Shown here piece after piece: positions 1-64,000 of a stretch of DNA of 64,000 nucleotides (its first letter is position 1; the number at the start of each line of letters is the position of its first letter). Source of the stretch: Crossaster papposus (Eukaryota; Echinodermata; Asteroidea; Velatida; Solasteridae); assembly GCA_037893245.1 (NCBI GenBank), contig JBAIAA010000074.1:1178001-1242000 (forward strand), read 5' to 3'. The notes beneath the pieces were generated by a model that had not been told where the DNA came from, made no database searches, and saw only the letters and a list, made by a program, of their open reading frames with translations. Made by a program: the position numbers and the translations under genes.

Positions 1-881
1 GCTGGTCCTTCTGTTGTTACCGGGCATGGACCTGTAGGCCTTAATGAGCATCCCCGGTAACCCACCGCTGTAGTGTTGACCCAGAAGTGCCATTATCAAT
101 TAAACTCCCTGTTTGATCTAGGTGTTTAATGTGTTGATCGGGAGAATGGCTCGATGGGTTGTGTGTGCTCGGTTTTCAAGTCAGAGAGAGTCCAGGTTGA
201 GTGTTTGTCTTTCCACCAGCATCAAACGATTCAATGGCTCACCCATATCCAATCTGCTGGCTTGTTGACAGGGTTTCTAATGTAGTGTAGGCTGTTGCGC
301 CAAAGAGACCACAGCTACTGCATACAAAAAAAACCAGTGCACTCAACCTGTGTTAACACGAACCCAAAAGAACATTAATAGGCAAAGCAAACAATCGCTG
401 ACATCAAATTGAATTAGATTAGTTATTAGGAAAGTTGGCAGCGATCTAACAGCACCGTATTAAGGGGAATAAATAGTCTTATATGTACCGGTACGTTGAG
501 GGGTTTCGTAGGAGTGTGCGCAGCTACAACAAACTGAGAAACTTTGGGTTGTCGTGGATGTGGTCTGGGGCAACCGTTTTGTATTGTTTAAAAACTCGTG
601 GACTTTATCCCCGGATTTCAATTTATGTTCCTAGGGGACATGCGTAGTACATACACTGCACACACGCACAGGCACGCGTTAAGCCATCACACGCCCTACC
701 TGATCAATATTTGTAGTTCAGATCAATATTTGTTATTCATTTATTGGAATGACCAAATGGAACTTCTCATTTTTAATTCTTAATAAAGTTACTACAGTAG
801 AACCACTAAATGTTACATAACATAAAGTGATTCTTATTTTTACGGAAAAGTAAAGCTTCCTCTGGTTTGTGACAGCACATA
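1..881. other. No gene recognised
   Basis: I see no exon with convincing coding character and splice sites here, and no clear inverted-repeat element. The sequence is AT-rich with short CA-type stretches near 650-680. Confidence 0.5.
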
Positions 882-1332
882 CATGTGACCCGCTCCATCG
901 AAATCAGGAATAAGTCTCGAAATGACTTTTTGATATGCACATGGTGAGAAAGGGAATTTCATAAGCTTTCTAATGATACCCATCACAAGTGTGTTACTAT
1001 TTAGGTTAATGAGTTATGGTCTAATGAAGATGACAGGTGTATATTTATTTGCCGAATCCACATTCCGAGAACAACAGCTTTGAAATAAACAAAATTGACC
1101 AAAATCATAGGGACAGCCGAGCGCACACAAATCCTCTTCATTTTCATCGTTATTGATCGTTTTTACATACAAGACATTAATGACAATAATCTGTGATAAC
1201 TACACTTCCTAAAAATACAATGTTCAGAAAATCGACTTGGTCACGATTTTCACCCATGCGTTCACTTCAACGGCCGGTTGCGTAAAACGGCCTCAGCGAC
1301 TTATTCCTGATTACGATGGAGCGGGTCACATG
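882..1332. mobile_element. MITE, TGTGACC-end group (copy 1)
   Basis: The ends are inverted repeats: CATGTGACCCGCTCCATCGA on the left, and GGAGCGGGTCACATG closing the right, with complementarity extending about 35 bp to AATAAGTCG / CGACTTATTCC. Six more elements in this window share the outer TGTGACC and a following AAGTCGCA-like block but differ between them (59005, 60238, 61075, 62313, 62968, 26354). There is no transposase, so it is non-autonomous. Confidence 0.8.
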
Positions 1333-1827
1333 CAAAAATGTGCCGAGTCCAGTGTTTCTATGGGGAACACAATTTTGTACACAGCTTTTTTTCACAGACA
1401 CTATGCACAAAAAGATAGTCTGTACGAGCCTCCACCTAGTTATGGGGACAGGCTCTTTTGTTTGGAAAAGAAGACAGACCGAGTATTGGGGACTTTTTCG
1501 AGTCTCCATACATAGCGCGTTGGGTCTTCAGTAAAGGTAGAACAAGGGAAAATTGGGTTAGGGTATAATGAAAGAAAATGAAGAAGAGGACAAATTAGGG
1601 TGATGCTGAAAATTTTAGAATTTTAGAGTGTTCTGAGTTTGAGATTAGAGAGATTTCAGTTTACACACAAACCATATGGGTTGTCCCCATAACGCAATGT
1701 ACCAAAAGAAATACTGTGTATTTTTGTGCTGCTGAACAACTGACCCAAAAGGTGACTTCTGCATCTACAGGATGGTTAAGATTATTATATCAGAATATGA
1801 GCTTCCTTACCACAGTAAAAACAATAC
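1333..1827. other. No gene recognised
   Basis: Short overlapping open frames at 1237-1534 on both strands run through the right end of the neighbouring MITE and have no recognisable domain. I see no splice-bounded exon. Confidence 0.45.
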
Positions 1828-2088
1828 CAGTCTATCATTGATGTGAATACTGATATCAGTGCCTCAATAATTTATTGCCTGTGAAATCAGCTTGGTCTGA
1901 AAAATTGTTTGAATAGAATTCATTGTGCCAAGGTAAGTATAAGATCAAGGGCCAATACAACGTACCAGTCTATCATTGATGTGATTACTGATTTCAATGC
2001 CTCCATAATTTATTGCCCGTGAAATTAACTTTATATCTGAAAAATTGTTTGAATAGAATTCATTGTGCCAAGGTGAGTATGAGATCGA
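1828..2088 (+). repeat. Tandem duplication, about 136-bp unit, two copies
   Basis: The block beginning ACCAGTCTATCATTGATGTG occurs at about 1828 and again at about 1965. Both copies run through the same TTGTTTGAATAGAATTCATT segment and end near GTGCCAAGGT. The copies differ at scattered positions, so this is a diverged local duplication. Confidence 0.8.
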
Positions 2089-2347
2089 GGGGCCAATTTC
2101 ATACAGTGTGTAAGCACCAACATTTGCTTACTGTAGCATAAAAATTCGTCCGTGGGAACAAAACAGGGTTACAAACCAACATTTTAGTTGATGTTTTTTG
2201 TTGTTTGTGACTGGTTTTCATCTGGTTTTTGCTTTGAATGAAAAGCACATGGAGTTTTGACAGATAACCTGTTTATAAATTACTGAGCAAGACTTTTTTT
2301 GCGCTAATTACATTTTTGTGGTTACATGTTTTATGAAATTGGCTCCA
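2089..2347. mobile_element. MITE, GGGGCCAATTTCAT family (diverged copy)
   Basis: The left end GGGGCCAATTTCATA and the right end TATGAAATTGGCTCC are inverted repeats. The inner sequence, with a GTAAGCACCAACATTTGCTTA-like block and a GTTACAAACCAAC block, resembles elements at 18342 and 52715. It is non-coding and non-autonomous. Confidence 0.65.
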
Positions 2348-2369
2348 GGTTGTTTTCAAATTCCCCTAA

Positions 2370-3112
2370 GGGGCCGTTCACAATTATCAACATTTTCACA
2401 AGCGTACAAACCGTACGCTGGGGGGGAGGGGGTTAATGCCCGCCGTACGCTTTCGCTTTCTGAAAAAAATGTCGATTTATTTTCCCGCCCGCCACAGCTG
2501 GCATTGCGCGCATCCTACCAACGCCGCGCGCAACGGGCCGAGCGAGGGCGCTGCATGGCCAAGTCGGTCGCGCCCCGGCCTCGCATCGCGTATTCGTATT
2601 GTGTACAGCAGCGCGGCAGTGTAATGTACACATGTACATGTACTGTACATGTACATACATACATGTACATAGCCGCTGCGTGTTTTTCGTGTACGCCGTG
2701 GGATATGCATGGTTCGTTCGTGGTTCAACTGGCACTGACAATGGCGGACAATAAATGTGCTAGCGCTAGTCGTGCTGTTGAATTGGCTAACTTGTTGAAA
2801 TTCCTCACTCAACGAGGATGTATTGTCCAAAAGAACCCGACCAACAAATACATGGAGTTTGTAAATGCCTTTGCGTTTGTTAATAATGATCAACGCAAAC
2901 GAGCAGATGTCGTGTCTGAGGGCCAGAGATTGTGGCGGAATGCAGACCGCGTGTACCGTGAAAAGCTGTACGACGAAGTCGTACTACTAGATCAAGCGTT
3001 ATCGAACAAAAATCAACATTTTCTTTGTACACTTTTAGGGGGGGGGAGGGGGGTCTTAAAAAAGTGTACGGTTTGTACACTTGGGAAAATGTTGATAATT
3101 GTGAACGGCCCC
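2370..3112. mobile_element. PIF/Harbinger-like element, TAA target duplication
   Basis: The ends are long inverted repeats: GGGGCCGTTCACAATTATCA on the left, and TGATAATTGTGAACGGCCCC closing the right, continuing through a TACAAACCGTAC block. TAA flanks both ends (2367-2369 and 3113-3115). A 3-bp TWA duplication and G-rich ends are typical of PIF/Harbinger. The interior has a GC-rich, CpG-rich stretch at about 2480-2620 that looks like a promoter, followed by an ORF at 2741. No DDE transposase is present, so the element is a deletion derivative or carries a captured or second ORF. Confidence 0.75.
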
Positions 3113-3115
3113 TAA
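2741..3115 (+). CDS. Small ORF inside the Harbinger-like element, function unknown
   Basis: This is an ATG-started ORF of 124 codons with context GACAATGGCGGAC, downstream of a CpG-rich segment. The first ~95 residues (MADNKCASASRAVELANLLK and on) look like real protein: a helical, charged stretch with aromatic and basic residues (WRNADRVYREKLYDE). The remainder reads through the right inverted repeat, and the stop codon TAA lies exactly in the flanking target duplication. Harbinger elements normally carry a transposase and a Myb-like protein. This could be a remnant of the second protein or a captured host exon; I do not recognise the family. The same frame is open upstream to 2318, but without coding character. 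Confidence 0.4.
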   Translation: MADNKCASASRAVELANLLKFLTQRGCIVQKNPTNKYMEFVNAFAFVNNDQRKRADVVSEGQRLWRNADRVYREKLYDEVVLLDQALSNKNQHFLCTLLGGGRGVLKKCTVCTLGKMLIIVNGP

Positions 3116-3245
3116 ACCTTTTGACCTTTTTAACAAATATTGTCATATATGACTCTTGTTTTCACTTTACACGAATGCATACCACCCACCTACAATGTAC
3201 GAGTTACATCAAGATGTGGAGCGAGTATTTATGAAACAAACTAAC

Positions 3246-3589
3246 TTAAAGGTAGGATACATCATTGGCAGATATATCAAAAATATTTACTACCGAATTA
3301 ATAAGAAATATCTTACTCATTTGAAAGTAAATAATAATTCTAGGCATCCAGCAAAATTATTGCGCTAGATATCCTGTAATTATTGAGATCGCGAAAAAAA
3401 CTAAATAACATAAGAATAATTGCTCGACGCCGGTTGAAAACACACGATGTTTTTCGTGCTTTTCTCGGCATCCATGATTGTAAAACGTCGGACAGGTCAG
3501 TTAAACGATATTTACTATAAAGTACAACCCCCCAAATTCACCCATTCATAATAATTCAAGCAATTACCAATGGTGTATCTTACCTTTAA
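3246..3589. mobile_element. TTAA-flanked MITE, AAAGGTAGGATACACC family
   Basis: TTAA sits at both edges, with AAAGGTAGGATACATCATT on the left and AATGGTGTATCTTACCTTT on the right as inverted ends. The interior carries the family landmarks AGGCATCCAGCAAAAT, GCGCTAGATATCCTG, GACGCCGGTTGAAAAC and GACAGGTCAGTTAAACGA. It is a full-length copy of about 345 bp with no coding capacity. Confidence 0.88.
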
Positions 3590-4966
3590 ACATGGTCACC
3601 ATGACAATAAAACAAGTGGTTGGTAACAATCATAAGAGCCATTTTAATTACGGAAAATTGTGAACACTTCCTTCGACGTCATTTCAAGTCAGAGCGACGA
3701 TTCATACACACACTATACACGGACAAAAATGTAATTTCCGGCAAACACAAAAATCAATTCACCCAGTCATCACACCAGGTGGCACTCACTTGTACTGTTG
3801 AAATGTACATTTTTTTCTCTACACCAAAATACTGTTGTACAAATTTATGCAAGAGCATTACAAGTAATTAGTGCAATAGTGTTAGAGACAAATTAGCGTA
3901 AGTTTTTCGGTAATAAGGAGACAGTGGCACTTTCATACATGTAGGGAGACATTTCAGTGTCTCTCTAAATGTCTAGCTACCCTAAAACACGATATTTGGG
4001 AGCTATTTTTGTCCTAGAGAAACTTGGGTTAGGGTAAACAAGTTAAGACTGTTTTAAGTTTGTGTACATCTCTATGGGATTGTCTCCCAAAGTGCATATT
4101 TGGAGGTATATTTTTTTGATTTTTTTATGATAATGTATATTTTCTGGTTTTAATTATAAATATATTTTTTACGGAAGTTGCACTTTGGAAGAGCCAATTG
4201 ATAGTAATTTAGTTTGCTCACTGGCAATCCTGCAGGAATGTGCATTTTTGTTTTTGGTTTGTCCCATTCTTTTTTTTTGTTCATTTTTGTAAAATGTATT
4301 CATATTTTATTGTTATAATCCTGCAAAATAATAAATAAACTGAAACGAAATGAAACTAATGAAAATTTATCTTCTTTGAATTTGACAGGTGGTTAGATTT
4401 GTTGGTTTGTAGTGATAGTTTGCGGCACAAAGGACCTACAGGTATCTGCACTATTAACCCCAAACCTCTTGGGTATCTTCTTCACTAGAAAGCATCCTAA
4501 ACCAGCAAAATCCACCAATTTTGTCATCAATAGCGCCACGACACCGCACCAGACAAAAGTTAAACCCACTAGCGCGCCTGGCCGCGGTATCCACATACAA
4601 CGGGCACACTGAATAAAACTTCATGCTAAGGATTTTGTTTTGGCCGCCGTTTACGTTAGGCCGCGTGCTTGCATAAGGTAAAAATCAACGCGCCGAACGA
4701 CTCCAACCGATAAGTAGGAATATGTTGCGGCTCCAACTCTAAATAACGAATCACCCAATATCATGAGCTTATTATATTTTTAGAGCTAGAGTTACTAAAG
4801 CTAGCTCTAGCCTAGTCTTTTCCTAAGACTACTGCATTCGACAGTGCGCTCGCTAACAACACGATCACAATCCCTCGATCATGCAGTGGTTGCAAATTAA
4901 TTAGGCATAGCGTCAGTTCACGCAGTCAACTACTTATTCAGCTAGTGGTCGCGCTGGCCTGCGTTG
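3590..4966. other. No gene recognised; weak MITE fragment at about 4446-4600
   Basis: The segment is AT-rich. At about 4446-4550 it resembles the 'AACCC..GGGTATCTT..ACTAGAAAG' family whose better copies are at 48220 and 51436. Nothing else has coding character. Confidence 0.4.
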
Positions 4967-5317
4967 CAGGCCCGTACGCAGGAGGGTGCGACAGGTGCGT
5001 ACGCACCCCCCCAAATTACCAAAAGGTCCACATTTTCCGGGGTAAATAATGGTATTTTGATGTAGAAATAATTGGCACACAAACAATTTTGGTTCCATTT
5101 TTGGTTCCATTTTTGGTCCTATTTTTGGTCCCATCAGTACAAATTCGCCCCCCAAATTACTAAAAGGTCCACATTTTCCGGAGTAAATAATGGTATTTTG
5201 ATGTAGAAATAACTGTACTGGCACACAACAATTTTTGGTTCCATTTTTGGTCCCATCAGTACAAATTTGCACCCCCCCCCCCCCCCCCCCCCCCCGCCCC
5301 CTAAAGAAATCCTGCAT
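4967..5317. mobile_element. MITE with CAGGCCCGTACGCAGG ends (copy 1)
   Basis: The element starts CAGGCCCGTACGCAGG and ends in AAATCCTGCAT. It contains an internal tandem repeat of about 120 bp in which the block AAAGGTCCACATTTTCCGG occurs twice. A second copy at 46030-46352 keeps both ends better. A run of about 20 C at 5273-5295 lies near the right end. Confidence 0.75.
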
Positions 5318-6385
5318 TATCTAATTATCGCTGCGTCACAAAATAATTCTGTGTGTGCGCATAGTACATGTTGATAATCGCAGTTCTGCGATCGGTGAAT
5401 GGCTTCCTAGAAAAGCCTGCGGCGAAATAGAAAAAATAAAATAAACCGCTGAATTTAATTTGCAAAGACCACTACGGGATCGAGGTAGCTAGACTAAAAA
5501 TCATGTCGATAGCGGGCGCACTCTGTTCTTTTCTCTATGGTCGAATGCAGTGGTCTTTGGCAAAGACTAGCCCTACGTGTAGCTAGTTCCTTCGGCATGA
5601 CCATGGTTCAATAATCTATACAAAAATTGTCACATAAAATAAAAGCAAAATGTAACCACCACTGCACTACAACAAAGTGAGGGTTTTTAGAGAAAAACTT
5701 TTAACATTTTGTTGCACTTTCATGACACAAACCATGGAAAAGTCTTGAAAAGTTAAAAGGACAGAACTTAATGCACAGTTTTCCGTTTACCACATGGTTC
5801 AGTCATTGATCAGAACTTTTGTTGAATCGTGGCATGCGCGCATGCCCAAAGTCTACTTCTAAAAATGAGAGGCATCGTCCTGTCATATTATTGCCTAATT
5901 ACATCTTTGAAATGGAAGTAGACTTTGAAAGAACCCAGAGTCAGTCTGCAAAGAAGTGAGACAATGGAAAGTTTCTTAATCTTACCTTTTATAGTTCAAC
6001 CTTCCTCCATGGTTCAACCAAGTTGCGCACTGACTTCGAAAACAAGTTTAGTCCAATACAAGTACGAAATTGATGAAATCAGCAACCCACAAACGCATGC
6101 TATTGGATTTAGAGTAAAAGTAACGGCACTTTCAAGTTGTAATACCGCAGCGGGTACGTCTGCACAAGTTTGTATGCGCATGCACTAACGTACCCACTGC
6201 AACAAAATTACACGTACACATGCGCAACCATTGTGACGTGCGTCTCAATGCGCGCACCGCGCATACAGCATGCAGCACCCACTGACGTACCTCTGTACGT
6301 ACGTACGTGGCAGCACCCGAACCTATATACGGCGCGGACAACATATTAAATATGATCTGACATCGACGCCAAAGCGCCGATTTTC
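5318..6385. other. No gene recognised
   Basis: There is no exon-like segment. The short palindrome GTACGTACGTAC lies near 6297 and GGCATGCGCGCATGCC near 5831; both are simple self-complementary runs. Confidence 0.45.
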
Positions 6386-6520
6386 GTGCAAGAACAAAAA
6401 ATGCATTCATGAAAATGCAAATTGGTCATGCAAGACCACCTTTTTATCAAGCAAGACCCAAACTTTAATGCAAGACCAAAATATTATCATGCAAGCCCAA
6501 AATTATCAATCATGCAAGAC
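6386..6520 (+). repeat. Degenerate tandem repeat, ATGCAAGACC core
   Basis: The core ATGCAAGACC (variants GTGCAAGAAC, ATGCAAGCCC) recurs about six times at 20-30 bp spacing, alternating with AAAATTATC-like AT-rich pieces. Confidence 0.6.
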
Positions 6521-6670
6521 AGACATTTTTATCACCCTGACCAGACCAAAAGTGTGACTGAAGACCCAACAAATCGGGCTGATTCAAGTTAAAATTGGCA
6601 AAAATTGATTTGTTCTTAATTTAAAAATTGAACCTAAATTTCGCGGACAGTCCCAGCCTCCTACGCCTAC

Positions 6671-7918
6671 TAGTCCAGGCAAAATACATAATTTTGTTTT
6701 GTTGACCTCAAACAAATTGCAACAAATTGTTTTTCACCACAGTGCACTTCTATAAGGTCCCTAGAATGACATACTAAAAATCTACAAAAATCCAAGTGGT
6801 GCAAATAATGTCTAATTTACATAAATCGTTAATCCCTGCCGTGTAATATGTTTATATTCCCATATTTGGGTATATATTTTATTTTTATTTTTTGAAAAGT
6901 TTATTTTGGCGAATATACTTACACATCCTTACTTCAATACATTTTCTAAAGCATGTAAGTGACTAAATAATTATGAAAATATAGTAATGGTCCAAAATGA
7001 CTACAATTATACCCTATCATTTGCACACATTTACCGTGTCTCCAGATGGTAGTCAGTATTGACGTGCTTCAAATTCACCAAGTTGCTTACTGGCACAGTG
7101 ATCATATTAAAACCTTATGGAAAATCATATGAACAATGATAACATTGTGATATTTAGCCCAGCAAACAAAAACTGGGAAAAAATAGTGCGTCCCTAAATT
7201 GGGCTAGCAAGTAGGTGAAGGGTTGCCTATATAAGGTGAGAGACTTGAACAAGTTCAAGGAAACCTCCCAAATTAAAGATTGTTGTTGCTTACAATAATC
7301 CTATCTACGTTAAAATGTATTTTGGGGATTTCCTTGAACTTGTTCAAGTCTCCCATGTTATAGGCAACCCCTTAACTACCTTTTCGCCCAATTTATGGAC
7401 ACACCATTTTCCTCCAGTTTTGGTTTGCTGGGCTAAATATCACATTGTTATCATAGTCCTATGATTTTTCATAAGGTTTTAATATGATAACTGTGCCAGT
7501 AAGCAACTTGGTGAATTTGAAGCTCACCAATACTGACTACTTGATGATATCTGGAGAAAGTGTAATGTGCGCACATTTATAGAGTCACGAAGTTGTCATT
7601 TTTGATAATTACTATGTTCTCATCACTATTCAGTCACTTATATGCATTAGCAAATGTTATTGAAGTAAGGATATGTAAGTAGAATCACCAAAATAAACCT
7701 TTCAAAAAATAAAAAATATATATATATACACCCAAATATGGGAATAAATATATTACGCGGCAGGGATTAACGATTTATGCAAATTAGTCATATTTCCACC
7801 ACTTGGAATTTTGTAGATTTTTAGTATGTAATTCTAGGGACCCTCTATAGAAGTGCACTGTGGTGAAAAGCAATTTGTTGCAATTTGTTTGAGGTCAAAA
7901 CTTATTTTTCCTGGACTA
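6671..7918. mobile_element. Foldback element: 1.25-kb near-perfect hairpin, TA target site
   Basis: The sequence from TAGTCCAGGCAAAATACAT (6671) to TTTTTCCTGGACTA (7918) reads as its own reverse complement over almost its full length, with a centre near 7290. Matching blocks include AGGGATTAACGATTTATG versus CATAAATCGTTAATCCCT, GCCAGTAAGCAACTTGGTGA versus TCACCAAGTTGCTTACTGGC, and GAACTTGTTCAAG on both sides of the loop. The element is flanked by TA, as expected of Tc1/mariner-type targets. It is non-coding. Confidence 0.9.
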
Positions 7919-8009
7919 TAGAGCGCATACGCGCGCTAGAAAACTGTTGGTACTTTGGGCCCGTTTTTAAATTAATTTAAAGCAAATGACTGGCGCGCGG
8001 TGAATCAAA

Positions 8010-8080
8010 AAAGACCAAGCGGGATTCGAACCCCCGTCGTCCGTCTGTGGGTTATGTTGCCTACCAACTTAGACTCAAGG
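8010..8080 (-). repeat. tRNA-derived sequence (B-box GGTTCGAATCCC)
   Basis: On the minus strand a B-box-like GGGGGTTCGAATCCCGC lies about 40 bases after an A-box-like TAAGTTGGTAGG, as in a tRNA or tRNA-derived SINE head. The acceptor arms do not pair well, so I call it a SINE head or tRNA pseudogene rather than a working tRNA gene. Confidence 0.45.
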
Positions 8081-8445
8081 CTTTTTCAACACAAATTACT
8101 CTATTATATTTCTGTACACAGATATACACTTCTCGTGAGGCAATTGGACAAATGTTTTTCTTTTCCTTAAGATTAACAACTGTTTAGGGTTAACCTTGCA
8201 TTTTGAGAGAAAACAATCCAACATTTCATTTTTTTTCAAAAACCTAATTGTAAAATTAAATGATATTGTGGCAAATTGTAACAAAAGTGCAAGTGAACCT
8301 CTTACAATATTTAATTGTTGAGAAAGATATAATTTTGGCTACTGGAAGTTCCAAGCCACTTCATTTTTAAACAATATTGAAAAAATAAAATCTAGGGTTT
8401 AGGGGCTCGTGTTTGACACTAGTTTCTTGGTGACGGCTCTGACCG

Positions 8446-8945
8446 TTGTTTGTGTAGCGCGCCCTCTTTTAAACGCAAAATTTAGTTGGTTCAACTCGAC
8501 TTGCATTTTGTCGCGCTTTAAACCCTGCATTGTTGGGTTATATATTGTTTTTATTGTTTAGCATTATTTTACTTCATGGTCATATTACAACCAATTATTG
8601 GATGGAGTTTTAATTCAATGCCATAAGTATTTATAGAGTTATCGCCTTGAAAACGAATGTGTTATAGGGGTTTTCCAGAAAAGTTATCCGTTATATTGGT
8701 GACTGCTATTTGTGTAGCGCGCCCTCTTTTGAACGAAAACAATAGTTAGTTCAACTTATTTGGCATTGTGTCGCCCTTTAACTGCATTTTTAGGTTTTAT
8801 TGAAAATGTAATAACAAATTCAAGGCTTAGCGGTTTGTCTCCGTATTTGACAAAGTTTTGTTTATGTCGTGACGTTACGACCGCTATTTGTGTAGCGCGC
8901 CCTCTTGTGTACGAAGTTAGTTGGTTCAACTCGACTTGCATTTTT
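8446..8945 (+). repeat. Imperfect tandem triplication, TGTGTAGCGCGCCCTCTT unit
   Basis: TTTGTGTAGCGCGCCCTCTT occurs three times (about 8449, 8708 and 8888). Each time it is followed by a short spacer, then AGTTGGTTCAACTCGACTTG (middle copy AGTTAGTTCAACTTATTTGG) and GCATTTT. Spacing is about 260 and 180 bp. Confidence 0.75.
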
Positions 8946-8990
8946 ACACTTCAACATGTTTACACTTTACTTTACACATATTGTAAGGGT

Positions 8991-9251
8991 TAAGAAGTAT
9001 TTTACTTATTTGAAAGTAATTATTGTTTGTAGGCATCCAGCAAAATGAATGCGCTAGATAATTGAATTTGAATTTGAATATAATTTTTTTTTAAACCAAA
9101 AGAACCACTACCCGACACCGGTTGAAAACGAACGCAGGTTTTTTTGCTTTTCTCAGCATTCATAATTTAAAATTTCGGACAGGTCAGCTAAACGATATTT
9201 ACTATACAACCCCCAAATCCACCCAATCATGATAATTTAAGAAATTACCAA
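8991..9251. mobile_element. Broken copy of the AAAGGTAGGATACACC MITE family
   Basis: Landmarks AGGCATCCAGCAAAAT, GACACCGGTTGAAAAC, GACAGGTCAGCTAAACGA and GAAATTACCAA are present in family order, but both inverted ends are missing or eroded. Confidence 0.75.
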
Positions 9252-9305
9252 GCATTTTTATTACAATTGTCCTAAATTTCCAAAAAAATGTGATGGGTTA
9301 ACCTT

Positions 9306-10139
9306 GAATTTTATTTCAAATTTGCCAAAATTTCATTTTTCTAAAAATGAAAATAAAATCGAAATTTCGACATCCTATTTTTGTATGGACTTATTTTTAC
9401 AGCCTTATTAATATTATTATTCGATATGATAAACAATTTTATTTCCTTCAAGCAACTACATTAGTAATGCCCCTGAAAACGATGTACAACTCCCCCAGCC
9501 CCTAATTGGATCTATTACGCCAATTAATTATAGAACACTGGCTGAAGTAACCGTTGTTGTTCGGTTTAGAAAATGAAAACGATAAGAAATTGGTAAGTTG
9601 TATACTATAGTACATCTACATCTACATGTACAATGTACATGTACATTATATCACAGAGAATTGAAGACACCTTTGCTGAAGAATTTTTGTAATTGGACTT
9701 TGTTTTTGGTTGAGGGTGTTTGTTGTAAATTTTGTGTTTTGATATTAAAATGTGTTTATTATATTTCAATGTAATAATTTTTGTGTGTTTTATTAATAAT
9801 TGTATTAATTCCTATTTCCCTGTACTTTCGTGTAGTTTTTAATTTAAATTCATCTTTCCCAACTGTTTAGATTATTAATAATATCAGCTGTTTTCATTTT
9901 TTGTATTTTGACTTTTTTTTATGGTTTTAGGTTGGTTTTTTTTCGGTTTTTTTATTTTTATATGTCTCGTTTAATTTGTTTGTGTTTCTTATCTTGTTTT
10001 AAACCAATTTATTTTAATTTTTAATTCATATTTATGTAACAAAGGGCCCTTAGGTGAAAGCAGTTTTCGAACTGATAAGGCCACCCTGTTAAAATAAGAC
10101 AGCAAATAATAAATAAAACTAAAGGACTTAAAACTTTTA
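9306..10139 (+). repeat. 830-bp repeat, copy 1 of 2
   Basis: This block is nearly identical to 16332-17189 in the same orientation. Shared landmarks are TTCGACATCCTATTTTTGTA, GGATCTATTACGCCAATTAA, GTAACCGTTGTTGTTCGGTT and AAGGCCACCCTGTTAAAATA. It has no coding capacity I can see. It is followed by a tRNA-derived block which, in the other copy, precedes it. Confidence 0.85.
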
Positions 10140-10690
10140 AAGGGATCGTATACGTTTGGTATTTCAATCCTATATAGCTACATTTAGATCCATAAATTCA
10201 TCCACATTTACTTCCGCGTCAGTTTATTGGGCTTTATTTTCCCTTCGTACAAAATCCAACAAAACCACAAAGTAAAAAAATAAAATACAAAAAAATACAA
10301 AAAAAATACAAAAACAAAAATACTGAGGATTCGAACCCACAACCTTTGGACAAGGAGGCTGGTACATTATCCATCAGGGTACCGCATATCGTTAACTTTA
10401 ACGAATGAACTCCGTCTGATATCTACACACTACCAGATTCATTACAAGCTGCCGAATTTATTGTACAGTACAACCATTTTACAATCATGCACACCCTATA
10501 TGCAATAAGAACAATTTTACACAACATTCCATACATATTTAGATCCATAAAATCATCCACATTTTTTCCGCGTCAGTTTATTGGGCTTTATTTTTCCCTT
10601 CGTACAAAATTCACTAAAACCACAAAGTAGAAAAATAAAATTAAAAAAAAATAAAGAAAAAACCCCGAAGGATTCTGTGAGGAGGCGTTC
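10140..10690 (-). repeat. tRNA-derived SINE-like block with internal direct repeat
   Basis: Read on the minus strand, 10322-10385 has a B-box GTGGGTTCGAATCC and an A-box-like segment. A flanking block, TTTAGATCCATAAA..TCATCCACATTT..CCGCGTCAGTTTATTGGG, occurs at about 10184 and again at about 10540, bracketing the tRNA-like part. The tRNA-like half (GGAGGCTGGTACATTATCC onward) recurs at 16223-16331. Confidence 0.6.
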
Positions 10691-11093
10691 TTAGCTGTTA
10701 TTGTTCAATTTTTATAAGTTGTTTTGTCTCTCTCCGCTGAACGGTGGCGCCCTTTATTTTAACATAATGTTCATGTAAAAGTTCGATGACCCAAGGCTCC
10801 TTACTGCTGGTGGCCACGCTGCTTACTGCCTGCACAATCTTTCACAGGTGAGAACGTCAATTTTTGACTGATTATTTGAACCTAGGTTTTGGAGATTACA
10901 CTCTAATGATACTTGTCCATTATTATTTCCAGTTTGTCCGCTTGGGTCTATGGCTCATGCCTATTGTACTTTTTATGTAAAACGTGGTACCAAAAAGTGT
11001 TATTTTGGAGTTTAGAAACTTGTGTCGAAGTGTCAAATGTTTAGCGGTGACAGTTGCCGTGCGTTGCGTTTCTGCCAGAACACATGCACATCA

Positions 11094-11348
11094 GGGCCCA
11101 ATTTCTTGGCTCTGCTTACCGTTAGCGAAAAATCCCTGCTTACTATAGCAGAAAATTCGGTGCTTACGGTAAACGTATTTCACGCGTTAGCAAGGAATTT
11201 TGGTCTCTGAGCATGCGTACAACCCGTAACTAAGGATTCTGTGCTTAAATACGGGGTGAGCACATAATTTTTCTGCTATCGCGGTTAGCGGAAAATGGTG
11301 ACCGTAAGCGAGGAATTCTGCGGTTAACAGAGCCAAGAAATTGGGCCC
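11094..11348. mobile_element. MITE with GGGCCCAATTTCTTGG ends
   Basis: Left end GGGCCCAATTTCTTGGCTCT and right end AGAGCCAAGAAATTGGGCCC are perfect inverted repeats. They continue with a GCTTACCG/CGGTTAAC block. It is related in design to the GGGGCCAATTTCATAGAGCTGC elements at 18342 and 52715. Confidence 0.85.
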
Positions 11349-11720
11349 AGTATACATGTACGTGCTGTACGTGGTGATTTGTGGAGGCAGTTGGCTTGTT
11401 GTGCGCGCGTGGAATAATAATTTAATTACAATGTATACATTGCTGGTTGTGGTGGGTTGCATGGAAGTCGCTATGGTGCGCTGGACTTTGGGGGAATGGG
11501 CGTGTATTTTCTGTGTATGTGAATGAGTGCAGCTGGGCCCAGCGATGTGTGTTTGTGTCCCATACCCCTCCTGCCTAGCGTTTCTGTGGCATCTTTGCAA
11601 CCTACATAATCTGGGATATTTAGTTATTGAGAAATTGATGATGACATTTGTTGAAAGGAATGTTTATTGGAAAAAGGAGACAAATTAAGGTACAACAAGT
11701 TTGATACAGTAATACAGACG

Positions 11721-12667
11721 TTTTCCTAGTTCCGGATCGCAAAAACAATTCAGGCTGTTTTCGGCAAGTCTAATCCTCGAAATTCAAACGAAATAGGTTT
11801 AGTAGTTTACCTTAAGTATTGAAGAAACTACAGTTTTTGTTTCGATATTTATGCTCCTCTTAATTTGAAAATACGACGTCAAATATACCGACATCACTTT
11901 TCCTAGTTGCGGATCGGTTAAACCAATTCCGGATCGGGTGAAAAACTGCTTCGTAGTCATGAAAAATAATCGCGCTAGAACCAACCCAAATCAAGCCTAT
12001 ATTTCTGATAAAGTATTCATTAGTTTATATAAATACAGTTTAAAATACATTTCAAATACTTCCACTTCCAATAAAGTTCAAAAAGAAGACTTGCAAGGAA
12101 ATGTTTTGAAATGTTTTGTCCGTGGCGTGCGCGACCGGTACGTGTGTGGCGCGGCAACGAGCCGTTAAACGTTGACCGATCACACCGCAGAACACGTCAT
12201 ATGAAAACGCTTGCGCGCGTGTAGTTGATGCATGTATTTCACGCGCGATCCGGAACTAGGAAAAGATATACGTTCAGTCTTTGGCAGATTTTTTAATTCT
12301 GGAGACTTTTAGACTTATTTTTACTCGACAAATAATCGATGCACGAGTTTTATACAACTGTAGACAACAAAATGGCATAAATGAAATCAAACGTTTTGAG
12401 TGATATGTCGCAGAATATTTGTTCGTGGTTTTGCGGCTCCCGTGATTTCTACAAACCGTCCAAACATGTCAAAGTACGAGTCGAAAATCTCTCCAAAATT
12501 CCTTTTCTGGATATTATATTGAAAAGATATTTATGTATCAAGAAGCTTGTATGTTTCTTTTCAAAATGCACTTCATCTAAAAAAATAGTATTGGAGACCA
12601 AGCCATAAGAGGTAGATTGTTTTTTTAAACGATCCGGAACTAGAAAAAAATCCGGAACTAGGAAAAC
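11721..12667. mobile_element. Non-autonomous DNA transposon, GTTTTCCTAGTTCCGGATCG ends
   Basis: The end motif GTTTTCCTAGTTCCGGATCG at 11721 is repeated inside as CTTTTCCTAGTTGCGGATCG (about 11899). In reverse complement, CGATCCGGAACTAGGAAAA appears near 12246 and twice near 12633-12667. Multiple subterminal copies of a terminal motif are typical of transposase-binding sites. Short open frames at 11938-12168 and 12381-12608 have no recognisable domain. Confidence 0.7.
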
Positions 12668-12837
12668 AACTGTACTATAGTATAGTCACTCTTATTTGTA
12701 TTAATGTGCATTTTAAGTAATTATACAGTCACTTTTAGTTTGTTGATATTCTTTCAAATGTCAGTCATATTTGTTCATGTATTACAATTTGTCTAATTAA
12801 TTATCTTGTCTGACTGCCTGCACAATCTTTCACAGTT

Positions 12838-12989
12838 TGTGCAGGTATCCCACAGGCGTGTGCGACAATAAACCCGGCCCTGGCTGGAGAGAGACCCCAG
12901 AAAGAACCTGTGCTTTGTCCTCTCTTTCACCGGGAGTAACCGCGACCCCGGATCTAGCCCCCCCTTACAACTGGCGTAGTCGGCAGGAT
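12838..12989 (+). mobile_element. LTR retroelement fossil: LTR end plus primer-binding site
   Basis: A TG...CA segment of about 130 bp contains AATAAA near 12867 and ends TTACA. Two bases later comes TGGCGTAGTCGGCAGGAT (12972-12989), which is exactly complementary to the conserved 3' end of eukaryotic tRNA-Ser including CCA, as a primer-binding site should be. No gag or pol coding is recognisable after it, so this is a broken remnant in the sequence upstream of the G3BP exon. I cannot assign the clade; the age looks old. Confidence 0.5.
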
Positions 12990-13207
12990 GGGATTTTGAA
13001 GCTTCTCCAGACAGGTTGCAGGGCGAACAGCATACTCCGTCAGTCTGTGGATTTGGTTAATACCAGTACCAGAGTCAAGTTTACTGTGGACTGCAGGTCG
13101 CCACTTGTCATCGTGTTGAAGAGTGCTCTTCGGACAATGTATATTAGGCTTGTCGACAACAACTGAAGATAAAACTGTTGTGGACTTAGTTTTTTTCGAG
13201 CAGGACT

Positions 13208-13355
13208 TGCCAGTTTACATCAGCTTTGGAGATTTGATAATTGCAAAGCAAGAACAGATTTTTACGATTGAAATTTCTGGACTTAGCATTTTTATTCTGT
13301 CAAACAAGAGTGACCAGTTTACATCAGCTTTGGAGGACCGCTAATTGCAAGGCAA
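13208..13355 (+). repeat. Local direct repeat, 104-bp period
   Basis: CCAGTTTACATCAGCTTTGG is present at about 13210 and about 13314, followed both times by GA-rich sequence and AATTGCAA(A/G)GCAAG. It lies just 5' of the G3BP exon. Confidence 0.7.
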
Positions 13356-13409
13356 GCTCTTGTATAGTTACGCAAGAGACGCTCAGCACCAATACATTGT
13401 TCACAATAG

Positions 13410-13856
13410 GTGAGAATGGCACAAAGACACCAGACCATTCCAGAGCCTGGTAGCCGGCCGCGGCCGTCACAGATCCCCGATAGTCACCAGCTGTTTGTGG
13501 GTAACTTGCCCCAGGATGTCAATGACGACGAGCTGAGAGAATTCTTCTCGACTTTTGGCACTGTGGTGGAGATGCGCATCAATCGGAACACCGGCCCCAA
13601 GCCCCTACCCTACTTCGGCTTCATCGTGTTCTCTGACCGCACCCCAGTGCAGACCATCCTGAAACAGAAGACGAAAGGGCCTATCTTGCTTCGCGGTGAG
13701 CACCGTCTCAACGTGGAAGAGAAAAAGACCAAGAGGCCTGGCAGCGGGGGTCCCCCAAGGGGCGGAGCATCTGGAAGAGGCGGGCCCCGAGGTGGCATGG
13801 GGGGCGGAATCAACAAAGGGGGCGGCCCCGGGCGTGGCTACAACCCACAACGCTAA
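13410..13856 (+). CDS. G3BP: Ras GTPase-activating protein-binding protein (G3BP), last coding exon
   Basis: The frame gives up to 148 residues ending at TAA 13854-13856. Counting from 13410, an RRM fills residues about 25-104, with RNP2 LFVGNL (28-33) and RNP1 PYFGFIVF (67-74). It ends in the family signature [14 protein letters not shown], followed by a Gly/Arg-rich RGG tail (110-148). [11 protein letters not shown] and RLNVEEKKT are diagnostic of G3BP C-termini. G3BP binds RNA and caprin/USP10 and nucleates stress granules in the cytoplasm. The N-terminal NTF2-like domain and acidic/PxxP linker are not found in this window, so only the 3' exon is here. The exon start is uncertain: an acceptor AG at 13408-13409 fits the open frame, but another lies at TTCCAG near 13444. 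Base composition is GC-rich, unlike the flanks. Confidence 0.85.
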
Positions 13857-14340
13857 AAAGGTCTAGTACATAAAGGGGGAGTTGACAAATTCTTGACTTT
13901 ATTCCAGCTCTGGCTCCATTGGGTTTTGAACACAGCAAGAACCATGAGACGAAACTGAAATGAAAACAGGGTTTCGAATACTGCCTTGGTTAGTGATTGT
14001 GTTGATTGATTGGTTAGTGGGCGGAGACTGAAATCAACGGTTGGGGGGGGGCGACAAATGTATATGCGATTGTTTACTTATTGATAGTTTTTCTAAACCG
14101 TTTAAAATACCTTCTTTGATTGTAGAATTGACCACAGCAAATTGTAGAAACAGTGTGATTTTTGTGTTAAATTTTATAATCCAAAGAAGTAATGTACATT
14201 TGTTGGTCAGCTGAACACATACAAAGTATCTATATAAATCTCCATCCAGGGAAGTAGCTACAAACCCGAGAACCGACAAACCCCGGGTGACCGCCTAGTC
14301 TTATATAATGGTCACTAAAAGTCACTGAAATAAAGTCAAG
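13857..14340 (+). promoter_or_regulatory. Probable G3BP 3' UTR with AATAAA signal
   Basis: AATAAA lies at 14329-14334, about 475 bases after the stop. No nearer AATAAA was noticed. The stretch between has no other feature. Confidence 0.45.
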
Positions 14341-14616
14341 GTCCTTGACGGTATTTCACAGAAGTTCATGTTGGCCAAAATATATTTTTTTCCAACATTT
14401 TGTCGTTATTTTACAAACGAATTCGTTTGGTTTAAGTCTCCGCCCAGACCAACAGATAAAAATACCCAGAATTCTGTGTTGTGAAATAGTTTGTTGTATC
14501 ATGCAATTCTGAAGGCACCTATTTTTTTATTTTTTTTATCTTGGCAAACCATTCTACACAATTTCAGAGTTAAAGGAATCAACACAGTTTGAAGTGAACA
14601 ATACAAAATTGCTCCT

Positions 14617-15030
14617 TTAACCCTAACCACCCCGAGTCCATCAAAATCCATTTCCTGTTTTGGAGGATTTTAGCGGATTCAGGATACCTCCATATTGAAC
14701 AAGCTGGAGGAGTGTGATGGATTGAGGATTTTAAGCCTAGCGTTACTGCAGGAGTTTGATGCATTCAGGATACAGAAATTTAGGTGATGGACTGTGATGG
14801 ACTCTATAGAGAAACACACTGCAATTTTTTGTATGCCACCTTGGTATCCTGAATCCGCCAGAGTCCATCAACTTTTGCTGGTGGATTATTGATGGACTCA
14901 GGATCTCTCCAGTATGCATACTGGTGGAGTCTGATGGACTCAGGACACCAGCAGTTTTTGCAAACCAAAATTGGTGGACTGTGGTGGATTCAGGATACTT
15001 TCTAGTAAAAGGGGTGAGGGAGTTAGGGTT
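14617..15030. mobile_element. MITE with TTAACCCTAAC ends, GAATCCATCAAAATCC family
   Basis: The element opens with TTAACCCTAACCACCC and closes with GGGAGTTAGGGTT. The interior is an inverted arrangement of 'gagtccatcaaaatcc' and 'ggattcaggatac' blocks. Related copies are at 48220 and 51436, and a trace at about 4446. Confidence 0.75.
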
Positions 15031-15414
15031 GAAGGTAGTATACACTATTTGCTTTTGCTGTAATTTTCAAATGGATGGGTTGGAAGATTAATATTTGACA
15101 GTAAATATTGTGACGCTGACCTGTTTAAAGTTTTGTGTTCATAGAAGCTGGAAAAGAAGAAAAAAAAAAAAAATTGTTGTTCTAGCAGTTTGGTTTCTTA
15201 ATTTCCTTCAGACGAATTCAATAATTTGGGGGCAGTTTTTAGAAATACAAATGAAGTCGGATTTTTACGATTGCCAAACAAAAAATCTGCTTTTCTTGAA
15301 AATCGCATCAGGAGCTGTGATTACACAGGATGCTTGAGACTTATAATTCACTTGCAGTTCAGTAAGGTATTTCATAACAATTTAGAAGATTGCAAATGGT
15401 GTATACTACCTTAA
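15031..15414. mobile_element. AAAGGTAG-end MITE, second subfamily
   Basis: Left end GAAGGTAGTATACACTATTT and right end AAATGGTGTATACTACCTTAA are inverted. The interior has GACGAATTCAATAATTTGGG and is not the one seen in the main family. It shares this interior with the copy at 19733. It abuts the previous MITE directly. Confidence 0.8.
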
Positions 15415-16222
15415 ATGTATTCCTTTTTTTCTTTCTCCTTTTTTAAAAAAATTAGTTGAATGCATAAACAAAAACAGTGCCTTCTCATCCAGTTAAAGTA
15501 TTATCGATGGATTTTGTTCTGCAAAATATTTATACAAGACGCATGTTCGGCACAAACATTGGCGATTTTGCATGAGGATATTTGCATAAAGTGACTTTTT
15601 TTCTTCAAACTAGACCGGACATTTAATATGTCGGGACAATTTGTTTATTTCTACATGTTTATTTATTAATTTGTTGTGTTTATGAGGGTTGGGGGCTTAT
15701 TAAGCCAGACAGTTTAATTATTGTCGACTGTTTCGTCACAGTGTCGGCAAAGTTTAAAGTTTCCCCCCAAATGAGCAGTTTGTGTGATTGATGTCATTAA
15801 AAATCTGTTGGGATTTCCTTCGAAAGCCATTTTTTCTTAATGATTAATCCAGCGTCTATTAATATTCCTGGTCGTTGACTTAAAATTAATTTATTTCTTG
15901 TTGTCTGCATTCAGAATTGCATGCAAATCCATTTATATTTTGTGTACATTTGTTTTTCCCATGTTTTTTAAATGGTTGAGCACTACTTCCATTTCATAAT
16001 TTCTTTTCACCAAAATGTCTGTTTTTTTACGTGAGCATTCACAATTCGGACCTTTCTATAACCATGCACATTTCTTACCCAGAATCTTTAACACGTGCAT
16101 TAATCCTACATGTAGGCTATTCATTTTCGAATAATTTGGTTTTCGATTATTTGAAAATGCACTTGACGTAATAATTTAATAATTAGTTAGAGTGGAGAAT
16201 GGACGGTTCCCTATTGCACTCT
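15415..16222. other. No gene recognised
   Basis: AT-rich sequence without exon-like segments or clear terminal repeats. Confidence 0.45.
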
Positions 16223-17189
16223 GGAGGCTGGTACATTATCCATCATGGTACCGCATATCGTTAACTTTAACGAATGAACCCCGTCTGATATCTACACACT
16301 ACCAGATTCATTACAAGCTGCCGAATTTATTGAATTTTAAATTTTTGTTCAAATTTGCCAACATTTCATTTTTCTAAAAATGAAAGTAAATTCGAAATTT
16401 CGACATCCTATTTTTGTATGGACTTATTTTTACAGCCTTATTAATATTATTATTCTATATGATAAACAATTTTATTTCCTTCAAGCAACTACATTAGTTA
16501 TGCCCCTGAAAACGATGTACAACTCCCCCAGCTCCTAATTGGATCTATTACGCCAATTAATTATAGAACACTGGCTGAAGTAACCGTTGTTGTTCGGTTT
16601 AGAAAATGAAAAGGATAAGAAATTGGTAAGTTGTATACTATAGTACATCTACATGTACATTATATCAGAAAAAAATTGAAAACACCTTTGCTGAAGGATT
16701 TTTGTACATGTAATTGGACTTTGTTTTTGGTTGAGGGTGTTTTATGTTTGCTGTAGGCCTAAATTTTGTGTTTTTATATTAAAATGTGTTTATTATATTT
16801 CAAGGTAATAATTTTCTTGTGTTTTATTAATAATTGTATTAATTCCTATTTCCCTGTACTTTTGTGTAGTTTTTTTATTTAAATTCATCTTTCCCAACTG
16901 TTTAGATAATTAATAATATCAGCTGTTTTCAATTGTTGTATTTTGACTTTTGTATGGTTTTAGTCTTTTTTATTTTATTTTTATTTTTGTATAGGCTATG
17001 TCTCATTTAATTTGTTTGTTAATTTTTGTAAATGTTTCTTATCTTATTTTAAATCAATTTATTTTAATTTTTAATTCATATTTATGTAACACAGGGCCCT
17101 TAGGGGAAAGCAGTTATTTAACTGATAAGGCCACCCTGTTAAAATAAGACAGCAAATAAATAAATAAAACTAAAGGACTTAGAACTTTT
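16223..17189 (+). repeat. 830-bp repeat, copy 2, preceded by tRNA-derived block
   Basis: 16223-16331 matches 10357-10467 (GGAGGCTGGTACATTATCC through GCTGCCGAATTTATTG). 16332-17189 matches 9306-10139. The two blocks are in the opposite order to the first copy, although both keep the same strand. Confidence 0.85.
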
Positions 17190-17520
17190 AAGTGTTTTAT
17201 AAGAGTCGTCTGTGACATGTTCATATTTGTAAGGGACCCCAGAACAACAAAAAACAAACAAAAAAGCACACCTTTTACGCCTACTTTATATATTTAGATG
17301 TAGGCCTGTCTATACTTGCTTCTTGATTTGTCCTCACGAAATTTGAATTAATTTGGTTGGATTTTCAACAAATAAAAACTGGAAACGCAGCGACTGGACA
17401 AGTCTATACGAACCGGTTGGAACCGCCTTGAACAAATCGCCCAAGTCCAATTTCTTCGCCTGCCAAAAGCAGTAAACATCTGCACCTGTTTTCTTATATC
17501 ACATTGTCATTTAAATAAGC
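17190..17520. other. No gene recognised
   Basis: Spacer between the repeat and the promoter-like segment. Confidence 0.4.
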
Positions 17521-17680
17521 AATGTTTTTAAACCAATCAAGTTGATCAGATTAACAGCGGCGCGTCACCTCCCGTACTTCTGACCAATAGCACGTGTCCG
17601 TTAGCATTACGTCACCGATTATCTATCATCTGACTCTGATCCCGAACAAAGTAGGGCCTAGACTTTTATAAAATAAATAT
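17521..17680 (+). promoter_or_regulatory. Promoter-like cluster: CCAAT, CACGTG, TTACGTCA, TATA
   Basis: In order, there is a CCAAT box (17583-17588), an E-box CACGTG (17591-17596) and a CRE-like TTACGTCA (17607-17614), followed by a TATA-like TTTTATAAAATAA near 17664. The spacing is that of a compact stress- or cAMP-responsive animal promoter. GC content rises afterwards (about 17880-18250), consistent with a 5' exon. Confidence 0.4.
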
Positions 17681-18103
17681 CAGTCATCATAAGTTTTACG
17701 ATATTATTTGCCCATAGACATCGCTATAGACCATGTTCACAAATTTACCTATAGTTTAACTACAAAATGTATATTTTTTTAAGATAACAAATCGTAGAAA
17801 ATAGCAAGAGCGGAGAAATACACCCTGTGCCATCTGCCCAGAGACAACTAAAAGTAAGTTAACTTCACAGTCCTTTCACTCATATCTCACTCCGCAGTTG
17901 AATTTTAACAGGAGAATACTGTACCTCTACTCTGAAAACTCCTCGCCCCGCGCGCGATCACCAGTTCTAAATGCTGCAAAAAGATTTGTCTTCGAGTGCC
18001 AGTAAAGACAGTCGCTTCGGTATCATCCATCGGTCTTTTCCGAGCTGACGGCTTGTCCTCGCCAGCTCAACTACTTATCAATTCCGAGCCATCTTCTTCC
18101 TAA

Positions 18104-18277
18104 ATGACCACCTTGCAAGCCGCCTCATCAACACAAGTTAGACGCGAACTTGGCGAGTCGACAAGTTTACAGACTTCAAACTCCGAGTCTGGATATTTCC
18201 TTGCGGAAACTGATCTGCAGCTCCCGTCCGTTATTGTTCAAACTCTTTTAGAAGATGCATTACCAGAAAGAAGATGA
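18104..18277 (+). CDS. Hypothetical 57-residue ORF, possible first exon
   Basis: An ATG ORF (MTTLQAASSTQVRRELGEST...) ends ...LLEDALPERR at TGA 18275-18277. It is Ser/Thr-rich at first and acidic-hydrophobic later, with balanced codon use unlike the surrounding AT-rich DNA. It lies about 430 bp after the promoter-like cluster. A second open frame just downstream (about 18276-18341) reads MRKKMFYPDEDYTTPSLMKL before a MITE (18342-18588), and an acidic end GDTEDDQEMTDDSAC plus stop follows the MITE (to about 18646). These pieces could belong to one short protein interrupted by the MITE. I do not recognise a family. Confidence 0.3.
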   Translation: MTTLQAASSTQVRRELGESTSLQTSNSESGYFLAETDLQLPSVIVQTLLEDALPERR

Positions 18278-18341
18278 GAAAGAAGATGTTCTACCCTGAC
18301 GAGGATTACACCACTCCATCACTGATGAAGCTTATGAAAAT

Positions 18342-18588
18342 GGGGCCAATTTCATAGAGCTGCTAAGCAACAAAAATGTCTTAGCACAAAAAGTCTTGCT
18401 CATTAAAAACAGGTTACCAGCCAAAATTATACGTGTTTTTCATGCTAAGCAAAAAAAACAGCTGATTATCAATCCAGAACACTAAAGATCAGGTGAAAAT
18501 TTGGTCTGTAACCTTGTTTTTGCCAAGGACAAATTGTCATGCTAAGCAAACTTTTGTGCTTAGCAGCTCTATGAAAATAATTGGCCCC
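18342..18588. mobile_element. MITE, GGGGCCAATTTCATAGAGCTGC family
   Basis: Left end GGGGCCAATTTCATAGAGCT and right end AGCTCTATGAAAATAATTGG then CCCC are inverted, with GCTAAGCA / TGCTTAGC following. It lies between two stretches with coding character in the candidate gene at 18104. Confidence 0.85.
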
Positions 18589-18769
18589 TGGAGACACGGA
18601 GGACGACCAAGAGATGACTGATGACTCTGCTTGCTGAACTTCGGGTGATTTATCCCCGTTAAGTACACAATTTTAATCAATTTCACTTTTGTTTCACAAT
18701 TTCTCAGGTACTCTTTACTCTTTTTAACATTTTGACGGCGAGGACCAACATTGATAGAGAAGAGACTGC

Positions 18770-18960
18770 TGTAGCCGAATCAGGATGACTCCCAAGTCTC
18801 ATGGGGTGAAGCGGAGGGGAAGACAGAGGATGAGCTATGTCGGTGTTCTGAGGAGAGATACTGGGACAGAGACCACAACAGATCGTTGGCTGACTGTATA
18901 AAGGATAGAGAAGATTGGAAACGCCGCAGGGGGTCCCGCCTGGGGGCGACATGATTGATT
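18770..18960 (+). mobile_element. LINE 3'-end remnant (C-terminus of the RT ORF)
   Basis: The plus strand encodes KRRGRQRMSYVGVLRRDTG. In another frame follow LADCIKDREDWKRRRGS and GATstop. This is the usual tail of LINE reverse-transcriptase proteins (GRxRxxxxDxLxxDxG ... L..DR..W). It is frame-broken and truncated. Confidence 0.6.
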
Positions 18961-19019
18961 TGAAGTCTATCACCGATAGACTTGAGTAACTGGCAGCAGG
19001 GAGAATGTTGTTTCCTGAG

Positions 19020-19732
19020 GTAAGATGGTGAAACAAAAATGAACAAACAGTGATATTGTTGGTTTACTCACCACGATGAGTTTGCCACTCACTCACATAA
19101 ACAAAAATGTGTATTTATAATACTTAATTTACTTAATTGCATTATGTCCATTTTTTAGGGGGGGGGGGGGCTTTTATCTACTGGCAGTCTGCTTCTAGAA
19201 AATGGATTATGTTGTAACTGACCTGGTAAAAATACTAATAAATTTAATGCCGTTCCCTTGGTCTTTATGCATTTTTTTATAGAATAAATTACCAAGCTAT
19301 TATTAACAATAGTAGTAGATCAGGGATGCCCAGCAGGCTGCAGCTACCGTTTGTCTACCCCCCCCCCCCCCCCCCCCCCACCGTAGAATGAGAAACAATG
19401 AATTTAATCCCATTAAAATGAAATCATGAGAATGCCATCTGTTCAGAATAAACTTTAAACTTTGCTGATGATCTTTTTAATCTATTTATATTAGAAAAAT
19501 AAATACCTCTAGAGAATTTTGTTTTAGTTTAAACGTGAAACAGTATTTATATTAAACAATTTATATTTTTTTTAAAATAAATTACCTAAATGCCACACAT
19601 ATTTAATTACTGTATGTGTTTTAATCCAAAAAATAATGCAAGTCTTATAGTTACTGTGATTCTCAACCAATTTTTAATGTAGAGATATTGTAATTTATAA
19701 GTATTTTATTTATAGTAGGAATTGTTTCAAAA
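19020..19732. other. No gene recognised; G and C runs
   Basis: Contains a run of about 11 G at 19160 and a run of about 20 C at 19360-19379. No exon is seen. Confidence 0.45.
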
Positions 19733-20012
19733 TTAAAGGTAGTATACATCATTTGCAAACATAAAAATAACTACTGAATTATTTTGAAATGCCTTACTTT
19801 ACTGTAAATGAATAACAGTCTCAATCGTTTTAACAACCTGACTTTTGTCAAACACTGCCCCCAGTTTATTGAATTCGTCTGAAGGAAGTCAAGGAACCAG
19901 ACTGCAAGAACAGTGGGGTTTTTTCAGTGGTTTTTCCAGCTTCTAATGAATAAAAAACTTTAAACAGATCAGCGTCACAATATTTACTATAAAATATTAA
20001 TCCCTAACCCAT
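19733..20012. mobile_element. AAAGGTAG-end MITE, second subfamily, one end lost
   Basis: It starts TTAAAGGTAGTATACATCAT and carries CAGTTTATTGAATTCGTCTG, the reverse of the interior of the element at 15031. The right end is cut where the Penelope-like fragment begins. Confidence 0.75.
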
Positions 20013-20560
20013 CTATCGGAAAGACTCAGTCCGCCTCAGCCGGGAGAAAGTGTGGTTGAATCGTCTTCGGACTATTCAACCACATGGGCTTAACATCCAA
20101 CTAGGAAATGATTAACTTCTATTTTTTTCTCCATTTGTCATCTGTTTCAGATTCATTCCTTGCCAGAATTTTGTTTTTGTTTGTTCTTACTCCTCTGGTT
20201 TTCCTCAACCCCCACCTCCTCGTTACTCCTATTCATACTTATTTGTTAGTTCTTCCCTTTGATCTCCACCCTGGACCCTTTCCTTGTGGCTTTACCCCCT
20301 CTGTTTTTGTTCCCGCCCCGCCTTTGATCCTACCCACACTTACCTCACCCTTTAATCCCTCAGCCTAATCCTCCTTTTGTTGTTTGTTCCATTGAACTCT
20401 GTGCTTTTTTCTTTTGTGTTTTTTCAGCGTCAATGATGGGCATCATGCTGTATTTTGCCCTATATATGTTTGTTTCTTGTACACAGTCATCATAGTCTCT
20501 GAAGAAGATCTTGTTAAGATCGAAATATTAGGCCCTCTTAACTTATTTGATTCAAAATAA
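20013..20560 (+). mobile_element. Penelope-like element, 3' end
   Basis: The frame at about 20025-20111 reads DSVRLSREKVWLNRLRTIQP then HGLNIQLGND and a stop. This is the terminal motif of GIY-YIG endonuclease domains in Penelope-like retroelements (WI..L.T..P.GLN). A pyrimidine-rich 3' UTR follows and ends with the hairpin GATCTT-GTT-AAGATC then GAAAT and TTAGGCCC. Two other copies of that terminus are at 50955 and 57780. The 5' part of the element is missing. Confidence 0.7.
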
Positions 20561-22645
20561 TTTAATGCATTTATTCAGAAGGTATCGATAGACATTGAAA
20601 TTACACCGTGCTTATCTTAATGTAATGTTTATGCACCGATTTGTTGTTTTCTGTTTATTGTTCGATGTTTTCTGGTTGTTTTCGGTACTTTGTGTTTGTG
20701 CATGTTTTTTGTGTGTATCACATTGCACCTTTTTTTGAAGTACAATATATGCCCAGTGTCGTAACTACTGCCCCCAAAAATCACAAAATATTTAATAGAT
20801 TATTAAAAACTATTTTTTTAAAGAAATTAACATTTGATACATTTCTAAAAATAAAAAGGGGGGGGGGGGGGGTGTCACACCCCTTGCCTTTGCGGCGCTA
20901 CGTTTTTGACTTGCCAACCCCACCCCAACATAATTTTTGTATGCATCTTCTTTTCAGCACTGGAATCATTCAAAACAAAACGATAATTAAACAAACCGTT
21001 TGATTATTTTAATCTGTTGAAGTTGTAAAAAAATACATAACATTATTTTGTTAAATTGAGCCACTGTAATACTTTGACTACTAAAGATTAACAAAGGGTT
21101 CATTCTGTCGTTGTCCGTCATAAATCAAGAGGGGCTATATTTGTTCTTTATTAGTCCAAAAAATAAAACAAGGGGGGCTATATTTGTCCTTTATTAGACC
21201 AAAAAATACTTGAAATCAAAAGAGAGCGTTATCAAATCTACATTCAACATTTCAAAGACTGTTTGCGCTGTTTACAAAATTATTTTTGGGAGTATGCCTT
21301 TTGGTACGCATGATCAATAATGAATTTGAAGATAAGTTTAAACATCCAATTGCCAAAAGCTCCATTTTGTTTTCTCCAATATTTAGTTTTCAGATAAAGG
21401 TACAGTTTCTACAAGCACTTTTGCTAGGTGGTGCTACAAACAATAACCTAGGTTATTATGTTTGTGGTTGGTGCGCAGAAAATGGCCTTTTCGATCAGGA
21501 AAACGGTCTATTCCATTTTTTTGACTGCCAGTGAATGCATTAACTACATGTATGTGTATTGTCCATTGAAGCCCAACAGAGGGCGTTGTCACGTTAAATA
21601 ACCTGGAGTACTTTGCTTGACGATCGCTCCATAACAAAGAGGGTCGGAAAGGAATTTTCATTTTTTTCTCTCTCATACTGGAGTGTTTTAAATCCGTTTA
21701 TTTTTCATTTCCCTGGTTATACATGTAATTTGAGCAAATAATTGAAAAGTGTAACGCTCATCCAAGATGGAAAATTATCCCTTTGGGCAAGTACGTCATT
21801 ACTGAAATATTAATATTATCATCAGAAAACCTTCATTGACACAATTTGTTGCTTAATTTTTTAAGATTGTTAATTTTGTAAACTGTATAATCGAAATGTA
21901 CATGAATTATGAGTTCCTTGATTCGACAATATACAAAATAAATATTGGAAAAGAATGAAGAGTGGTTTTAGTTTGTTACTCTTTTTAAAGATTAGTTGTG
22001 TCATCAAAGATTAAAACAAAAAATAAAAGTCTAATCAAGAAAGGGTGAAACATAATTATTAGGATTTCTACACAGAAGGCGATTTCTCTTAGCAACAGAA
22101 TTCGCCATAATTTTCATGAGTCAAAGACACCGACTTTTTTGCAGCCGAGAGAAAAGCCACACAGGCAGTTTCACGGGCTCTTCGAGAAATAAAATACACA
22201 GGATTAGAATAAAGTTAACCCCGGAAGTTTTGCTCAACTACAGCACCATCATGAATTCCTAAGAACTGGTTGTCAACCTGTTGAAATATCTACCTGGAAA
22301 TCCCCTCAAATACTTGGCAGGGAGCTCCATGACGTAACTGAACACATCTTGGTGTACGGCCGCGCATAGAGAAATAATACGGCCGCGAGTGGGCGGCGCG
22401 CACACAGTGCACTGGGCTCACCCTGCAAATTTGTATATTTTTCTTTGAAATTTCAAAGGTCGAGTTGTCTCGATGTTCAAGTGGTTTCGGCCAAAGATCA
22501 TAGAGTGCCGCAAGGAGACCACTCCATGGTCTTTGGTCTCGAGTTGTGTCGACCGTCGAGCTGTCTGACATTCCTTGGCATATCACATTACCCCTCCACC
22601 AAAAGAAAACTTGCAGACACCGAAACCAAATCGTGAACAGATCAC
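20561..22645. other. No gene recognised; small tandem repeat and a GC-rich patch
   Basis: A run of 17 G lies near 20857-20873. A two-copy repeat of about 50 bp, GGGGCTATATTTGT(T/C)CTTTATTAG, is at 21131-21210. At 22340-22560 the base composition rises and CpG-rich words (CGGCCGCG, GGCGGCGCGC) appear. That patch could be a promoter or 5' exon on either strand, but I see no supported ORF. Confidence 0.4.
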
Positions 22646-24796
22646 AATACTTTTATTGTAACTTCCTGATATATACCAACTGCAGGAAATAGACTCATAT
22701 ATCAACAGTACATTTACATCATTTCGTCATTCACAGATTTTGCCCTACAATACACAAGGATACTATTTGGAAGCTGTAGTTATATTGAACTATCTTACTA
22801 AAAGTAAAATGCAGAAGTTATATTTTAACACTTATAAACCACCATTAGTACACAAACAAAAAGGGGAAATTCTTCCGACTACATTTAAGATATTTGGTTC
22901 CTAACAAAATTATCTTTGAACTTTTAGCAAAAGAATCGAGTTCTCTCTTAACCCAGCCCGTGGCACCAGTTACAGACTAACAGACTTGTCAGCATAGCAG
23001 CAGTCATCAAATGCAATGCTTTTGTTTTGCAGAGATATGCACGAGTTAACCTTTCACACTGAACATTATAGTAACAATGAATTTTCGATGTTGGTGCAGT
23101 GTTGCTCGTTAGATGTTCATAGTGTTACGCATTCACTTTTTTCGTATCAAAATTACTACGCACAAGGTATATTTTTAAAGTTATATGCACCTTTTGTTAA
23201 ACCATCATCTAAGCTTCAATTGGGATAGTCGCAATCACAGTTGAGATGATCCCGACTTATTGTTTGGGCCGTCTCAAGGGCAGTTGGGCCAGTCCTAATT
23301 AAAGTTGGGACGTACATGTACATACTTTTAACAGCCCAAAAAGCATTTTTTGATAATTGCATAAATAAACCAATATCTCACTAGCTGCCATGCATATCCT
23401 TTTTCCATGCAACCTTTAGAAATGTGTAAAACAATATTCACAGAGTGTTGTTCATGGATATGAATCTAATGCTTGTTGGATAAGCATTTGCAGTGTTTGT
23501 TTTTTGTTTAGTGCACACATTTTAGCACAGATAACATGGGAACAATTAGGTATGTAATGTTTGACTGGGTTATCTGGATTGGGGTTCAAGGTTCATCATC
23601 TGGTGAATATAGACTCTCCATGGTGGTGGAAATGACTAGTAAAAACAGTACAACTCATTTCTGGCTTTCAAACGATGAACAAACCCACAACCACAGGATG
23701 TGATGCATGCATAAACAGTCAGGGCCATGTTCGATTAGGTAATATCTCCGTCCTCCCCACGCTTTTGAATCAAGTATATTAGGTTCCAAAGGACAATAAT
23801 CTATGATTCATTTCTAAACTTTATACACTTTATTTGGCTAGTCTTCCACGGAACATTTCATGACATCTGATCTAAAACAACCAAAAAGTGACTTTTAACA
23901 CAACTTAATCCTGTTACAATTATTACGCTAGCCTACACCACATTTTGATTCACATTCGAGAAAGGAATGTAATTAGTCGCACAGAAAGATAACGGATTAC
24001 AATCATATTTATTATGCTAGGCATGCGTGTATACAACGCTTGCATTAAACTTGGATTTCTAACCAGGAGTACATATAAAATCTTCATAAGCACAGTATGA
24101 TTGCTAAATATTCACATTACACACTATCACAAACATTTTGGTACTTTTAGGGGTTAAGGGGTTTCAATTTTTGTTTAACAGGCGCTCCATACTTTCATTG
24201 GAAATAGGCAAATAATGCGCATGACTGTATGAAAGCTGTGCAGTACCCTCATCAATTGACAATGTATTAAAGTAAGGGAATTGCCTATAAATACTATAAT
24301 CAGGAAAACAGTTACATTTACAGGAAGATTAATTCAGGACATTGTGTAAGCTAAAGAATTTTTGAAAGATACAATTACAAGTAATACTCAGAAAATATTA
24401 GTTTTTCCAGATGTACGTTTCTTATGCCCAACCTCATATTCTACAGTCTTTGGAGGCTTTTAACATGCAAATAGATTCGTTTCTTTAATATTAAAATAAA
24501 AATAAAAGAATGATCAACATATTGGCAGCTTTGAATTGTAAACAATAGCATTATTACTGATGGTGGCTTATTAATTTCACTTAAAATGGCTAACAAAGCT
24601 ATATCTTCTGTTGCAATGTACACGCTACGTTATGAACAATTTTACATTTCTATACACAATTCAAACACATTTTGATTCATCTGTATGTTGTAAATAATGA
24701 AGATCATCATAACAGCTAAATAATGTACTATTTATGATTTTTGGAACTTGAACCTACTTTTTCATATGAAGCGAGTATGAAACCTTAGATAACCAA
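22646..24796. other. No gene recognised
   Basis: AT-rich, with no clear terminal repeats and no exon-like ORF. An AATAAA-type signal is present on the minus strand near 22650-22660. A long 3' UTR of the V-ATPase gene cannot be excluded, but nothing proves it. Confidence 0.35.
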
Positions 24797-24883
24797 CCCC
24801 CCCCGCCCCCCCCCCCCCCCCCCCCCCCCTCTTTTGTGTTGGTCGATGTTTGCGGAATGTTGTAATTTCTCGGAAATTCTTTT

Positions 24884-24914
<31 letters not shown>

Positions 24915-24917
24915 GAG
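24797..24917. repeat. Facing poly-C and poly-G tracts
   Basis: A C-run with one G interruption (about 24797-24829) is followed 65 bases later by a G-run (about 24893-24917). They can pair with each other on one strand, or each could form quadruplex or i-motif structures. Confidence 0.85.
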
Positions 24918-25458
24918 GGTAGGATAACAATAGTCTAGAGAGTGTATAGGTTTAAGGGGTGTCCCTTGGTCTCATACTGGGTTTATATTTTGTTATGCTG
25001 TTATCAGAGTGGATTTTATTGCAACACTTTTAAGTGAAGATTAGAAAATTGCCAAGCAAACCAAAGTTAACCAAGAATAAAGCAAAAAGTACTGTTACTG
25101 ATGCGACTGGGGTGCTGTACCTGGTTACCACGACACCGTGTAGTTTAGAAAGTCTATCGGTTGTTTTATTTACGGAATAGATATTGTTCTCAAATTTTGC
25201 TCAAATATTATCGCCTTCTTTTAGAGTACACAAGTTTTAATTGAATTTTGCACTTTTCTCTGAAAAAGCAATCAACATTTTCTTTTCTGCTTATTTATAA
25301 GCTCATAAAAAAAAAGAATTAAATGACACATTAAATTTATCCATTAACAAAAAAATGAAATGACTGTACAAATACGTGTTTTTTAAGTCTAAATGATGGT
25401 ATATATGCCAATCCTACCCGTTACATTCACTTTGTCCAAGAAAACTACCTCTTCGACA

Positions 25459-25886
25459 ATAAGCAAGTTCAGTATTCCAACTGAGCATGTGCATAAGAAG
25501 ATTTCGATGATTTTCCTTGAAATAACGTTTGTTGAAAAAACAACAACAATGTTTGGACAGTAAAGTGTTTTCAGGAGAACAAAGGTTTCTATCGTGTTTT
25601 TTTATTACACAAAAAAAAAAGGAACAGAATGCAGATTCGGTTACCAGGAGACGATGTCACAAAAGACTAAGATCAATCTTAGGAAGGCTAACTCATCCTA
25701 ACTTGCATTGGATCTATTGCAAGTTAGGAGGAGTTACTCTTCCTAAGATTGATCTCAACATTGGTGAACTCCGCCGCAGGTCCCCATAGCCTTGTGCATT
25801 TATCTGCCGCATTTATCAAAAGAAAAAAAATTGTCGCATCTTGTTACAGTGCACATCCGCAGTTGGAAAACTGAACTGGCTTATTC
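25459..25886. mobile_element. MITE with AATAAGC(A/C)..GCATGTGCA ends, hit by a smaller hairpin
   Basis: Left AATAAGCAAGTTCAGTATTCC..GAGCATGTGCATAAGAAGATTT is inverted with CATCTTGTTACAGTGCACAT..GGAAAACTGAACTGGCTTATT on the right. The copy at 36461-36855 has the same design. At 25669-25755 lies an 87-bp perfect-arm hairpin (AAGATCAATCTTAGGAAG ... CTTCCTAAGATTGATCT). Confidence 0.7.
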
Positions 25887-26102
25887 ATGCGGACGTCGCA
25901 GGATTTGTAACTTTTTTTGTTTATTAGAGGTTTTTGGGGTGATTTTGTAATCATTATGATGTGGTCCGGAACTGGAAACAATTATTTGGTTTTAAACATT
26001 TGCTGTTTTTATTTTTATTTTTGGGGGGTGGGGGAGATGGGTGGGGGGTGGGGCACTGCCAAAGGTAAGTGTACCCGGTATTGCAGATTTCGATTTCCCC
26101 GC

Positions 26103-28553
26103 TCACTTGGTCGAGAGAAGCAAAGCGACGATTAGTCCGTACAATCCCAGGACTTCGGCAAAGATGAGGATTAGGATCATGCCGACGAAGAGCCTTGGCT
26201 GTTGCGCTGTGCCTCTAACTCCAGCATCGCCCACGATACCGATGGCAAAGCCCGCAGCTAGACCGCACAGGCCCACACTCAGCCCAGCGCCTAGATGAAG
26301 GAAGCTCCTAGAAAACACACAAAGAATATGGACAAATTAATCTCAATACTAATAGTGACCTGGCACCAACCATGAAATGAGCGGAAAGTCGCACAGGGCC
26401 AAAACGAATTATTGGCCAAAACGTTCATTTTTCAAGTGGGAGGTCGTTTTCGAGTTTTTATATACAAAACACCCTTCTTTATCATATCCCAAAATTGTAT
26501 AGCTCAATTAAAACTCTAAAGTGTGTTTTTTGGTGGCTGAATTGCACTGAGTGATAGTCTAGTTGGCACGGTTCACGGACTCAAAACAAGGGAGCATGAC
26601 TTCAGCTATTTCAAAAGAGTATAGCGGCGGCTAGGAATAAGCTACAGCAACACACAATACATCATTTGAAAACTTCGGACTTCTTTCTAGAAATATAATA
26701 ATGTAAATTTTGTTATTTTGCGACTTTCCACCCATTTCGTGGCGCCAGGTCACAATAGGTCTCTCTCAAATTTCCTACATATTGAGTGTCAACTTGCATG
26801 ACGCACGCTGGCTGCGCCATTATTCAAACACATTTAACAAGCACGTGTTTGGTACATCTCCCAACGCATGATTGATTGCGTAGAATCAAAGTTGCAGTTT
26901 TTTTTACCAAAGTGGCAGAGTTTTAGGAGAAATGCATCCTTACTTACATGCATTTCACATTAGTAGTTGTGTATTAACTAACAAAAATTTGAAGAACTTT
27001 CACAATTTTGCCGTAAACAATTCGGCCTTTCAAAATATTTGCGGTAAATGTTACGACCCACGTCCGAGTCACTTCAGCTCTGATTGCCGAGTTTCCAATG
27101 TGCATTAGAAGAGAGCAGGGTTCCCTGAAGCTCACTTCAAGTTCAGACTGCATGTACTTACTTGAATAGCGTGTAGCCCTCCCCTAACGAATTCGCAATG
27201 ACCACAGCCACCACCAGACCGTAGATAGCAATGATACCAGCCATAACCACAGGTATAACGGACTTGATAATGAGCTCTGGTCTCATTATACTCATGGCTG
27301 CAATACCCGTGCCGCTCTTTGCCGTTCCGTAGGCTGCTCCAAAAGCTAGAAAAGAAACAAAAACATACATCATACAAGTAATACAAAAAAAAGAGCAACT
27401 ACATAATACTATAGTAACCCCCCGTCAACCTATCCACGAGCAATAATTATCTTAGTGACATTTGTGAAGTTATTGTAAATAATTCAAAATATGCCGCGGT
27501 CCGGTACACATTTTACTCAACATTTTCCCTTTGCGATAATTGAATAAATGAGGAAAATAAATGAGATTCCCGGATGTCCGACCACGAGAATGCCACGGTG
27601 TCCAGTGAAGGAACTTACTTGGATTGTCCTTAGCCCTAGTCTATGACCTCGCACTAGAGTAGACTGTGCTGTAGGCCATACCGTGTTCAGTGCGCAAAGC
27701 TACGAATTTGTTTCATTTTTTTATGAACATCATTCGGTCTTAAACTCGGCATGCAGGTTCACTTACCATAGCGCAGCGATATTTCGCCAAAATTAGGACT
27801 TTTCCATGGTTCTGTCTGGTGTATTTTGTCTCTTTTGTGCAGCATAAGAAGGCTCGGCTAGGCAATATAGCGGAATCGACATGTACGCGCAGGTGCACAC
27901 AGCTCGTCGCGCCAATACAACAGCAGTTGTTTCATGAAATACCATTAACTGGTGCATGCTGCTGCATTATAATTATATGGCTGATGAAGACGAGCTCGGC
28001 TAGCCTTTGGTATTTCATGAAACCGTCGGTTTTGTTGGTGCGACGAGTGTTCGCCATATTGCCGAGCTGGCTCTTCATGTGATGACGTGCAGTTTATGCT
28101 GCACAAAAGAGACCAAATAATACACCAGACGGGACCATGAAAAAGTCCTAATTTTGTCGATATATCGATGCGCTACGAGTACGAGAAAAAAATGAACCTA
28201 TCTATAATCTATATGAGAAAAAAAAGGAAAGAAATCTGTAACTTTGCGCACTCAACACGGTATGCCTACAGCACGGAGTCTACTCTAGTGCGGGGCCATG
28301 GCATAGACTAGAGCTAGATTGTCCGGTGATAATCAAGTCTTGATGCAACAAAATATCTATAACCATGTTGATGTACGTTATATAGTTACAAAATTATTAA
28401 ACACAAACTCAAACGACCAGGGCAAGGCCGGGGTGTGTGCAAAAGAATGGAGAATTCACGATTCGTTTACTTACCACTGAAAACCATGGCGGCAGTAGCG
28501 CCCATTATGCCGAAAAAGGGAGTATACAGAGGTTCTCCAGCTGCACCAGACAT
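26103..28553 (-). CDS. ATP6V0C: V-type proton ATPase 16-kDa proteolipid subunit c, complete in three exons
   Basis: Minus-strand exons are 28475-28553, 27162-27345 and 26103-26307 (79+184+205 = 468 nt), giving 155 residues plus stop, the usual animal length. All introns have GT..AG (donors GTAAGTAAAC and GTAAGTACAT). The protein starts [20 protein letters not shown] and has the duplicated four-helix proteolipid fold: helices near 14-36, 53-78, 92-115 and 128-151. The proton-carrying glutamate is Glu139 in [11 protein letters not shown]. The first-half [18 protein letters not shown] and the second-half [20 protein letters not shown] loops are family hallmarks. The subunit forms the rotating c-ring of the Vo sector in lysosomal, Golgi and vesicle membranes. 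Intron 1 (27346-28474) holds a foldback element, and intron 2 (26308-27161) a MITE. Possible polyadenylation signals (AATAAA on the minus strand) lie about 90 bases after the stop, near 26008-26013. Confidence 0.97.
26354..26754. mobile_element. MITE, TGTGACC-end group, in ATP6V0C intron 2
   Basis: GTGACCTGGCACCAACCATGA..GAAAGTCGCA at the left is inverted with TGCGACTTTCCACCC..CGTGGCGCCAGGTCACA at the right. It is the closest relative of the element at 62313 (same GGCACCA / GAAAGTCGCA words). Confidence 0.85.
27630..28316. mobile_element. Foldback element in ATP6V0C intron 1, 8-bp target duplication GATTGTCC
   Basis: GATTGTCC occurs at 27622-27629 and again at 28317-28324. Between them the arms are inverted over about 200 bp: TAGCCCTAGTCTATG / CATAGACTAGAGCTA, GCACTAGAGTAGACT / AGTCTACTCTAGTGC, and TTTGTGCAGCATAA / TTATGCTGCACAAA. 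8-bp duplications fit hAT-type or P-type elements. It is non-coding. Confidence 0.85.
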
Positions 28554-28679
28554 CTTGATGATTTCTGTGTTTTATTTAGAAAGAGAAAAAAACAACAGAC
28601 TAGTAGATGACTAAAAGAAAATCCTGGTCGACTTGTCCGTGCGTCTCTGCAAGTGCAAGAGTAAAAAATGGCTACGGCC

Positions 28680-28725
28680 GATCCGTGACGTGATTATATA
28701 TGCAGAGCAATCATGTGATTAGAAG
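28680..28725 (-). promoter_or_regulatory. Candidate ATP6V0C promoter: M-box TCATGTGA, CRE-like GTGACGTGA, TATA
   Basis: About 130-165 bp upstream of the ATG, GTGACGTGA (28685-28693), TTATATAT (28694-28701) and TCATGTGA (28711-28718) cluster. TCATGTGA is the M-box bound by MITF/TFE factors, which drive V-ATPase and lysosomal genes in animals. The sites are seen; the function is inferred. Confidence 0.4.
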
Positions 28726-29778
28726 TCTGGCATACGCACAGAACACATGCACAAACTCGATGAGAGTTGTGAGTCTGGGTTTAGACTACTACATAAATTA
28801 CGACGATAACTTTATGATTACGACACCGGTAATACTCATCCGTTTGATATGGCGAGCCGATTGTGACAAAGTTTCGCTTTTAATCAGCATGAATTTGTTA
28901 TGACTCCTAGTCCTACCATGGAGGAATAAGAGCACCACGTACGTCCTCCATGGTCCTACAGGTAATTAACTTTGGCCAAAAGTCCAAAATAGTTTTAAAA
29001 GTCCTTTATTCAATACAGACAGACCACTGACAAAATATCTAAAGATTTTTCGAAATGCCCCAAACAAATCTGATCAAAATTAAAGATATAGGCATATTTC
29101 CCAATTATATGATTTATCGGTAGACCGTTAAAGGGGTCGTTTACGTTTTTTAATTACTCCAAAAATTAATGGCAAAAATAAATTACTTGGTAAGAACGCT
29201 CTATGGTAAGAAGTACAGCATTTTTAGAAACTTTTCACTTCGAAGTACTGCGGTTATGGAAAAAGATATCACTTTTTATCCCCAAAATTTTGAATCTGAG
29301 AAGCTGCAGTAACGTTTCTCAGATTGTGTATTCCAATGCAAAATACTATTCTTCCTGCGCCACATAACCGCTCCAGATTTTCGGCAATATCTCAAAATCG
29401 CTACCACCTTTTGAAATGATTTTTTTGACAGGTATAGTACGGTGGCTGGGCGAGGGCTTTTTGTAGCGGTTTTCCCTCGGTTGGTAAACCCCCGACTCCC
29501 GCCACCGGTATTACCTGACCCTAAAAGCCGCACAGTCAATATGACCGGCCAGGGACCGGATCCGTTTGGGTGGAAATATACCGCCAAACAGAATTTAGTC
29601 CCATTCGGTGATCTGCCTAGTGTCTGCTGTCATGCGTCCAAAAGTGTTCCAAAACAACCCCGTTTTCCCCTTTTCAGGTTGCTAAGTTATTCTTTAAGAT
29701 AATGCCAAATTTTAAACAACCTCATTTATACAACTCACAACGGCCCTGTCAGACCACTGACAGCTAATCTTAACTTAT
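28726..29778. other. Intergenic; small CCATGGAGGAATAAGA palindrome at 28911-28960
   Basis: TCCTACCATGGAGGAATAAG ... CCTCCATGGTCC is a small inverted repeat. Related pieces are at 34537-34593 and 63952. The remainder, including a GC-richer stretch at 29440-29640, has no supported gene. Confidence 0.45.
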
Positions 29779-31362
29779 TAGTCCGGGAGCCCAGCCAGGT
29801 TTAATCATAATTTTTAGTGCAAAAGGTTTGAAGCGTGGGATATGTAGGGGTGACTGGGACAACTGCAAAATGGGTTTTCTTAAGTTTGGCGAGTGGTGCG
29901 TTGGGTGGGGGGAGCCCCTGACAGACCCCCCAAAATTCGATTTAATCATAATCTTGAGTGCAAACATAATTTCTTCATGAGTCGAAAGTTTATCGTGTAC
30001 TGAATAGGATTTGTATACTTAAGAACAATATAATTGGTGCTAAGTACACTTAAGAAGGTCTTTAATTAGTGCTAATTACACGTTTAATCATAATTTTGAG
30101 TGCAAGGATAAAACAAGTGTCAATGTGTAGCTGACACCTTGCTGGAGCAAAATCCGCCACTTAAGAAAGTTTCAAGTGGTGCCATCCCTAATTAAGAAAG
30201 GGTCAAAGGTCATCATACGTCATTAAACACCAATAATTATAAGGTTGAGTGCAACTTGCATTTATGTGTATATCAACAGGTTATCATAGACCGATTACTG
30301 ATCACAAGCTTAAGAACATGATATATAGTGCAAAGTCTAATTAAGAAGGTATGTAATTAGTGCTAATTACACGTTTAATCATAATTACGAGTGCAAGAAT
30401 AAAACAAGTGTCAATGTGTAGCTAACACCTTGCTGGAGCAAAATCCGCCACTTAAGAAAGTTAAAAGTGGTGCCATCCCTAATTAAGAAAGGGTCAAAGG
30501 TCACCAGGGGTATAAACTGAACACCAACAAAGAACAATGTAAGTGCAACTTGCATTTCTATGTGGATCAACCGTTTATTATGGACCAATCACTGATTACA
30601 CAGCGCAATGTCCGATCAAAATGTCTGATTAATAAATGATTAGAATGATAATTGAAATCATAAAACGAGCGTCAAAGTGTACATGTACTTTACCAAACGC
30701 AGGAACAAAACCCACCACATACAAAATATCACAAACAGTCATGAAGTCATGAAATTGCCTGTACCCTCTCAAACACGGAAGGGTGTAAATATGTAATACG
30801 TTAAAGTTAGGGAATAAAACGTTAAAGTTAGACAATATGACAATACTGCCGCCTCCCTTAATGATTCTCTTGATGAAGAATGCGTAGTACCTAATGTCAC
30901 ATAAGAGTTTGTTCAAAAGCAAATATAATCTATGTCGGTTGGGAAAGCAACAGCTCTGGATGGCATTGGTGTTAAAATTGTCAAAATTGCTTCACCTTAG
31001 GCCTATATTATTAAATCTTTAACTGGTAATTTTAACCTGTCTATAAGATGTGAGCGATACCCTAAAAATTGGAAACATGCAAGAAATAAATGTAGTACAG
31101 GTAACTATCGGCCTATTTCTATACTGCCAATTATCTCAAAGATTTTTGAAAGATAGGTGCACACATCGGTATATAGCTACCTTGATGAAAACAATCTGAT
31201 TTCCAGTCAGGATTTAGACCCCTGCACTCAACTGAAAGCACCATACACGACTTAACAAAATGTGTCTTGAGGCCATGGAGAATAGAGAAGTTACAGGGCA
31301 GTGTGTTTATAGATCTCAGTAAAGTATTTGATTGTGTTAATCATGAAATCTTACCAGAGAAA

Positions 31363-31575
31363 CTACACGCTTAAAACTAAAGTGTTGAATCAACCTTATA
31401 AGTGTGCGGTCAGTGACTACACTTTAAAAGGTTGGATTTCAACCATAAAACTGTTGAATTCATCACATTGAGTGTTGAATTCAACAGTTTTATGGTTGAA
31501 ATCCAACCTTTTAAAGAGTAGTCACTGACCGCACACTTATAAGGTTGATTCAACACTTTAGTTTTAAGCGTGTAG
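31363..31575. mobile_element. Palindromic MITE, 213 bp, inside the LINE
   Basis: CTACACGCTTAAAACTAAAG at the left and CTTTAGTTTTAAGCGTGTAG at the right are perfect inverted repeats. The two halves remain complementary to the centre (CAACAGTTTTATGGTTGAAA region), giving arms of about 95 bp. The near-absence of mismatches suggests a recent insertion relative to the LINE. Confidence 0.9.
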
Positions 31576-31908
31576 AAAAGATGAACATGTCATCTCCTGT
31601 AATTAATTGGTTTATTAAAGTCGTAAATAAGTGATCGTAGTCAGTCTGTAAATGTTGGCGGCACCATGTCCGTAAACATTGGTGTTCCGTAGGGGTCGAT
31701 ACTAGTTTATTGTTTATGCTAGTGATCTTCCTTTTTCTATATTCCCAAACTGCAACTTATTTATGTAAGCTGATGACTCATGTGAAGCTCCTCAAATACA
31801 GCTCTTACTAGTTTTCACAACTGGTGCGTAAGAAACAAGCTAGCATTAAACGCCACTAAAACTAAATGTATGCCTATTGGTACAAGGCAGAAAATATCAA
31901 ATGTTGAC

Positions 31909-32264
31909 TTAAAGGTAGTATACACTATTTGCGGATATCGAACAAAATGACTACCGAATTATTAAGAAATATTTTACTTATTTGAAAGTAAATAACAATT
32001 GCAGGCATCCAGCAAAATTATTGCGCTAGATATCCTGTATTTGTTCCAAAAATTAAATTTTATAAAAAAAACAAATCACGATCGCCGGACGGTGAATCTA
32101 ACAAAACAAGAACAACATAAGAACCATTGCCCGACGCCGGTTGAAAACGAACGCCGTTTTTGTTTTGCTTTTTTCAGGATCCGATATTGACTATAAAATA
32201 CAACCCCCAAAATCCACCAATTTATGATAAATAAAGCAATTACTAATGGTGTATCAACCTTTAA
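31909..32264. mobile_element. TTAA-flanked AAAGGTAG MITE inside the LINE
   Basis: TTAA at both edges; ends AAAGGTAGTATACACTATTT and CTAATGGTGTATCAACCTTT. Interior landmarks GGCATCCAGCAAAATTATTG and GACGCCGGTTGAAAACGAAC are present. The LINE frame for GTRQKISNVDLK is cut at the left edge and resumes after the right. Confidence 0.88.
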
Positions 32265-32935
32265 ACATAATGCATGCATGCATGCATTGCTGTCTTATTG
32301 AAAACGTGAAGTCTTGTAAATGTGTGGGCGTAGTTATTGATGAGCATTAAGTTGGGGCCCACATGTCGAATACGTAAGGAAAGCTGTTGTATCTAAATTT
32401 AAACATAATCCGTGATTATGTTCCTAAACACAGCCTACACACACATTTTGTAAGTTTAGTTATGCCAACATTAGAGTATTGTTGTACTGTGTAAGAAGGA
32501 AGGTACATATCTCACGATAATATTTTAATGTCTCAAAATAGCCGCGCGAATAATCCTTAATGTACCTTCTTAGCATCTTCAGATTTTATGTTTGCTCGTC
32601 TTAATTGGGCTAAGTCAAAAAAAGGCTACTCTTGTCTTCAAAAGTCTTAACAAAATGACTCCTTTGTACATGACAAATTAATAGTTTCACACCAATTATA
32701 GTTATTCGCGAAACAAGGCAATCAACCCACACGGCACTGACAGTTCCTTTCGCCAAAAAAGAATGCTACGCCACAAGTTTCGCTGTGAGTGGTGGAAATA
32801 TTTGAAATAATCTGCCCGAACAATTGCAAACATTGGACTCATTAAGCACATTTAAATCTGAGCTCCGCTGTGTCATCCGTTAGATATTATGCCAATTGCG
32901 CTGATCTATATATAGTTATATCTTGGTTGCCACTA

Positions 32936-33600
32936 TAATGTGGAGCCGGATTGGAATTCTCCCCCCACCAACCAACAACAACATTTTTGTGCGGGTTTTT
33001 GCCTTTCCCATAAATCAGAATTGGCCTTAAACAGTACTTTTCTTAAAGTTAATGTACACACATACCTAAGTATCAATGTTTTGTATTCCTGTAAATATCC
33101 TTGTACATCTGTAAATATTCTGTATTTTTGTGTAAAAAATTAATATATAAATCTGCTCGGGGAGGTTGTCAACATAGTATTTCGCAATGAACCCAGTCCA
33201 CATCGGGATATTTTTGGCCCGTTAGTACGTGCTGCATCATCCATAAACCATGAGGTAAAACGTGTGCCCGTACTTGTGAACGTCTGGCAGATTCAGATAT
33301 CTTCCACTTCAAGCCTTCTCTTTCTCGATGTGCAAGACACAGTGTTCAGTGGTTGTGCAGAAAAGGCCTGTTGGAGCTCGTGTCATAAAGTGTATCAGAC
33401 CATGACAAGGCGTTTGTTAATTGACAAAGTTATCGAATGCATAAAAAACTTGACTTTATTACGATAATTCGGAATCCTGGTGACCTTTGACAATTTCTTT
33501 AGTAGGTATGGCACAATTTGGAATTTTCTTAATTGACACACTTTGCTCCTACCACAGTGTAAGGTACACATTAAAACGTGTTTGTTTTATGGCACTTGAC
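32936..33600. other. No gene recognised
   Basis: Sequence between the LINE tail and the right arm of the foldback element; no exon-like segment. Confidence 0.4.
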
Positions 33601-34536
33601 ATTATGATTAAACGTGTAATTAGCACTAATTAAAGACCTTCTTAATTGAAATTTGCACTATATATATCATGTTCCTAAGCTTGTGATCAGTGATCGGTCT
33701 ATGATAAACTGTTATGCAAGTTGCACTCAACGTTATGATGAATAGTGTTTATTGATGATGACCTTTGACCCTTTCTTAATTGTGGATGGCACCACTTGAA
33801 ACTTTCTTAAGTGGCGGATTTTGCTTCAGCGAGGTGTCAGCTACACATTGACACTTGTTTCATCCTTGCACTCGTAATTATGATTAAACGTGTAATTAGC
33901 ACTAATTACATACCTTCTTAATTAGACTTTGCACTATATATCATGTTCTTAAGCTTGTGATCAGTGATCGGTCTATGATAACCTGTTGATATACACATAA
34001 ATGCAAGTTGCACTCAACCTTATAATATTGGTGTTTAATGACTTATGATGACCTTTGACCCTTTCTTAATTAGGGATGGCACCACTTGAAACTTTCTTAA
34101 GTGGCGGATTTTGCTCCAGCAAGGTGTCAGCTACGCATTGACACTTGTTTTATCTTTGCACTCAAAATTATGATTAAACGTGTAATTAGCACTAATTAAA
34201 GACCTTCTTAAGTGTACTTAGCACCAATTATATTGTTCTTAAGTATACAAATCCTATTCAGTACACGATAAACTTTCGACTCATGAAGAAATTATGTTTG
34301 CACTCAAGATTATGATTAAATCGAATTTTGGGGGGTCTGTCAGGGGCTCCCCCCACCCAACGCACCACTCGCCAAACTTAAGAAAACCCATTTTGCAGTT
34401 GTCCCAGTCACCCCTACATATCCCACGCTTCAAACCTTTTGCACTCAAAATTATGATTAAACCTGGCTGGGCTCCCGGACTATTATGCTATAAGTTGCGC
34501 TTGGTTCCCCTGGGTTTCTAAACTTCAAGTACCAAC

Positions 34537-34593
34537 CATGGAGAAATACAACCTACAAGGCTCCATGGAGGAATCTGCTCTTATTCCTCCATG
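34537..34593. repeat. CCATGGAGGAAT palindrome cluster
   Basis: ACCATGGAGAAATACAACC, CTCCATGGAGGAATCTGCTC and TTATTCCTCCATG form overlapping inverted repeats, as at 28911. Confidence 0.6.
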
Positions 34594-34682
34594 ATTGTAC
34601 TCGGCTATAGGGAATTTTCCAAACATCCGATAGCCATCAGACCCTACCTATTTACTCGCCCAGCCACCCGCGTGACCCTATT

Positions 34683-34870
34683 GGTTCAAGAGTTCATGTG
34701 CTTGTTTCCTTTTGCGATCGAGGATCGAAACACAAAAGAAAACAAAGGGAACAAAATATCCTCGAAGGACGGTTTCTTTGTCCTCGATCGCCAGGAATGA
34801 TAAGCGCTAAGCAATGGGGTTAGGTTTCAGTAAAAGAAAAAAGGAAAACACAATAGGGGATCCTCGGTCG
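34683..34870 (-). repeat. Interspersed repeat, inverted relative to 56440-56640
   Basis: GATCGAGGATCGAAACACAA, AAGAAAACAAAGGGAACAAA and CCTCGAAGGACGGTTTC here match TTGTGTTTCGATCCTCGATC and its neighbours at 56500-56600 in reverse complement. Confidence 0.75.
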
Positions 34871-34957
34871 TAATGGCAATTCACGAACTGTAGCACCAAA
34901 CCCTTTTCCGTTACACTATATAGGATTAAAACAAACAATGGGTTCCAATTACCAAAC

Positions 34958-35282
34958 AAGATACACCATTTGCAGATATCAAAAATATTTACTGGCGAAT
35001 TATTAAGAAATATCTTACTAATTTGAAAGTAAATAATGATTCTAGGCATCCAGCAAAATGATTGGGCTAGATATATCCCGTAATTATCCTGAACAATAGA
35101 ATTTTATAAATAAAAATTAGCGATCGCCGGACGGCGATCTCGAAAAAACAGAAATAACATAAGAATATTCTGCTCGACGCCGGTTGAAAACAAACAGGTT
35201 AGTTAAATGATAAAACACAACCCCCCAAATCTACCCATTCATGAATATTCCAGCAATTACCAATGGTGTATCCTACCTTTAA
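34958..35282. mobile_element. AAAGGTAGGATACACC-family MITE
   Basis: The left end is eroded (AAGATACACCATTTGCAGATA); the right end CCAATGGTGTATCCTACCTTT + TTAA is intact. Family landmarks GGCATCCAGCAAAATGATTG and CGACGCCGGTTGAAAACAAA are present. Confidence 0.85.
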
Positions 35283-36110
35283 TTAACACTACCTTTTTCA
35301 CAAGGCCGAATTAGTATTTTCACCATAATTCTTATCACTGACTCACTGTAATTAATTATGAATATTAAAACCACCACCCCCTGGTTATTCACAATAACTT
35401 GGGTATTATCATTTATCTCTCATAATATTTAATCAAAACTTCATTCTAATCTTAGTCATTTGCATAATATTCTTTCTACATTACGTTCAGGCTATTATAC
35501 ATGTACATTTGAGCCATATTATATATGGCTCTATCACCATCATTGCCATGCCAAACTGCATGAACGAAGCCATTGGAGACAAAGCTGAGATTTGGAAAAC
35601 GGTCGCATGCACTGATATGCTCCGCATGTTGCGCATGTTGTGCATGCACTCGATGGACCATTAAAATTGTCTGGCGCCCTCTGTTGATAGATCGTCGAAA
35701 TGAAGTCGAGAAGGCGCGAAGGCTAGGATCAGGAGAGTTGATTAATTACACTGGTTAATTTCTCAGGTACAGTGTATAAAATAAAAATAAACCCAAAAGT
35801 ACAAAGGAAAAAAGAAAGGAAAAGGGGCTTTTCAACTTAAGTCAAATATAATATTTTATAGTATAAGAAGAAGGTCAGAAAAAACCCTAATAAAGGTCAA
35901 GAAATGTTTTTCAATTTTTTTTAAGTGGAGTTGGACTCTTTTTTTTTCACCGCAACAATTACAAAATTATATCAAAAGTCACCTGTATATTTCTAAACAC
36001 AAAACAAAATCTAACTGAATTCTAAGTAATGTTTATTGAGCCCGAAAGATATCTTTTCGACTCATAAAGATAGTCCAATTTGCCCTAAAATGTGTCGGAG
36101 ATTCTTGGCA
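35283..36110. other. Intergenic, 5' of GLYR1
   Basis: No gene is seen. A short hairpin GAGCCATATTATATATGGCTC is at 35511-35531. GGCGCCCTCTGTTG-type words occur at about 35671 and again near 36130, close to the start of GLYR1. Confidence 0.4.
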
Positions 36111-36202
36111 GAAAATTCGACCACATGCAAACTACAGAGGGCGCTCGACACCCACGCCGCAAAGTTGAAAAAAAATATGAAAACCTTCACTTCGCGTGCA
36201 AA

Positions 36203-39200
36203 ATGGCGGACGATCAGGACCAGACCGCTTGTGCAGCTGACGAGCAACCCAATTCTCCCAACGAGAAGGCTGATAATGAGGCTGAAAAGCGCGAATTCAT
36301 GCTCGGAGAACACGTGTGGTAAACGGTCACATTCTTGACGAGGCTTTGCCTACAAATGGTGTCATTATTTTTGGCTTTTGAATTTGTTGCTTATGACTTT
36401 ATTATGTGTTCATTGTTTTCATTCAATCCGTGGAATTGTGGGACTCCACCACAGTCTTATAATATAAGCCACTTTGGAGTTCCGACTGCGCATGTGCACA
36501 ACAAGATTCAACAATTTTTCTCAAGGAGGTCAAGTGATACAAACACGGCAGACAAATGCACACAAGGCTATGGGGGACGTGGTAACCAAATCCGCTTTTT
36601 TTACATTTTCTTGTGAAATTGAAAAAAATAAATAATATTTGTTCGAACAAATGTTTGGCCACACAAAGCGGCTGAAAACACCAAAACGTAAACAAAAATA
36701 TGTTACTTAGTAACTTTAAAACACGACGATCTCTTGAAATTTGCTGGTACCCCGCTATGCTTTTGCACGCAATCGATGAAATGTTTATATCGAAAGAAAA
36801 ATCGTCAAATCTTCATGTGCGCATGTGCAGTTGGAATACCAAATTGGCTTATTAATATATCACACACACTACACAGTCACAGAACATAGGATACCACATT
36901 GGTAATTGCTTGAATTATCAGGAATGGGTGAATTTGTTTAATTTTAAAGTAATTATCGTTTTACTAACCATTCCGAAGATGATGGATGCCGAGAATAAAA
37001 GCAAGAAAAACGGCGTTAATTTTCAACAGGCATGACCGGCGTCGAGCAGTTCTTCTTGTTTTTCTTGTATTTTTTATAAAATTTAGTTTTTCTAAACAAT
37101 TACAAGATATTTAGCGCAATCATTTTTGATGGATGCCTAGTTCTAGAATCATTATTTACCTACCAAAAATTAAGATATTTCAGTACAAATTGTCCATATA
37201 AATCTGCAAATGGTGTATCCACCTAGTCCGCTTTACCAAGTTTAAGAATCAACTGAATCATGCACCAAATTTCACCAAATTACAATTTTTTCTTGCACCA
37301 TAACACTTATTTCGACCAACACTTGTGACCGGTCCTACTATTCACCGACAACACCCGACAACACGCACAGCACCGACAACACACCGACAACAAATCCAAA
37401 ACATAACCTATATTGACCAAAAAGGTATAGCACTGTAATATACACGATACAAAAGAGTGTCATTGTGCTTGAGGTTACATTTCTTTTGTAAAAATGATGT
37501 TTTTTTCACGCGAAAAAAATATCTCTAACCAGCTTGGTCGTTGGCCGCCATCTTGCCTTCACGCGGAGTTGGCTTATACCATTTTATGTACGGGTGTGCA
37601 GAAAATGAACTTATCATGTCATACACAACAGAGGGCGCCCTGTACGGTTTTATGCTGAATTAAAGTTAGTTATTATTATTATTATTATTAATTTCTGGTA
37701 ATGAAACCAAGGATCCTTCAAAAGCGCTCAAGGCACTGTAGCTCGTAAGCCAGAAGAAACCCGTAGACAGAGGCTGTGTCAGCCAGGAACACCGGGGCAA
37801 ACCCCTTCTCTTAGCGATAAGTGTTCTGGGTTCTTTTACGTGCATTATACAATTTTATAATGTTATAATGGGAAAGATAATACACACATTATAAATTATA
37901 CAACACACGGGACCTACAACTTTACGTCCCATCCGAAGGACGAAGCAATAGTGGTTTAATTGCCTTGCTTTGTTGAAATGGAACGTGAGTTTTGATATGA
38001 CTTAATTGGCCTACTACATGTAATATGATTTTTTTCTAAGTAATATGGGGAGACAACATTATTATCCTAGTAGGCCATGTCATATCAAAACTCGCCTTTC
38101 AATCCAACTAACTTTAATTAGCATAAAACCGTACAGGGCGCCCTCTGTTGTGTATGACATGATAAGTTCATTTTCTGCACACCCGTACATAAAATGGTAT
38201 AAGCCAACTCCGCGTGAAGGCAAGATGGCGGCCAACGACCGTGTTGGTTAGAAAAAAAAATTCGCGTGAATAAAACATTATTTTTACAAAAGAAATGTAA
38301 CCTCAAGCACAATGACACTCTTTTGTATCGTGTATATTACAGTGCTATACCTTTTGGGTCAATATAGGTTATGTTTTGGATGTGTTGTCGGTGTGTTGTC
38401 GGTGAATAGTAGGACCCCTTGTGACTCTGATACCCGAAGGGTATTCCTTTTCACTTTTCTTAAATATAACCCTAATCCATTTTACCTCTACAGCTTTTTA
38501 TCTAAAAAGGGAGAAACCTTGTGTAAACGTGGGCAAGTCCAGTCCGAGTAACTAGGACCCTACTTATCGCTTTTTTAACATCTGGACATGATCTGGCGAT
38601 AGTAGGGTCCTAGGGAGTTCCATTGTTTTTTTGTACATTTAAATCAAAATGCCACTTATTCCAAATGTTTGCCCAAAAAAACCATCAGATTTCACTCTCA
38701 AAACGGCCACAAAAGTACTCGATAAGCCATCTGAGATACAAGTACACATCGACGATTAAGATTGTGGTACTAAGGTTTACTTACGATTCTGATAAAAAGC
38801 TGTACTGTACCGTTTCCGTGTACCGGCGACTGTTTCCTGAAGGAAACCAACACGCATCGCATACCACAAACGTCACCGGTACACGGGAACGCTACAGTAC
38901 AGCGACACGGCAGTATGCAAAGTGTCAGAGGCGGCGTGCGAAATTAAGCTGGAAATTTATCCGAATGGGCTCGGGCGACGCGAGTGATGATGAGGTGTGT
39001 GATGACTGCGCGATCATGTTATCGTGTATATGAATGGGGCCGGCGTAATCTCGTACGGCCTGTGCCAAAATTGCCGGACAGCGATGCTCCACTTTCACGA
39101 TGTCATTTGGACCGGTTTATTTGAAGCAATCATTCTGGAAATCGAAAAAACACAGGGTTTGATTCTATTAACTCAAAAATGAAACACAACTATAACAAAA

Positions 39201-39976
39201 AAAAATAAACAATGAGGTTTGGGTGGCGACTATAGTCACAGACGTTAGGGGTGATTAGGCTAAATGGCAAATGAACAATGAATAGCTTTAACACAGTTCA
39301 TTTTTAATAATTTGCCACTGAAAGTTAAATTGAGACTTAATTTACAATGTCAGACTTGATTTGCAAATGTGGAAAAAACAGTGAAAATGTAACATTAATT
39401 AACCAGTTCGCGATGGGATTATTTTAACATCACCGTGCCGACCCGCGGGATAATTTTTAACAAAACTCGATCCGAGGCGGGTTAAGGGCACGCCGATAGT
39501 ACCGGGAAGCACACCCACGCATTTCCGGCCTTGCTCGCTGCTGACAGACTTTTCCGGCCTTGCTCGAGGCGTGTTTATGCGTCATCTGCTTTTAATCTGG
39601 GGAAAACTTTGCGTTTAAATATACATCTTTCGGTGCGAACTGGTTAACAGTGCGAACTGGCCCTAATTTTGTTTTTAAACAAATCATACCCCCATAGAGA
39701 AATGTTTACCTACCAAACCACAGTTATGGGAAACAATTTTCTTGTTTTCTTGACCATGACAAATTTATACCTAATCTATATTTACATTTTGTAATTTGTC
39801 TTTATTACAGGGCCAAGCTCAGCAGCTTTCCTCATTGGCCAGGACGGGTGAGTACTTGATTTTTGTGTCAGCGACGATTTTATTCCATTTTATCCAAAAT
39901 CTTCTATACTTTCAGAACTGTAAGGTTTTTATTAACCTTACACGGTCATACTAATCACAGACAGTGGCAGATGGAA

Positions 39977-40007
<31 letters not shown>

Positions 40008-43000
40008 GGGGAGGCTTGTGAAGGTTGAAACCCCCCTCTCTCCCCTTCTTGGGCTTTTAAAAACTAAATTACAAAAGAGGTATCGAACTGTAATACATAC
40101 GATATAAAAGAGTCACTGAAAACTGAAAATTTTCTCTATTAAACAGAAAACAGACAATTTATCAACAGTTAATTTACTCATACTTTTCTGATATTGTTAC
40201 TTGATTGTTCCTAGTGCTGGGACTCAAAACCGAATATTCGGTTATTCGAATGTGCTTCCACAAACCGGTTTGGAATTTGGAAACCGAATATTCGAAAAAA
40301 AAAGAAAAATAATAAATAAAAAAAAGGAAATGCTTTTTTTACGATTTCTGGGCAGAAAATAAAAAAATGTTGTTCAGTTTGGAATTCTGATTTGAATTGG
40401 TTCCGTGGACGATCGCTCAAGCGCGGCGAAGTTAATGAGCAAGGCTGGCTGTGCGCCATTGTCATCGATTCAATGGTTACGTGAATAAACACGAGCCACT
40501 AGATAAACTCATGAATACAGTCAGCTGGTACGCGGAAAGACGTTCTGTTTGAAGTAGCTGATAGCACGTATTGGAGAACGCAACTTCCATGTCACTTAAT
40601 TCATTAAAATCACTTTTATAAAAAAAAATTAAATAAAAAAAAATTTAAAAAAATCCAAAAATAAAAAAATAAAAAATAATACATTTTTGGATTTTGTAAA
40701 CCGATTAACGAATTCGGAGGATCGATTATTCGATATTTTCAAATTCGGTTATTCGGTTTTGAAAACCTCCGATTTGTCCCAGCACTAATATTTGTTCCTC
40801 CCTTGTGAGTGAAATACCAAGACTTGTGCTTTCCAAAAAAGAGTTTGCTTTTATGTTTAAAAAAAAAGTTTCAGTAGCTTAACCTGTTGTTCATGCAAGG
40901 ATGACACTAGATTATTTATTACAAATGGGTTGAAAATCAATAATGATGTTGAAATTAGACTTAAAGGTAGGATACACCATTGGTAATTATCATGAATAGG
41001 TGGATTTTTGGGGGTTGTATTTTATAGTAAATATCGTTTAACTGACCTGTTCAAAGTTTTACAATCATAGATGCTGAGAAAAGAAAGAAAAACAGCGTTC
41101 GTTTTCAACCGCTGTCGAGCAGTGATTCTTATGTTGTTCTTGTTTTTTTGCGCGATTGCTGTCCTTTTTTAAACTCTCGTAGAGGAAGGGTTATTAACCA
41201 GTTCGCGCCGGGATTATTTTTACATCGCCGAGCCGACGGGCGGGATTATTTTTAACGAAACTCGATCCGAAGCGTGTTCAGGCCGATAGTGCTGGGTAGC
41301 ACACCCACGCACTTCCGGCCTTGCGCGCTGCTGACATACATTTCCGAACTTGAACTTGGCGTATTTATTCGTCATCCGTTTTGAATTTGGGGAAATTTTT
41401 GCGTTTATATACGTCATCCGGCGCGAACTGGTTAAAGACAGATAAAATGAAAATAAACCAGGATTTTCTATTGGTATCATAAACAAACATTTTCGCTTTT
41501 AGTTTTACAGACATTCTCAATGTTTTTTACAGATTGTCAAACCATGGAAACATGTGAAAAAGCCGCCGGGAAAAAAGCTGACTTATTTTGTGTTCTTCTT
41601 TGGCACTGAAGATCAGTAAGTGAAACTTTTCTGTTTTCCGTTTCGATTAACCAGTTTGGCCAGGATTATTTTAACATTGACCGGGATCATGTTTTTCACG
41701 AACCTCGATCCGAGACGGGTTCAGGCCGGCATCTGTGGGTAGCACACCCTGATATTTCCAGCCTCGCTCACTGCGAGCCGGTCGCTGATAGATATTTCCA
41801 GCCTTGCTCGTGACATGTTTATTTGCATCCATTTTTAGTTCAGGAAAAATTGTGCGCGTATACCCATCTTCTAATGTGAGCTGGTTATAACTTCCCCCTC
41901 ACCATAAGGCACGTTTGCTAGCATAAATCCTGAATCCTTTAGAATCCTCCAACTGCACCCATGTAAAAATGGAATTCAGTCTCAATCTGCCAAAAATCAT
42001 CCCATTAACAGTCGCTGGTAATACGCCAGTAATATCCCAAAGCCGAGGGGAGAATTTTAAGTAAAATCTAGGCCTGAATGTACATGTATGCATAGCTAAG
42101 TATAAAGAAAACAAAGTTCGGCCCAAGACCCGGACACATTGCATGTTTGTCACACAGCCCAATCCTACATTATTCAAAGAGGATTGTTGAGGATTTGGAA
42201 AGGTTACAGTAAAAATAATGTTTTAGAATGTTACTAAATGAAAGCTTACCCATGTATTTCAATGAATGAAAACCATAAGAATGCACATATTTCTGATATT
42301 ACTCAAGATTTGCATATTTTTTTGTATGCGTGTCCACCAACACCACACACCTTATTTACGGCGAAGCCATTTCTTGATCACATACGCGATTTTATCGAGA
42401 TATAATGTCTGCGTATTTGTAGACGCGTATAAATCAACGATCGCGAATCCATTAAGCGACAAAGTCGGGCATCTTATCGCCTTAATGATTTACAAACGTT
42501 GCGCAACCGTTGTTCACTGTTTTGTTTATTTACACGCACACGCGTGCGACATTTTGACAAAATCAAGGCCTTATAAACTGTTGAATATTCAAGGTGCCAG
42601 ACTATTTATGTGTTCTAATGCGTTCTAATTATGCGTTTTAATTTTGTTTGTTAAATGTGGCATAAAACATTAGCGTATCATTAATCGCAAATTTGACATT
42701 CATTAGAACAAACCAGTATTAATTTGTAATAAAAACCTAGGAGAGTTGGTCGAGACTCGATCTTGTGGAGGGCATTATTTTGCAGTAATGGCCCTGGCTT
42801 TCTAAAATTGAGGCAAATTCACTGTTTATTCCTTAAATAAAAAGGTATTTATTAAATAGATAACGTACCAGGTTGGGGGATAACCGCTAGTATGGACCTC
42901 GCCTTCGGCTCAGTCCATTACTATCGGTCATCGCCCAACCGGTCCGTTATCATGCAGTAATGACCGGGTTCTCACCTTGTTATGCCCTAAGTAATTAAAT

Positions 43001-46000
43001 TTAAATTTATTTCATTACTTTCATTTATATTTTCAAGTTACAAAAATGAAGATTTTACTTCAGTATTAATTTAAGATAGCCGACCCATGAATAAGGTGTA
43101 TTCACTTTATCCTTTGAGCTCAAACAATGTGTTCATTTTGCTGAACAGTTACATTAATTTTTGGTGCCTGTATAGCACTTGTCTTATTCTCAACCACTTA
43201 TTGAGAAAAAGATATGGTTAAAAACCCTGCCACACGCAGCAATATGTACCGATTGTCAAAATGACAACCCTTCCCAGTGCAGTGATTCATCAGGTCACAA
43301 AATCTTAAGTCCAAACTGCCTCAGAGTTTGTGGTCACCCAACGCAGCAGGATCCATCACTGGCATTGCTCAATGGGGATAACATGCATATAAAGACTTCA
43401 AAAGCAAAAGCCGCCAAACGCCACTTCCATGAAAAATAAGATAACGATATCAAATGAAAGCTCTCAATTACAGGATATCTAGCGCAATCATTTTGCTGGA
43501 TGCCTACAATCATTATTTACTTTCAAATAAATAAGATATTTCCGAATAATTTGGTAGTAAGATTTTTTGATATCATGAAACTGTGAAATTTGTGAACCTG
43601 AATATAGAAATTGCTAATACAAATTGCTAATTTGAAACAAAAGATGCCAGGTAAACTTTGAGGCTTTTGCATCTGAAGTGTTTACATGTAGCTCTTATTA
43701 GTAGTCTTGGACTCGGCCGTTATGCACCAGTGTTGACTGCTGAATGCATCAAAGTGTAGCAGACTTCCACCTGATGCACTGTGCTGCACTTGGCAGGGTT
43801 AGGATTAACTCTAACCAGAGTTGTATTCGAGTCCCTGCAAGTCCCTGCAACTCCATCACAAGTCCTTCAGTCTCAAGTCAAGTCACTAGCTATTCAAATG
43901 AACTGTTAACAAAAGCAATCCTTTGTCATTGTCATTGTTACTTGGGACTGGCTTTATGAAATGACTTGTGACTGGACTTGTGACTGGACCTGTGACTGGA
44001 CCTGTGACTGGACCTGTGACTGGACCTGTGACTGGACCTGTGACTGGACCTGTGACTGGACCTGTGACTGGACCTGTGACTGGACCTGTGACTGGACCTG
44101 TGACTGGACCTGTGACTGGACCTGTGACTGGACCTGTGACTGGACCTGTGACTGGACCTGTGACTGGACCTGTGACTGGACCTGTGACTGGACCTGTGAC
44201 TGGACCTGTGACTGTGACTCTAAAACAACACTGACTCTAACCCTCTAATGGTTCCTAGGACATGCCTGCTAAGTCCAACAGAGTCTAAAAGTGATTTACT
44301 TTTGTACTTTACTGCTCAATCCAACACAGTCCAACTCACCAAGTTGTTGGGTCCTGAAGTCAACATATAATGACTTGCCTGCTAAATCCAACAGGATTCA
44401 AATGTGTCTTCTTTGTTTGTTGGCTGTTGGATCCAACAGAGTCCAACTTGGCGCTATTTACCAGTATCTCAACAGATTGCAATTCTGAATGCGTTCTGGA
44501 ATATATCAAATGACCTGCCTGCTAAATCCAACAGGTTCCAACTGAAATGTCACCTGGTTGGATCCTGTTGGCTTTAGCAGGGTTAGGGTTAAATCGTAAA
44601 ACTTTTACATGTAAATATTAGAGAAATACACTAAACCTGGACACATCTTAGTGCAAGTCAGTCAATTCGGTGTACTGTAGTTATGGGCTCCATGCCTGAA
44701 CAAGACGAGACAATTTCTAATATCTTTTGAATGCCCCATGGAAGGGATAGACCATGTGTGGATTCAAGAGTGCGCGCCTACAGCAGAAACTACACACGAC
44801 TAATTACGCTGCCGGCAACTCTCTCTTTCTTGCGGTTGAGAGGGGGGAGGGGGAGGGGGGCAGGCAGTGCACGAAGGCCCACGCCGAGACCCTTTAGAGA
44901 CATTAATTTGGTGTCGTTTGTTTCAGTGCCTGGGTAAGAGCGGAGAACCTGTGCTCCTACATTGAGCACAAGGAGCGTCTGTGCAAAGCGGCCAAGGGTC
45001 AGAAATTCAAGAAGGCGATGGATTCCATCGAAGAGGCCATTAGTCAGGAAGAAAATAAGGTGAGACCAGGCAGCAATAGACTTTTAATGTCAGGAACCGA
45101 TTCTAGATTATAGAACCGAGTACCCGTAATCAACTTTACAAACTGCGTATAGTAACTTTTCAGATGATGAAAGCAAAAGGTTTTGAATGTCATTTGTTGG
45201 GAATTTGTTTAATGAAATCAGGCTATGTAGGAAAACAATGTATGTAAATGTATACATGAATGCATACGTACAATGTGTCATTTTATTTAAAGTTTCGAAA
45301 AAAACTGTGTTATACATGTATATGAAAATTTGAAGCCCAATTCCAATCAAACTTGGGTCATGGATGCAATAATGTCACCTTCATATTGTTGTTGTGTCAA
45401 AGTTAAAGTACTAATGTCAAAAGTCATTTGAGGTAAAGTTCTGAAAAAGGCTGAACTTGAAATATGTGTGTCTCATTTGAAAATTTGAGGTTCAATTACA
45501 ATCAAACTTGGGTCATGAATGCAATATTGTAACCTTTATATGATGTTCCGGTCAAAGATCAAGTACTACTAAGGTCGAAGTTCATTTGAGGTCAAGTTGT
45601 AAAACCAACTGGAATTGTAAAATTTGTTTTATTTGAAAGCTTGAGGTCCAATTGTAATCAAACTTGGGTCATGTGTGCTATGGTGTAACCTTCATATGGA
45701 TGGTCATGTCTAAGGTCAAGTACTAAGGTCAAAGGTCATTTTCAGGCAAATGCAAGCGAGACACGTGGCTCAATAACCATCCTTGTTTAAATTGACGACG
45801 CTCTCGGATTTGCAGTTTACATCTTTAAGCAAAGCTCACTGTAAACACTTCTATCTTGCTGTATTAGCTCACTGATGTGGCAGTATTATAGTGTGGTCCT
45901 TTATGCTTTAAGCTGAAAAGGAACTTCTGAGATATATATTTTGGGGTAGTTTCTTTAAAGGATACCCGTTTGTTTTTTGTATTCGGGTACCCGGTTCCCA

Positions 46001-49000
46001 AACTACCCGGTAAAGCACACCCCTAGTTACAGGCCCATACGCAGGGGGTTGCGACGGGTGCGTACGCACCCCCAAAATTACTAAAAGGTCCACATTTTCC
46101 GGGGTAAATAATGGTATTTTGATGTACCGGTAGAAATAACTGTACTGGCACACGAACAATTTTGGTCTCATTTTTGGTCCCATCAGTAAAAATTCGCCCC
46201 CCAAATTACCAAAAGGTCCACATTTTCCGGGGTAAATAATTGTATTTTGATGTAGAATTAACGGTACTGGCACACACAAATTTGTAGTTCCATTTTTGTT
46301 CCCATCAGTAAAATTTCACACCCCCCTTAAAAAAATCCTGCATACGGGCCTGAGTTACATTACATTCATCCTTCATCTTTTGCAGAAGGCATCTCCACTG
46401 TCTCCCTTTCACCCTAAGGATGATGAGGAGATCTTTCCTCCTAAGTCTAAACCCATGAAGGATTACTCCAGGGAACCTCTCACCGGCAAGGCTAAGGTGG
46501 GTGCAAAGACTTCCCACCCACTTGAAAAAAACAGGAACAAAACTTAGATATTTAAAGGAAAATGCCAAAAATTTAGCTAAACCCTGGACATTTTATAGTG
46601 ACCAAGAAGAGAACAGTTTTCATCAGAGATTTTTTTAAAATGATTTTCAGCATGAAATAAGCTTTTGACACAATATTTCTCCATTGTTTCAGAAGGTAGT
46701 TTCATGATAGTTTACTTTTTGTGGAAATTTGGTTAGATTGCTTCTCTCACAAATAGCCTATCTGCCTGCAAGCTTTGAAGCAGATGACATTTGACTTGTG
46801 TTCGGATTGGACGCACGAGACTGGTTCAGTTTGATTTTGCACTACGCTGATTTGCATGATCTTGTGTTTGAAACCAACAGGCTCTTAGTTGCTATGCTGC
46901 AATCAAGTCTTGACTTATCAACAATTAGGGCTGTTCATTTTCAAATAATTTAGTATTCGATATTTAAAACTGCGTTATGACAATATATTAGAATATTCTA
47001 AACTCGGGCTAAAATGTTTGAATTTTTTTATCGAAATACGAAGTATCTTAATGGCGATGATATTAAACTTTATTTGTGGGTGAATATTTGTTGCTTGTAC
47101 CTGCTGATCTGTGTAACTTTCTGGTACGTGATTATTGAGTTTGATTCTCTGAAAAACCCTGTGCAATACAGTTGGTATAGCACTGGAAACTCTGGTGACC
47201 CGAGCCCTGGCAGGATTGTCCCGGCGCCGTCTGGGCCTGGGATTTGTCAAGCTCTTCGACTAAATACCTCTCCTCTAAAAGAGCAAGGCATTATGTGATG
47301 TGTAGCTCAAGCCCATGGCATCTTTATCACAATATAACAAAGGATTGTTTTTAATTTTTTTATTTTTTTCGAATATTTGACTGGCAAAATTCTATTCGAA
47401 TATTTGAAATTTGAATATTCGATATATTCTAAAAAGCAAACATTTATTTTATTAATATTTGTTTTGTTAACGAATATTCAAACTGGCAAAATGCTGATCG
47501 AATATTCGGTGGATATTCGATATATTCAAAACAGCCCTACCAGCAACCTCGTTAAAAGTGAAAATATTATGGAATTTTGAAAAATTTTCAGGAAACATCA
47601 CAAGGGACGTATCTAAAATTTGTATGAAATTGTTAAAACTCAATCAATCAATCAACTGTCCAAATTAGTTTCAATTTTTGTTATCAAATATGTAACCCTA
47701 AGCCGTTTTACCTCTAGTGTTCTTTATCGAAGAGGGGAAAAACCTTGTGTGGACTTGGCCAAGTCCACAGAAGGTTTCAGGTTTGTTCAAAGTGTGGACA
47801 TCTTTTGTTACCAAGTCCACACAAGGATAGCAAGGTTCGTACAAGAATAGTGTACTGGTCTCTGCAGCTGCATTTTGTGTCAGAAATTAGTTTTTGCTTC
47901 ACACCTCTTAGAGTTTTTTCCCTCTTTTTTTTGGTTTTGTTTTGCTTAGTTTTTTTTCTAGGTTGCTTGCTTGCCTGATATTTCAAATGAGTACCTTTAC
48001 AGACTCTCGGTTCTTTCTTCTCTAACTCTTGCAGTTGAATTCAACCCCAGACGACAGAGGGAAGGTGTCCCTCAACCAGGAGACAGAGAAGTCTCCCAAG
48101 AAGAGAGGACGGTCTCTCAAGGATCCAGCTAGTAGCTACAGCACCCCGACTAAACCCAGCTATGCTACCCCTAGAAAGAGAGTGAGTAATGACGATAGCT
48201 AGGCTGTACAAAGTGTTGTTTAACCCTAAAGCCTTTGGGTATCTTTACTAGAAAGTATCCCAAAATTCACCGATTTTGGTTATTCAAAAAAAAAAATGGT
48301 GTTGGTGACTGCTCAATGTGGAGGTATTCTGAATCCATCAAAATCCGGCAGTACCGCTATGCTTACAATCTTCAATCTATCAAAATTCCCCAGTTTGCAA
48401 TATGGAAGTTTTTTGAATCCTCCGAAATCTTCCAAAACATCCCAGGGGATTTTTGAGGTTCTCCCTAATTCTAGATTTTTTCTTCTAATTCTTGATTTTT
48501 TCTTCTAATTCTTGATTTTTCCTCCTAATTCTTGATTTTTCCTCCTACATTGTTGTAATTCTATATTTGTCCCCAATCCTTGATTGTTTTCCTATTTCTA
48601 TTTTTTTTCTCTAATTCTAGATTTTTTCCACAATCCTTGATTTTTTTTTCCTATTTCTTAATTTTTTTCTAATTTTAGATTTTTCCCAAAACCCTTGATT
48701 TCCCCCCTATCCTTGGAGTTTTCCCTACTTCTTTGTTTTTGCTGATTTTAAATTTTCCCCCATAATTCTTGATTTCACCCTTAATCCTTAATTTTTTTTA
48801 ACCAAACCATATTTGTTATCCCAATTCTAGATTTGTTCTCCAAATTCTAGATTTGTTCTCCAAATTCTAGATTTGTTCTCCCAATTCTTATTTTTTTCTC
48901 TAATTCTAGATTTTTTCCACAATCCTTGAATTTTTTTTCTATTTCTTTATTTCCCCCTATTTCTAGATTGTTCCAAATATTTTTTGATTTTCTCTCAATC

Positions 49001-51287
49001 CTTGAAGTTTTCCCTATTTCTTTGGGTTTTTTTATTTTAAATTTTTAAGAATTAGGGGAAAAAATCAAGAATTGGAGTAAAAATCCAGAATTAGGGAATT
49101 CTGGATTTTTACTCCAATTCTTGATTGTTTTCTTATTTCTTAATTTTTTCCTCTAATTCGTAATTTTTTCCCGTTTCTTTAAAAAAAAAATTCCCCTTAT
49201 TCTTGATTTGTTTTTCTCTTAATTCATATTTTTTTTCAATTCATGATTTTTCCCCCTAATCCCTGATATTTTTTTCCTATTTCTCAGCCTGCATCCAGTG
49301 CATTGGGTTCTCCAAGCAGTAAGAAGCAACCCAAGGGTAACGGCCTCTCCTTCAATTCCCTCGCGCTGTACAACAGCTTCCAGGCTCATCTTTCTGACAG
49401 GACGGAAGGCAAAAAGGAAGACATTCTACCCACCGATAAAAAGTAAGCCACAATAAATGTTGTTACTTTGGTTTCCTTTTTCTTTTTAACACAAGGCATA
49501 TATGGGCCTTAACAGCAACAAACTTTATTAATTAACCTGTTTGCTCCGGAGGACGTATACACGCAAAGTTTTCCCCAGATTCAAAACGGATGGCACTAAA
49601 CACGCCACGAGCAAGGTCTGTCAGCAGCGATCAAGGCCGGAAATGTGTGGGTGTGCTTCCCAGTACCATCGGCCTGAACCCGCCTCGGATCGAGTTTCGT
49701 TAAAAATAATCTCGCGCCTCGGCTCGGCGATGTTAAAATAATCCCGGCACGAACTGGTTAAGAGACTGCTGACAGCTTGTCCCCCAGATAGCGATTCACC
49801 TCCCTACTGAAGCTGGCCTGTTGCTTGGTATGTGGGCAGAAAGAGATCAGTTCCATATTTGGGCCATAAATGGCAAAAAGGACCTTTGATGACTGACCAA
49901 GTCTGATCTTCGTACCTCAACTGCCAGGTCGTGTGGTTGTACAGACTGCCAAAGTTCTTCATCTGACAGGGCTTTACTGGCAGCTAGAGTTGTCCCAGCA
50001 AAGTCACATGCATGCCTCCGATTGGCTGGCAATGTACTGAATCTTTTTGGGGGTTAACAGTGTCGGAACTGTCCACAAATTGTCATCAAAATATTTGACC
50101 TAATAATGGAGATTTTGCCTTGAAACTGCCCTGTTAAGCGCGACTTTTGCAGGAACTTCTTCCTCTTGTGTAAACAATGCAAACATTTGTCAGGTGCCCT
50201 GTTGATTTGTGTGCAGGTGCCAGTTGGTAGGGGCTAAGTTAGTAAGTCCTGTGTTGGTAAAAGCCTAGTTGCTGAGATGTCGAGTTACCATGTGCCAAAG
50301 CATGATACCTAACTACACTCAAGGAAAAAAGAAACGCACCACTGATTTTGTTGTATATAGTTTTGCCCGAATTTTGTGAAAGTCAAATGTATGTGTTTGA
50401 ATCCCATTATGTCCTTGACATTTTAGCCCAGTAATCTAATGTTTATTTCATTTTTAACAACAAAAACAAAACAAGTTAGCACCACCGCTCACAAAAGTGG
50501 CATTTACAGTTCAATAATTAACATGACCTCCATTCGCGTCAAGAACAGCTGTAATTCGTCGCCTCATGGATCGATAGTAATGTCATGTCGTGGATTCATG
50601 GATACAAGTGTTTTTGGCATCATTTTGGTGTCTTTTTATAGGCAAGGGTTGTGTTCAGTACTGGGGTGGCCAAACTCATCTCTAGGATACTCTCATGTGT
50701 AACATTAGCATAAAATGCACAAACAGTTTTGGAACTCACCCAAATCACTCAGCCGTAACGAGATAAATAAAGATCGACGTTTATCTCTAAATTGCTCAAA
50801 ATCTAGAACGTGTACCATTTTTAAAATGCCAGTTCCATTTCCTTAAACAAATTTTTACGTGTTGCGTTTATTTTTTCCTTGAGTGTACAAACATTTGTTA
50901 CCAACGAACAAACTATTCTATCTAACTTTTTAACTTTTTTTGTCTCTGTCCATTTTGTCTCTGAAGAAGATCTTGTTAAGATCGAAATATGAGGCTCTCT
51001 TAACTAATTTGATTTAACTATCTAACTGTCTAACTAATGAACGAATGGATAAAGGATCCAATGAACCAATGGATAGAGAGACATGGTGATTTCTTGAGCC
51101 TCTACTCGCAGCTAAACATTGAATTTATTTGAAGAGCGCAGGGAGTGCAACCTTGAGTCATTGTTTGTTTGTTTTATATCCACACAGGATTGGTTTTATC
51201 GGGCTGGGTGTGATGGGCACAGGCATGGCTATGAACCTGATCAAAACAGGTCATAAGGTCACGGTGTGGAACAGAACTGCAGCAAAG
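36203..51287 (+). CDS. GLYR1: GLYR1/NPAC (PWWP nuclear factor, glyoxylate reductase 1 homologue), exons 1-8, 3' end outside window
   Basis: Exons: 36203-36318, 39811-39847, 41533-41615, 44927-45059, 46386-46496, 48035-48181, 49288-49442 and 51188-51287 (882 nt, 294 codons). All join in frame with GT..AG. The N-terminus [17 protein letters not shown] is acidic. A PWWP domain spans about 34-122, with [32 protein letters not shown] and a C-terminal helix [14 protein letters not shown] basic Ser/Pro/Lys linker follows, with an AT-hook-like KKRGRSLKD (182-190). The Rossmann start is [29 protein letters not shown] (262-294), the GxGxxG of beta-hydroxyacid dehydrogenases. In animals the protein binds H3K36me3 nucleosomes and stimulates KDM1B/LSD2. 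The remaining dehydrogenase exons are not in the window, so intron 8 exceeds 12.7 kb and would contain the antisense gene at 53100. Start chosen at AAAATGGCG; in-frame ATGs at 36092 and nearby could extend it. Confidence 0.93.
36461..36855. mobile_element. MITE in GLYR1 intron 1, AATATAAGCCACTTTGG ends
   Basis: AATATAAGCCACTTTGGAGTTCC..GCGCATGTGCACA is inverted with TGTGCGCATGTGCAG..GGAATACCAAATTGGCTTATTA. It is the same family as 25459-25886. Confidence 0.75.
36888..37225. mobile_element. AAAGGTAGGATACACC-family MITE, eroded ends, in GLYR1 intron 1
   Basis: AGGATACCACATTGGTAATT starts it and GCAAATGGTGTATCCACCT ends it. Landmarks GATGGATGCCGAGAATAAAA and GGCGTCGAGCAGTTCTT lie between, in the opposite orientation to the copy at 3246. 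Confidence 0.85.
37330..38417. mobile_element. Foldback element in GLYR1 intron 1, 8-bp target duplication CTTGTGAC
   Basis: CTTGTGAC flanks both sides (37322-37329 and 38418-38425). The arms are about 320-340 bp: GGTCCTACTATTCACCGACA / TGTCGGTGAATAGTAGGACC, and AACCTCAAGCACAATGACAC / GTGTCATTGTGCTTGAGGTT. They include GCCGCCATCTTGCCTTCACG and its reverse, and CAGAGGGCGCCCTGTACGGT and its reverse. The loop holds an unrelated repeat (37671-37972). No transposase is recognised. Confidence 0.9.
37671..37972. repeat. ATT microsatellite plus interspersed repeat in the foldback loop
   Basis: (ATT) repeats at 37671-37690 are followed by a segment with AGGAACACCGGGGCAAACCC, CTTAGCGATAAGTGTTCTGG and ACGTCCCATCCGAAGGACGA. 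I recognise this as a repeat type common in marine invertebrate genomes, but I cannot assign it to a named family. Confidence 0.55.
38483..38535 (+). repeat. Short interspersed repeat, also at 47706-47766
   Basis: TTTTACCTCTA, then CTTTTTATCTAAAAAGGG and GAAACCTTGTGTAAACGTG, match a segment in GLYR1 intron 5 (TTTTACCTCTAGTGTTCTTT...AAACCTTGTGTGGACTTGG). Confidence 0.5.
38799..38903. mobile_element. 105-bp hairpin, GCTGTACTGTACC ends
   Basis: GCTGTACTGTACCGTTTCCG..TGTACCGG at the left is inverted with CCGGTACACGGGAACGCTAC..AGTACAGC at the right. A second inner palindrome is TTTCCTGAAGGAAA. Confidence 0.75.
39399..39647. mobile_element. TTAACCAGTTCGCG MITE (copy 1), GLYR1 intron 1
   Basis: TTAACCAGTTCGCGATGGGA at the left and CGGTGCGAACTGGTTAA at the right are inverted, with TTAA at each edge. 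The interior has ACTCGATCCGAGGCGGGTT, GCACACCCACGCATTTCCGG and GGGGAAAACTTTGCGTTTA. Confidence 0.85.
39976..40006 (+). repeat. Poly-G tract, about 30 bp, GLYR1 intron 2
   Basis: An uninterrupted G run about 130 bp downstream of the exon 2 donor. Confidence 0.9.
40212..40787. mobile_element. hAT-like MITE, TAGTGCTGGGAC ends, GLYR1 intron 2
   Basis: TAGTGCTGGGACTCAAAACC and GATTTGTCCCAGCACTA are inverted ends, followed inward by CGAATATTCGGTTATTCGAA-type words at both sides. TAGTGCTGGGAC-like ends are typical of hAT non-autonomous elements. I did not find a clean 8-bp duplication. Confidence 0.7.
40961..41175. mobile_element. AAAGGTAGGATACACC-family MITE, right part missing
   Basis: TTAAAGGTAGGATACACCAT starts it, followed by GGTAATTATCATGAATAGGT and CCGCTGTCGAGCAGTGATTC. 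It ends about 20 bp before the next TTAACCAG element. Confidence 0.85.
41194..41435. mobile_element. TTAACCAGTTCGCG MITE (copy 2), GLYR1 intron 2
   Basis: TTAACCAGTTCGCGCCGGGA and CCGGCGCGAACTGGTTAA form near-perfect ends. This is the best-preserved copy and lies about 100 bp before exon 3. Confidence 0.88.
41647..41889. mobile_element. TTAACCAGTT MITE (copy 3), GLYR1 intron 3
   Basis: TTAACCAGTTTGGCCAGGAT at the left and AATGTGAGCTGGTTATAA at the right. The interior matches copies 1 and 2 (CTCGATCCGAGACGGGTTCA). It is more diverged and lies about 30 bp after exon 3. Confidence 0.8.
41890..43439. other. GLYR1 intron 3; hairpin at 42861-42951
   Basis: The hairpin GATAACGTACCAGGTTGGGG ... CCCAACCGGTCCGTTATC has arms of about 40 bases, with GGACC..GGTCC near the loop. 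A 'tcctgaatcctttagaatcc' trace near 41926 recalls the GAATCCATCAAAATCC MITE family. No gene is seen. Confidence 0.55.
43440..43590. mobile_element. AAAGGTAGGATACACC-family MITE fragment
   Basis: TTACAGGATATCTAGCGCAA, TCATTTTGCTGGATGCCTAC and ATAAGATATTTC occur in family order; both ends are missing. Confidence 0.8.
43962..44219 (+). repeat. 12-bp minisatellite (TGTGACTGGACC), about 21 units, GLYR1 intron 3
   Basis: The first units have TT for CC (GACTTGTGACTGGACTTG), then about 18 identical GGACCTGTGACT units follow, ending in TGTGACTGTGACTC. The very high identity implies recent expansion. It reads through without stops in two frames only because the unit is a multiple of three; it is not a gene. 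Confidence 0.97.
45310..45760 (+). repeat. Tandem repeat of about 157 bp, three diverged units, GLYR1 intron 4
   Basis: AATCAAACTTGGGTCATG occurs near 45344, 45500 and 45657. Each is followed by a 'gcaat(a)atgt(c)aacctt(c/t)atat' piece and by 'gtactaaggtc..ggtcattt'. Confidence 0.75.
46030..46352. mobile_element. MITE with CAGGCCCATACGCAGG ends (copy 2), GLYR1 intron 4
   Basis: CAGGCCCATACGCAGG at the left is inverted with CCTGCATACGGGCCTG at the right. Two copies of AAAGGTCCACATTTTCCGG are inside, as at 4967. It lies 33 bp before exon 5. Confidence 0.85.
46927..47538. mobile_element. MITE with AGGGCTGTT ends, GLYR1 intron 5
   Basis: AGGGCTGTTCATTTTCAAAT at the left and TATTCAAAACAGCCCT at the right are inverted. 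GAATATTCG-type words recur near both ends, as in the element at 40212. Probably hAT-related. Confidence 0.65.
48220..48464. mobile_element. MITE, TTTAACCCTAA end, GAATCCATCAAAATCC family, GLYR1 intron 6
   Basis: It starts TTTAACCCTAAAGCCTTTGG..GGTATCTTTACTAGAAAGTA and continues with GGAGGTATTCTGAATCCATC and GCAGTACCGCTATG, in the same order as 51436. The right end is eroded. Confidence 0.65.
48465..49285 (+). repeat. Degenerate T-rich tandem array, unit like CTAATTCTTGATTTTTTCC, GLYR1 intron 6
   Basis: Words such as AATTCTTGATTTTT, ATTCTAGATTTTTTCC and ATCCTTGATTTTTT recur dozens of times at 18-22 bp spacing right up to the exon 7 acceptor. A short stretch (49044-49105) is inverted (AATCAAGAATTGGAGTAAAA). 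Confidence 0.8.
49532..49761. mobile_element. TTAACCAGTTCGCG MITE (copy 4, reverse orientation), GLYR1 intron 7
   Basis: TTAACCTGTTTGCTCCGGAG at the left and CCGGCACGAACTGGTTAA at the right. The interior has ACCCGCCTCGGATCGAGTTT, the reverse complement of that in copies 1-3. Confidence 0.85.
50316..50885 (-). mobile_element. Tc1/mariner-type remnant, GLYR1 intron 7
   Basis: CACTCAAGGAAAAAAGAAAC at the left and TTATTTTTTCCTTGAGTG at the right are inverted, with TA at both edges. On the minus strand, about 50511-50575 encodes [20 protein letters not shown] then Y and a stop, which is the usual C-terminus of Tc1-type transposases. The rest of the transposase is deleted or decayed. Confidence 0.75.
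50955..51020 (+). mobile_element. Penelope-like element 3' terminus (short copy)
   Basis: CTCTGAAGAAGATCTTGTTA..AGATCGAAATATGAGGC..TTAACTAATTTGATTT matches the terminus at 20497-20555. Almost nothing upstream is retained, as expected of a 5'-truncated insertion. Confidence 0.65.
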
Positions 51288-51435
51288 GTCAGTCATGTAG
51301 TCTCGTTACAAATACACAAGCACATACATGCTTTAATCAATGTACGCTGAACCATTTCATTGTATATTAAGAAGTTGTGCAGTGACTTTTTTGAGTCTGG
51401 AAATAAGGCCAGCTTGGGAGTGCACACTTTATTTA

Positions 51436-51692
51436 TTAACCATAACCCATAGGTATCTTTACTATAAAGTATCCTGAATCTGCCAAAATCCACCAATTTT
51501 GTCGCGCACACAAATGTTGGTGCTCAATATGGAGGTAATCCTGAATCCATCAAAATCCTGCAGTACCGCTAGGTTTACAGTCCTCAATCCATAAAAAACA
51601 ACCAGTTTTTAATATGGAGGTATCCCGAATCCGCTGACATTCTCCAAAATAAAGGTATGGATTTTAATGGATTCAGGGAGGTTAGGGTTAAT
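51436..51692. mobile_element. MITE, TTAACC..GGTTAGGGTTAA ends, GAATCCATCAAAATCC family
   Basis: Starts TTAACCATAACCCATAGG and ends GGAGGTTAGGGTTAA. It lies 150 bp after GLYR1 exon 8. The same internal order (CTTTACTA, GAATCCATCAAAATCC, GCAGTACCGCTA) is found at 48220. Confidence 0.8.
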
Positions 51693-52249
51693 TTAATTAA
51701 TGATTTTTCCTCGCTTGCTCAGAAAATACACAGGTTCCAAAAAAACCTTTACAGAATGGTCAAATCCTTTACAGATATTCTATAATTTATATAAATTGCA
51801 CACTCATTATTGTATTAAATTATAATTTAGGAATGAAATTGCCTTTTTTAAATATATCATTTTGACCAAAGTGTTAGGAAAGCAATAGCTGTATTTTCTA
51901 CAAAAAAAAAGACAGTTCTTCAAAAATAACTCAGAAATTTGACTGCTTTAAATCAGGGTTAAGTAAAACTACCCTTCCTCGGTGATTTGTGGAATGGTCT
52001 ACCTACATGTACTTGTTTACCAGTATTTACCCATGGAAATCTACCCCCCCCCCCCCCCCTCTAGGAAACCTTAAAATCAGCTGCAACTTGGGAATGAATA
52101 TGACACCCTGACTGCAGAGAAAAAAATGCTCAAGGCGACAGAATGTTGGCAAAAACAAGTAAATAACGGTGCTAATAACTAAGTGTTGGCATCTTGTAGT
52201 GGTTGAATTATCAAAACAGAAATATTTTACTGAATAAAAAAAACTTTTT

Positions 52250-52316
52250 TGGGATGAAAAATAATCCCGCCAGTGGTCTCGGTAACTTGAAAATAAACCT
52301 GGCAATAACTGGTTAA
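52250..52316. mobile_element. Fragment of the TTAACCAGTT family
   Basis: AAAATAATCCCGCCAGTGG and GGCAATAACTGGTTAAT look like a heavily decayed right end. Confidence 0.4.
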
Positions 52317-52714
52317 TATAGGGGAACGGTAATTGTTTACCATATCATAAGCCAAAGGCGTTACCTGCTTGGATGGAATTACACTATGTTGTAATGCACT
52401 ATGCACTGTGGAAGTGATCGGCCAGGTGCTATTGTGGGCGTGGCCTACTGGATCAGTGTATTGAGCAATCCATGTAAGCTCCGCCTTATTATATCTTGGC
52501 CAATCAAAGTTGCGATCAAGTCTAAGTTAGAATAATCAAATACTAAATTATTCATAAATTCATTCGGTACAAAAATTGTGCTATTCTAGGTCCTATTGCT
52601 TTGAGCTGTTTAGCCACACAATATTTCAGAGCATTGCTAAAAAATCTATGCAAATGACATAAATACACTGAAATATTTGGACATTCGATCATCGACCGAA
52701 TATTCAAATAAATT

Positions 52715-52976
52715 TGTACCCGGTTTGAAGCTGCTAAGCACAACAGTTTTCTGAGCAGGAATATTCTTTAGGCAAATATATATAATATTGGCAAAAATAT
52801 TGTTACGAAATTTTCAGGTCATAGTGTACAATGTGTAGTTTGTGACTGGTATTCAGCTGCTTTTTGCTTAACAATAAAAGTAAATGGAGTTTTGGCTGGT
52901 ATCCTGATTTTACTAAGCAAGATTTTGTTTGTACTACAGAAATTTGTGCGCTTAGCAGCTCCATGAAATTAGCCCC
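52715..52976. mobile_element. MITE, GCTGCTAAGCA family
   Basis: TTTGAAGCTGCTAAGCACAA at the left is inverted with TGCGCTTAGCAGCTCCATGA..AATTAGCCCC at the right. The interior resembles the elements at 2089 and 18342. It lies 120 bp beyond the stop codon of the vasorin-like gene. Confidence 0.75.
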
Positions 52977-53099
52977 AGTTCAAAACTTTTGCAGCCATAT
53001 TTGTGGCATTTTGCATGCCCTCAAGCAAAACATGTGAAACAAAAGAACGCACACCCAGAGATGGCCGAATTGCAAGAGCTCTATCTTGTATTACTACCG

Positions 53100-54656
53100 C
53101 TAGCACTGTATAACCTCTATTTCTGGTCGTTCCGGCTCGGTTTTATCCTTGACCAAGCGATTGTTTTCAAAGTCGTCTTCGTGAGATGAGTCGCCATCTC
53201 CGTCCCCTCGCTGGGACAGTCCCTCGGTCTCCTCCGCAACTTGTTGGGATGTTACAGATTCAGTTTCCGCGCGCGTAGTTGAGCCGACAAACCAGGCCCC
53301 GTTGGGATTGACAATGTCCTCGTTGCTGGCGCTTGTGACCAGAATGAGGGGAAGGTTGTTCCCCTGAGTTGGCTCCTCTCCCTCCTCGATTGGTAGATCG
53401 TGCACCGACGATGCTGGGGATCCTGTTGATCCATAGGTGGGATTATCAACTTGGACAATATTCGGCGGGGTGTGCCGGCGCCGTCGAGGAAGCAGCCTGA
53501 TCCCCCTACGACGTGACACGTAGAGAGCCAGCACGGCCAGGATTAAGACGATGCAGATAGAGAGAATGATGGCGAAAATTGTCATGACCGTTTTGGTCCG
53601 ATTCTGATCGTTGCCACTATCTAAGAACAACGTCGGTCGTTGAGGAGTCTTGTTGTCCGGCGAGTCCTCGGTGGTACTCAGTACCGGATCAGTCTTCTGA
53701 TACAAGCACACTTCCTCGATTAAGCTACCGGGCGACTTCGCGTACGAGGTGGGCATGCCGTATCCGTACGCCTGCACGCAAATCTTGTACAGCGTGTTTG
53801 GGCGAAGGCCCGAAAGTTTGTGCGTCGTACAGGTCCCGTCCAGCCATTCCCGTTCCACTATCGGACTGGTTCCCGTCGGGTTCTCCACGGATTTGATGCG
53901 GAAATCCATCACGTCCCTGTCGATGCTCCACTGGACTGCGATGTGGTAACCGGACACCTCGCCGACTCGCAGGCTAAGCCAGTCGCCCCGGTGCCATTTG
54001 CAATATTCGCCGCCGAACCCCGTTGGACACTCGCACCATCCAGACACCGCGACACCTGGGTGACAAGTTCCTCCGTTTTGGCAGGGTTCCCCATCGCAGA
54101 AGCCGCCGTGCCTAGCACGTCTCTTCTCTTTTTGATGGCAATCTGTTACCCCTGAGTGTATAATTCTTACGGGTTTTCCGCCAATTTGCTTGGGGAAGGA
54201 GCACGTCGTGCCTTCCAAGTTCAAAACTTGAAGGGATACCGTTGCCTCCATACTTTTCGACATTTCCAACTCTGATTTCAAATTGCAATCACATCGTAAA
54301 GGATTATGCGACAAGTCCAGCACTCGCAATCTCAACAACTGCCGAAATGTTTCACCTGTAATGTTAGCAATCTCGTTGCTGTGGAGATACAATTCTTTCA
54401 GGTGGACCAATCTGGAAATGTCTTCCCCTCTCATGTTCGTTACCCTGTTGCTGTCGAGAATGAGTCTTCTTGTTTTCGGCGAGACGGGTGGTATTGTCTC
54501 CAGCCCCGTGTATCCGCAATCAACGACGTAACCCCGACGACACACGCACATCCTCGGGCAGTCGCGGTTCACTGTGGCCAATCTGCGGTGGACACGATTG
54601 CTTGCGACACAGATCAAGTAGCCAATGAGCATCAGAAGCAGAAGTTGTTGTGACAT
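53100..54656 (-). CDS. VASN-like: Vasorin-like single-pass membrane protein (LRR-EGF-FN3-TM), single exon
   Basis: 518 residues, ATG at 54656, stop TAG at 53100. It starts with a signal peptide, MSQQLLLLMLIGYLICVASN. The LRRNT cysteine cap is C33-C47 (CPRMCVCRRGYVVDC), followed by three leucine-rich repeats (about 63-117: RRLILDSNRV, LKELYLHSNEI, LRVLDLSHNPL). The LRRCT cap is RCDCNLKSEL to C173. The EGF module is 187-219 (CDGEPCQNGGTCHPG..CECPTGFGGEYC) and the FN3 domain about 224-317 (LSGLRPNTLYKICVQAYG). A transmembrane helix lies at about 357-380, then a basic anchor (RRR, RRRRR) and an acidic tail with NPTY (405-408). N-glycosylation sequons are at N98, N335 and N352. The order matches vasorin, which sheds and binds TGF-beta, but vasorin has about ten LRRs against three here, so this may be a lineage-specific relative. 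GC-rich coding sequence without introns. Confidence 0.85.
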   Translation of the reverse strand: MSQQLLLLMLIGYLICVASNRVHRRLATVNRDCPRMCVCRRGYVVDCGYTGLETIPPVSPKTRRLILDSNRVTNMRGEDISRLVHLKELYLHSNEIANITGETFRQLLRLRVLDLSHNPLRCDCNLKSELEMSKSMEATVSLQVLNLEGTTCSFPKQIGGKPVRIIHSGVTDCHQKEKRRARHGGFCDGEPCQNGGTCHPGVAVSGWCECPTGFGGEYCKWHRGDWLSLRVGEVSGYHIAVQWSIDRDVMDFRIKSVENPTGTSPIVEREWLDGTCTTHKLSGLRPNTLYKICVQAYGYGMPTSYAKSPGSLIEEVCLYQKTDPVLSTTEDSPDNKTPQRPTLFLDSGNDQNRTKTVMTIFAIILSICIVLILAVLALYVSRRRGIRLLPRRRRHTPPNIVQVDNPTYGSTGSPASSVHDLPIEEGEEPTQGNNLPLILVTSASNEDIVNPNGAWFVGSTTRAETESVTSQQVAEETEGLSQRGDGDGDSSHEDDFENNRLVKDKTEPERPEIEVIQC

Positions 54657-55558
54657 TGTCTCTTCGCCTCATTGTCGTGGTAACCTCCTTCTTCTGAAGA
54701 GCCCCAGTTCTGTAGCTCTGAAAACTCGCTAGCACATCTGAAATTTGGGAGTGAAAAAAACCCAGAAAATTTAAATATATTTATGTAACTGTACACATGA
54801 AACATGTACAAGTACATGTACATCGATTGGCATTATTTTTTTTACCGTAACACTAATGTTGTGCAAAACAGACCCGAAACCGAATTCGGGTCTGGTCGGT
54901 TTTTCCATCATTTTAGTCGGGTCGGTTTCGCGTTTGTGATTATCAGATTACAGCCAAATTTACGGTACATCAAAATATTAAAAAAGACCGGAAAAGATAC
55001 ACTAATTATTTTACACCACGAGATGGTACATGTACCCCGGTACATGTAAGTTAAACGAGGGACATTGCTTGATCGATCAGTATCCATGCGATACTGGTAT
55101 AACAAACACAATTTAGGAACAAAACATTTGTGGGTTTTTTTTTTTTTAAGTTGACTTCTGTTTTTGTCGGTTCAGGTCAGGTTTTTCCTTAATCTTTGGT
55201 CGGGTAACACATAAACACATACATCTTTATATGTTATCCCTGTAGAAAAATAGCATTTTTCTTCCTTTTGTTTCTGTACGTAAGCATTCCTCTGTAGACT
55301 TTGTGAACAAATTCCTTGTGAAAACATCCTTAACCCATAGAATTTTCCTTATTTGTCCTCTATTGTTTGTTGTAATCCACAAGGTACCAAATTTACAAAC
55401 AAACAAACACATTGCTGTCAGACATCCGGGAACTTTGTTCATCTTCCTCGTTATTTATGCGCTTTAGTGGGAAGGGGAACATTTTTTATTTAATGCATGG
55501 TGCTATCAACAGCTTGCCCCTTTGTGACGTCATGCTGACCTCGAGAATTTGTTTGGTC
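54657..55558. other. Vasorin-like 5' flank and a repeat with CCGAAACCGA / TCGGGTCGG words
   Basis: 54657-54740 (minus) is GC-balanced and may be 5' UTR. 54855-55206 carries ACCCGAAACCGAATTCGGGT, GTCGGGTCGGTTTCG and TTGGTCGGGT, looking like a decayed inverted element. No other gene is seen. Confidence 0.4.
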
Positions 55559-55924
55559 TTAAAGGTAGGATATACCATTGGTAAATGCTTGAATATCATG
55601 ACTGAGTAGATTTAGGGGGTTGTATTTTATAGTATTTTATAAGTTTTACAATCATGGATGCCGAGAAAAGCACGAAAAACAGCGGTTTTTTTCAACCGGC
55701 GTCGAGCAGTTATTCTTATGTTATCTTTGTTTTTTCGCGATCGCCGTCCGGCGATCACGAATATTTCATTATAAAATTCCCTTTTTCGGAATAATTACAG
55801 GATATTTAGAGCAATAATTTTGCTGGATGCCTAGAATCAACATTTACTTTAAAATGAGTAAGATATTTCTTAATAATTCGGTAGTAAATATTTTTGATAT
55901 ATAAATGGTGTATCCTACCTTTAA
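55559..55924. mobile_element. TTAA-flanked AAAGGTAGGATACACC MITE
   Basis: TTAA edges; ends AAAGGTAGGATATACCATTG and AATGGTGTATCCTACCTTT. It contains TCGCGATCGCCGTCCGGCGA near the middle, an extra palindrome. Full length, 366 bp. Confidence 0.9.
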
Positions 55925-56117
55925 ACAGTTAACTGCACACATTTTATCACAACATACTGCAAGCGGTTATGATCCAGGCATAATATTGTTTCATCATCAT
56001 AATCGTACCATAAAAATTCCCTCACGTCATCACAAAGTGGTTACTGTACAAAAGCACATTAAGATTAAAGCAGGCAGACGGGGGACCAGTTGCTGTACTT
56101 ATTTGCGTGAAATAATA

Positions 56118-56396
56118 GCAATTGTTCTTATATAGCCCTTTCCATCGTATTAACGATCTAAAAGCGCTTTACAATTATTACCCCGTTCATCAGGCCCTGG
56201 ACCACACGGCAGCCATTTATAGGCGCTCAATCGGCCTCACAGGTACTCATTTATACTTCTGGGTGGAGAGAGACAATTGTAGAACTTTACGTGTCTTGCC
56301 TAATGCCACAAACGCCATGTTCCTGGCAGGGTTCGAACCCATGCACCATAGCACATAAGTCGAACCCTGTAACCACTGGGCCATGGCACAAACACA
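56118..56396 (-). repeat. tRNA-derived SINE-like element
   Basis: On the minus strand, A-box TGGCCCAGTGGTTA and B-box GGGTTCGAACCCTGCC lie about 50 bases apart near 56393-56326. A body follows with CCATTTATAGGCGCTCAATC (plus-strand reading) and AAAGCGCTTTACAAT near 56161. The tRNA-like head could not be folded convincingly as a functional tRNA. A CA microsatellite is at 56389-56405. Confidence 0.6.
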
Positions 56397-56439
56397 CACA
56401 CACACGTATAGTTGTGAACCACATAACGACCGAGGATCC

Positions 56440-56640
56440 CCTTCTGTGTTTTCCTTTATTCCTGTACTATAACCAAACCCCATTACCTAGCGCTTACCTG
56501 CACGATCGAGGACTGAATTCGGACAAGGAAACCGTCCTTCGAGGATTCTTTGTTCCCTTTGTTCTCTTTTGTGTTTCGATCCTCGATCGTAATACGATAC
56601 AAGAGCACATGTACCACACAATTTAAAGCGTACAAGTATA
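56440..56640 (+). repeat. Interspersed repeat, inverted copy of 34683-34870
   Basis: GGAAACCGTCCTTCGAGGAT, GTTCCCTTTGTTCTCTTTTG and TGTTTCGATCCTCGATCG match the other copy in reverse complement. Confidence 0.75.
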
Positions 56641-57359
56641 TGTTAATATGTTTTCGGCGCCTTTGAATGGCTGTTATTGTCAGATACTGCGCGCCTTACA
56701 AATGCTTTGTAATGTTATGATATGACTACATATATGAATGCACTTTAGCCTTTTCTTGATAAACTAATTGTCATCTCTTTAATCAGTGACTCACAAATTA
56801 TTTTTTAATTTGTGTACTGAATGGTGCAAACAAATAACAGTGAAGGTATGGGCTGCACAGCACGTCTCAACAAATGCAGTGCCATCACCAAACTTGGTCT
56901 ATGCCTAAAGTGCATTAACGGTTGCCTAGCACGAGATCTTTCTGAGCTGAATTATTTGCTAACTTGAGTAACTTAATTTGAGGGAACCAGTTACAACCTG
57001 TATCTATCATGTGGTTTTGCCTGGTGACCAATTCAGTCTTAGCGAGGTAGGCCGTGTTTGAAATAGGCTTCTAGAGCTACGGCTACCGGTATGTCTATTG
57101 TCAGCCTGCTCACGTGTAATTGTAATGGGCGAACACCTAGCCGATTAGCCATAGACAAGAGATTTGGACGCGGCCATGTTTTGGTTTTTAGATTTCACTT
57201 TCAGATTCTAAATAATTTTTTGTCCATTCTTCTTATGCGCTGTAAACATGAAATGAAATTAAACAATTTTGTGTGTGCTCAATTACAATTTTTTTAAATA
57301 TAGTACAATCAAGTTTGAGCTTTTACATGCAGTGTTAAATATCCTGACACAGAATTATT
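56641..57359. other. No gene recognised
   Basis: AT-rich sequence with no exon-like segment. Confidence 0.4.
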
Positions 57360-57850
57360 TTTGTTTTTGTTTTTGTTTGTTCCCAATCCTGATTTCTCCT
57401 GTCCATTTTCCTTTTACAACTCTTTTTTGTAATACTGTTGCCCGCTCCTTTTTCTTCGCAACTCCCCCCCCCCCCCCCCCCCTAATACCCCCAGTCACAT
57501 TTCTTTGTTAGTTCTTTAAAAAAATATTTACCCTGGTTCCTTTCTTTGTGGTTTCACCCCTACCTTGTATGTTCCCCACCCAGGTTTTCACCCCTTTCCC
57601 CCCTTGGTCTGTCTTTGATCCCACCCACTTTGACCTCTTTTATTCCTTGGCCTAATCCTTCTTTTGTTGGTTCTTCCATCCCACTTCTGGTATTCCTTGT
57701 TTGTGTTTCTTCTCCCTACCTAGTTAGGCATCGTGTTTGTATGTCCTCCTTTATATGTTTTGTTTTATGTACACAGCCATTTTGTCTCTTAGGAGAAGAT
57801 CTTGTTAAGATCGAAATATTAGGCCCACTTACATTGTAACTTATTTGATT
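57360..57850 (+). mobile_element. Penelope-like element 3' UTR and terminus
   Basis: A pyrimidine-rich stretch, including a run of about 18 C at 57465, is followed by GTCTCTTAGGAGAAGATCTT..GTTAAGATCGAAATATTAGG, matching 20155-20555. The protein end seen at 20025 is absent here. Confidence 0.65.
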
Positions 57851-57935
57851 TGTGTATTTTTTTTAAAGTCACAAATCATAGTTTCGCTCATATTTTATAT
57901 TGTTCTTGTATGGATAAATATAACATAAACCACTT

Positions 57936-58313
57936 GGGTATGATACACCATTTTCAGATTTCAAAAATATTTACTACCGAATTATTAAGAAATATTTTAA
58001 TTGAAAGTAAATAATGATTGTAGGCATCCAGCAAAATGATTGTGCTAAATATCCTATGATTGTTCAAAAAAAATTGATAAAAAAACAAAAATTCACGATC
58101 GCTGGACGGCGATCGCAAAAAAACAGAACAACATAAGAACCACTGCCCGTCGGCAGTTGAAAACGAACGCCATTTTTCTCGACATCCATGTTTGTAAAAC
58201 TTCGGACAGGTCAGTTAAACGATATTTATTATAAAATACAACTCTCCAAAACCACCCATTCATGATAATTCAAGCAATTACCAATGGTGTATTACTTGTA
58301 TCCTACCTTTAAA
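57936..58313. mobile_element. AAAGGTAGGATACACC-family MITE
   Basis: Left end eroded (GGGTATGATACACCATTTTC). The right end ACCAATGGTGTATTACTTGT..ATCCTACCTTTAA has a small insertion. Interior landmarks GGCATCCAGCAAAATGATTG and CGATCGCTGGACGGCGATCG are present. Confidence 0.85.
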
Positions 58314-59004
58314 AAACTGTAACTTTGCTTTGTGCAGCAAATCTTTATCTTCATGCCCTTTGTCGATGTGGTGTGGTTTGCAGGAAACCTCCACTATAAT
58401 TAATTTTCAGTGACTCGGTAAACTGAAATTCACAAATCATTCAGCCCGTAATCCAAATGCCGAGACAGAAACGACATTAATAACACGACATTAATATTAA
58501 AGGGGTAATACATGTACCTTTTGCAGCTATCCGTAAATTAACTAAACAAATTACACGTACTGTTGAACAGCTTACTTGTTGTAAATATATTAATGATTCT
58601 AAACTCCCTGTGAAATTATTTCGTCTGGCGTGCTATCATCTTGAAGAAAATAACAAAAGAATGCCATTTTTGAATGTGCGTCTCGGAAATACATGTACGT
58701 CTCGGAAATACATGTACATTGTAGCGCTACCATTAGTCTGTATAGTGCGTGACATGCGAGTTGCTGCAATCCGCTGGCTGAGAACGCGCCCATAACGCAG
58801 ATTGTGGTCGCAATTCAAATTGTGACTCCGCAAATTTTGAATTGAAATCAAACTCTTAGAATTTTGTTTTCTTGGAATTTGCAGCATTCACAGAGCTAAA
58901 AACATTATCAGGTTGTTTGTCAAGCATCTTTTTTTATATTTTGAGCACTTTTGCTGCTTCAAACAATAACAATTCACAAATGACAAAAATACACAAACAA
59001 CAAA
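58314..59004. other. No gene recognised
   Basis: A 19-bp direct repeat, CGTCTCGGAAATACATGTA, is at 58679-58716. No exon is seen. Confidence 0.4.
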
Positions 59005-59382
59005 TGTGACCTGCTCCTACGAAACCTGACATAAGTCGCACAGTCTATTTCGAGATACAGCTCGTCAAAGTTGAAATGGGTGAAAAATCTGGCGGACATC
59101 TATTTTAGTTTTTCATTATTTTTTGATTCTTTACTTTAAACAAAATCAACTTTATTGATCAAATCATGCATTTATTGAGGCAAACTGTGTCCTAAAAGTG
59201 GTAATTTATCTCTCAAATACATCAAATCTTCCATAGATTTCCGCTACTCTCTTTGACACTACACACTAACCTACCTATATAAAATGAAATGAAGGCTGCA
59301 GGTTTGTACTATTGGAAATAACAATATCTCACTTGAAACAAATAAACAACACTTATGTCTGGTTTTGTGGGAGCAGGTCACA
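59005..59382. mobile_element. MITE, TGTGACC-end group (GCTCCTACGAAACC type)
   Basis: TGTGACCTGCTCCTACGAAA..CATAAGTCGCACAG at the left is inverted with ACTTATGTCTGG..TTTTGTGGGAGCAGGTCACA at the right. Closest relative: 62968-63294. Confidence 0.88.
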
Positions 59383-59399
59383 AATTGTCTGTTGTCACT

Positions 59400-59786
59400 T
59401 TAAAGGTAGGATACACTATTGGTCATTGCTTGAATTATCATGAATGGGTAGATTTGGGGGGTTGTATTTCATAGTAAATATCGTTTAACTGACTTTTCCG
59501 AAGTTTTACAATCATGGATGCCGAGAAAAGCACGAAAAACAGCGTTTGTTTTCAACCAGGGTCGAGCAGTTATTCTTATGTTATCTTTGTTTTTTCGCTC
59601 TCGCCGTCCGGCGAGAGCGAATTTTTCTTTATAAAATTCATTTTTTTGGAATAATTACAGGATATCTAGCGCAATCCTTTTGCTGAATGCCTATAATCAT
59701 TATTTACTTTCAATTGAGTAAGGTATTTCTTAATAATTCAGTAGTAAATATTTTCGATATCTGCAAATGGTGTATACTACCTTTAA
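59400..59786. mobile_element. TTAA-flanked AAAGGTAGGATACACC MITE
   Basis: TTAA edges; ends AAAGGTAGGATACACTATTG and CAAATGGTGTATACTACCTTT. Central palindrome CTCGCCGTCCGGCGAG. Full length, 387 bp. Confidence 0.9.
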
Positions 59787-60237
59787 ACCTGGTACATATT
59801 GTTTGTTTCTCCGCTTTCGATACACGGTCCTGGTTTTGTAACATTGTGTAATTATTGATCTTTGTCAATGGACTACAATAATGTTGCTTTTGGTTTTCAT
59901 GCATGTAATACAGTATACATTTGTGTCGGCGATAAATAAATTTGCTTTTTTTCTTTCGTTTTCGAAAAAGTAATGGTGTTACAGCAAAAAATCGACAGCG
60001 TAGGAAATTAGGAAATTTATTTTGAAATATAAAAATAAAGACTGTTTTAAAGTAGTTTTCTTTTTATTAAACTATTTTACTTGTGTTCCCGTGATCTTAA
60101 AAAATGTTTGTTTCTCTTGTAAATGTTCATCTATTTGTTCATCTATTTTTTAGTTATTCATATTTTTCCTGTTTCATCTGATATCAACTGGTTACTTAAT
60201 CACTTCAATGAAAGAAATGTTCGCTCGCACAAGCACA

Positions 60238-60878
60238 TGTGACCTGTCACCACAATATGAGAGTTAAGTCGCACAATATGAGAGTTAAGTCGCACAATAT
60301 GAGAGTTAAGTCGCACAATATGATTCAGAGATTATGGCCGTCCATAGTCAAAACATGAAGGAGTGGTCAATTTTAAAATTTTGCGTAATTTGTAAAGCCT
60401 AAGTCCTCCTCTACATATTCCCATTTTCAGATGATCAAAAACCTCTTAAATTACGCGATTTTGTGTAGTGTTTGCGTAATTAGTGTTTGGATTAAAGTCC
60501 ATTAGTGGTCTAATTAACACGGTAATTAAATATGCAAATTAGGTCCTCGTAACTATCTCACGTTTTTAAAATTTTGATATTTTGTTGTTTAGTGTGGAAA
60601 GTTTTAAGAAGAAATAATGATTAGAACATAGCCGTTGCTATACTTGTCCTGTTTTGCGAACTTTTGCGTGTTTTGTTAATACGTTTATTAGGTAAGTTTT
60701 CTTTACAAACACGTTTTGTGAAACCCATGACTTTCTGGAGCGCTGTAAAATAAATTTATCGCAAAACTCCCAGGTGTTATGTACCATTAGAAAGCTTTTT
60801 CTCCAAAATTTTAAAAATACTAAAATCTCCATTTTCAATTTTCCCAACTTTACTCTCATATTGTGGTGACAGGTCATA
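60238..60878. mobile_element. MITE, TGTGACC-end group (TGTCACCACAATATGAG type)
   Basis: TGTGACCTGTCACCACAATA..TGAGAGTTAAGTCGCAC at the left is inverted with ACTCTCATATTGTGGTGACA..GGTCA at the right. The block CACAATATGAGAGTTAAGTCG is tandemly repeated about 3-4 times at the left end (60252-60320). Confidence 0.85.
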
Positions 60879-61074
60879 TATATGCCTTGTTTGTATGCGC
60901 GTTTTGCCTCCATTTTTGGCCCCCTCCCCCGCTCCCCACAAATGCTGTATCGCCACTGTAAAGTGAACGTACACTTTTTTTTAACATAAACAAGAATAAT
61001 TGCAGTACAACTGTAACATTAAGTTCTTACCTCGCTATTCGCCGGTGCAGAAAAAGAAACGGCAATAAGCTATA

Positions 61075-61506
61075 TGTGACCTGTTCCAACGAAACACGGA
61101 CAAAGTCGCACAATGTGTTTTGTCACAATGTACCGGTACTACTCCTGAAGTCATTTCTGGATGGATTTTACCATTTTGAGGTTTTAGGTTTTCCTAAGTC
61201 ACTCACTATTAATCTACAATCTCCTAAAATTTGAACAAAATCCGTCTACCAGAAGTGTGTTTTTTGTCAATTTTGTGAAACATTTGTGTATAGAAATAAT
61301 ACGCTTTTCTGAACTTCAAAGCTGTTTATCTCATAATTAGGTTGTCAGGGTTTTATCACTAAATCCAGACCCCAGGGAAGATAGGGTGGGGGTACATATG
61401 TAAATGATACATCATTTTAAAGCTGAGAACCTAGAGAATTTGAAAAAAGCAAAATCTGAAAAACTAAAAAGTCGACTTTGTACGGGTTTCGTTGGAACAG
61501 GTCACA
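61075..61506. mobile_element. MITE, TGTGACC-end group (TGTTCCAACGAAAC type)
   Basis: TGTGACCTGTTCCAACGAAA..GACAAAGTCGCACA at the left is inverted with GTCGACTTTGTACGGG..TTTCGTTGGAACAGGTCACA at the right. Confidence 0.88.
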
Positions 61507-61790
61507 TATATTAGTCAGGGTTTCCCCACCCCCTTTGCTACATTTTTTACCCCAAGTGGCTTTGTGGCATTTACCAGCTGGTACAGAGTGATTGATTATT
61601 CACTGGCCTGGTAAGAGTTGACATCCAGGTTTATGTGAATATTGTACAATCCAGGAGCCTGTAAAATGAGAGTTGTATGGGCTAAATGAGACGGAACTGG
61701 GCAGAGGTTGAAATCAGGAGTATTGATGTTAAGAACGAGAATACAATTCTTACAATACTGTTTGTTGGGCTTCAATCGGACATTCTGTTA

Positions 61791-62183
61791 CAGTCAAACC
61801 TTGATATAGCGGCCATCGACGGTGCCGGTTTTCGTGGCCACTATACGCAAGTGGCCACTATAGCAAGACGTACACATGTACACACACCCATACATGTACA
61901 TGTATGAAGTCCAGGAACCAAACAACAGGGGAGATTTCAAAGTCAACAGAGGGCGCACTTCATTTCTGCGGCCGGAGTACACAGGTTTCACGGCAATGTA
62001 ATTGTACACATTTTATTTGCTGTGGGCTATTATGGGTTGGCCACTGGCCGCATTACGCAGTGGCCGCATTAGCAGAAATGGTTATGGTATGTTTATGCAA
62101 GAATCAAACTGGGACCAAGCAAGGGTGGCCAGTTAAGCCAGGTGGCCGCTGTATCAAGGTGGCCGCAATGGCAGGTTTGACTG
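61791..62183. mobile_element. pogo/Tigger-like MITE, CAGTCAAACC ends, TA target
   Basis: CAGTCAAACCTTGATATAGC..GGCC at the left and GGCCGCAATGGCAGGTTTGA..CTG at the right are inverted with TA at both edges, as in pogo-type Tc1/mariner elements. GTGGCCACTATA- and GTGGCCGCATTA-type words recur inside. Confidence 0.85.
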
Positions 62184-62312
62184 TAATACATTGTAAGTTA
62201 TGCCTGTTAAACAAATTGCATTCATTGACATGTTGCCAAAGTAAAATGCCTTTGAGTTTGTTCACATGTAATATTAAAGGAAAAATGGCACTTTCTACTA
62301 ATTCTTTACAAA

Positions 62313-62731
62313 TGTGACCTGGCATCACGAAATGGGTGGAAAGTCGCAAAATAACAAAATTGACATTATTACATTTCTAGAAAGAAGTCCTTAGCTTTTA
62401 AATGATGTATTGTGTGTTGTAGCTTATTCCTAGCCGCCGCTATACTCTTTTGAAATAGCTAAAGTCATGTTCCCTTGTTTTAAGTAAACGGAGTTCAAAG
62501 TCTGTGAACCGTGCCAACTATACTATCACTCAATGCAATTCACCCACAAAAAAACACACTTTAGAGTTTTAATTGAGCTATAACATTTTGGGATATAATA
62601 GAGAAGATTTTTGTGTATGTAAAAACGTTAACAACTCAAATTCGACCTTCAACTTGAAAAATTGATGTTTCGGCCAATAACTTGTTTTGGCCATGTGCGA
62701 CTTTCCTCTCATTTCGTGGTGCCAGGTCACA
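62313..62731. mobile_element. MITE, TGTGACC-end group (GGCATCACGAAATGG type)
   Basis: TGTGACCTGGCATCACGAAA..TGGAAAGTCGCA at the left is inverted with TGCGACTTTCCTCTC..TTTCGTGGTGCCAGGTCACA at the right. Internal sequence matches that of 26354-26754 (for example GAAAGAAGTCC, GTATTGTGTGTTGTAGCTTA), in the opposite orientation. Confidence 0.88.
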
Positions 62732-62967
62732 AATATGGTTAGTAGACATAACCAATTTTATTACAAATAACAATAAATCAGAAAATTGAAGAAGAAAAAA
62801 ACGCATCCCATTCACTTTTTTGCATTTTTCTCCACTGTGGCCTGTGCCCAGTTTCATCTCATTTTGCCAGAACGCCTCACAAATGTGTGGGATGCTCAGT
62901 TTTGGCTTAACAGTTTTTGTAAGGTTTGAACTCTGCTTGTGGTGTACTTCTTTCTAGAAAATACACA

Positions 62968-63294
62968 TGTGACCCGCTCCTACGAAACCCGACATAAGTC
63001 ACACAGGCTATTTCGAGATACAGCTCGTATTTTTTTGCAGAAGATTAGCAGAAAAAAATCTAAATTTGATCTTACTGAGCGTAACCCAAGAAGTAAAATG
63101 TAGCGCAATTAGTTAACTATTCATAATTTGATGTGTGTAATGACCGCTGGTTTTGCTCAATATTTGATATATTTTTTATAATACCCTATAAACTATATAT
63201 CATTTTAAAGCTAAGAATTCAAGGAATCTGAAAATACCAATATCTCACAATATAAAAATGCCACTTTACTCTGATTTCGTGGGAGCAGGTCACA
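62968..63294. mobile_element. MITE, TGTGACC-end group (GCTCCTACGAAACC type)
   Basis: TGTGACCCGCTCCTACGAAA..CATAAGTCACACAG at the left is inverted with GATTTCGTGGGAGCAGGTCACA at the right. It shares TATTTCGAGATACAGCTCGT with the element at 59005. Confidence 0.88.
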
Positions 63295-64000
63295 TATGTA
63301 AACCTAACTGAACATCTCTCCTTACCATGTACAAGTTGATCACAGCATGCAGTACATACACATGTACTTAAACAGTCGGTTGTAGGCGAATGGAAAATCC
63401 CTTTTATTATATGTAACGGCCCCATTAACCCAGTAACCAGCATGTTTGATACATGCTGGTTGTACAGCGCATGTGTTCTACCCACATCAGTACAATTTCA
63501 CAAAGATCCGGACGACGTACAAGGCAAGCCACTTGCCACTCATTGTATTCTGCGAGACTCCAACACACCCAAACACATCACTTCATCCATCCATCCCTCC
63601 ATCTATTATTGAATAAAAAGCAGCAACTCAACTAGACTGCATCTCAACATCACAAGCATCTGATCCGGACCGGTTCATTGATAAAAACGAGGGGTGCTCC
63701 TGCCCCCCGGGCCATTCCATTTGTAGCCACAGAGGTTGGTTTTTCCCCTACCGCTGTTGTTTGCTCAGTTTCGGTGCAATGCTGTGCCAGGCGATTTGTG
63801 TGTTTCGAGAGCCTAACGCAAACAGCATAGAAGAAGAAAAAAAATTGTCAAAGTTCATTTTTGCAAATGCTTTTGTATTTATTTGCAGCTGCGCTAATCT
63901 AAGTAAAGTAAGATGAATTAGGTCATTGTAAAGGGGTAGTTTACTTTGCCCATGGAGGAATAAGAAGGACCCCTCTATGCTCTGCTGAATATTTTTACCT
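63295..64000. other. No gene recognised; CCATGGAGGAATAAGA fragment at 63952
   Basis: GCCCATGGAGGAATAAGAAG near the edge is the same short repeat as at 28911 and 34537. A GLYR1 continuation exon is not seen here. Confidence 0.4.

Follow-up and report, generated by a model that had tools for sequence, protein, structure and literature searches.

Seven MITEs with common ends in the window

The window, that is, the whole stretch of 64,000 nucleotides analysed here (Crossaster papposus contig JBAIAA010000074.1, positions 1,178,001 to 1,242,000), holds seven gene-less MITEs of 327-641 bp that belong to one very abundant family of cut-and-paste DNA transposons. Paired ends were found at all seven loci reported by the first-pass annotation as elements with TGTGACC ends, although the first of them starts at 884 and not at 882. 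This 447-bp MITE (884..1330, + strand) has the TIR TGTGACCCGCTCCATCG..ATCAGGAATAAGTC, whose arms differ at 2 of 34 positions, and is flanked by CA and TG without a 2-bp duplication. The second (26354..26754, - strand; 401 bp, GCA subfamily, duplication AT/AT) has AGTGACC with four extra bases at its left end and TGTGACC at its right end only, contrary to the statement that all elements start with TGTGACC. A 378-bp MITE of the CTC.T type (59005..59382, + strand; arm differences 5/34, duplication AA/AA in the context A|AA|T) sits within a larger inverted repeat at 58117-59595. The element of the TCA subfamily (60238..~60878, + strand; ~641 bp) ends in the right tip GGTCATA between the flanks CA/TA, without exact duplication; in its left end a 21-bp unit built of inner TIR sequence is present three times over (60254-60316). 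It is followed by a 432-bp MITE of the TTC.A subfamily (61075..61506, + strand; duplication TA/TA, context A|TA|T), for which the best 40 of 1,386 genome candidates, itself included, were scored; all were full length and the other 39 had 96-97% identity. A second GCA element of 419 bp lies at 62313..62731 (+ strand; duplication AA/AA, context A|AA|T). The last element (62968..63294, + strand; 327 bp, flanks CA/TA without exact duplication) differs between its arms at 9 of 34 positions; its bases 1-61 match the family of the element at 59005 (CTC.T) at 93%, its bases 61-327 match a CTC.C (CTCC) element at 88%, and it is a chimera of two subfamilies. Overall, a matching dinucleotide is absent in three of the seven.

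The elements are short, bounded by TIRs and target-site duplications, present in many copies and without coding capacity, as is characteristic of MITEs. By eye, no transposase-like frame was recognised among the open reading frames listed for the elements, and a Pfam search restricted to four frames of the window returned no transposase.

One family with a 34-bp terminal inverted repeat

Across the family the TIR is homologous and of equal length, 34 bp, with the layout TGTGACCYG-NNN-C-N-AYGAAA-(7 variable)-AAGTYG. TGTGACC is the tip in every subfamily seen, mutated copies excepted, and most of the variation among subfamilies falls at positions 10-12, 14 and ~21-27, plus scattered substitutions. 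The AAGTCG block or a relative, which had been noticed about 25-35 bp in, was located near TIR positions 28-34, and the bases between do vary from subfamily to subfamily in the middle, but as variants of the same 34-bp layout and not as unrelated strings. Genome-wide, the tip pattern AWWTGTGACCNG gave 29,735 matches against 1,480 for the reversed control and a 20-base tip pattern gave 3,186 + 3,189 against 0, these counts including some carried copies, i.e. MITE ends inside other repeats. Chance falls far short of accounting for such similarity.

The first-pass annotation knew of no named family with such ends, and the literature likewise gave none: no family was named in full texts for TGTGACC together with 'terminal inverted repeat', nothing fitting appeared for TGTGACCTG with 'transposon' at the level of titles and abstract openings, and the parts covered of the literature on ISL2EU, 2-bp duplications, MITE multimers and echinoderm MITEs (PMC4482050, PMC9179366 and PMC10045372 among it) contained no matching family.

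Target site and duplication

The target-site duplication, which the annotation had proposed to look for, is exactly 2 bp long in 58 of the 70 paired elements, whereas 10,000 permutations gave a mean of 20 and never more than 34. In the 29-site TTCC subset the 2-bp match was present at 28/29 and a 3-bp match at 0/29 sites, and 3-bp matches overall were seen in 1/70 pairs. The matching dinucleotide was missing in 12/70 pairs, some of them decayed, chimeric or wrongly paired (L066). The target is palindromic, A|WW|T with CA-TA-TG as the best form; over the 58 sites, with both strands read, position -1 is A in 92% and position +1 is T in 92%, and genome-wide AWW precedes 5,480 of 6,375 tips (86%) against a background of 12%. 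TA is the duplicated pair at 27/58 sites and AT at 2/58, while the 31/58 sites other than TA include exact duplications of AA, TT, AT, TC, GA and CT. The common TIR layout, the 2-bp duplication and this target exclude the case in which the elements would be unrelated transposons sharing seven bases by chance. The reading of related subfamilies with one end type and subfamily-specific, mostly matched arms is borne out.

End-to-end junctions and the matching of arms

The tips begin with TG and end with CA, so that the borders of an insertion read A|WW|TG and CA|WW|T; each end together with the duplicated dinucleotide thus rebuilds the target on both sides, which is new here, and new insertions from whichever subfamily could follow at these borders. 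We counted 338 end-to-end junctions in the genome, compared with ~25 expected under a rough model and 0 in the control. At one locus (L054) three elements stand in a row, with one TA common to each neighbouring pair, and the right tip of the third (32 bases, including an unusual A) is identical to the tip of the first, showing that tip exchange does occur. Such an excess could also have arisen if two adjoining elements moved as one unit, so that the junctions would be amplified dimers and not the product of repeated insertion into borders, the more so as junction interiors and outer flanks were read at L054 alone. However, the 42 junctions fitting the longer pattern comprise 18 subfamily combinations, the commonest accounting for 6/42, and their borders include TA, AA and TT, which makes amplified dimers unlikely.

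The agreement between arms was explained in the first-pass annotation by ends changing together, as if through gene conversion between arms, hairpin-templated repair or selection on pairing. It is not true that left and right ends match in every element, the exceptions being those at 62968 and 59005, the element at 26354 with its AGTGACC left end, and the CTCC subfamily, whose arm consensuses differ at 4/34 positions (21, 23, 25 and 33). The variable block was the same in both arms of 17/18 pairs in the exact-tip listing, and of the 70 pairs, 52 had identical blocks and 65 had blocks with at most one difference. This agreement of subfamily-specific blocks in most elements and the one exchange visible at L054 would suit an ongoing process keeping the arms of each copy identical, yet in the CTCC set the arm difference within copies, 3.12, is not below that between copies, 3.04, and shared derived arm changes numbered 1 against 1.4 expected, these values coming from 17/29 usable pairs, as the two arms could not be told apart automatically in the 12 that were dropped. 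The covariation analysis suggested earlier thus yielded no conversion signal in these 17 pairs. The four fixed arm differences of the CTCC subfamily persist, the matched block stops near base 34 with arm-specific sequence inward of it, and ends of neighbouring copies lying 2 bp apart remain different, their variable block being identical at 4/42 and within one difference at 13/42 junctions (random neighbours 7.7 and 16.0). We therefore regard ongoing conversion or hairpin-templated repair as highly improbable, while rare or ancient conversion may still have occurred, given that 17/29 pairs were tested. Inheritance from subfamily founders with occasional recombination suffices to explain the arm pattern, with the element at 62968 and the third element of L054 as exceptions. 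The founder model alone gives no route by which the two arms of a founder gained the same new block.

Search for an autonomous partner

Searching the genome for HTH_Tnp_4 (PF13613) gave 150 scored matches among 495 candidates. At 14 of these 150 places, read in part (four stretches of 5.5 kb and ten of ~1.2-1.5 kb each side, beyond which farther ends would be missed), no TIR of the TGTGACC family was found, and nothing beyond single, scattered 9-mers that matched TGTGACCTG with at most one mismatch, so the autonomous partner that the annotation had recommended seeking did not come to light there. Two of the four 5.5-kb stretches (L072 and L073) contain a second frame, labelled YqaJ-like by eye, that adjoins the transposase frame. 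A candidate long element at C3:1050773-1053500 (L069) was rejected, since it consists of a MITE of the TTC.A subfamily into which a 2.2-kb element with CAGTCACAATT-like ends is nested.

When L001 was extended by 4.7 kb (L090), its end remained unpaired, and what followed after ~5 kb was a different pair of family ends; inspection of the extension by eye showed no transposase frame, and one frame resembles a reverse-transcriptase fragment. Among ten compared loci with partnerless CTCCAAC tips, six (L001 and L091-L095) have a common outer flank, indicating that another repeat carries the MITE end within it, while L005 shares only ~30 flank bases and L096-L098 share none of it.

Relation to known transposon groups

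Tc1/mariner elements target TA in an ATAT-like context, and their core A-TA-T fits the target of our elements, in which TA is also the commonest duplication. The MITEs of this group (Stowaway type) are small, of high copy number and flanked by a 2-bp duplication that is often TA, as is the case here. Nevertheless, Tc1/mariner duplicates TA only, whereas 31/58 duplications in this family are not TA, any WW pair and occasionally others being duplicated, and the tips differ, so that membership in Tc1/mariner is very unlikely. In the Tourist/PIF multimers of maize and rice, too, target preference leads MITEs to insert beside or within one another, but in the present family it is the border that restores the target, and only one dinucleotide is shared at each junction. 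Gene-less derivatives also exist for Harbinger.

Spy and PIF/Harbinger, both of the PHIS superfamily, share AT-rich targets with our family; according to PMC4482050, Spy makes no duplication and inserts at AAATTT, and Harbinger makes a 3-bp TWA duplication, in contrast to the 2 bp here with their near lack of 3-bp matches. The closest known group is ISL2EU (PHIS), although identity is not established. Its target site is given as A|AT|T in PMC4482050, where its tips are described as usually starting with GG and its duplication as AT. In line with this, our elements occur in an animal host, make a 2-bp duplication in a palindromic, AT-rich target whose central pair is preceded by A and followed by T, and share the genome with many transposase relatives, the PF13613 matches, next to which YqaJ-like frames were seen in two stretches. 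On the other hand, the tips are TGTGACC and not GG, and TA, AA and TT are duplicated far more often than AT. ISL2EU elements carry a transposase with THAP, HTH and DDE and a YqaJ protein between their ends; the 14/150 places read in part, at which element limits were not always reached, showed no TIR of this family, and no autonomous TGTGACC element was found. That the family consists of ISL2EU MITEs moved by one of the numerous ISL2EU-like transposases in the genome is a serious possibility, if short of probable. Somewhat more doubtful is a lineage that fits neither the PHIS nor the Tc1/mariner definition as published, which would duplicate almost any WW, bear TGTGACC tips, rebuild the palindromic target at both borders and so target itself, form mixed arrays and recombine its tips, with new subfamilies as a possible outcome.

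Proposed mechanism

Taken together, the data very probably describe a non-autonomous MITE family with a 34-bp TIR, a 2-bp duplication at A|WW|T, arm matching inherited from founders and a self-rebuilt target. A transposase encoded elsewhere would recognise both ends, and each subfamily would have expanded from a founder whose arms already matched, presumably because a mismatched end is a poor substrate; matching would then be inherited and not maintained copy by copy. The search revealed neither an autonomous element nor a transposase bounded by such ends, so that both the movement in trans and the selection acting on the two ends are inferences. Each insertion would leave borders open to further copies of any subfamily, and repeated insertion into them would build end-to-end arrays sharing one dinucleotide, in which deletion or tip exchange between neighbours could yield chimeras like that at 62968-63294.

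MITEs as such are common. A family with termini that recreate their own landing site and hundreds of junctions in one genome amounts to a clean natural experiment, both on how targets are chosen and on the divergence of matched ends from one subfamily to the next. The excess of end-to-end insertions, about 14-fold by the rough model, lends itself to a direct test against transposase-guided targeting.

Seven elements with a common terminal layout

A scan of the window recovered seven element pairs, starting at 884, 26354, 59005, 60238, 61075, 62313 and 62968, and these elements are MITEs. Their terminal inverted repeats (TIRs) align without gaps over 34 bases, except for four additional bases at 26354, and share the layout TGTGACCYG, three variable bases, C, a single variable base, AYGAAA, a variable seven-base block and AAGTYG, with scattered substitutions. 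The strings that the first-pass annotation gave for the bases in between are no unrelated spacers but positions inside this one layout, and the TGTGACC start it had ascribed to all seven elements does not hold at 26354, where the left end reads AGTGACC. TIR positions 10-12 and 14 (block A), by which subfamilies are named, mostly read TTC.A, CTC.C (hereafter CTCC), GCA.C, TCA.C, CTC.T or CTC.A, and the seven-base block preceding AAGT is more variable than block A. At 60254-60316, on the left arm only, the 21-bp inner TIR block is present three times, so that an arm is able to expand without its partner. The MITE at 59005-59382 is enclosed by a larger imperfect inverted repeat (58117-59595), whose arm pieces measure 119 and 62 bp, and therefore seems to be nested inside another inverted-repeat element.

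Target site and classification

The window and the extracted loci L001-L068 contained 77 paired elements, 70 after identical sequences were dropped. The TTCC search contributed 34 of these, the CTCC search 29, the first eight loci five and the window another two. The flanking 2 bp were identical in 58 of the 70 (32/34, 20/29, 5/5 and 1/2 by set), whereas permuted right flanks averaged 20 matches and never exceeded 34; a target-site duplication was among the checks that the first-pass annotation had asked for. Within the TTC.A subset (29 sites), 2 bp matched at 28 and 3 bp at none. When both strands of the 58 sites are counted, A at -1 and T at +1 each reach 92%, and C at -2 with G at +2 reaches 42%. 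The duplicated pairs are TA (27), AA (16), TT (10), AT (2), GA, TC and CT (one each). Genome-wide, AWW precedes 5,480 of 6,375 tips (86%), against 12% by composition, and 5,728 tips (90%) have A at its A place.

The exact 2-bp duplication is present in four of the seven window elements (26354, 59005, 61075 and 62313); comparison of the flanks revealed none at 884, 60238 and 62968. Borders reading ACA|TGTGACC in place of AWW occur at these three and at the pair G000:C1:3088983 and 3089409 elsewhere in the assembly, where ACA stands at both borders, leaving the flanks complementary (CA..TG) and not duplicated.

By target logic the nearest group is ISL2EU (PMC4482050, PMC9179366), yet its tips and duplication as published differ from those here. 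In the search for an autonomous partner with an ISL2EU-type transposase, no TIR of the TGTGACC family was found in the stretches read at 14 of the 150 scored PF13613 matches. One PF13613 match (G000:C1288:90445) falls within an open frame reported as 12,957 codons long, well beyond the size of a transposase. Tc1/mariner and PIF/Harbinger were rejected on duplication, and IS481EU, considered for its TGT..ACA ends, was ruled out by its duplications of about 4, 15 or 25 bp (PMC10045372). None of the papers searched was found to describe these ends as belonging to a transposon family; one may nonetheless have been named, for instance in Repbase. Both MITE families and MITE multimers are familiar kinds; what looks new is that a relaxed 2-bp WW duplication is combined with TGTGACC tips and with arrays whose borders rebuild the target.

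Probable self-targeting and end-to-end arrays

Because the tips start with TG and the target A|WW|T prefers CA..TG, each insertion leaves a near-perfect target at both of its borders. Across the genome 338 places read CNGGTCACA-WW-TGTGACCNG, against 0 for the control. If ~14,100 elements inserted uniformly, a position-weight model derived from the 58 sites would predict ~25 such junctions; the resulting 14-fold excess is rough and may be shifted by local insertion, dimer movement, old copies and allelic duplicates. Among 42 junctions fitting a longer pattern, 18 subfamily combinations occur and 37 share TA.

Judged by its sequence, the element at 62968-63294 is a chimera of two subfamilies, its first 61 bp being similar to the 59005 element and the remainder belonging to the CTCC subfamily. 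Used as a genome query (327 bp), it gave, among the 40 scored of 2,295 candidates, 39 matches besides itself that start at bases 44-68 and reach the right end or nearly so. Locus L054 holds three consecutive elements of types CTCC, TCA and TCA, with TA between neighbours, and the first 32 bases of the third element's right tip equal the first element's right tip before its own subfamily sequence resumes. End-to-end arrays are a plausible source of such chimeras, and 62968-63294 may itself have arisen within one.

Matching of the two arms

The first-pass annotation held that the two ends of an element change together, as if by gene conversion between arms, hairpin-templated repair or selection on pairing. 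The matching itself stands, in that subfamilies carry mostly matched arm blocks: block A is identical in 52 of the 70 pairs, within one difference in 65 and two or more differences apart in five, and in an exact-tip listing of 18 plus/minus neighbour pairs it is identical in 17 and the seven-base block in nine. The strongest control is provided by the 42 junctions, where ends of different elements lie 2 bp apart. Random neighbours would give 7.7 identical blocks A and 16.0 within one difference; the observed numbers are four and 13, a shortfall of identical blocks that is not significant (P(4 or fewer) = 0.07). End matching follows membership in one element, not proximity.

Copy-by-copy upkeep, the other part of the claim, was not borne out. 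In 17 of the 29 CTCC elements (the other 12 could not be oriented), the arm difference was 3.12 comparable positions within a copy and 3.04 between copies, and one derived change was common to both arms against 1.4 expected. The arms of the CTCC subfamily retain four fixed differences, and past ~34 bp the subfamilies have two distinct subterminal sequences. These results argue against ongoing gene conversion within a copy. The matched arms are explained instead by inheritance from a subfamily founder with two good ends, and a transposase requiring both ends would likely select for matched founders.

Copy number and age

In the host genome of 1.02 Gb, a 20-base tip pattern gave 3,186 + 3,189 matches, and the shorter pattern AWWTGTGACCNG 29,735, compared to 1,480 for its reversed control. 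The excess of ~28,000 counts tips and not insertions, because it includes some CTC.A fragments carried by another repeat as well as allelic duplicates in the assembly. Among these duplicates, L010 and L013 represent one insertion seen from opposite strands, and L026 with L029 probably represents another. At L001 and L091-L095 another dispersed repeat carries a CTCCAAC-type MITE end whose outer flank hardly varies (..TTGTACTATT in most). For the TTC.A query, the best 40 of 1,386 candidates, including the query, were all full length and the other 39 showed 96-97% identity; on this measure of divergence the TTC.A subfamily is young.

Other features of the window and assembly

A 2.2-kb element with CAGTCACAATT-like ends is nested in a TTC.A MITE (L069, 164-2363), with a TAA duplication read by eye. 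Long inverted repeats at 37371-38404 (arms of 144 and 140 bp, 96-97% complementarity), 6702-7898, 31363-31575 and 27677-28264 resemble foldback or TIR elements belonging to other families. A short-unit tandem array at 43886-44248 gives several open frames on either strand, e.g., one of repeating CDWT. Host coding stretches comprise an extended open frame that matches LRR, EGF and FN3 (53100-54668, minus strand) and an RRM stretch of the G3BP-like type (13410-13856, plus strand). The host is probably an echinoderm or a near relative, since its mitochondrial cox1 (C1841) shows the conserved residues of this protein when AAA codes for asparagine and ATA for isoleucine, as in the echinoderm-type code. 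The contig G000:C8 (over 5.2 Mb) has cox1-type matches that stay open under the standard code, and it appears to be a bacterial contig included in the assembly.
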